Virus record (IMG/VR): IMGVR_UViG_3300022871_000092
Coordinates: 1-26,688 of that record
DNA from: a virus
DNA length: 26,688 nt
Reading direction: 5' to 3' (one strand)
Position 1 is the stretch's first letter. Each line of letters begins with the position of its first letter. The notes under the pieces were generated by a model. The model saw nothing but the letters and a program-made list of their open reading frames with translations. It did not search any database and was not told the origin of the DNA. Positions 1 to 26,688 of the stretch are shown in pieces. A program made the translations under genes and the position numbers.

Positions 1-2
1 AA

Positions 3-317
3 GCAACGATCAAAACAATGGTTGAGGCTACCAGGAACGACAAAGAAATTGGGGGTACAAAGTATAAGGAGAGTCTGTCCTTTGCTGCAAAGGGAAGGGA
101 TAAGTTCAGTAACCCGGAGCTAAATAAGGTCTTTGATGTTACACATCTAGCAATAGACAGGACTTTTAGAATACTTGGAGATATGGGGTTATTACCTCCT
201 GCTCCTGAAGCATTACAAGGCCAGAACTTAAAGATAAAGTATGTATCTCTACTTGCCCAGGCCCAGGAGTATTTAAAAGACAAATCCAAGATAATAATAG
301 TCAAGAGGAGTAAGTAA
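3..317 (+). CDS. C-terminal part of a podovirus-type portal (head-to-tail connector) protein, open at the window edge
   Basis: The reading frame is open from the first base, so the ATG at 18 is probably internal and the gene begins outside the window. The segment 'GLLPPAPEALQGQNLKIKYV' followed by 'LAQAQ' matches the signature near the end of T7-gp8-like head-to-tail connecting proteins (typically LPPPPEELQGQ..KVEY.S.LAQAQ). Those proteins usually continue well past the LAQAQ motif. Here the frame ends only about 16 residues later with a lysine-rich tail, so the C-terminus is short or was replaced. GC is about 45% over the first 120 bases against about 27% at 361-420. The end of the frame carries the AGGAG that serves the next gene. 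It could be the true portal gene of this phage or a transferred remnant; the window cannot decide. Confidence 0.6.
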   Translation, partial: ATIKTMVEATRNDKEIGGTKYKESLSFAAKGRDKFSNPELNKVFDVTHLAIDRTFRILGDMGLLPPAPEALQGQNLKIKYVSLLAQAQEYLKDKSKIIIVKRSK

Positions 318-956
318 ATGAAGATAACTTGTTTTTCAGATACACATAGACATAGACCAGAATTGGGTAAAGGTGATATGTTAATATTTGCAGGTGATGA
401 TGATATTACAGATATAAAAACTCTAATTAACTTTACTCAATATATTAAAAAACAGGACTTTAAATATAAAATAATGATAGGTGGAAACCATGATTTCTTT
501 ATTAAAAATTTATTTGCTAAAGAGTATTTAATAGAGAATAATATCATATATCTAGAAGATCAGATGATAGAAATAGAAGGGATTAAAATATATGGAACTC
601 CATATACACCACAATTCATGAACTGGGCTTTTATGGAAAGTGAGGATATGCTTCTTAAAAGATACTCTTTAATACCTAAAGATGTTAATATATTAGTTAG
701 TCATGGTCCTGCTTATGGTGTTAGAGATCAGATAGTGTATGGTAATAGCCCAAGTATTAAAAGTGGTAAATTCTTAGGTAGTAAAGCCTTAGCAGAGGTA
801 TTACCATCTTTGATTGATTTAAAGTATCACATTTTTGGTCATATACATGGTAGTTATGGTACTACACATAGTTCAATAAATTGCTCGATCTGTGACGAAA
901 GGTATAATATGGCTAATGAACCAATTGAATTATGGTTATTTACGGAGGTTAAATGA
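318..956 (+). CDS. Calcineurin-like metallophosphoesterase (MPPED/239FB-like)
   Basis: A 212-residue protein with the full metallophosphoesterase signature: D8-T-H10 in 'FSDTHRH', G26-D27, the GNHD box at 56-59, H129 in 'VSHGP', and G174-H-I-H-G178. The 'YGTPYTP' stretch and 'GSKALAEVL' resemble the small MPPED1/2 (239FB) subfamily, which binds two metal ions and hydrolyses phosphodiester or phosphomonoester bonds. The usual hydrophobic residue after GD is replaced by acidic ones ('GDDD'). The start is set by GAGGAG nine bases upstream, inside the end of the preceding gene. The next gene starts in an ATGA overlap, so the two are probably co-translated. The substrate cannot be read from sequence; nucleotide turnover or DNA-end repair are the usual guesses for phage members. 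Confidence 0.85.
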   Translation: MKITCFSDTHRHRPELGKGDMLIFAGDDDITDIKTLINFTQYIKKQDFKYKIMIGGNHDFFIKNLFAKEYLIENNIIYLEDQMIEIEGIKIYGTPYTPQFMNWAFMESEDMLLKRYSLIPKDVNILVSHGPAYGVRDQIVYGNSPSIKSGKFLGSKALAEVLPSLIDLKYHIFGHIHGSYGTTHSSINCSICDERYNMANEPIELWLFTEVK

Positions 957-1318
957 GAAATATAATATATGTAGCTGGGCCTTATAGTGCAACTACCATA
1001 GAAAAGAAAATGGAAAATATAGATAAAGCTGTTAGGCAAGCTAAAACTCTTACCTTATTAGGTTATTGTTGTATAGTGCCCCATAAACTCACAGAACTTT
1101 GGGATTTCGATACTTCTTTTTCCGAGTGGGAAGATATAGACTGGCTAGAAAAGTGCTGTTATCCCTTACTCTATCAATGCAGAGCACTATTCCTAACAGA
1201 TGGTTGGCAGAAGAGTGAGGGTTGCTTAAAAGAGTTAGATTTTGCTAGGGAACACAATATACCATATTTTACATCAGAAAGGGAACTTCTAAGGAATATA
1301 AGGTCTATTCAAGTATAA
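953..1318 (+). CDS. DUF4406 / nucleoside 2-deoxyribosyltransferase-like protein
   Basis: 121 residues with the family pattern: 'YVAGPYS' at 6-12, an N-rich helix, 'PH' at 43-44, a Trp-rich middle (W50, W59, W64), and 'GWQKSEGCLKELDFA' at 84-98. The YVAGPYS loop and the S.G...E segment form the active site in the nucleoside 2-deoxyribosyltransferase superfamily. DUF4406 proteins are common in phages, but their reaction is not settled. The gene overlaps the metallophosphoesterase by four bases (ATGA). Its 3' end overlaps by 30 bases a small lipoprotein frame on the opposite strand. The likely role is nucleotide salvage or modification; this is inference. Confidence 0.75.
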   Translation: MRNIIYVAGPYSATTIEKKMENIDKAVRQAKTLTLLGYCCIVPHKLTELWDFDTSFSEWEDIDWLEKCCYPLLYQCRALFLTDGWQKSEGCLKELDFAREHNIPYFTSERELLRNIRSIQV

Positions 1319-1465
1319 ATGATAATGAGTATATATTTTATATTCTAGTTGCCTCTTTTGTATTTCACCATGAGTTGCACAAGAAGAAACTAATCCTAGT
1401 AGTATTAATGCTATTAGAGCATTACATAAATTTATAAAAATATTGCATATATGCTCACAGATCAA
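1289..1465 (-). CDS. Small lipoprotein, second copy (o-spanin or exclusion-type candidate); start uncertain
   Basis: A short leftward frame with a strong hydrophobic stretch and lipobox, 'NALIALILLGLVSSC', then 'ATHGEIQKRQLEYKIY' and a stop at 1289. The mature part aligns with the lipoprotein at 9939-10076: both have C-A-T, then QKR, then LEY.I, ending near an N-R pair. The frame is open back to 1468. No ATG exists in frame; TTG at 1465 is the only common start and would give 58 residues, with a weak GGTGG upstream. An ATG at 1448 opens another frame that stops after eight codons, so the gene may have lost its start through an indel. It begins inside the end of the membrane coiled-coil gene, the arrangement expected of an Rz/Rz1-type pair. 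It could be a functional o-spanin with a poor start or a decayed duplicate. Confidence 0.5.
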   Translation of the reverse strand: MICEHICNIFINLCNALIALILLGLVSSCATHGEIQKRQLEYKIYTHYHLYLNRPYIP

Positions 1466-2024
1466 AAGTTATACCACCATGACCAACTATACTCTTTCTA
1501 TTATAATCACACCCAGCACCACCTACTATACCAAACCTACCTATAACATTACCTTGAATTAGACCACTAACGATCTTAGTATCTGACCCGAAAGTACCCA
1601 TAGCCATTAATCTAATCATTCTTTTATTTATTTCAGTCTTATTATATTCTTCTAACTTCTGTATTATCTTTTCTTGTTCTTTTATTTTAGTTTCAAGTTT
1701 AGATATAGTACTGGTATTAGTACTTGTAGTCTGATCGGTACTAGTAACTACATTATACTCAGTTATTATAGTACCATCTGGATGTTGAGTAATTACTGTA
1801 TTATCAGTAACTAATTTGTTTAACTTATCCATTTGTTTTATCTGGGTATTGATAGTCCTTTCAAGTTCTGTTATTTTTTGTAGATCAGCCTCACTTGTTA
1901 TCTCAACTTCGTTTATAATTGTTTTAGAAGGTAGAAATACCCAACAAAGCACTATTCCTAGTACAAAAGCCAATAGGATCTGGACAATTCTATTATTCTT
2001 AATTAAGTTCCATATATAGCTCAT
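1455..2024 (-). CDS. Membrane-anchored coiled-coil protein, i-spanin-like candidate
   Basis: 189 residues. One N-terminal membrane segment ('IVQILLAFVLGIVLCWVFL', about 14-32) follows a short basic head. A predicted coiled coil spans roughly 45-75 and a second about 108-140 ('KLETKIKEQEKIIQKLEEY'), with a Thr/Ser-rich linker between. The last 50 residues are Gly-rich and look like beta structure ('GRFGIVGGAGCDY'). This topology (cytoplasmic stub, one membrane segment, periplasmic coiled coil) is that of inner-membrane spanin subunits, and the small lipoprotein frame overlapping its end supports that. The Gly-rich C-terminus is unusual for an i-spanin. ATG overlaps the stop of the upstream two-TM gene (ATGA). 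Sequence family not recognised. Confidence 0.6.
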   Translation of the reverse strand: MSYIWNLIKNNRIVQILLAFVLGIVLCWVFLPSKTIINEVEITSEADLQKITELERTINTQIKQMDKLNKLVTDNTVITQHPDGTIITEYNVVTSTDQTTSTNTSTISKLETKIKEQEKIIQKLEEYNKTEINKRMIRLMAMGTFGSDTKIVSGLIQGNVIGRFGIVGGAGCDYNRKSIVGHGGITFDL

Positions 2025-2263
2025 AAAATCTCCTCTCTTTCTATTTTAGCTTGTTTCTGCTTACCCCAGAATGCAAACCCTGATAAGGCAACAATTATAG
2101 AAGCAACACCCAAAAGGTTTTTACCCCCATTAAAATAAATATCTAAAACTCCTAGTCCAATACCACCTATACAAGAAGTAAATACACTCATTGTAAAGTT
2201 TACTCTCATACTGGATATATACCCATTTTGATTTTCTAATGCTTGTTTTATTTCTTTTTTCAT
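2021..2263 (-). CDS. Small two-TM membrane protein, candidate holin
   Basis: 80 residues with two hydrophobic segments, about 24-45 ('MSVFTSCIGGIGLGVLDIYF') and 49-66 ('NLLGVASIIVALSGFAFWG'), flanked by a charged N-terminus and a C-terminus rich in K/E. Size, topology and position beside spanin-like genes fit a class II-type holin. The sequence 'GYISSMR' before the first membrane segment recurs in small phage membrane proteins of unknown role. TAAGGAG lies eight bases before the ATG. The gene overlaps the next one by ATGA. Function is inferred from topology and context only. Confidence 0.6.
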   Translation of the reverse strand: MKKEIKQALENQNGYISSMRVNFTMSVFTSCIGGIGLGVLDIYFNGGKNLLGVASIIVALSGFAFWGKQKQAKIEREEIL

Positions 2264-2275
2264 AGTTTAAACTCC

Positions 2276-2434
2276 TTATAATAGATCTACTTTAAATATT
2301 TCGCATAATTTCAATACACCAGCCCTTGCATCAGCGTATTCCTCATATCTGTAATTAATATCCTCTTCTCTAGCAAGAAAATCTAAATTACTTAACAAAT
2401 CTAAGACAATATCTTTTATCTCTTGGTTATCCAT
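2276..2434 (-). CDS. Unknown 52-residue acidic protein
   Basis: A short frame between two clear genes, beginning 'MDNQEIKDIVLDLLSNLDFL' and ending 'LCEIFKVDLL'. It is preceded by an excellent AGGAGGT seven bases from the ATG, and its stop lies just before the TAAGGAG of the next gene, so it fits the operon exactly. It is acidic, probably helical, and has no membrane segment or recognisable motif. The spacing, ribosome site and lack of other use of this gap support it as a real gene. No function is proposed. Confidence 0.65.
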   Translation of the reverse strand: MDNQEIKDIVLDLLSNLDFLAREEDINYRYEEYADARAGVLKLCEIFKVDLL

Positions 2435-2444
2435 TAATTACCTC

Positions 2445-2654
2445 CTAAACTAGCAAATGTTCTCTACATGGTGTAAAAATACAATCAGTATAAGTAAAAT
2501 CAGAACACTCATAACACACCATATCGTCTTCTATATATTCCTCAAACAACATACAATAACGTATAATATTATCGTCCCCACCTATATCCTCATCATAAAA
2601 AATACAATTAGAACAATTTGCCTCAACTAATAATATAGTTTCCTCGTATCTCAT
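2445..2654 (-). CDS. Unknown small cysteine-rich protein
   Basis: 69 residues with seven cysteines: C14-x2-C17, C34, C47-x2-C50, C58, C63. The paired CxxC motifs suggest a small zinc-binding fold. The segment 'CSNCIFYDED' resembles short phage proteins with a C.NC.FY core, whose role is unknown. Its ATG overlaps the stop of the DUF5675 gene (ATGA), and the next gene's AGGAGGT follows directly after its stop, so it is embedded in the lysis-region operon. An intracellular role is more likely than an exported one because no signal peptide is seen. Confidence 0.65.
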   Translation of the reverse strand: MRYEETILLVEANCSNCIFYDEDIGGDDNIIRYCMLFEEYIEDDMVCYECSDFTYTDCIFTPCREHLLV

Positions 2655-3067
2655 AGAGTTGTTATATTTAGATTAAACCCTATATCCTTATCTAAAATTC
2701 CTTTAATTTTATTAAAAGCGTCTGTAGACTTGAACACTGAATATCTAGCATTACTATTATCTAATATTGACTGTTGTAACCCAACTAGGACACAACCATT
2801 TATATCTGTTAACCAATTTCCTTTATGTATTAGTATCTTAGAACGATTAGGTACTCCCATTACTTCAAATGTAAACCCAAACTTAGGAGAGTTCCATATC
2901 TCACACCTATAATAAAGAGCTGGTATGCAACTAACCCTTCGTTCATTACTATTCCAAGGTAGTTCTAGTGTATAACATACAAAGTCAGTATCATGATATA
3001 GTAAGCCAAGTGTACCCTTGAGTGTACTTACAGTTCTAACTAATTTGAATTCTTTTAATCCACTCAT
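2651..3067 (-). CDS. DUF5675 family protein, candidate peptidoglycan-active lysis enzyme
   Basis: 138 residues matching the DUF5675 pattern: 'RTVSTLKGTLGLL' at the start, 'CYTLELPW' at 31-38, 'VSCIPA' at 45-50, 'SPKFG' at 60-64, 'VPNRSKILIH' at 72-81, and 'DINGCVLVG' at 88-96. H81 followed eleven residues later by G91-C92 resembles the His...Gly-Cys arrangement of L,D-transpeptidase (YkuD) folds. That, with its position beside holin- and spanin-like genes, makes a cell-wall role plausible. No other endolysin is visible in this window. The family has no confirmed reaction known to me, so the enzymatic role is inference. No signal peptide is present. Confidence 0.7.
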   Translation of the reverse strand: MSGLKEFKLVRTVSTLKGTLGLLYHDTDFVCYTLELPWNSNERRVSCIPALYYRCEIWNSPKFGFTFEVMGVPNRSKILIHKGNWLTDINGCVLVGLQQSILDNSNARYSVFKSTDAFNKIKGILDKDIGFNLNITTL

Positions 3068-3080
3068 AACAATCTTATCC

Positions 3081-3269
3081 TTATAGTATTATATAATATT
3101 TTAATAAAATGTTTTTAAATTTTTCATCAATTAATAGTTTTTTCTCATAAATAATAATACGGGTATTATCTGATGGAAACCCAAACTCACCATCAGTATA
3201 TTTAGCATCTTTTAACTCTTTATATAATTTATCTATTTCTGGTTTTTTTAAATTAATATTTATTATCAT
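3081..3269 (-). CDS. Unknown 62-residue protein
   Basis: A small lysine- and isoleucine-rich protein, start 'MIININLKKPEIDKLYKELK'. I place the start at the ATG at 3269 rather than at an in-frame TTG twelve bases upstream. The ATG overlaps the stop of the preceding gene (TAATG) and has GGAGA about eight bases before it. No membrane segment or known motif is seen; the centre 'DGEFGFPSDNTRIIIYEKK' looks like a small alpha/beta fold. Function unknown. Confidence 0.6.
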   Translation of the reverse strand: MIININLKKPEIDKLYKELKDAKYTDGEFGFPSDNTRIIIYEKKLLIDEKFKNILLKYYIIL

Positions 3270-3631
3270 TACTTTCTCCAAAATTTAGCAAAGTAATATG
3301 GGGCTTTATATCCAATTAAGAATATAAGGATTATTGTCATAAAATCACACGTTACAGAAAAACCAAAATAAGACATATAGATATATCCAAGTAAAGTAGA
3401 AACTAACTTAGACTGTAAATCAAATATGAAGTCTAACTTCTTATCAAGATCTTCCTTGAAGAACTTATAATGACCATCACAGATTAATTCATCTATTAAT
3501 ACAAACCCGACCCAAAGTAACATGGTTATGGGACTCATCATACCCATTATGAAGCCTAATGCTGAGTGCCCTGTTTCAAAATATCTTTCCGAATTACCTA
3601 AATACTGTTGTAACATCTTTAAATATTTCAT
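3269..3631 (-). CDS. Polytopic membrane protein, second holin-type candidate
   Basis: 120 residues with hydrophobic segments at about 24-48 ('SALGFIMGMMSPITMLLWVG') and about 76-112, the latter long enough for one or two passes ('VTCDFMTIILIFLIGY'). The charged stretch 'DGHYKFFKEDLDKKLDF' lies between them. Location between tail-fibre genes and the lysis genes, plus small size, makes it a holin or antiholin candidate. The family is not recognised. The C-terminus is basic ('FAKFWRK'). The next gene starts in a TAATG overlap. Confidence 0.55.
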   Translation of the reverse strand: MKYLKMLQQYLGNSERYFETGHSALGFIMGMMSPITMLLWVGFVLIDELICDGHYKFFKEDLDKKLDFIFDLQSKLVSTLLGYIYMSYFGFSVTCDFMTIILIFLIGYKAPYYFAKFWRK

Positions 3632-3641
3632 TATTTTACCT

Positions 3642-3866
3642 CTATTTAGTTATATCTGTAGTGGGTTTATTTATTAAAAATGGTTGAATTTCTTTATGAA
3701 GTTTAATTTTACTTAATTTTGATACTGAAATCTGATAAATAGTACCATCTTCTAAAACTATTTCTATCATATTACCACTCATAATGTAAGCATGGGAAAT
3801 AGCCTTATAAGTCTTTCTAACTGGAATTAAACCTAATAGCATTCTAAAAGTTGTTATTTTATACAT
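3642..3866 (-). CDS. Unknown 74-residue protein
   Basis: A basic protein that begins 'MYKITTFRMLLGLIPVRKTY' and has a central beta-rich part ('GNMIEIVLEDGTIYQISVSK'), which could be a small SH3/OB-like barrel. GGAG lies seven bases before the ATG. It sits alone between the last tail-fibre gene and the membrane-protein gene with short gaps on both sides. No family is recognised. A cytoplasmic role is likely because no membrane segment is long enough. Confidence 0.55.
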   Translation of the reverse strand: MYKITTFRMLLGLIPVRKTYKAISHAYIMSGNMIEIVLEDGTIYQISVSKLSKIKLHKEIQPFLINKPTTDITK

Positions 3867-3877
3867 AATATTCTCCT

Positions 3878-4654
3878 TTATAGTTTAATTATACAGTTTT
3901 CGATAATAGTTGGTTGTACATTTTGATGTGCATTGGCTGCTGCAGCTGCAGCACTATCAGATACACTACCAGATTTTGCACCTTGCGTAGCAGCAAAAGA
4001 ATCGGCATGACCATGACTATATGCAGAAGCACCGCCTGTTGTTGATGTTCCATCAACATTTCCAGTAGAATAACCATGAAGTTTACCACCATCCGCAGCA
4101 GTATCTTTATACGTTGTAGTACCATGGGTATGATCTACACCACCTGCCGACACAGTACCAGTAATAGCTGGATTCGCAAAAGCAATAGTATTAGCATGAC
4201 CATGAACTGCAGTACCACTTTCTACAGCAGCTAATGTATAAGTTTCTGTACCAACAACTGTACCAAGAGTTTTACCATCTATTCCACAACCAGCAACTGA
4301 CAATAAACCTGCAAATCCTGCACCATTATCAACATCTTGACCAACTACATTTCTACCTCTATAATCAATAAGTGTCAATTCTTTATTTGCTGCCCAATCA
4401 GCTGCAGCACTTCCACCTCTACCACCTACTACTGGACATTCTGTATCTGTATACTCATCCCAAAGAAGTGTAAATAAATCTTCACAATCTGCATTTGCTC
4501 TTTCTGAAGCACCTGAAGCTGCATTACCAATTGTTAAACCAATTAATAGTGCCCAACCGTCTGGTGCAGTACTTCCACAAAATCCAATTCTAGAACCTGT
4601 TGGTATGAATGAATCTACATATCCTCTACTTCGATGTGTTTTAATTCTAGCCAT
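3878..4654 (-). CDS. Receptor-binding/tail-collar-type fibre protein
   Basis: 258 residues, Ala/Gly/Thr-rich. 'STAPDGWALL' at 28-37, 'DYRGRNVVGQD' at 97-107 and 'NAHQNVQPTIIENCIIKL' at the C-terminus are hallmarks of tail-collar (short tail fibre) proteins, where the distal tip ends in a H.NMPPT/NVQP-type motif. Histidine pairs H151/H153, H175/H177 and H214/H216 (HxH) match the metal-binding repeats that thread these trimeric tips along their axis. It is probably displayed on the baseplate and contacts the host. Its first 45 residues are similar to those of the 67-residue protein encoded just upstream ('SRG', 'TAPDGW', 'GLTIG'). GGGAG serves as its ribosome site and lies inside the end of that upstream gene. 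Confidence 0.8.
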   Translation of the reverse strand: MARIKTHRSRGYVDSFIPTGSRIGFCGSTAPDGWALLIGLTIGNAASGASERANADCEDLFTLLWDEYTDTECPVVGGRGGSAAADWAANKELTLIDYRGRNVVGQDVDNGAGFAGLLSVAGCGIDGKTLGTVVGTETYTLAAVESGTAVHGHANTIAFANPAITGTVSAGGVDHTHGTTTYKDTAADGGKLHGYSTGNVDGTSTTGGASAYSHGHADSFAATQGAKSGSVSDSAAAAAANAHQNVQPTIIENCIIKL

Positions 4655-4657
4655 GAT

Positions 4658-4861
4658 TTATATCTCCCTTACTTGTACAAGATTATTCAATAGTCCACTA
4701 TTATCTGTTACATAATTAGTTATAACACCACCACCAGATCCAATTGTAAGACCAGACATTCTAACCCAACCGTCTGGAGCAGTTGTTCTCACTGAATACT
4801 TAACATCTCCAGTATCTGCATATATCTGAAGAAAACCCCTACTCTTATGTACTTTTTTCAT
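4658..4861 (-). CDS. 67-residue mosaic fibre-end protein
   Basis: The N-terminal 40 residues ('KSRG', 'TTAPDGW', 'GLTIG') resemble the start of the downstream collar-type fibre. The last 25 residues ('TDNSGLLNNLVQVREI') match the end of the upstream fibre ('IDNSGLLNNLISVREV'). Nothing of a fibre body remains between them, so this looks like the result of a deletion or recombination joining two fibre genes. It still has a good start with GAGG upstream and intact reading frame, so it may be expressed as a small adaptor or capping piece. It may equally be non-functional debris. Confidence 0.6.
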   Translation of the reverse strand: MKKVHKSRGFLQIYADTGDVKYSVRTTAPDGWVRMSGLTIGSGGGVITNYVTDNSGLLNNLVQVREI

Positions 4862-4865
4862 TAAA

Positions 4866-5585
4866 TTATACCTCTCTTACACTAATTAAATTATTTAACA
4901 ATCCACTATTATCTATTAGAACATTTGTAAAAACTCCACCACCTGAAGCGGTTGTTTCACCCTCACCACAAGTTGCTGCTATTGCAGCTTCAACATAAAA
5001 ACCATTTGTTATAGTTAAAGCTGCTGTATTATTAATTACTATATTATTAAATTTTGTTCCGTTACCATTTAAGTCTATAAACTTAGTTATTGTTCCTGTT
5101 GCAATTGACTGAAATACTAAATCACCTTCTATAGTACAATCTGCACCCAAAGTAAGAGGTGTAACTGCCCCAGTCCAAACACCACTAACATCAAATGTAA
5201 CACCCTTTTTAACTTTAATTTTAATCCCAGCAGGAATTGATATACCAGCATCACCTAGTAATGCTTGGTCAGTCTTTATAAATAAAGTATCCCCAGAGGC
5301 TAAACCATCGGCTATTGCTAATTGTATAGTAGTGTAATCACCTTCTGTTGTATTAGAGGATATTACAAAAGCATCCTCATCTTGACCTGCAAACCAATTA
5401 GTCCAAAGTGACACTAAATGCCAATACCAATTAAAATACTCAGATGGTGGATAAGCTAATGGTGCCCACCCAGCTAATTTCTCTGGTGCAGTAGGTTCTA
5501 CTGTTTCTAATGGTGGTGGATTCCATGCAAAGTAACCACCTGATACTCCGCCTACTACTGTAGGTTTTTTACTTGTTAATGCCAT
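4866..5585 (-). CDS. Tail fibre/spike protein with beta-helix-like body
   Basis: 239 residues. The N-terminal 60-70 residues ('GWAPLAYPPSEYFNWYWHL', 'W.NWFAGQ') resemble virion-attachment domains of phage tail spikes. The segment 'GDYTTIQLAIADGLASGDTL' is the typical entry to a pectate-lyase-like right-handed beta helix ('YTTIQ.AI...'), followed by repeating short beta strands ('ISIPAGIKIKVKKGVTFDV', 'CTIEGDLVFQS'). The body is short for a full spike. It ends in the 'DNSGLLNNL..VRE' tag shared with the next gene. No catalytic residues are evident, so binding rather than depolymerase activity is the safer reading. Confidence 0.7.
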   Translation of the reverse strand: MALTSKKPTVVGGVSGGYFAWNPPPLETVEPTAPEKLAGWAPLAYPPSEYFNWYWHLVSLWTNWFAGQDEDAFVISSNTTEGDYTTIQLAIADGLASGDTLFIKTDQALLGDAGISIPAGIKIKVKKGVTFDVSGVWTGAVTPLTLGADCTIEGDLVFQSIATGTITKFIDLNGNGTKFNNIVINNTAALTITNGFYVEAAIAATCGEGETTASGGGVFTNVLIDNSGLLNNLISVREV

Positions 5586-5604
5586 AAAATTATTTCTCCT
5601 TTAA

Positions 5605-7149
5605 TTAATATAAATAAGCTAATCTTCCACCAACTTCTATACATTCCCAAATAACTGTGCCGTCTGTAATTGTACCACCAACCGCAGTTGGCCACGAATT
5701 AGGTGGAATGTTAGAAATTTGTGGTTCTACTACATCTGATATACCTGCAATTACACATAAATAAGCATATGTATTATTACTAGTTGGAACTACTACATCA
5801 TTTAGAATATAGCCTGTAGATGGTTGCCAGTCTGCAATTGTAGTACCTCCTATTACTCCCCAATCAGAAAATCCTAAACCATCTTGGCTAACGCTGTATC
5901 TGCAAGTCCATGTATTACCACTACCATCCATTACTGTAGTATTAACTACACCAGGTCCAACCGGCCATACTGGCTCAACTGCACCTGTGTCAGCTAAAAC
6001 TAAAGTTGTACATTGATAAATATAAGCTTCATCTACTGGATAATGCCTAATAGCAAAATGCCCTGTAGAAGGGTATCTAAAATCCTGTAATGCCAAAGTT
6101 GTGTCATTTGCTTGCCAAAGTCTATAATTAGAAAATTGGAATGCACCAACTGGTGCTATAATCCAAAATGATAAAGTAGGATAAACATAAGCTCTTACAA
6201 ACTCTCTAAAATAGTCAAATGTATTTGGTAAAGTAAATGCTGATGGGAAAGACCATGTAATGTTAAATGTAAAGTATGCTTCAGGGTCAAGAGTTAACCA
6301 AGTAATAGCATTATCAATTGTTGGACCACCGATAATATCTGTCCATGCTGGCTCTACTGCTCCTGATTGTCCTCCAACAGTACACTCAAATATATAATCC
6401 CTGCCTTGAGTGTTGTGGTCTGGATTATAAGGAGGATTGGGGCCTGTTGGTGGACCTATGTTTGTTGTTTGATCGGATGGGTCAAACCTAGTTGGTGAGT
6501 TTGCAATAACGTGTTGTTTAGCTGTATAAACTTTATTTGCTTGCCAATATTCCCACTTTGGGGCTTTACCAACATTTAACCAAGTAATACCACCATCAAC
6601 TACAGTATCTCCTAAAAATTCTGGCCATAATGGAGTGGGTAGTCCTGCTGCACCTGTAACTGTTATTGCTTGATAAAGATATTCTATTGCAGGAGTAGAA
6701 ACTGGACTATCCCCAACTACCGTATCACCAAGTGCATATGCCCAACCAGCCACCCAATTAGGATTAGTAGGAATATTATTATTTATTGAGTGTCCTCTCC
6801 AAATATCAAACCACTCTGAGATCTGTGCATTACCGCCAAGTAATCTGCAAACTAGAATTAAGCCTTCTTTATGTCCCTTAAGCAAAGTAATTGCACTTAA
6901 AAAATAACCTAGTCTTGCAGATGTAGTATCTGGTAAGTCTAATATCTTAATTAAATCAGCAAATCCAAACTCTTTAAGAGTTTCTTGTGCTGCCTTACCT
7001 TGTTGATTAGTAAAGTCTTTATACTTATTTAGAATATCTCTAAATTCATATTCATTGTCTGCAATTACTTTATCTATTGCATCACATAACTCTACATAAA
7101 GGTCCTGTTCAAAAATTCCCTTGGGTAAATATGAACTTGAAGTTAACAT
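5605..7149 (-). CDS. Baseplate tail protein I-like protein carrying four surface modules
   Basis: 514 residues. The N-terminal 120 residues ('YLPKGIFEQDLYVELCDAID', 'ILDLPDTTSARLGYFL', 'LVCRLLGG') look like the P2 gpI / tail protein I class that links wedge to tail fibres, and it directly follows the gp6/J-like gene as in P2-like tails. The core resumes near 287-343 ('TFNITWSF', 'REFVRAYVYPTLSFWII'). Four aromatic/Gly modules are inserted or appended at about 132-191, 200-286, 345-417 and 440-503, roughly tripling the usual size. The modules probably face outward. The N-terminal assignment is by pattern and order rather than by a decisive motif. Confidence 0.7.
   Translation of the reverse strand: MLTSSSYLPKGIFEQDLYVELCDAIDKVIADNEYEFRDILNKYKDFTNQQGKAAQETLKEFGFADLIKILDLPDTTSARLGYFLSAITLLKGHKEGLILVCRLLGGNAQISEWFDIWRGHSINNNIPTNPNWVAGWAYALGDTVVGDSPVSTPAIEYLYQAITVTGAAGLPTPLWPEFLGDTVVDGGITWLNVGKAPKWEYWQANKVYTAKQHVIANSPTRFDPSDQTTNIGPPTGPNPPYNPDHNTQGRDYIFECTVGGQSGAVEPAWTDIIGGPTIDNAITWLTLDPEAYFTFNITWSFPSAFTLPNTFDYFREFVRAYVYPTLSFWIIAPVGAFQFSNYRLWQANDTTLALQDFRYPSTGHFAIRHYPVDEAYIYQCTTLVLADTGAVEPVWPVGPGVVNTTVMDGSGNTWTCRYSVSQDGLGFSDWGVIGGTTIADWQPSTGYILNDVVVPTSNNTYAYLCVIAGISDVVEPQISNIPPNSWPTAVGGTITDGTVIWECIEVGGRLAYLY
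5641..5832 (-). repeat. Surface module copy in tail protein I (residues ~440-503)
   Basis: 'WQPSTGYILNDVVVPTSNN', 'YAYLCVIAG', 'VVEP', 'GGTITDGTVIWEC': a near-canonical copy at the C-terminus. Confidence 0.7.
5899..6117 (-). repeat. Surface module copy in tail protein I (residues ~345-417)
   Basis: 'WQANDTTLALQDFRYP' opens the module; 'YIYQCTTLVLADTGAVEPVW' and 'MDGSGNTWTC' follow. The GD.V strand is degenerate here. Confidence 0.65.
6292..6552 (-). repeat. Surface module copy in tail protein I (residues ~200-286)
   Basis: Begins 'YWQANKVYTAKQHVI', has a long Pro/Asn-rich insertion, then 'YIFECTVGGQSGAVEPAW' and a closing 'PTIDNAITW'. The longest copy. Confidence 0.7.
6577..6756 (-). repeat. 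Surface module copy in tail protein I (residues ~132-191)
   Basis: Contains 'GWAYALGDTVV', a tyrosine-rich centre ('YLYQAI'), 'LWPEFLGDTVVDGGITW'. Same order of landmarks as the other eight copies in the window. Confidence 0.7.
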
Positions 7150-7161
7150 TAAATCAATCTC

Positions 7162-9546
7162 CTATATAGTTTGTGTGATGGTTATCTGATTAACTATAAT
7201 CATATATTCATCCCAAGCTGTTTTAGTTAAAATGCTGTAGTCTGATGTTGACCCTGTTGTTGTATTATTTAGCTGCTGCCTACAACGCCAATATACAGTG
7301 CCATCTAATGTGTCTGTGGCTACTGTAGGAATAGGGTTATCATCAATATTTTCCTGAGATATAAGAGTCATCCAAGGGTTACCACCTGCAGGTTCTGCAG
7401 CTCCTGTGGTTCCTGCCTGAACACATTCATAAATATACTCCCCATCAAGAGCTGGGGACGCAGCTACTGGAGTAACAAAATCTCCTCTTCTATAAGCTGT
7501 AAGAGCTTGCCAATTTGGTGCATCAATTGTTATTACACACTTTTTAATATACTCTATATAATTATAAACTAAATCTTCTATCTGCCTTTCTACATCAAAA
7601 ATGTCTATTGAAAGTTCTAATAGTAAATTATAAGGCTCTAAGATACCACCTGTACCATCAATATCGTTAACTACAGGATAAGACCCTGGGAGCTGCATAT
7701 ACACGTCATAATTTAAAGTCATAACTACCTGCGTTGGGTCTGATATAACTGGATCAGGGACGCCAAGGGCTTTGCTAGGACTTAAACTTGTTATAAATGA
7801 TTGTTTTTCTATTGAGTTGAATACTTGATTAACTCCAAGAGAAGAGTCATTACGTACATATGTCATTTCAACAACAGCGGGAGTAACATCTCTATAATTA
7901 GTATCAGACATTCTGGAATCTAGCCCTTTAAATAATTTCATAAAATCATCTCTAGCACGTACTAGAGCTTGTGATTCATAGTAAAGAGGAGCATTTACTT
8001 TTATTGAGTTTAATGTTTCTTGCTCTAAATATATATTATCTCTAACATCTGCTGTTATATCTGAATCATTAGTATACCACGCACAATTTAAAGATGTAAG
8101 CCAGTTAAAAAGTCCTCCTGTATCTCCTATTAAATTTCCTTCTACTGGAGCAGGCCAGCCTGGCTCTGCGGGAGAAACTCCACCAGGAGCTTGACAAGCA
8201 TAAAAATAACCATCCTGCGTAGTAGGAACTACTACATCACCTACAACATATGTAAACCCTGCCTCATATTGACAGTCAAAAGAAATAGGGGCTAATGTTG
8301 TTGTATCATAATCCATTAAATTATAACAAGCCCAAGTAACTTGATTGGCTCCTGGGTTATCTATTACCGTTGTAGCAACACTGACTGGACCAGCTGGCCA
8401 CACTGGCTCAGTTAGTGCGTCTGTAAGACCAAAACCAGCAATAGCTATACATTTATAATAATAGCCGTTTAAGTTGGCTGCAGTTGGTATTATCAAATCT
8501 CCTACCGCTATAGCTGCACCGGCACTCCAAGCTGCAGGAGTAGGAACTGAAACATCTGCTGTTAAGCCCCCTATTGTAATATTCCAATAAGGTTCTCCAA
8601 CTACGTTAGAAGCACCATCAAAATAACTATTAAAAAAATATTCTTGAGGTCTAGAAGCTAATAAGGTTGGGGATACATAATCTGTTTCGTCATATGTAAC
8701 ACCAGATGCCCAAAAAGTAGTGCCATAATAAACAGAACCTATAATAGTTCCATAAGAACTAATATCTATATCACTAATTAAAAATGTAAGGTCGTATGCC
8801 TCTATATACTCTAATCTTAGTATATCACCAGGGCTATAATAAAATGTATCAGCTGAGTTATTATTAAGATACATTACATCAACTGCATCTAATGTATTTG
8901 TTATTACTACATACTCATTGTTCAATAAATCAACTATATGTTCTGATGTAGTTAAAGGGGTTGGGGTTGTATTACTAACAAAAGTAGTTGGTTCACCAGA
9001 CGTTGCATATACACCCTTTGTTAATTGAATATCTTCTGTTACATTGGGATTAGAAAACCTAAACAATTGTAGTTCTGAACTAGGTACTACTATATCTTCA
9101 TATAGTAAATTACCTATAACAACTGGAATTATTGTGGGTATCCCTACATTTAATGTTACATTGTCTATTGTATAAACATCTGCATCTTTACAAGTGCCAA
9201 TTAAAGTAAACTTAGATAAAGTAACTGGGGCTAGTATTGATGGCATTACTGTTAAAGTGAGATGTGAGTTCTTACCTCTATCACAAGAATAACCACTAGC
9301 CTCTGCCCTGGCTACAGCAGAACTACGGATTTCCATATAGGGTAAAAATGTCTCTCTTCTACCAACAACAACTTTATGCTGTAACCAAGTGCCAAGACCA
9401 GCCATAAGCTCTATAAGAGTTTCACCTGCTGAAGAAGTATAAAAATCCCTCCAGGTTAAATATTCTGGCTTAGACTGTACATATGCTTTTACGTCAGCTA
9501 TCCATTGTTGAAAAGAAACTGACTGGGGATCTACTATCCATGACAT
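7162..9546 (-). CDS. Baseplate wedge protein, T4 gp6 / baseplate J-like, with four surface modules
   Basis: 794 residues. 'WRDFYTSSAGETLIELMAG' at 32-50 and 'GRRETFLPYM' at 62-71 are typical of gp6/J-like wedge proteins, which form the ring that ties the wedges around the hub. 'ARAEASGY' at 80-86 is the usual continuation. The core continues around 496-670 ('RDNIYLEQETLNSIKVNAP', 'ALVRARDDFMKLF', 'YRDVTPAVVEMTYVR'). Four aromatic/Gly modules interrupt it: about 278-335, 340-407, 425-488 and 679-757. Removing them leaves about 500 residues, near the size of ordinary J-like proteins. It follows the gp25-like gene and precedes tail protein I, the canonical order. Confidence 0.85.
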   Translation of the reverse strand: MSWIVDPQSVSFQQWIADVKAYVQSKPEYLTWRDFYTSSAGETLIELMAGLGTWLQHKVVVGRRETFLPYMEIRSSAVARAEASGYSCDRGKNSHLTLTVMPSILAPVTLSKFTLIGTCKDADVYTIDNVTLNVGIPTIIPVVIGNLLYEDIVVPSSELQLFRFSNPNVTEDIQLTKGVYATSGEPTTFVSNTTPTPLTTSEHIVDLLNNEYVVITNTLDAVDVMYLNNNSADTFYYSPGDILRLEYIEAYDLTFLISDIDISSYGTIIGSVYYGTTFWASGVTYDETDYVSPTLLASRPQEYFFNSYFDGASNVVGEPYWNITIGGLTADVSVPTPAAWSAGAAIAVGDLIIPTAANLNGYYYKCIAIAGFGLTDALTEPVWPAGPVSVATTVIDNPGANQVTWACYNLMDYDTTTLAPISFDCQYEAGFTYVVGDVVVPTTQDGYFYACQAPGGVSPAEPGWPAPVEGNLIGDTGGLFNWLTSLNCAWYTNDSDITADVRDNIYLEQETLNSIKVNAPLYYESQALVRARDDFMKLFKGLDSRMSDTNYRDVTPAVVEMTYVRNDSSLGVNQVFNSIEKQSFITSLSPSKALGVPDPVISDPTQVVMTLNYDVYMQLPGSYPVVNDIDGTGGILEPYNLLLELSIDIFDVERQIEDLVYNYIEYIKKCVITIDAPNWQALTAYRRGDFVTPVAASPALDGEYIYECVQAGTTGAAEPAGGNPWMTLISQENIDDNPIPTVATDTLDGTVYWRCRQQLNNTTTGSTSDYSILTKTAWDEYMIIVNQITITQTI
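7276..7512 (-). repeat. Surface module copy in gp6/J-like protein (residues ~679-757)
   Basis: 'WQALTAYRRGDFVTPVA', 'YIYECVQAGTTGAAEP', 'DTLDGTVYWRC'. Close to the C-terminus, with an extra insertion before the last strand. Confidence 0.7.
8083..8274 (-). repeat. Surface module copy in gp6/J-like protein (residues ~425-488)
   Basis: 'YEAGFTYVVGDVVVPTTQDG', 'YFYACQAPGGVSPAEPGWP', 'GLFNWLTSL'. Near-canonical. Confidence 0.7.
8326..8529 (-). repeat. Surface module copy in gp6/J-like protein (residues ~340-407)
   Basis: 'WSAGAAIAVGDLIIPTAAN', 'YYYKCIAIAGFG', 'TEPVWPAGP', 'QVTWAC'. It follows the previous copy almost directly. Confidence 0.7.
8542..8715 (-). repeat. Surface module copy in gp6/J-like protein (residues ~278-335)
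   Basis: 'FWASGVTYDETDYVSPTLL', 'EYFFNSYFDGASNVVGEPYW', 'IGGLTADV'. The most divergent copy; the central Cys is absent. Confidence 0.55.
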
Positions 9547-9559
9547 AAATTAATTCTCC

Positions 9560-9946
9560 TTAGTATAAAATAGACGTTTGATATTGAAATAACTCTACAG
9601 ATGATTTAACAGAAAAGGTTAAGTAAACATCAATTGTATGATTATCTGGGTCTACATCTATTTCTGAATTTGGCAAATCAACTTGAATTCTAGGGTCATT
9701 ATATTCTACTTGTTCTGATACTTCTTTTAATAGAAGTAAACACGTATCTGTATCCACTATATCAAATAGATACTCCTCAAGATCTATACCATAATTAGGT
9801 CTAAATAATCTCTCACCTTTCATGGTATTAACCATGTTATCAATTGACTGATATATAGAATCCATATCATATATTAATGAGGATTTTTTAGGACTATATG
9901 GATTTAGATCCGAATATAGTGCATTTTTTTTAACTGACTTAATCAT
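9560..9946 (-). CDS. Baseplate wedge protein, T4 gp25-like
   Basis: 128 residues, the size of the gp25/GPW family. 'GERLFRPNYGIDLEEYLFD' at about 44-62 is the core motif (a variant of the family's E-R...P..G..L...LF). 'VEYNDPRIQVDL' follows where the family has the ...EPRI... strand, and the C-terminus 'IDVYLTFSV' is the last sheet. gp25 joins the wedge to the first sheath ring and helps start sheath polymerisation. AAGGA lies upstream of its ATG. The ATG lies inside the last codons of the small lipoprotein gene. gp6/J-like follows, as expected. Confidence 0.9.
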   Translation of the reverse strand: MIKSVKKNALYSDLNPYSPKKSSLIYDMDSIYQSIDNMVNTMKGERLFRPNYGIDLEEYLFDIVDTDTCLLLLKEVSEQVEYNDPRIQVDLPNSEIDVDPDNHTIDVYLTFSVKSSVELFQYQTSILY

Positions 9947-10076
9947 AATTTATTCCTTCATTTAAAGCTCTATTTACTTGTATATGATACTTAATTTGAT
10001 ATTCTAATCTCTTTTGTACTGTTGTAGCACAAGCTGGTAAGGCTAATATGCTTAATATTAATAGTATCTTAATCAT
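9939..10076 (-). CDS. Tiny lipoprotein (45 residues), exclusion-type or o-spanin candidate
   Basis: Starts 'MIKILLILSILALPACATT': a short basic head, a hydrophobic stretch and a lipobox ending L-P-A-C16, so it should be cleaved and lipidated at C16. That leaves a mature part of 30 residues containing 'VQKRLEYQIKYHIQVNRALN'. It overlaps the start of gp25 by eight bases and starts four bases after the stop of the 128-residue gene, so it is packed into the operon. The same mature pattern recurs in the frame at 1289-1465. A mature chain this short is small for an o-spanin. Small phage lipoproteins encoded beside receptor-binding genes (for example T5 Llp) can block the receptor against superinfection, so that role is also possible. 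Confidence 0.75.
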   Translation of the reverse strand: MIKILLILSILALPACATTVQKRLEYQIKYHIQVNRALNEGINYD

Positions 10077-10079
10077 ACT

Positions 10080-10466
10080 TTATGTTCCGCTTACCTCGTC
10101 CCTTATTTTATCCTTGTCATCTAGCCATTTTTTAACTTCTGGAAAAAGGTCTTTAATCTCATTGGCTAGTATCTCAATAACCTTTTCTTTCTGCTTATCT
10201 GTTTCGGCTATATATCTAGCCTTTCTGCACTCTGCTAGATATTCGCTATGTCTAGGAAGGGTTTTAAGATAGCCCACTTCGTATTTCTTAACTACTCCTC
10301 CCTCAACATAAAACCTATTCTGTTGTGCATCGTTAAAAATTGCCTCATTTTTATATTCTTCTGGATAGTCTTCTACTTCCAATTCCTTCCATGCGCTTTG
10401 ATAGACAAAAGCCATGATATTATTATCCTCATCTACGGCAACACGTTTTTTGTTTTCTAGCTCCAT
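10080..10466 (-). CDS. Unknown 128-residue protein in the fibre block
   Basis: Soluble, acidic to neutral protein with a charged helical C-terminal third ('DKQKEKVIEILANEIKDL', 'EVKKWLDDKDKIRDEV') and an N-terminal half rich in Y, E and N. A strong AGGAGGT is six bases before the ATG. Both lie within the last codons of the GIY-YIG endonuclease gene, which overlaps it by ten bases. Placement after fibre genes would suit a fibre chaperone, but no chaperone motif is evident. Function unknown. Confidence 0.6.
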   Translation of the reverse strand: MELENKKRVAVDEDNNIMAFVYQSAWKELEVEDYPEEYKNEAIFNDAQQNRFYVEGGVVKKYEVGYLKTLPRHSEYLAECRKARYIAETDKQKEKVIEILANEIKDLFPEVKKWLDDKDKIRDEVSGT

Positions 10467-11110
10467 GTTGTCACCTCCTTTATCCTTTTATTATATTTTC
10501 TCCCTTTTAATGCTCTACTAACTTTGTCTTTGTGTTCTTGTGTGTGTCTATATCCTAATGAATATTTATTACCGATTAAACTATCAGATATTTTTTTCTT
10601 TTGTTCATCGGATAATGTTTTGCCTACATGAGCCTTACTCATATTAGTTTTAGCCACCAATGTATGTTTATAACCTTTATTTTTTCCTTTGTTAGCTAAT
10701 GCAACTCTTTTTTGCCTTTCCTCTGGTAGTTTTCTACCCTTTAATGCTTCTTTAATTTTCTTTCTGTGTTCTGCTGAAATAACACAGCCTTTTTTTGCAT
10801 CTCTCATTTTTTGTATAGACTGTTCTGTATGTTTTAATCCTTTACGACCACCCTTGCCACCTTTACATAAGTTATAACCGATACTCTTTATATCACTCTT
10901 AAAACAAGCTATCCAATAAATCTCTCTTTCGTTAAGGTGTTCTTGTGATATGCAATATTCTAGTATGTCTTTTCTGAAATTACTTCTGCCATATTTTTTA
11001 AAAGCATTATCAATCGCTATGCCACTACCCATATAATTAGGATTGTTCATACTGTCTTGTCCTATATATATTTTACCTGTTATTAGGTTTGTGGTCTTAT
11101 AAATTATCAT
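10457..11110 (-). CDS. Free-standing GIY-YIG homing endonuclease with NUMOD3 repeats
   Basis: 217 residues. 'MIIYKTTNLITGKIYIGQDS' carries the GIY...YIG pair (I3-Y4 and Y15-I-G17). 'YMGSG', 'KKYGRSNFRKDIL', 'LNEREIYWI' (the conserved Glu) and 'YNLCKGGKGG' complete the domain in the first 90 residues. The rest is a row of NUMOD3-type DNA-binding repeats ('SAEHRKKIKEALKGRK', 'SDEQKKKISDSLIGNK', 'TQEHKDKVSRALKGRK'). Such selfish genes cut an allele lacking them and spread by recombination. No intron is apparent. Its 3' end supplies the ribosome site and start of the next gene, so it inserted without disrupting expression. Confidence 0.9.
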   Translation of the reverse strand: MIIYKTTNLITGKIYIGQDSMNNPNYMGSGIAIDNAFKKYGRSNFRKDILEYCISQEHLNEREIYWIACFKSDIKSIGYNLCKGGKGGRKGLKHTEQSIQKMRDAKKGCVISAEHRKKIKEALKGRKLPEERQKRVALANKGKNKGYKHTLVAKTNMSKAHVGKTLSDEQKKKISDSLIGNKYSLGYRHTQEHKDKVSRALKGRKYNKRIKEVTTWS

Positions 11111-11129
11111 TTTGTTTTATAAATCCTCC

Positions 11130-11996
11130 CTATACATCACTCGGTATATCGTAGCCTGTAGGCTTAGCATCTAACTCTACATCACCACTTACTCTTATGC
11201 TTGTTACATTAGCGTTATAAGTACAACGAACAACAGAAGAATTAGGAGTTGCATAGTTATACGTTATAAATCCTCCAACAGAGCCTACTGAAATAGCTTG
11301 ATAATTATTAGCTACATTCTTAAAAGTGACGCCTGTTACAGTTACACTAAAATCAGTATTTATACCTGCAGCGCCTACAATATTAAAATTTAATTTCCAT
11401 GCTCCATTACTAGTCTTATAAAAAATACCAACTGCTCTAATTGTTGCCCATCCAGCAGGTCCACTACAAGTCAAATCTAACAATGGACTCACATACTCAT
11501 ATTGCCACTTTGCTCTACTTGGTGCGAAAGTTTCTATTTCTTGGATTTTAAGATAACTACCAATAGCATAGATGGTATGTAGTGAATTAATAGAATAAAG
11601 TCTTATCTCAATTACTGTATCTATTGATGGAGTAATATAATGTTCTATGTTCTCCTGTGTTCCGTGATTTGTAATATATGTTGAAATTAAAGCTGTTCCC
11701 GTCATTCCAATAAGTGAAGCATTGGTTACATCATATATTCTGTACTGTGCATAACCAGTATTAGCAGAACAAAATATATATAATGCTGACGATATACAAT
11801 ATGTTTTGTTTGCTTTAAGTGTAACCCTATAAGTAGCAGGGTCAAAAGCCATATTATTTAACACAACAGTATTAAACTTAATTGGGTCTGTTATTGCAAT
11901 GTCAGTAGTTTGGTTACCTGATAATTGGAAAAGCCCAAACTCCTTTGGTGTCCAGTTTACTAAATCTCTTGAAAAACTACTACTAATTCCAGCCAT
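11130..11996 (-). CDS. Tail fibre protein with a C1q/jelly-roll-like domain
   Basis: 288 residues. The segment at about 23-155 ('KFNTVVLNNMAFDPATYRVT', 'NKTYCISSALYIF', 'ITPSIDTVIEIRLYS') matches a domain at about 18-150 of the upstream fibre ('DPATYRVTLKKNRTY', 'ITPTVDTVVDLRLTT') and has the strand pattern of C1q/TNF-like jelly rolls, which often form trimeric receptor-binding heads. The second half ('PAGWATIRAVGIFYKTSNGA', 'VGSVGGFITYNYATP') is another beta domain. It ends 'TGYDIPSDV'. AGGAG lies nine bases before the ATG. A near copy of its last codons remains just upstream at 12008-12034. Confidence 0.7.
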   Translation of the reverse strand: MAGISSSFSRDLVNWTPKEFGLFQLSGNQTTDIAITDPIKFNTVVLNNMAFDPATYRVTLKANKTYCISSALYIFCSANTGYAQYRIYDVTNASLIGMTGTALISTYITNHGTQENIEHYITPSIDTVIEIRLYSINSLHTIYAIGSYLKIQEIETFAPSRAKWQYEYVSPLLDLTCSGPAGWATIRAVGIFYKTSNGAWKLNFNIVGAAGINTDFSVTVTGVTFKNVANNYQAISVGSVGGFITYNYATPNSSVVRCTYNANVTSIRVSGDVELDAKPTGYDIPSDV

Positions 11997-12007
11997 ATTT
12001 TATACTC

Positions 12008-12037
12008 CTAAACATCACTTGGCAAATCATAGCTCCC
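12008..12037 (-). pseudogene. Leftover C-terminal codons of a fibre gene ('GSYDLPSDV' stop)
   Basis: Read in the frame ending at the TAG at 12008-12010, the end of the 109-residue gene plus the gap after it encode G-S-Y-D-L-P-S-D-V-stop. This matches the last residues of the downstream fibre (T-G-Y-D-I-P-S-D-V-stop at 11130). It looks like the scar of a recombination event, or a frameshifted old C-terminus. Confidence 0.55.
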
Positions 12038-12356
12038 CTCTCTCTTTTAACCTTTCTATAGCCATATCTCTCATCTCTGCTTGTATTAAAGCCTCATCAG
12101 CTTGTAATTTTAATTCTTCCTCTGTTAATTCTTTTACTTCTTCAATAACTTTCTCTACTACTGGAATATTTTTAACCTCATATTCATTCCCATTCCATTG
12201 AGCATATTGCTTTGTATTATCAAACTCTGGTGGTACAACTTCTACACAACCAGCAGGAAGTAAAAACTTACCATGTTCCAATGGGCTTTCCTGTGAATTT
12301 TCAGGTCCTAAATAAACTCCGTTACTATCTAACTGATATACAATTTTAGTTCTCAT
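12027..12356 (-). CDS. Tail fibre assembly chaperone-like protein
   Basis: 109 residues. 'YQLDSNGVYLGPENSQESPL' and 'FLLPAGCVEVVPPEFDNTKQ', followed by 'QWNGNEYEV', match the beta-rich N-terminal half of many small phage proteins encoded after fibre genes and annotated as fibre assembly proteins. The C-terminal half is a charged helix ('EKVIEEVKELTEEELKLQAD'), as in those proteins. It lies directly after a collar-type fibre gene. GAGG precedes the ATG. The last codons overlap, in another frame, a remnant of a fibre C-terminus. The role in folding or trimerising the adjacent fibre is inferred from the family. Confidence 0.6.
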   Translation of the reverse strand: MRTKIVYQLDSNGVYLGPENSQESPLEHGKFLLPAGCVEVVPPEFDNTKQYAQWNGNEYEVKNIPVVEKVIEEVKELTEEELKLQADEALIQAEMRDMAIERLKERGEL

Positions 12357-12364
12357 CTTTACCT

Positions 12365-13387
12365 CTAATATTTAATAATATAATAAACACCATAAGCCTT
12401 ACCTGTTGTTTCAAGACCTGTTCTTGGTGCACCATTTGTACCATCATTGGTCATTGTGCTTACGGTTGTTGAAATACTAGCATAACCAGTGTTCGTGTTT
12501 TTAGATGTAGCACTACCACCAAGTGTCCCTATTTCATATAACCCACCAAGCTGGATTTCCCATTGACCTATATTAGAATAAGTTATAGCATGAATGTGAC
12601 CACTATCTGAGCTTGCAGCACTATGATAATGCCCTTGCCCTTTATCATCGACTTTAGCTGCTAGTGCCACGACGGTATTGCTTGTGAAAGCTGTCGGTGT
12701 TCCTACTCCTCTTAATGTTGCAGACCTTAAATCTGGTATATTAAAAGTTGTAGCACCATCACCAACACCCCAAGTCGTACTTAACTTGGCAAACAAAGAC
12801 GAATAAACTGTCCTTAATATAGCACTTCCATCACAATTCAAATATCCGTCGGGGACAACAGCACCCGCATAAGACTGCACTACTCCAACCTGAACACTAA
12901 TGTCTGGTCTTTGTATTACAGGGCTTACTATGTTTATCTGCTGAATTTCCCAGTGTGAATAAGTAGTATAAATAGCATTTATATTTGTACTAGTTGTTAA
13001 CCTTAAATCTACTACTGTATCAACTGTTGGAGTAATAATACAAAAAGCTGGTGTTGTAGAAGTATTATTGGCAACATAAGTAACGGGTAATTCATAACCT
13101 AGTGTTCCAATATAAGCACCAGCAGTTACATCATAAAATTGAACAGTGCTACCACCTGCATTATTAGTATAATTAACCAATATATGTGAAATTAATTTGT
13201 AAGTTCTATTCTTTTTTAATGTTACTCTATAAGTTGCAGGATCAAGAGTAATATTACCAACAGACAAAGTGTCAAACTTAAGGGGATTACCAACATTAAA
13301 ATTTGCTACTTGAGTAGCCGACATTATAATATAAGCATACTCATTATCACTAAATTGGAAGTTATTTTTACTACTTGTTATCTTCAT
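12365..13387 (-). CDS. Tail fibre with C1q-like domain fused to a phage tail-collar domain
   Basis: 340 residues from the ATG at 13387. That start overlaps the stop of the upstream gene (TGATG) and is preferred over an in-frame ATG 24 bases upstream that would lie inside it. Residues 18-150 form the jelly-roll-like domain shared with the 288-residue fibre. Residues about 168-225 are a classic tail-collar domain: 'GAVVPDGYLNCDGSAI', 'YSSLFAKLSTTWGVGDGATT' and 'FNIPDLRSATLRGVG'. After this come HxH pairs H253/H255 ('GHYH') and H264/H266 ('GHIH'), typical of metal-threaded fibre tips. It is probably a distal receptor-binding fibre. Confidence 0.85.
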   Translation of the reverse strand: MKITSSKNNFQFSDNEYAYIIMSATQVANFNVGNPLKFDTLSVGNITLDPATYRVTLKKNRTYKLISHILVNYTNNAGGSTVQFYDVTAGAYIGTLGYELPVTYVANNTSTTPAFCIITPTVDTVVDLRLTTSTNINAIYTTYSHWEIQQINIVSPVIQRPDISVQVGVVQSYAGAVVPDGYLNCDGSAILRTVYSSLFAKLSTTWGVGDGATTFNIPDLRSATLRGVGTPTAFTSNTVVALAAKVDDKGQGHYHSAASSDSGHIHAITYSNIGQWEIQLGGLYEIGTLGGSATSKNTNTGYASISTTVSTMTNDGTNGAPRTGLETTGKAYGVYYIIKY

Positions 13388-14712
13388 CAAGCCACCGTAT
13401 AAACAATACAATTAACATTTGCCATATTGCTCCTAAAACTTACCACTTTGTCATCTTCCATATTCATATCCATTTCTAAAAATAATGTCTGGTTTACATC
13501 TAGAGTAAAGTACTTCCTTTCCTCATCAAGGATACTACCAATTATATTATCATCAATATAAGCAATCTGTACCTCTGCAACATCACCACCATTTCTATTA
13601 CACACTAACATATTAACCTTACAAGCCCTAGTTGTTAACCAAGCTACATAATCTGTATCTACAAGATTACCCGCACCATCTATATCTATTGCATCAACTC
13701 TTTTCATATTAACATCAGCAGCCAATACCTCACCACATAAGTCAAAGTTGACTAACAGTTGAGAGCTAGTTATTATAATAGTATCAGTAGCAATCATTCC
13801 ATCTAATTCTATAATCTTTGTTTCGTAAGGTAAAAAGTAATCATCAAATAATACATAATCCTCATCAGCCAAAGCACCAATAGCACCATCTACATGTGCA
13901 ACTTTAACCTTAGTAGTCAAACCACCATTGGTATTAGTTATATATAATTTAGGACTTCTAATATAAGTTAAAGCTGGTACTGTATATAAAGTCTCATCAG
14001 TATCAACTACTGCAATAGCAGCAACCCCTAGTCTTTGATAGTCACCTGCAACTGTACCTGCTCCTACAAATGGGTCAATTGCCGTACCAGCACCAGTAAT
14101 AGTAACACCATCACCTTGTTGATCACCAGTATTAGTTCCACTTGTATTACCAATTACAATTGCATCAGCATCTGTTACATATCTTTTATCTACACTATCT
14201 GCTATGTCAGCTGTTGTGGCATCTGCACCCACTGTCACAAGACCTTTAGTATCATATGTTATCTTAGTTTTAGTACCAGCTACTATTGCTGCATTTTCGT
14301 CAACTTTAGCATCAAGAGCATTTTGTAAATCTAATTGATTAGCAAGAGTCCCTGTTATGTTACCCCATACTGCTGAAACATCAATGTTTTGAATTCTACT
14401 CCAACCTACAGCTGACTTTACAGCCCAATCACCAACAACCCAAGTAGTTATACCACCTAAGTTAGTAGCACCTGCAACGTCTACGATCCAAGCATATCCA
14501 GTTATTAATGTACCAGTTATATCTGGAACGTTAGTTGTAGCATTCCAATTACCTTGTATAATAATACTATTTAGCTCTGTACCAATGTGAGTTACAATAG
14601 CATCAGCCAATGGTGTAGAAAATACCAAATCAACTGGTAATGCACCAGCTGGTATTACAGAAGCATACTTAGTTTGCATTAATAATGCTAATACGTCTTT
14701 ATCTAGTGCCAT
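13387..14712 (-). CDS. Large tail fibre/structural protein with tandem C-terminal repeats
   Basis: 441 residues from the ATG at 14712, which follows the stop of the spike gene and has AGGAG upstream. A TTG nine bases earlier is a weaker choice. 'WNATTNVPDITG', 'GYAWIVDVAGATNLGGIT' and 'VGDWAVKSAVGWSRI' (about 56-107) form a module common in phage fibres. 'KTKITYDTKGLVTVGADATT' and 'ADAIVIGNTSGTNTGDQQGD' (147-201) form another very widespread fibre segment. The C-terminal half is two tandem copies of a beta domain (about 230-328 and 335-440). It is the first gene of the fibre block, right after the spike, and so is likely the fibre part nearest the baseplate. Confidence 0.75.
   Translation of the reverse strand: MALDKDVLALLMQTKYASVIPAGALPVDLVFSTPLADAIVTHIGTELNSIIIQGNWNATTNVPDITGTLITGYAWIVDVAGATNLGGITTWVVGDWAVKSAVGWSRIQNIDVSAVWGNITGTLANQLDLQNALDAKVDENAAIVAGTKTKITYDTKGLVTVGADATTADIADSVDKRYVTDADAIVIGNTSGTNTGDQQGDGVTITGAGTAIDPFVGAGTVAGDYQRLGVAAIAVVDTDETLYTVPALTYIRSPKLYITNTNGGLTTKVKVAHVDGAIGALADEDYVLFDDYFLPYETKIIELDGMIATDTIIITSSQLLVNFDLCGEVLAADVNMKRVDAIDIDGAGNLVDTDYVAWLTTRACKVNMLVCNRNGGDVAEVQIAYIDDNIIGSILDEERKYFTLDVNQTLFLEMDMNMEDDKVVSFRSNMANVNCIVYTVA
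13393..13710 (-). repeat. C-terminal beta repeat B of the 441-residue fibre
   Basis: Residues ~335-440: 'MLVCNRNGGDVAEVQIAYID', 'LDEERKYFTLDVNQTLFLE', 'MANVNCIVYTV'. Same N-x-N-G-G, I/V-A-x-I/V-D and D-E order as repeat A. Confidence 0.65.
13729..14025 (-). repeat. C-terminal beta repeat A of the 441-residue fibre
   Basis: Residues ~230-328: 'LYITNTNGGLTTKVKVAHVD', 'ALADEDYVLFDDYFLPYETK', 'LLVNFDLCGEV'. Aligns with repeat B. Confidence 0.65.
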
Positions 14713-14713
14713 A

Positions 14714-15328
14714 CTATACAAAATCTCCTATTTTAGCTTTCAACACTGTAAATGTTGGTTTATTTATTGCTGGTTGAACACCAATACCAGTAAGAGTTGT
14801 TATATTTTCACATGCCGTACATAATTGATGTATAAGATCTGTTAGATTCTCTGCACCTTTCTGGATAGTTACCTTACCAGCAGACGTAACTAGTACATAT
14901 GTACCTGAACTAGTAGTAAACTGGACGTCACCTGTTATTTTATTAACTATAAATATATTACCAGTACCATCTTTCCACCCATAAGTATTTGGGTAATCTG
15001 TATGAAACTCTGTTAAGCTGGTCTTACTGGAGGACCAGACACCATCATAAAAGCCAAAATAAATATCATTATATGGAAATACAATTTGTACCTCACTACC
15101 TATTTCCGGTACACTGAATGTACCAGAATTTAAACTACCACCTAAGAAACTGCTTTCAAGTTTAGAAATCCAAGGTAGTTTATCATAATCTGTTTCGTCT
15201 ATTAAGTCTGTAATAGTACATTTAACTCTTTGTAATTTAAGAGGATCTACATTATCTACTACAATACCTTTATGAGGTATTCTAAGATGTTGCATTGTAG
15301 GCTTTATATCTTTTATTGCTAAAAACAT
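14714..15328 (-). CDS. Baseplate spike / assembly protein V (gp5 OB-domain) protein
   Basis: 204 residues. 'GIVVDNVDPLKLQRVKCTI' at about 21-39, 'LPWISKLES', 'FSVPEIGSEVQIVFPYNDI' and 'YFGFYDG' form the OB-fold domain that sits at the base of the gp5/gpV spike. The segment 'TGDVQFTTSSGTYVLVTSAG' is a short beta-helix-like stem. The end ('LIHQLCTACENITTLTGIG') is commonly found in gpV-type spikes. No lysozyme domain is inserted, unlike T4 gp5, and no PAAR tip gene is visible nearby. The start overlaps the hub gene's stop (TAATG), with AAGGGG upstream. Confidence 0.85.
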   Translation of the reverse strand: MFLAIKDIKPTMQHLRIPHKGIVVDNVDPLKLQRVKCTITDLIDETDYDKLPWISKLESSFLGGSLNSGTFSVPEIGSEVQIVFPYNDIYFGFYDGVWSSSKTSLTEFHTDYPNTYGWKDGTGNIFIVNKITGDVQFTTSSGTYVLVTSAGKVTIQKGAENLTDLIHQLCTACENITTLTGIGVQPAINKPTFTVLKAKIGDFV

Positions 15329-16578
15329 TATCTTAATTGCCCCTTTAATCCACTCATATTATCTCTACAAGCTGTTATAGTTGTAGTAAAATTCTTATGT
15401 GCTAATACTCTAGTAACTTTTGATACTATATAACCACCACTTTCATAATCAGAAGTCATTTGGCTATTTGGATCTGTACTGTTTACTGTTATATTAACTG
15501 GATCAAGAATCTGTATGTCACCAATAAACTTACCATTAAAAGCTAACATTAAATTAGTAGAACTTAATGCTAGTAACATACCAACATTGTAATTATAAGA
15601 TTCGTGATAATTAACATGAACATTTTCATTTATCATACCACTACTATTAGCAAGCTTTGTTATACTAGATTTTCTATTTAATTTGTTGTTAGTACTTAAA
15701 CCTGTTTCCTTAATATTAGGAAGTACAAATTCCTCAGTTCCATTTTCTAAATCATATACAAGTTTTTCTCTACCATAAGCATAAGATAGATTCATAATCG
15801 TATTTGACTGTGTAAAAAGAATAGAATCATACTGCAATGAATTCTTAGCCTCACTTTCTTGTTCTGTGGTAGCATTAGAAAATAAATACTTGTATTTCTT
15901 ACTTGAGTTTTTCTTTAATAAAGACTTTAAATCTCTTATTATAAAATGACCTTTACTATTAATACCAAGTAATAAAATATTATTAGTAAAATTAGAGTGT
16001 AACCAAATATTACTTATAAAATTACGATCAGTAATACTATATTGAATCCAATTCTGTATATCTTTAGGTACCTCTTGTACATCACTATCTACCTTTATAA
16101 ACTCACTATTATTACTTAATACTTTTTTAATTGCATCAAGACTATTCATTTGAGAGATTATAGACATATTATGTTTTACGTGATAATCATAATTACCTAT
16201 AACACCACTCATAGAAATATTAATATATGGAAAAGCATTATACTTGACTTCCATTTCCACAACAGTTACTTGCATTTCGTGTTTATCATAACTATCATCT
16301 ATACCAGTCTTTTTTTCTCTTGATATTTTCTTTAAACCACCAATTGTAACTTTTATTTTAGAACCCTCGTTTAAGTAAGCTAAAATATCATTATCCTTAA
16401 CTAAAAAATCCATTTCAAATGCTACACCAACATTACCAGCTTCTTCTTCCCAAGCTACACGTGTAACATCATTGGAATCAAGTTCCCATATCTTATTGCC
16501 AATATTAATCTGAAGATAATATGATCCCTCAACACCAGCAAAATCACTATTAGTTTTAGTATTTATTGTAGATCCCAT
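15328..16578 (-). CDS. Baseplate hub protein, gp27/gpD-like
   Basis: 416 residues, immediately upstream of the spike gene as is usual for hub proteins. Beta-rich start ('YYLQINIGNKIWELDSNDV'), a middle with 'NWIQYSITDRNFISNIWLHS' and 'INSKGHFIIRDL' that resembles the phage hub/late-control-D region in which one copy of the domain recruits the spike, and an end with 'GDIQILDPVNITV' and 'GGYIVSKVTRVLAHKNFTTT', the strands that close the hub barrel in gp27/gpD-type proteins. It forms the trimeric base on which the spike stands and from which the tube grows. Assigned by order, size and these late motifs. Confidence 0.75.
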   Translation of the reverse strand: MGSTINTKTNSDFAGVEGSYYLQINIGNKIWELDSNDVTRVAWEEEAGNVGVAFEMDFLVKDNDILAYLNEGSKIKVTIGGLKKISREKKTGIDDSYDKHEMQVTVVEMEVKYNAFPYINISMSGVIGNYDYHVKHNMSIISQMNSLDAIKKVLSNNSEFIKVDSDVQEVPKDIQNWIQYSITDRNFISNIWLHSNFTNNILLLGINSKGHFIIRDLKSLLKKNSSKKYKYLFSNATTEQESEAKNSLQYDSILFTQSNTIMNLSYAYGREKLVYDLENGTEEFVLPNIKETGLSTNNKLNRKSSITKLANSSGMINENVHVNYHESYNYNVGMLLALSSTNLMLAFNGKFIGDIQILDPVNITVNSTDPNSQMTSDYESGGYIVSKVTRVLAHKNFTTTITACRDNMSGLKGQLR

Positions 16579-16580
16579 TA

Positions 16581-16931
16581 TTATCCCCTAGCAACTCTAT
16601 CGGCATTTAGATTAAAAAATAACAATTCAAGATCTATAATAGATGGATAATTTAACATTGTATTAGCAGGTATAACTTCTGGGTCTTGTAAATTGTTAAA
16701 TTCCATTATAATCCACCAAAACTGTGTTTCTCCATATATTTCATTAGATATTAAATCTATACGATTTTCTAATGCTCCAATTTGTAGTTGACCTTGTACT
16801 GGTAATAACCTTAAAGCAGACAAAAATTTAGCAGTAAGAGGATCAAATTCTTGCTCTTGGTAATCAAGAAACTTGGCAAAAGCATACCTATCTTCTCTTT
16901 CTATATCTAAATTAATAAAAAATTGAGACAT
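16581..16931 (-). CDS. Baseplate wedge protein, T4 gp53-like
   Basis: 116 residues. 'ENRIDLISNEIYGETQFWWI' followed by 'IMEFNNLQDPEVIPANTML' and 'YPSIIDLELL' is the characteristic core of the gp53-type family (R-x-D-x-I...Y...WW.I...N...DP...I..G..L..P). gp53 bridges adjacent wedges to start baseplate closure. The N-terminal 40 residues are charged and variable. It sits between the tube-junction-like gene and the hub gene with gaps of only 2-5 bases, in keeping with a baseplate operon. Confidence 0.75.
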   Translation of the reverse strand: MSQFFINLDIEREDRYAFAKFLDYQEQEFDPLTAKFLSALRLLPVQGQLQIGALENRIDLISNEIYGETQFWWIIMEFNNLQDPEVIPANTMLNYPSIIDLELLFFNLNADRVARG

Positions 16932-16936
16932 ATCTA

Positions 16937-17722
16937 TTAACTCCCTGGTACTTTCATAACTGTTATAGATGGCATAAGTTTATCACTTCTTTTAGTAAAC
17001 CATGATAAAAATGTTTTTTGATCTGGCATTCTAAAAGGTCTAAAACTTACAGCAACAGTAGCGTATAATGGTTGACCATTACGTATTATTTCTTTACTAA
17101 ACTTAGTGTTAACACCAGTTATTAAAAGGTCTTTAGCCCAAAACCAATCACCAACTCTAACATCAATTGTTTTATCTTTAAAGAATATTGGTGGTTTCAT
17201 TGTCATTGTAGTAAATTCTGATGGTAACACTGAACTCATTAAATAAGTACAATCCATCATTATATCATCTTTAGGGTGGGTATTTATAAATATTAAGTTT
17301 AAACTAAATGATGGCTTATTTGTACTCTGCCATATTTCTTCTGTAAATAATGACCCACCAAATTGAGTACCAGCTGGTGGTAATCCTATAACATCTGCTA
17401 AATTTTCTTCTGTAAGATTTTGATTTTTTAATGCCCCTCCAGCTTTCTGTATATAAGTGCTTAATTTACCAGCAGCTGAGAATAAACCCATTGTATTTAA
17501 CGGTTGAGAAGAAATAGTACCATTCATTTCAAAATCACTATTAACCCAACAGGATATAATCTTACTACCTGATAGAACTCCTAAATCATCACCAGCAGCA
17601 TTTGTTAATTTAGTCTTAGTATTTGTCTTTTTCTTAAATATAATTTTAACTAAATTATTAGAACCAGTATCTATTTTACTAGTAATACGATTTTTAATAT
17701 TTTCTAATTCAGAACGGCTCAT
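16937..17722 (-). CDS. Probable baseplate/tail-tube junction protein (gp48/gp54 position)
   Basis: 261 residues; family not firmly recognised. It follows the tape measure and precedes the gp53-like and hub genes, the place occupied by tube-initiator or baseplate-cap proteins in related layouts. Visible features: a helical basic start ('ELENIKNRITSKI'), a central 'KPSFSLNLIFINTHPKDD', and a C-terminal beta stretch 'DVRVGDWFWAKDLLITGVNT' ending 'YATVAVSFRPFRMPDQKTFL'. These resemble the layer proteins that nucleate the tail tube. No membrane segment is seen. Role inferred mainly from order. Confidence 0.5.
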   Translation of the reverse strand: MSRSELENIKNRITSKIDTGSNNLVKIIFKKKTNTKTKLTNAAGDDLGVLSGSKIISCWVNSDFEMNGTISSQPLNTMGLFSAAGKLSTYIQKAGGALKNQNLTEENLADVIGLPPAGTQFGGSLFTEEIWQSTNKPSFSLNLIFINTHPKDDIMMDCTYLMSSVLPSEFTTMTMKPPIFFKDKTIDVRVGDWFWAKDLLITGVNTKFSKEIIRNGQPLYATVAVSFRPFRMPDQKTFLSWFTKRSDKLMPSITVMKVPGS

Positions 17723-17725
17723 TTA

Positions 17726-19123
17726 TTATTCCTCATTTTTATCTACTGTTTTACCTGCTTTAGTAAGTAAACTATTTAATGTACCAGCACTACTACTAGA
17801 ACCAGATGGAGTTTGTGAATTCTGTTGTTGTGGTTGTACCCCACTCTCTTTTAGAAATTTAGTATCTTGTGTGTTTTTTCTAAAATCATCTTGTTCTACT
17901 TTTTCCTTTGCTACTGCTTTAAAAGTTTTTTGTTTTTCGTCCTTTCTTATAACATCTATATCTACATTTTTAGTTTTTAAACCAGCTTTAATACCCTTTA
18001 TTGTACTTTCTTGTACAGTTATAATATCCTCTAAACCTTGAAATTTTACATCTGGGTCTGCCTTTTGTAACCTTGCCAATCTTGCTTTACTTTCAGCTAA
18101 ACGTTTTTCTTCATTTTCAAGTCTATACAATGATGTCTTTTCACTTTCATTTATTGTTTTATCTTTTTGATGATCCGTTATTGACTTTTCATCTGGTTTC
18201 CCACTTAGTTTATCCATAACGAATTTCCAAATAATAGGTAATAATATAGCCAAAAGCAATATTATTTCACCAGCTTGGTCCATGAAACCTGTAACTGTTG
18301 ATATACCAGTTGATATACCATTTGGTATAGACATCATACTTCTTTCTTCTTTAGAGCTGACCTTCTCTCTAAACTCACCCTTTTTAATACCTAAACCAAG
18401 CTTACCTAATTCACTGGCTGATATTTTAATCTCATCCTTTTTACTTTTCTCTGACATCTTAGCAGCATTTTCCATTACAATCTTCATTGCGTCAAGCTGA
18501 CCAAGTTTTACTGCTTTTTCTATTGCCTCAGATATACTTTCACCTTTTTCTTGTGTAATACCTGAACCAGTTAATACCTTTTTGTTCTTATCTAATCCAA
18601 AAACCTTTAAAGCCTCAATCATTTGACCTGCAAATTCAGTTTGTTTTTCAACTGATAAAAGTGAATCTTCTCCAATGCTACCAACTAATTCCCTTAATTT
18701 ATCTGATTTCTTTATTGTTAAATTAAATAATACATCACTAAGACTCTCTGATTCTTTAAAAGCCTCATTTAATTTTTGTATCTCTTCTTTGTTAACCTTT
18801 TCTTTATTCTCTATTTTTGATATAATACCTAATACAGATTCACCTTTTTTATACTGTTCTAATAATTTAGCAGCCTTTTCATTAGTCTTTGCTTGTTCTT
18901 CTAAGTATTTTAGATTATTTCCTAATACTTTCTGACTACTTTTAAATTTATTGCTCATAGTAAGCATATTATCTCTTAAGGACTCCCACTGTTCCTGAGA
19001 TAATTTATTAAAAGAACCAAATACTTTCTTTATAGAAAGAGTAAAACCAGTTAGAACAGTAGATATAGTTTTATCTATAGCTGTACCAGCTAGTCTATCA
19101 GGATCTATTGTAAGTCTTGCCAT
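17726..19123 (-). CDS. Putative short tape measure protein
   Basis: 465 residues from the ATG at 19123, which overlaps the stop of the 34-residue ORF (TAATG) and has GGAG ten bases upstream; an in-frame start 36 bases earlier lies inside that ORF. Mostly helical, with long charged coiled-coil-like stretches (about 40-130, 320-440) and one hydrophobic segment at about 285-303 ('EIILLLAILLPIIWKFVM'), as in tape measures that insert into the host membrane. The tail is Gln/Ser-rich. At about 1.5 angstrom per residue it would set a tail of roughly 70 nm. Position between the gp26-like gene and the hub genes fits. Confidence 0.65.
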   Translation of the reverse strand: MARLTIDPDRLAGTAIDKTISTVLTGFTLSIKKVFGSFNKLSQEQWESLRDNMLTMSNKFKSSQKVLGNNLKYLEEQAKTNEKAAKLLEQYKKGESVLGIISKIENKEKVNKEEIQKLNEAFKESESLSDVLFNLTIKKSDKLRELVGSIGEDSLLSVEKQTEFAGQMIEALKVFGLDKNKKVLTGSGITQEKGESISEAIEKAVKLGQLDAMKIVMENAAKMSEKSKKDEIKISASELGKLGLGIKKGEFREKVSSKEERSMMSIPNGISTGISTVTGFMDQAGEIILLLAILLPIIWKFVMDKLSGKPDEKSITDHQKDKTINESEKTSLYRLENEEKRLAESKARLARLQKADPDVKFQGLEDIITVQESTIKGIKAGLKTKNVDIDVIRKDEKQKTFKAVAKEKVEQDDFRKNTQDTKFLKESGVQPQQQNSQTPSGSSSSAGTLNSLLTKAGKTVDKNEE

Positions 19124-19227
19124 TATTCTTGCACTCCATTGATAATCTCTTCTACACACTCACCAAGTTTCAGTACCTCAGTATAATCCATTTTACCTAT
19201 ATCAGATATTGGCACTATATTTTTCAT
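19123..19227 (-). CDS. 34-residue ORF overlapping the gp26-like gene and coupled to the tape measure
   Basis: The frame begins 'MKNIVPISDIGKMDYTEVLK' and ends '..IINGVQE' with a TAA that overlaps the tape-measure ATG (TAATG), the coupling seen at other gene junctions in this operon. It overlaps the end of the gp26-like gene by 26 bases in the +1 frame, and that frame stays open for a further 81 bases upstream. It could be an independent tiny protein with a weak start or a +1 frameshift extension of the gp26-like protein. A CCC-TTT sits in the overlap zone near 19273-19278. Confidence 0.45.
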   Translation of the reverse strand: MKNIVPISDIGKMDYTEVLKLGECVEEIINGVQE

Positions 19228-20101
19228 TGATAGTACGAATTCCAGTTGAATTAGATTCAGAGGGTTCACGAAAGGGGGAGATAAAAATATCTCCATCACC
19301 TCCTCCATCTATTGATACTATATTAGATGCTTTGCATTCTGCACAAATAAACTTTTTAGATGATATACTATGATATAGATCTTTTATTATTTCTTCAAAT
19401 ACTACACCATCTTCAAGTTTAGCATACTTAAACTTATTGTAAGTATCTATAAACTTTTCAGAAGCACCCTTATCACTTAAATCCATTATTGTTTGTATTG
19501 AAGCTATTGCAAATTCGTCATTATATAAATTCTGATCAATTAACTCCATAGTCATCTCTACAGTTAATGGCATAAACTCATATTTACCAAAACTAAATTC
19601 CTTTATATATGGAACCTTTACGTCATTTAATTCATCAAAATCAAAATTACTTATTTCTTCTACTATGTTATTCTCTTTATCACAGCTAGAACAGTAATAA
19701 GTAATACTTAATTTCTTAGTTTCAAGAGTTGATATGTTTCTTAATATTCCAAGATACATAAAATCTGATACTGTAAGTTTATACTTATCAAAATTAGTCT
19801 CTATTCCAGTCAAAACAAAGTCAAATCTATCCTTAGATTCCATTTTAGACTGGCTAAATAGTTTAACTTCTTCAAATGTATATGGATAATACTTAATACT
19901 AGCATCACTTGGGTAAAATAAACCTTTAGACGGAAGATCCTCTACTTTTATATTTATAGAAGGTAAATAGTCTGATTTTACAGAAGTAATGTTATTAGCT
20001 TTCTTTTTATTGTGTTTAAACTTGAAATCTGTACTATCTATTTTTAATACTTTTAAAAATAACTTAAAGATAAATTTAGGCATCCATCTAGGTTTTATCA
20101 T
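19202..20101 (-). CDS. T4 gp26-like baseplate hub assembly protein with zinc ribbon
   Basis: 299 residues. 'VEDLPSKGLFYPSDASIKYY' at about 53-72 and 'PYTFEEVKLF' are typical of the T4 gp26-type baseplate family (LPS.G..Y....I...P....E...L). Two CxxC pairs, C137/C140 and C253/C256, would form a zinc ribbon. 'FGKYEFMPLTVEMTMEL' in the middle matches the strand-helix core. The N-terminal 40 residues are basic. ATG overlaps the previous stop (ATGA). Position between tube-like proteins and the tape measure matches hub-assembly or tape-measure chaperone proteins. Confident in the family resemblance, less so in the exact role. Confidence 0.6.
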   Translation of the reverse strand: MIKPRWMPKFIFKLFLKVLKIDSTDFKFKHNKKKANNITSVKSDYLPSINIKVEDLPSKGLFYPSDASIKYYPYTFEEVKLFSQSKMESKDRFDFVLTGIETNFDKYKLTVSDFMYLGILRNISTLETKKLSITYYCSSCDKENNIVEEISNFDFDELNDVKVPYIKEFSFGKYEFMPLTVEMTMELIDQNLYNDEFAIASIQTIMDLSDKGASEKFIDTYNKFKYAKLEDGVVFEEIIKDLYHSISSKKFICAECKASNIVSIDGGGDGDIFISPFREPSESNSTGIRTINEKYSANI

Positions 20102-20874
20102 GTAAATCTCCTCACAACCCCTGCAGTTTTCTTTGTTATAATATCAAATCTTGGCATAGTAAACCCAGCTACTGTCTCTAAAACTTGAACCTTAAGCATT
20201 TTTAAGTCATAAGTATGAAGACCATCATCACTATCACCAACAAATGATAACGTTCCGTCTGGTATAACTACATATCTATTAGTTGTTATACTATTTAACT
20301 GATTATCTAATTTGGATACCACTATAATCTTTGATACTTCACTTATAGTTTTTATACACCTTGATTTATCAGTAATTTCATCTATTCCTTTATCATTTGT
20401 AACAACATTTAAAGATGATCGACCTTTATCTGTTAAACCTGCACCTACTGCTTTTTCTAGAATTGTATTACCTTCTACTTCAGTAAAAGGGTTCATCCAC
20501 GCTTTACACCAGTTAAACATTGAATTATGTATATCATCTACAAAAGTTATGTTAATACCTAAAATCTTACTTCCCTTAGGAACTGGATGATTATAATATG
20601 TACCTGGTGCTTCAAAATGTGTAATACTTGTTTCTTCATCACTAAACTTTGTGATAGGATACCACTCAAAATTACTGCCAGCAGAAGGTATTGCACCTTC
20701 TTTACCAAGGAGTTGGTCAGCTATTCCCTCAAGCTTACCAAGAGCTATATCTCCAACTTTTTGGGTTACAGCTTCAACTAACCCACCAGCTACTTCCTCA
20801 AAAGAAATATCCCAAAGGTATCTTCTACTCCACTCTACACTTCTTATTTGATCTATGTTATTTAACTTTGGCAT
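20098..20874 (-). CDS. Tube-like baseplate/tail-tube terminator protein
   Basis: 258 residues. 'IRSVEWSRRYLWDISFEEV' at the start parallels the 'RWRLDF'/'RWEIDF' start of the two tail-tube proteins upstream, followed by an insertion (about 30-65) and 'HPVPKGSKILGINITFVDDI' then 'HTYDLKMLKVQVLET', the strand order expected of a tube-fold protein. It may form a specialised ring at the tube-baseplate junction (gp54-like). No decisive motif beyond these; the fold assignment is inference. GAGGAAA lies before the ATG. The gap upstream holds an endonuclease remnant. Confidence 0.5.
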   Translation of the reverse strand: MPKLNNIDQIRSVEWSRRYLWDISFEEVAGGLVEAVTQKVGDIALGKLEGIADQLLGKEGAIPSAGSNFEWYPITKFSDEETSITHFEAPGTYYNHPVPKGSKILGINITFVDDIHNSMFNWCKAWMNPFTEVEGNTILEKAVGAGLTDKGRSSLNVVTNDKGIDEITDKSRCIKTISEVSKIIVVSKLDNQLNSITTNRYVVIPDGTLSFVGDSDDGLHTYDLKMLKVQVLETVAGFTMPRFDIITKKTAGVVRRFT

Positions 20875-20891
20875 ATATATATTTCCTCTTA

Positions 20892-20963
20892 TTATCCTGC
20901 TAAATTTTCTATATGTAGATCTTTAAATATTCTTATTAAATTTGTAGTTTTATATATTACCAT
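20892..20963 (-). pseudogene. Remnant of a GIY-YIG homing endonuclease (23 codons)
   Basis: The frame reads 'MVIYKTTNLIRIFKDLHIEN' and stops. Its first ten residues match the intact endonuclease at 10457-11110 ('MIIYKTTNLITGKIYIG'), and the DNA matches closely over the first ~32 bases. After that the YIG half is lost. It occupies almost the whole gap between a tail-tube gene and the next structural gene, the usual place for a free-standing homing gene. It is probably the trace of a lost insertion. Confidence 0.6.
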
Positions 20964-20964
20964 T

Positions 20965-21561
20965 TTAACTCCATTTTAACCATTCTGGTACAGACCCAGT
21001 AAAATATTCTGTTACTCCACTAATAGTACTTATAGCACCAACCATATCAACTTTTGTTTCTGTAAAATAATCAAACCCAAAGGTTACATTAGCTTTAAAG
21101 ATTTCATCACTATTATCTGCAGCTCCTCTACTATAACCCTTCAATATACAACCCCAACAAGTAAATAATCTAATTGGTTCATTTTTATTATTTAATAATG
21201 TTAAATTAACTATTGAAGATGTAAGACTTTTAGCATTACCTTTACCACTTTTTAAATTCATTATGGCGTCTTGCCAAGCACTAAAGAAGTCAAATACTAA
21301 ACCATCTGTAGTTTCAATAAACACTAAATTCATATCATTAGGTTTTACTGAACCATTTCTCTGTATTGACCACTGTTTTATTTTTACTTCTTGGGATGAT
21401 ATATTATAAGTAGGGACATCCGAGCTTTCACATCTAATATTGAGTTCAGTAGGTAAAATAATCCCAATACCTGCAATAGGCTGAGTGACAAAATCTAATC
21501 TCCATCTGAATCTCTGGGCTATCTGCCCAATGTTTCTGACATCTTGAATTGTTGGTCTCAT
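20965..21561 (-). CDS. Tail tube protein paralogue 2 (T4 gp19-like)
   Basis: 198 residues. 'RNIGQIAQRFRWRLDF', 'LNIRCESSDVP', 'MNLVFIETTDG', 'FSAWQDAIMNL', 'LTLLNNKNEP' and 'GAADNSDEIFKANVTFGFDY' line up with the neighbouring 175-residue protein and with the gp19-type tube fold. It has an extra C-terminal tail of about 25 residues ('MVGAISTISGVTEYFTGSVP') that the first copy lacks. Because a terminator-like hairpin separates it from the sheath and first tube gene, it is likely made in lower amount. That suits a special ring (tube end or baseplate end) rather than the bulk tube. Confidence 0.75.
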   Translation of the reverse strand: MRPTIQDVRNIGQIAQRFRWRLDFVTQPIAGIGIILPTELNIRCESSDVPTYNISSQEVKIKQWSIQRNGSVKPNDMNLVFIETTDGLVFDFFSAWQDAIMNLKSGKGNAKSLTSSIVNLTLLNNKNEPIRLFTCWGCILKGYSRGAADNSDEIFKANVTFGFDYFTETKVDMVGAISTISGVTEYFTGSVPEWLKWS

Positions 21562-21620
21562 TAATTAATTTTTCTCCAATGTTTAGATTAACACTGAGAT
21601 TTACCCAGAAAAGGCTTAGG

Positions 21621-21663
21621 ATAAAATTATTAGGGTTGAAAGGTTTACTAACAACCCTAATAA
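21621..21663 (-). terminator. Intrinsic terminator after the first tail-tube gene
   Basis: A perfect 12-bp inverted repeat, TTATTAGGGTTG (21627-21638) and CAACCCTAATAA (21652-21663), with a 13-base loop. On the leftward strand the stem is followed by TTTTAT. It lies in the 135-base gap between the two tube genes. The stem is only partly G/C-rich, so termination may be partial. Confidence 0.7.
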
Positions 21664-21696
21664 CAAGATAGGGAGGCAGGGAGGATATTGACTATT

Positions 21697-22224
21697 TTAA
21701 ACTATAGATTCCTCTTTAAACAGATCATAATGTAGAGTAATCTTAGGTTTAACTAAGTTATTTTCATTATCTATTGCACCAGGAGTATAGTCCTCAAGAA
21801 GAGCACCAATTAAGGTAAATTTCTTTTTAGGATTGTCCTGATTATCAAGTAAATAAAGAGTTATAGTAGCTTCTACTTCATTTTTATTACTCTGTGTTCC
21901 AGAATCCACATTGTAACTAACTTCTCTCCATTGGACTAGAAAATTAGCCATTTCGTGGTTAATAGTTTCTATAAATGTTAAATCTATAGATCCATTATAT
22001 TTTGTAATACCCTGATAAGCTACTTCGTGTCCTCTAATATTATTACTTACTAAATTAGGTGTAGCTTTAGGTATTGTTGCACTTTCACACCTTAGATTAA
22101 TTCCTGCGGAATCAATACCAGGTGAGGTTACGGCAGTAGGAAATGCTGTAAAGTCTATTTCCCATCTATGACTTAGAGCTAATTGCCCTAATGATCTTAA
22201 TTGACTAACTGATGGTCTTCCCAT
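21697..22224 (-). CDS. Major tail tube protein (T4 gp19-like)
   Basis: 175 residues, close to the 160-170 usual for gp19-type tubes. 'SQLRSLGQLALSHRWEIDF' at the start, 'INLRCESATIP', 'VAYQGITKYNGSIDLTFIET', 'FLVQWREVSYN', 'ITLYLLDNQDNPKKKFTL' and 'PGAIDNENNLVKPKITLHYD' form the expected order of the tube beta sandwich. It follows the sheath gene directly, the standard order, and precedes a terminator, consistent with high expression. Hexameric rings of it would form the inner tube. GAGGAG lies upstream of the ATG. Confidence 0.85.
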   Translation of the reverse strand: MGRPSVSQLRSLGQLALSHRWEIDFTAFPTAVTSPGIDSAGINLRCESATIPKATPNLVSNNIRGHEVAYQGITKYNGSIDLTFIETINHEMANFLVQWREVSYNVDSGTQSNKNEVEATITLYLLDNQDNPKKKFTLIGALLEDYTPGAIDNENNLVKPKITLHYDLFKEESIV

Positions 22225-22264
22225 TTTTTATTCTCCTCTATTTATTATTTTCTTCATATCTAAA

Positions 22265-22290
22265 GAGGTAGCTATTAGTATAACTACCTC
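22265..22290 (-). other. Small intercistronic hairpin between sheath and tube genes
   Basis: GAGGTAG (22265-22271) and CTACCTC (22284-22290), 7 bp with a 12-base loop, in the 82-base gap between the genes. On the leftward strand it is followed by TTTAG, too short a T run for a good terminator. It may be a weak attenuator or protect mRNA ends. Confidence 0.4.
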
Positions 22291-22306
22291 CGTCATTAAT
22301 TATTCC

Positions 22307-24670
22307 TTAGAATGCACCGAATGTTGCACCAGTTGATGTTATGATAGTCTTAAACCTGATTATCTCAGCAGACTTAGTAGGCTGTATGTACAACCAAACT
22401 TCCATTTCATTGGCATCTATAACTGCAGGTGTGTTATTGCTTTCATCACAAACTGTCTGAAAAGCATATACACCACGTCTTGCTTTAATATTTTCCATAT
22501 ACTGATCTATAATTATCTTGATCTGATTTCTTGTGATAACGTCATTGAATTCAAATATAAAATCATCAAGAAGTGAAGCTATTGCAGGTTGTATATAAAC
22601 TAACAATAGTCTTACATTCAATCTGTCAAGAGATGTTGGTCTAGCTGATAGAGTCTTCTGGCCCCAAACAAGTATACCTTTACCAGGTGCAAACCTAATA
22701 GGATTGATCTGATTATCATAAAGTTCATCCATTTCACCTTTAGACCATCTACGTTTAACATCAAGAACATTTAACAGCCCTCTTCTAAAACCAGCAGCAG
22801 GGTACCATAGTTCATAATTAGCAAATGTTCTTGAAATTACTGAACCAGCATAACCATCTGGGGATACATAAAGTTCTCTATCATTAAATTTATCATAGAT
22901 AGAAACGTGAGGGCTATACATAGCACTCCAAGAACTGTTTAGGTTCAATATATTCTTTCTATAATTTACAATTGAAGTAACATAAGTATTAGCAGTTGCT
23001 TCGTCTACATATCTTGAGGATAAAAGACCTACACAATCTTCTCTAGACTGGCATAAAGCATCTATAGCTCTTTGATAAGATTTAGTAGTCCAACCACCAT
23101 CTAAAACTAATGTTATGGTTGAATTGTTTGTATTATCAAATAAGTCTAGAGCAGTTATCATATTAGCATCAGTAACTGTAGAACCATCATCTCCTTTAGC
23201 AAAATCAAGAATTATGGTTTGCTCTTTAGGATATAGTAATCCAGAACCAGCATCAATTGCTCTTATATAGCTTGATTCTAATAGTTTATCTTCTATATAG
23301 ATATTATTACCATAACCATCTTTAGTTCCATCTATCATAGAACAAGTATGTGACTCTTGTAGTATATCTTTATAATATACTGCAATTATAAATGCCTCAG
23401 GTTCTTTAACAGTATCTGGGGAACTACGATAGTTGTATATCTCTATAGATATATCATTATTCCATAGTCCAGGATTAACACCATAAAGTAAAAATGCATC
23501 CTCTTCATCAGCAGCATCAGTACCCTCTACTGTTATAACAGGCTCTATTGTCCAGTCCGAACTACCATTTGTTGGGGCAGTACTTACTGTTCCAGTAACC
23601 GCATTAGTAACTGTAATAGTATTGGAAGCAGGAGTTGAACTAAATATACCTGTTAAGTTATCTATCATCTTTTCCATATAAGTACAAATTACTGTACCTG
23701 TTGCTGCCTCTGGAATTACTACTGGTATTGCTGTCTTACCAAATAGCTCAGGATCAGTAGCCATGTCCGTAATAGCTACAACTGTCCAATTAATACCAGT
23801 ATCTACAATTACATCACCAATAGTAGGAGTAGCAGTCCATGCAGGTTCTGCTGCACTTGTTACTAATATACCACCACCAAGAGAACATTTAAGAACCAAT
23901 CCAGCCCAACCAGCTACATAAGAAGCTATACTTGGAACACAGTAGTCTCCTACTTGAATTAAAGCAGCTTTCTGCCATGCAGAAGCCACACCAAACCAGC
24001 AATAATAATCTGTTGTCGGTGAGCTAAATTCTACAAAAGTTTCGTTTGTTCTTGCAGGTTCTGTTATAAGTTGTACTGTACCAGTTGAAAGTGCAGTACC
24101 ATAAGCAGTAGCTGTGAATATAGAACCTACTTCATTTGCATCAGCACCAATAAGTGTAAAATCAGTAGTACCAACTAAAGTTATTATATATCTACTACCA
24201 ATAACCATTGAATTAGCTGCTAGAGTTGTGAGTATATCTACACCAGAAATATCACCATCGTCATCTACTGTAAATCTTGTTATTTCTGCTGCTGCAGTTA
24301 CCGATGTACCAGAAAATGTATAAGCATCAGGGTCAGTCATACCAGCTGCTATTGCTGCATTGGATGCTACTGCTGGGGTAGTTCTTATAATTGTACCACC
24401 ATACAGAGAGGTATTAGCTGCTCTAGCTACATATAGTCTATTTGCAGATGTTAAAAACTGCAATGCAGACCAATACGCATTGTCATATCCTATTTCTATT
24501 TTTCCATCTGCTGTTAGTCTGTTTAGTAAATCACTTTCACTTGTTATTAGTTCAAGTTCATCTACACTGCCTCTAACTGCAGGAATTACTATCCCAGCTG
24601 TAACACCAGGAAATCCTGGTACTCTCTGTGATAAATCAATTGTACTTTTTATTACTTGGGCACTAGCCAT
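22307..24670 (-). CDS. Tail sheath protein (T4 gp18-like) with two inserted modules
   Basis: 787 residues. The start 'LSQRVPGFPGVTAGIVIP' and the end are clear sheath signatures: 'NYELWYPAAGFRRGLLNVLD', 'QINPIRFAPGKGILVWGQKT', 'PTSLDRLNVRLLLVYIQPAI', then 'FQTVCDESNNTPAVIDANEM' and 'LYIQPTKSAEIIRFKTIITS'. The C-terminal domain forms the inner wall that contacts the tube. Two modules are inserted in the N-terminal half: a 'GTTDFTLIGADANEVGS' type domain (about 152-201) and one copy of the aromatic/Gly surface module (about 231-298). These should project from the outer sheath surface. It is the contractile element that drives the tube into the host. Confidence 0.95.
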   Translation of the reverse strand: MASAQVIKSTIDLSQRVPGFPGVTAGIVIPAVRGSVDELELITSESDLLNRLTADGKIEIGYDNAYWSALQFLTSANRLYVARAANTSLYGGTIIRTTPAVASNAAIAAGMTDPDAYTFSGTSVTAAAEITRFTVDDDGDISGVDILTTLAANSMVIGSRYIITLVGTTDFTLIGADANEVGSIFTATAYGTALSTGTVQLITEPARTNETFVEFSSPTTDYYCWFGVASAWQKAALIQVGDYCVPSIASYVAGWAGLVLKCSLGGGILVTSAAEPAWTATPTIGDVIVDTGINWTVVAITDMATDPELFGKTAIPVVIPEAATGTVICTYMEKMIDNLTGIFSSTPASNTITVTNAVTGTVSTAPTNGSSDWTIEPVITVEGTDAADEEDAFLLYGVNPGLWNNDISIEIYNYRSSPDTVKEPEAFIIAVYYKDILQESHTCSMIDGTKDGYGNNIYIEDKLLESSYIRAIDAGSGLLYPKEQTIILDFAKGDDGSTVTDANMITALDLFDNTNNSTITLVLDGGWTTKSYQRAIDALCQSREDCVGLLSSRYVDEATANTYVTSIVNYRKNILNLNSSWSAMYSPHVSIYDKFNDRELYVSPDGYAGSVISRTFANYELWYPAAGFRRGLLNVLDVKRRWSKGEMDELYDNQINPIRFAPGKGILVWGQKTLSARPTSLDRLNVRLLLVYIQPAIASLLDDFIFEFNDVITRNQIKIIIDQYMENIKARRGVYAFQTVCDESNNTPAVIDANEMEVWLYIQPTKSAEIIRFKTIITSTGATFGAF
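23777..23980 (-). repeat. Surface module copy in the tail sheath (residues ~231-298)
   Basis: 'AWQKAALIQVGDYCVPS', 'LVLKCSLGGGILVTSAAEPAW', 'DVIVDTGINW': same landmarks as the eight baseplate copies. Confidence 0.7.
24068..24217 (-). repeat. 'GTTDFT.IGA' type inserted domain in the tail sheath (residues ~152-201)
   Basis: 'MVIGSRYIITLVGTTDFTLI' followed by 'GADANEVGSIFTAT' and 'GTALSTGTV'. This small beta domain is widely seen in phage structural proteins. It occurs only here in the window. Confidence 0.65.
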
Positions 24671-24699
24671 TTTAAAATATCCTCCTTAAATTTATACTT

Positions 24700-25014
24700 T
24701 TAATATATTTCTCTAACATAAATACCATTAGGTAAATTACCTAATAAATCTTTATCTTTTATTTTTGACTGCCCTCTTGAAGGAAGCATGAAACTCTTAC
24801 CTTGATATGAGAGTTCTGTAGGATGAGAAAGCCTAGAACAAACATAATAACCATTAGGGTTAATTACTTTAACCTCTTTCTTTATTACCTCTTTTTTTAG
24901 CTCTTCTTTCTTTTCTTCTTTCTTTTTTGTTTCCTTAACCTCTACTGGTTCTTTCTTAACCTCTTTGACATCTACTAGGTCTTTCTTAATTTCTTTCTTA
25001 AATTCATCAGTCAT
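24700..25014 (-). CDS. Lys/Glu-rich protein with a small conserved C-terminal domain
   Basis: 104 residues. The first 50 are a K/E/V-rich repeat-like tail ('KKEPVEVKETKKKEEKKEEL'), probably helical or disordered. The last 50 ('GYYVCSRLSHPTELSYQG', 'FMLPSRGQSKIKDKDLLGNL') resemble a short domain seen in phage proteins encoded near sheath genes, with the F-M-L-P-x-R-G core; its role is unknown. GAAGGAG lies before the ATG. The gene is preceded by the pseudoknot-like element and followed directly by the sheath gene, so a virion role is likely. Confidence 0.6.
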   Translation of the reverse strand: MTDEFKKEIKKDLVDVKEVKKEPVEVKETKKKEEKKEELKKEVIKKEVKVINPNGYYVCSRLSHPTELSYQGKSFMLPSRGQSKIKDKDLLGNLPNGIYVREIY

Positions 25015-25040
25015 ATTATTTTCTCCTTCTCTGTTTATTC

Positions 25041-25104
25041 ACTGGGGGTCGGGGAGCATATATTTTACAAAAATATAAAATCCCCAGTTTGTTTATGGCT
25101 CCCC
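25041..25104 (-). promoter_or_regulatory. Pseudoknot-forming intercistronic element
   Basis: On the leftward strand: GGGGAGC (25104-25098), then ACTGGGG (25088-25082), an AT hairpin (TATATTTT / AAAATATA with a three-base loop, 25077-25059), then GCTCCCC (25057-25051) and CCCCAGT (25047-25041). The two 7-bp G/C stems interleave, so together they give an H-type pseudoknot; alternatively they are competing hairpins. G/C runs like these are rare in the surrounding AT-rich DNA. It begins five bases after the stop of the 126-residue gene and ends about 20 bases before the ribosome site of the K/E-rich gene. No T tract follows. Confidence 0.6.
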
Positions 25105-25109
25105 ATCCT

Positions 25110-25490
25110 TTAAATATATCTTAAAGTGTCACGATCAATATCTATATTCACCTCTGAACTAGCACCGGCAACACCATCATATGCTACTGTTATCTTACAG
25201 TTACTTGTCTGAAATGGGATTGGAATTGGTATAATACCTTTACCAACAGCTTGAACCTTTACAACAAGATCCTCTACTACATTAGTTGTAGCATCTTTTT
25301 CTTTTATAGTGTAAAAGTCTGTTGCATGTATTAATGGGTTTATAGTAGAAAACGTAAGCTCTATACCTGTTTCACCATCTATAGCTGCATAATCTACATA
25401 AAGCATTAAATTAGCTTGATTACGACCTTCATAAACATACTCACCTGTTAGGGCTGTTGTATCTGTGAATTTACTTGAAAAGTTTATCAT
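25110..25490 (-). CDS. Unknown structural-region protein, 126 residues
   Basis: Predicted all-beta: alternating hydrophobic strands ('EYVYEGRNQANLMLYVDYAA', 'IELTFSTINPLIHATDFYTI') and an ending 'SEVNIDIDRDTLRYI'. No cysteine-rich, membrane or catalytic motif. Its position two genes before the sheath is where neck, tail-terminator or sheath-terminator proteins are usually encoded, but no family signature confirms that. The ATG follows a short 17-base gap from the upstream gene. The stop is followed five bases later by the pseudoknot-like element. Confidence 0.55.
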   Translation of the reverse strand: MINFSSKFTDTTALTGEYVYEGRNQANLMLYVDYAAIDGETGIELTFSTINPLIHATDFYTIKEKDATTNVVEDLVVKVQAVGKGIIPIPIPFQTSNCKITVAYDGVAGASSEVNIDIDRDTLRYI

Positions 25491-25507
25491 TTTTTGTCCT
25501 TCCTATA

Positions 25508-26050
25508 TTAATTTAGTTCTTCATCATCATAATTATCTACATTATCAAATACTATTCTATTACCCTCTACCTTTATATCACCAGCTATTGGTAACTTTAT
25601 TGCTAACTGTATGTACTCAAGAGCTTTAGTAGCAGTTGCTTCATCTTTAAACTCTATAGTGTATTCATCTATTACCTTAGGTTCAAAACCACCTGTTGTT
25701 ACTTTCTTTAGTATGTATGGTGGATAATCACTCATATTTTCATCTACTTCATTTTCTTCTGGTTCTTTATCAACCTCTACGTCCTTAGCAGATACTGTTA
25801 TAAGCTTTTCTGCACCTAACTTAACAAGAACTTTATCAGCAGCTATGTCATGGTTAATAACCAGTCCAACTGTACCATAAGCGTTATCAACTTTAACTTT
25901 TACTCTTTTACCTGTAAGAAGTTCACTAACAACATTGTTCTCTACTTCTTCTTGCTTACTGTCATTCTTCTGGTCAACAGGTTGTACTGCCTTCTCAGCA
26001 TCTTGTAATACCTTATCTGCGGCTTCAATAACTTGTTTGGCTTTTATCAT
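25508..26050 (-). CDS. Unknown protein with a KOW/SH3-like segment, 180 residues
   Basis: A helical, charged first 45 residues ('KAKQVIEAADKVLQDAEKAV'), then a small beta barrel at about 46-92 ('LTGKRVKVKVDNAYGTVGLV', 'DKVLVKLGAEKLITVSAKDV') of KOW type. The C-terminal part is a compact alpha/beta domain ('IDEYTIEFKDEATATKALEY', 'GDIKVEGNRIVFD'). The KOW-like segment has a parallel in the next gene upstream. Highly acidic in the linker ('EENEVDENMSDY'). A structural or neck role is suggested by position only. Confidence 0.55.
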   Translation of the reverse strand: MIKAKQVIEAADKVLQDAEKAVQPVDQKNDSKQEEVENNVVSELLTGKRVKVKVDNAYGTVGLVINHDIAADKVLVKLGAEKLITVSAKDVEVDKEPEENEVDENMSDYPPYILKKVTTGGFEPKVIDEYTIEFKDEATATKALEYIQLAIKLPIAGDIKVEGNRIVFDNVDNYDDEELN

Positions 26051-26076
26051 TGTCTAACTCTCCTATATTTTTTATA

Positions 26077-26319
26077 TTAATCTAAAGACTCAACATCATA
26101 TATATCAACTTCTATCTGACGGGCCTCTGCACCTACCTCTAAAGAAACAATATTGCTTTCTTCATCAAAAGATAAGATCTTACCAGTATTACCAAATTCA
26201 GATGTTTCTAGTATATTTACTGTATCACCTATACGAAGCCCAAATTCTTCTAAGGACTCATTTAGGTTTTCTTTTAGTACCCTATCAAGATTCTTTATTA
26301 ACTTTTTTATGTTTCTCAT
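26077..26319 (-). CDS. Unknown 80-residue protein with a KOW/SH3-like fold
   Basis: A basic helical start ('MRNIKKLIKNLDRVLKENLN') precedes a small beta barrel at about 27-78: 'GLRIGDTVNILETSEFGNTG', 'ILSFDEESNIVSLEVGAE', 'IEVDIYDVESL'. The G.T.GKI....V.L.VGAE...I.V.DVE order matches the barrel in the adjacent 180-residue protein, so one is probably a duplicate of the other's domain. The ATG overlaps the stop of the upstream gene (TAATG). Function unknown. Confidence 0.55.
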   Translation of the reverse strand: MRNIKKLIKNLDRVLKENLNESLEEFGLRIGDTVNILETSEFGNTGKILSFDEESNIVSLEVGAEARQIEVDIYDVESLD

Positions 26320-26688
26320 TAAGTAATTACATCTCCTTCTAATAAAATACTATTATCTATATTAACATTATTATAGCTAAAAATATCGAAATTGATCTGT
26401 TCTATCCTACCAACATCATATGTATAAATATGATACATACCACATATCTTAACCGACCCAGTAATTGCCTTATAATAAGTATCACCATACTTAATATCTA
26501 AAGACTTGAGTTCTGTGTCCCAAATACATTGATATTTCCAAACACCTAAATCATAAGTCTTAGTAAGATCTACCGTAAATTCATCTATACCTGATATTCC
26601 ATCTTCTATATGATACATTATCTCAAAAGCATCTATATACTGTGGGGCAGGAGATATGAACACAAAATCCAAGTCTATCTCACCATAC
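26319..26688 (-). CDS. Unknown structural-region protein, runs off the window edge
   Basis: The frame is open to the right edge. The only nearby in-frame start, a TTG at 26672, has no support, and reading continues upstream as '..YGEID' before 'LDFVFISPAPQYIDAFEIMY', so the true start lies outside. Visible part: beta-rich, aromatic ('WKYQCIWDTELKSLDIKYGD', 'YYKAITGSVKICGMYHIYTY'). No family recognised. It ends in a TAATG overlap with the next gene. Location before the sheath suggests a head-tail joining role, which is inference. Confidence 0.55.
   Translation of the reverse strand, partial: YGEIDLDFVFISPAPQYIDAFEIMYHIEDGISGIDEFTVDLTKTYDLGVWKYQCIWDTELKSLDIKYGDTYYKAITGSVKICGMYHIYTYDVGRIEQINFDIFSYNNVNIDNSILLEGDVIT

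Follow-up and report, generated by a model that had tools for sequence, protein, structure and literature searches.

The tail genes of an uncultured T4-like myophage raise the question of whether one small domain is used nine times across three of its virion proteins, whether it sits there as a guest or as part of each fold, and what it might do. The phage comes from a virus record, and the whole 26.7-kb stretch of DNA that was analyzed is referred to here as the window. On its minus strand lie genes for a sheath protein, two tube-like proteins, a gp53-like protein, a spike (Phage_base_V), a gp25-like protein, a gp6/J-like wedge and a P2-I-like protein, in the same order as in Rhizobium phage RHph_Y65. 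The tail sheath protein (22307-24670, minus strand, 787 aa) was assigned by Pfam and PHROG: both sheath domains score above their cut-offs (PF04984, 1e-10, 42.2 bits with a cut-off of 31.4; PF17482, 1.9e-10, 41.1 bits with a cut-off of 26.9), and phrog_23 matches at 7e-67. The baseplate wedge protein (7162-9546, minus strand, 794 aa) is gp6/J-like, based on its alignment to the wedges of the related locus L088 and of RHph_Y65 and on phrog_219, which matches the whole protein at 6.2e-9 and the module-free N terminus alone at 1.2e-6. The third protein (5605-7149, minus strand, 514 aa) is syntenic with gp303 of RHph_Y65 and aligns with a 218-aa protein from L088 and with L087; its own core gives no match to PF09684, and it is named P2-I-like because the module-free L088 relative matches Tail_P2_I (PF09684) at 1.4e-8 and 35.1 bits, above cut-off. 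A gp25-like wedge protein (9560-9946, minus strand; PF04965, 8e-11) carries no module and is given for context.

Other features of the window, all on the minus strand, lie close to these genes. An ORF among the tail genes (10457-11110) combines a NUMOD3 motif (1.6e-10) with a GIY-YIG-like start and is a probable homing endonuclease. Two fibre-like proteins (11130-11996 and 12365-13411) share a paralogous N-terminal part (FDPATYRVTLK.N.TY), and the latter has a Phage Tail Collar domain in addition. A 67-aa ORF (4658-4861) resembles the ORF at 3878-4654 in its N terminus (TAPDGW...GLTIG) and the end of the ORF at 4866-5585 in its C terminus (DNSGLLNNL..VRE), and looks like a recombination remnant.

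The recurring segment is about 60 residues long and has the layout W-x5-Y-x2-GD-x-V ... Y-x-C ... EP-x-WP ... DG-x3-W. All nine segments are in frame and on the minus strand, one in the sheath, four in the wedge and four in the I-like protein, and were delimited with profile HMMs. Module 1 (23774-23989) is the sheath copy and has a counterpart in the equivalent loop of the L026 sheath. The wedge holds module 2 (8542-8724), the weakest of the wedge copies and the one lacking the last W, module 3 (8320-8541), module 4 (8092-8280) and module 5 (7276-7524), which was also placed by alignment. The I-like protein holds module 6 (6568-6768), module 7 (6286-6558), which has a long proline-rich loop insertion, module 8 (5896-6129) and module 9 (5635-5841), which is nearest to the family consensus. 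A six-frame profile scan of the window detected no tenth copy and no module in the tube, gp25 or spike ORFs.

The initial annotation had proposed a single module type in nine copies, and profile statistics bear this out. When each copy was scored with a profile built from the other eight, it reached 24.0 to 46.2 bits, whereas none of the 5000 shuffles of each exceeded 16.1, and pairwise BLASTP between copies gave E values down to 6e-9. An external profile, made from 97 modules that all came from viral contigs other than the window, scored the nine copies at 23.4 to 67.4 bits (module 9 highest) and 2000 shuffles of each at 14.2 bits or less. The weakest and most diverged copy is that of the sheath (23.4 bits), which went unreported at E 0.01 when whole ORFs were scanned with the external profile under default settings. 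Identity between copies is mostly 23-45%, and they are therefore not recent duplicates or the result of tandem expansion. The nine copies do not form one clade in a module tree (7 changes, shuffled mean 8.8), a tree that at 61 aa is too weak to tell how they were gained. Across 112 modules the W, E, P, G and D positions are near-invariant, and the most conserved aromatics are W4, Y27, W42 and W57.

By alignment with relatives, the modules are insertions, and this is our clearest result: each of the three host proteins has relatives that lack them, in line with the annotation's view that they interrupt otherwise normal tail proteins. The mid-protein site of the wedge holds three modules in the window and is empty in L088, which belongs to the L019-record phage, while the C-terminal site, with one module in the window, carries modules in the L088 wedge too. 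The I-like protein of the L019-record phage is module-free at 218 aa, and two sites are shared between the window protein, with 2+2 modules, and L087 (record G004), with 1+2. In four other loci the wedge gene, which bears modules too, is directly followed by a separate one-module frame of 111-120 codons (L217, 1429-1770; L218, 1426-1758; L220, 1423-1758; L222, 1429-1788), which may belong to the wedge as a split-off or downstream segment.

In the sheath, the insertion site is a loop spanning residues 119-401 (282 aa; 23468-24316, minus strand), whose limits come from comparing loop lengths across an alignment of 40 sheaths. The loop measures 14 aa in several module-free relatives, 77 in L026 and 282 in the window, and the 63 extra residues of L026 amount to exactly one consensus-like module. 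Inserts unrelated to the module, of 14 to about 360 aa, occupy the loops of other relatives; across loci L008-L066 the loop is a general domain-insertion hotspot with many different guests. The window loop itself contains a second guest segment (VGTTDFTLIGADANEVGSIFTAT; 24071-24208, minus strand), read directly from the sequence and unrelated to the nine modules, which was found in no other fetched locus. Just one of 84 other sheath-like ORFs has the module, which is thus dispensable for sheath function. Taken together, the alignments show the same outer sites in sheath, wedge and I-like protein being reused across phages.

The annotation had also asked whether the modules project outward. For the sheath, the position of the insertion and homology to T4 gp18 support this: the family profile aligns gp18 end to end (1.6e-73), pairing window residue 86 with gp18 residue 86 and window residue 399, approximately, with gp18 residue 227, also approximately. 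Based on this alignment, the inserted loop falls within residues 83-365 of gp18, described in the cited part of PMC9230969 as a protease-resistant fragment. The same part of that source places additional sheath domains away from the tube and supposes them unnecessary for sheath formation. Such a placement would leave the window module facing outward. The predicted structure of the window sheath has low confidence (mean pLDDT 57; 49-65 in the module and 22-40 in its flanks; 13 alignment rows, with module rows scattered when mixed into the sheath alignment) and does no more than fit a separate domain on linkers.

The domain on its own is modeled with confidence. AlphaFold2 predicted module 9 (38 rows) as a 70-residue small beta domain with a pLDDT of 93.1. 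In a Foldseek comparison of this model with the PDB, the best match is the part of the cyanophage Pam1 tailspike that binds the receptor (PDB ID: 7EEA, TM score of 0.63 over 69 columns, 25% identity). Next come mostly the chitin-binding domains found in chitin deacetylases and chitinases (TM scores of 0.34 to 0.48, E 0.12 or worse), along with weak matches to T4 capsid and tail-complex chains (about 40 columns, 2-3 Å, E 0.8 to 3.6). Pam1 thus provides the nearest solved fold, as one copy in a tailspike and not spread over sheath and wedge. We had also considered an Ig-like identity, which was dropped: the Pfam scans gave no Ig family, and no Ig-fold phage domain is among the top PDB matches listed.

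The annotation's guess of carbohydrate binding fared unevenly. On its side is a resemblance to CBM5/12 domains in both sequence and predicted fold: the layout W-x5-Y-x2-G-x2-V ... Y-x-C ... EP is common to the module and to CBM5/12 (PF02839; chitinase A1, PDB ID: 1ED7), and 1ED7 comes out on top when the module profile is searched against the PDB, at an E value of 0.1 that is not significant alone. The best match to CBM_5_12 is that of the L026 module (21.2 bits, 3e-4, short of the 26.2-bit cut-off); in the window, module 5 reaches 17.5 bits (E 0.0042, below cut-off), and the other window modules tested gave no CBM_5_12 match. Module 9 also matches Dit-like_CBM2 (PF21869) below cut-off (8.1e-5). 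Because the Pfam matches are sub-cut-off and the 1ED7 hit is not significant alone, we call the module CBM5/12-like and not a member of that family. Differences from CBM5/12 are a longer second half (WP...DG...W) and the residue before EP. In chitinase A1 this residue is a Trp, which we take to be exposed and ligand-binding, whereas the aligned position 38 of the module is T, S, V or A and is aromatic in 2% of 112 modules.

The annotation had further suggested that the nine copies form a dedicated coating or glycan grip of this virion, a reading that the distribution does not bear out in that form. A DNA pattern for EPxWPx4Gx4DGx3W matches at least 120 viral contigs; its spacing is fixed, and in the window, whose copies are spaced differently, no chance match was expected and none occurred. 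Elsewhere the module occurs in, among others, minor tail protein L, gpJ, major capsid, head closure, nozzle, gp53 and fibre proteins, and predicted viral structures place the same domain in P22 gp10-like, major tail, baseplate wedge and many other phage proteins. Modules are present in 13 of 42 records that surround related sheaths, in the wedge in at least nine, in the I-like protein in two and in the sheath in one; relatives thus have modules in one or two of these three proteins, and the window is the only one of these records seen with modules in all three. No module is present in the complete genomes of RHph_Y65, Vibrio GR11A, phiLo and Peetri. In viral contigs, the full-length wedge and I-like proteins as queries returned no relatives, and alignment-based searches returned eight loci each. 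In named phages, tblastn with individual modules yielded either no hit or three weak ones, the consensus having probably been lost to the low-complexity filter. Overall, the survey describes a promiscuous phage virion domain that is not private to the window phage.

Databases already hold this family under another name. PHROG 20658 ("head decoration", 211 aa) is the same module family, matching the wedge at 1.4e-18 and the I-like protein at 6.7e-20, three stretches in each; outside the window, it matches 64 of 72 scanned proteins with modules. The sheath copy has diverged too far to match PHROG 20658, but it does match the wider module profile. The name and category of this PHROG come from one protein context, whereas the window modules sit in sheath and baseplate proteins.

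With regard to function, we lean, with some reserve, towards glycan adhesion, in which the modules would act as weak binders of host-surface glycans. Inserted in outward-facing loops of the sheath, wedge and P2-I-like proteins, they would leave the cores undisturbed, and each most likely binds, weakly, glycans on the envelope or extracellular matrix of the host. The sheath ORF has a single copy, which agrees with the one module per sheath subunit expected by the annotation; together with four per wedge and four per tail-I subunit, this would provide many low-affinity side contacts and hence avidity. T4-like tails have about 138 sheath, 12 gp6 and 6 tail-I-like subunits, and by analogy a virion would carry roughly 200 modules. 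The side contacts could slow diffusion of the particle and keep it close to the host surface until its true receptor-binding fibres take hold. The wedge Gp119 of Bacillus phage Vp4 offers a direct precedent for such a role: it has CBM folds that are absent from its Deep-Blue homolog, and only Gp119 binds host cells (PMC11406892). Like the window wedge, Gp119 places carbohydrate-binding-type folds in a myophage wedge, but these belong to other families (e.g., CBM16) and the sheath is not involved (PMC11406892). Against a sugar role count the non-aromatic column before EP and the use of a chitin-binding-like fold as cement in the T4 capsid, and the conserved aromatics W4, Y27, W42 and W57 could be purely structural. 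A bolder form of the adhesion reading, which we consider rather improbable, is that the contractile tail itself is adhesive, with glycan-binding modules of sheath, wedge and tail-I proteins holding the particle sideways on polysaccharide before fibre-mediated adsorption and contraction rearranging the array.

A doubtful but credible alternative is that the modules are structural cement or spacers, which would link adjacent subunits and make the extended sheath and baseplate stiffer without binding sugar. The T4 capsid contains a chitin-binding-like insertion domain that bridges subunits (PMC3185693), the head-binding part of CBA120 TSP1 has a chitinase-A1-like subdomain for which no glycan role is known (PMC3966878), and the weak Foldseek matches to T4 chains, the "head decoration" label of PHROG 20658 and the lack of an aromatic residue at the position of the chitinase A1 Trp all fit this alternative. 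The T4 domain is of the same general fold class as the modules and is likewise inserted in a virion protein, but its role is structural, within capsomers, and we found no sequence match between it and the modules (PMC3185693). A specific bridge is not needed, since the sheath, wedge and I-like proteins of close relatives are module-free or bear unrelated inserts at the same sites, and the strong divergence of the copies from one another also argues against cement.

That the modules are near-neutral mobile domains, with insertion-tolerant outward loops filled by recombination with a common phage module pool, seems to us unlikely. The range of guests in the sheath loop, the many unrelated virion proteins that carry modules and the scattering of the window copies on the weak module tree are what such traffic would produce, but the near-invariant W, E, P, G and D positions and the presence of nine intact copies in 27 kb, none of them broken, suggest selection for function. 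Finally, the reading of the segments as integral to each core fold, their likeness a coincidence of composition, has low pairwise identity (mostly 23-45%) in its favor and is scarcely credible, being refuted by module-free relatives of all three proteins, by the independent profile and by the autonomous, confident fold.

Each ingredient is already known on its own: sheaths with extra domains, phage wedges with CBMs, and the shuffling of modules. The sheath domains discussed by Evseev et al. 2022 are likewise additional beta domains away from the tube-facing core, for which adhesion or cementing was proposed (PMC9230969); they are mostly Ig-like, and the cited part of that paper describes no CBM5/12-like module and no sharing with the wedge. 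What is new here is the drawing together of the module family, the repeated use of defined outer sites in three tail proteins, and sheath copies in two phages. With the profile, a very common virion module can be given a name of its own; its only labels in databases are head decoration or unknown. The sheath and wedge are usually viewed as machinery, with adhesion assigned to the fibres. The varying module numbers in related phages provide natural pairs with and without the module, and these make the long-discussed role of extra sheath and baseplate domains directly testable.
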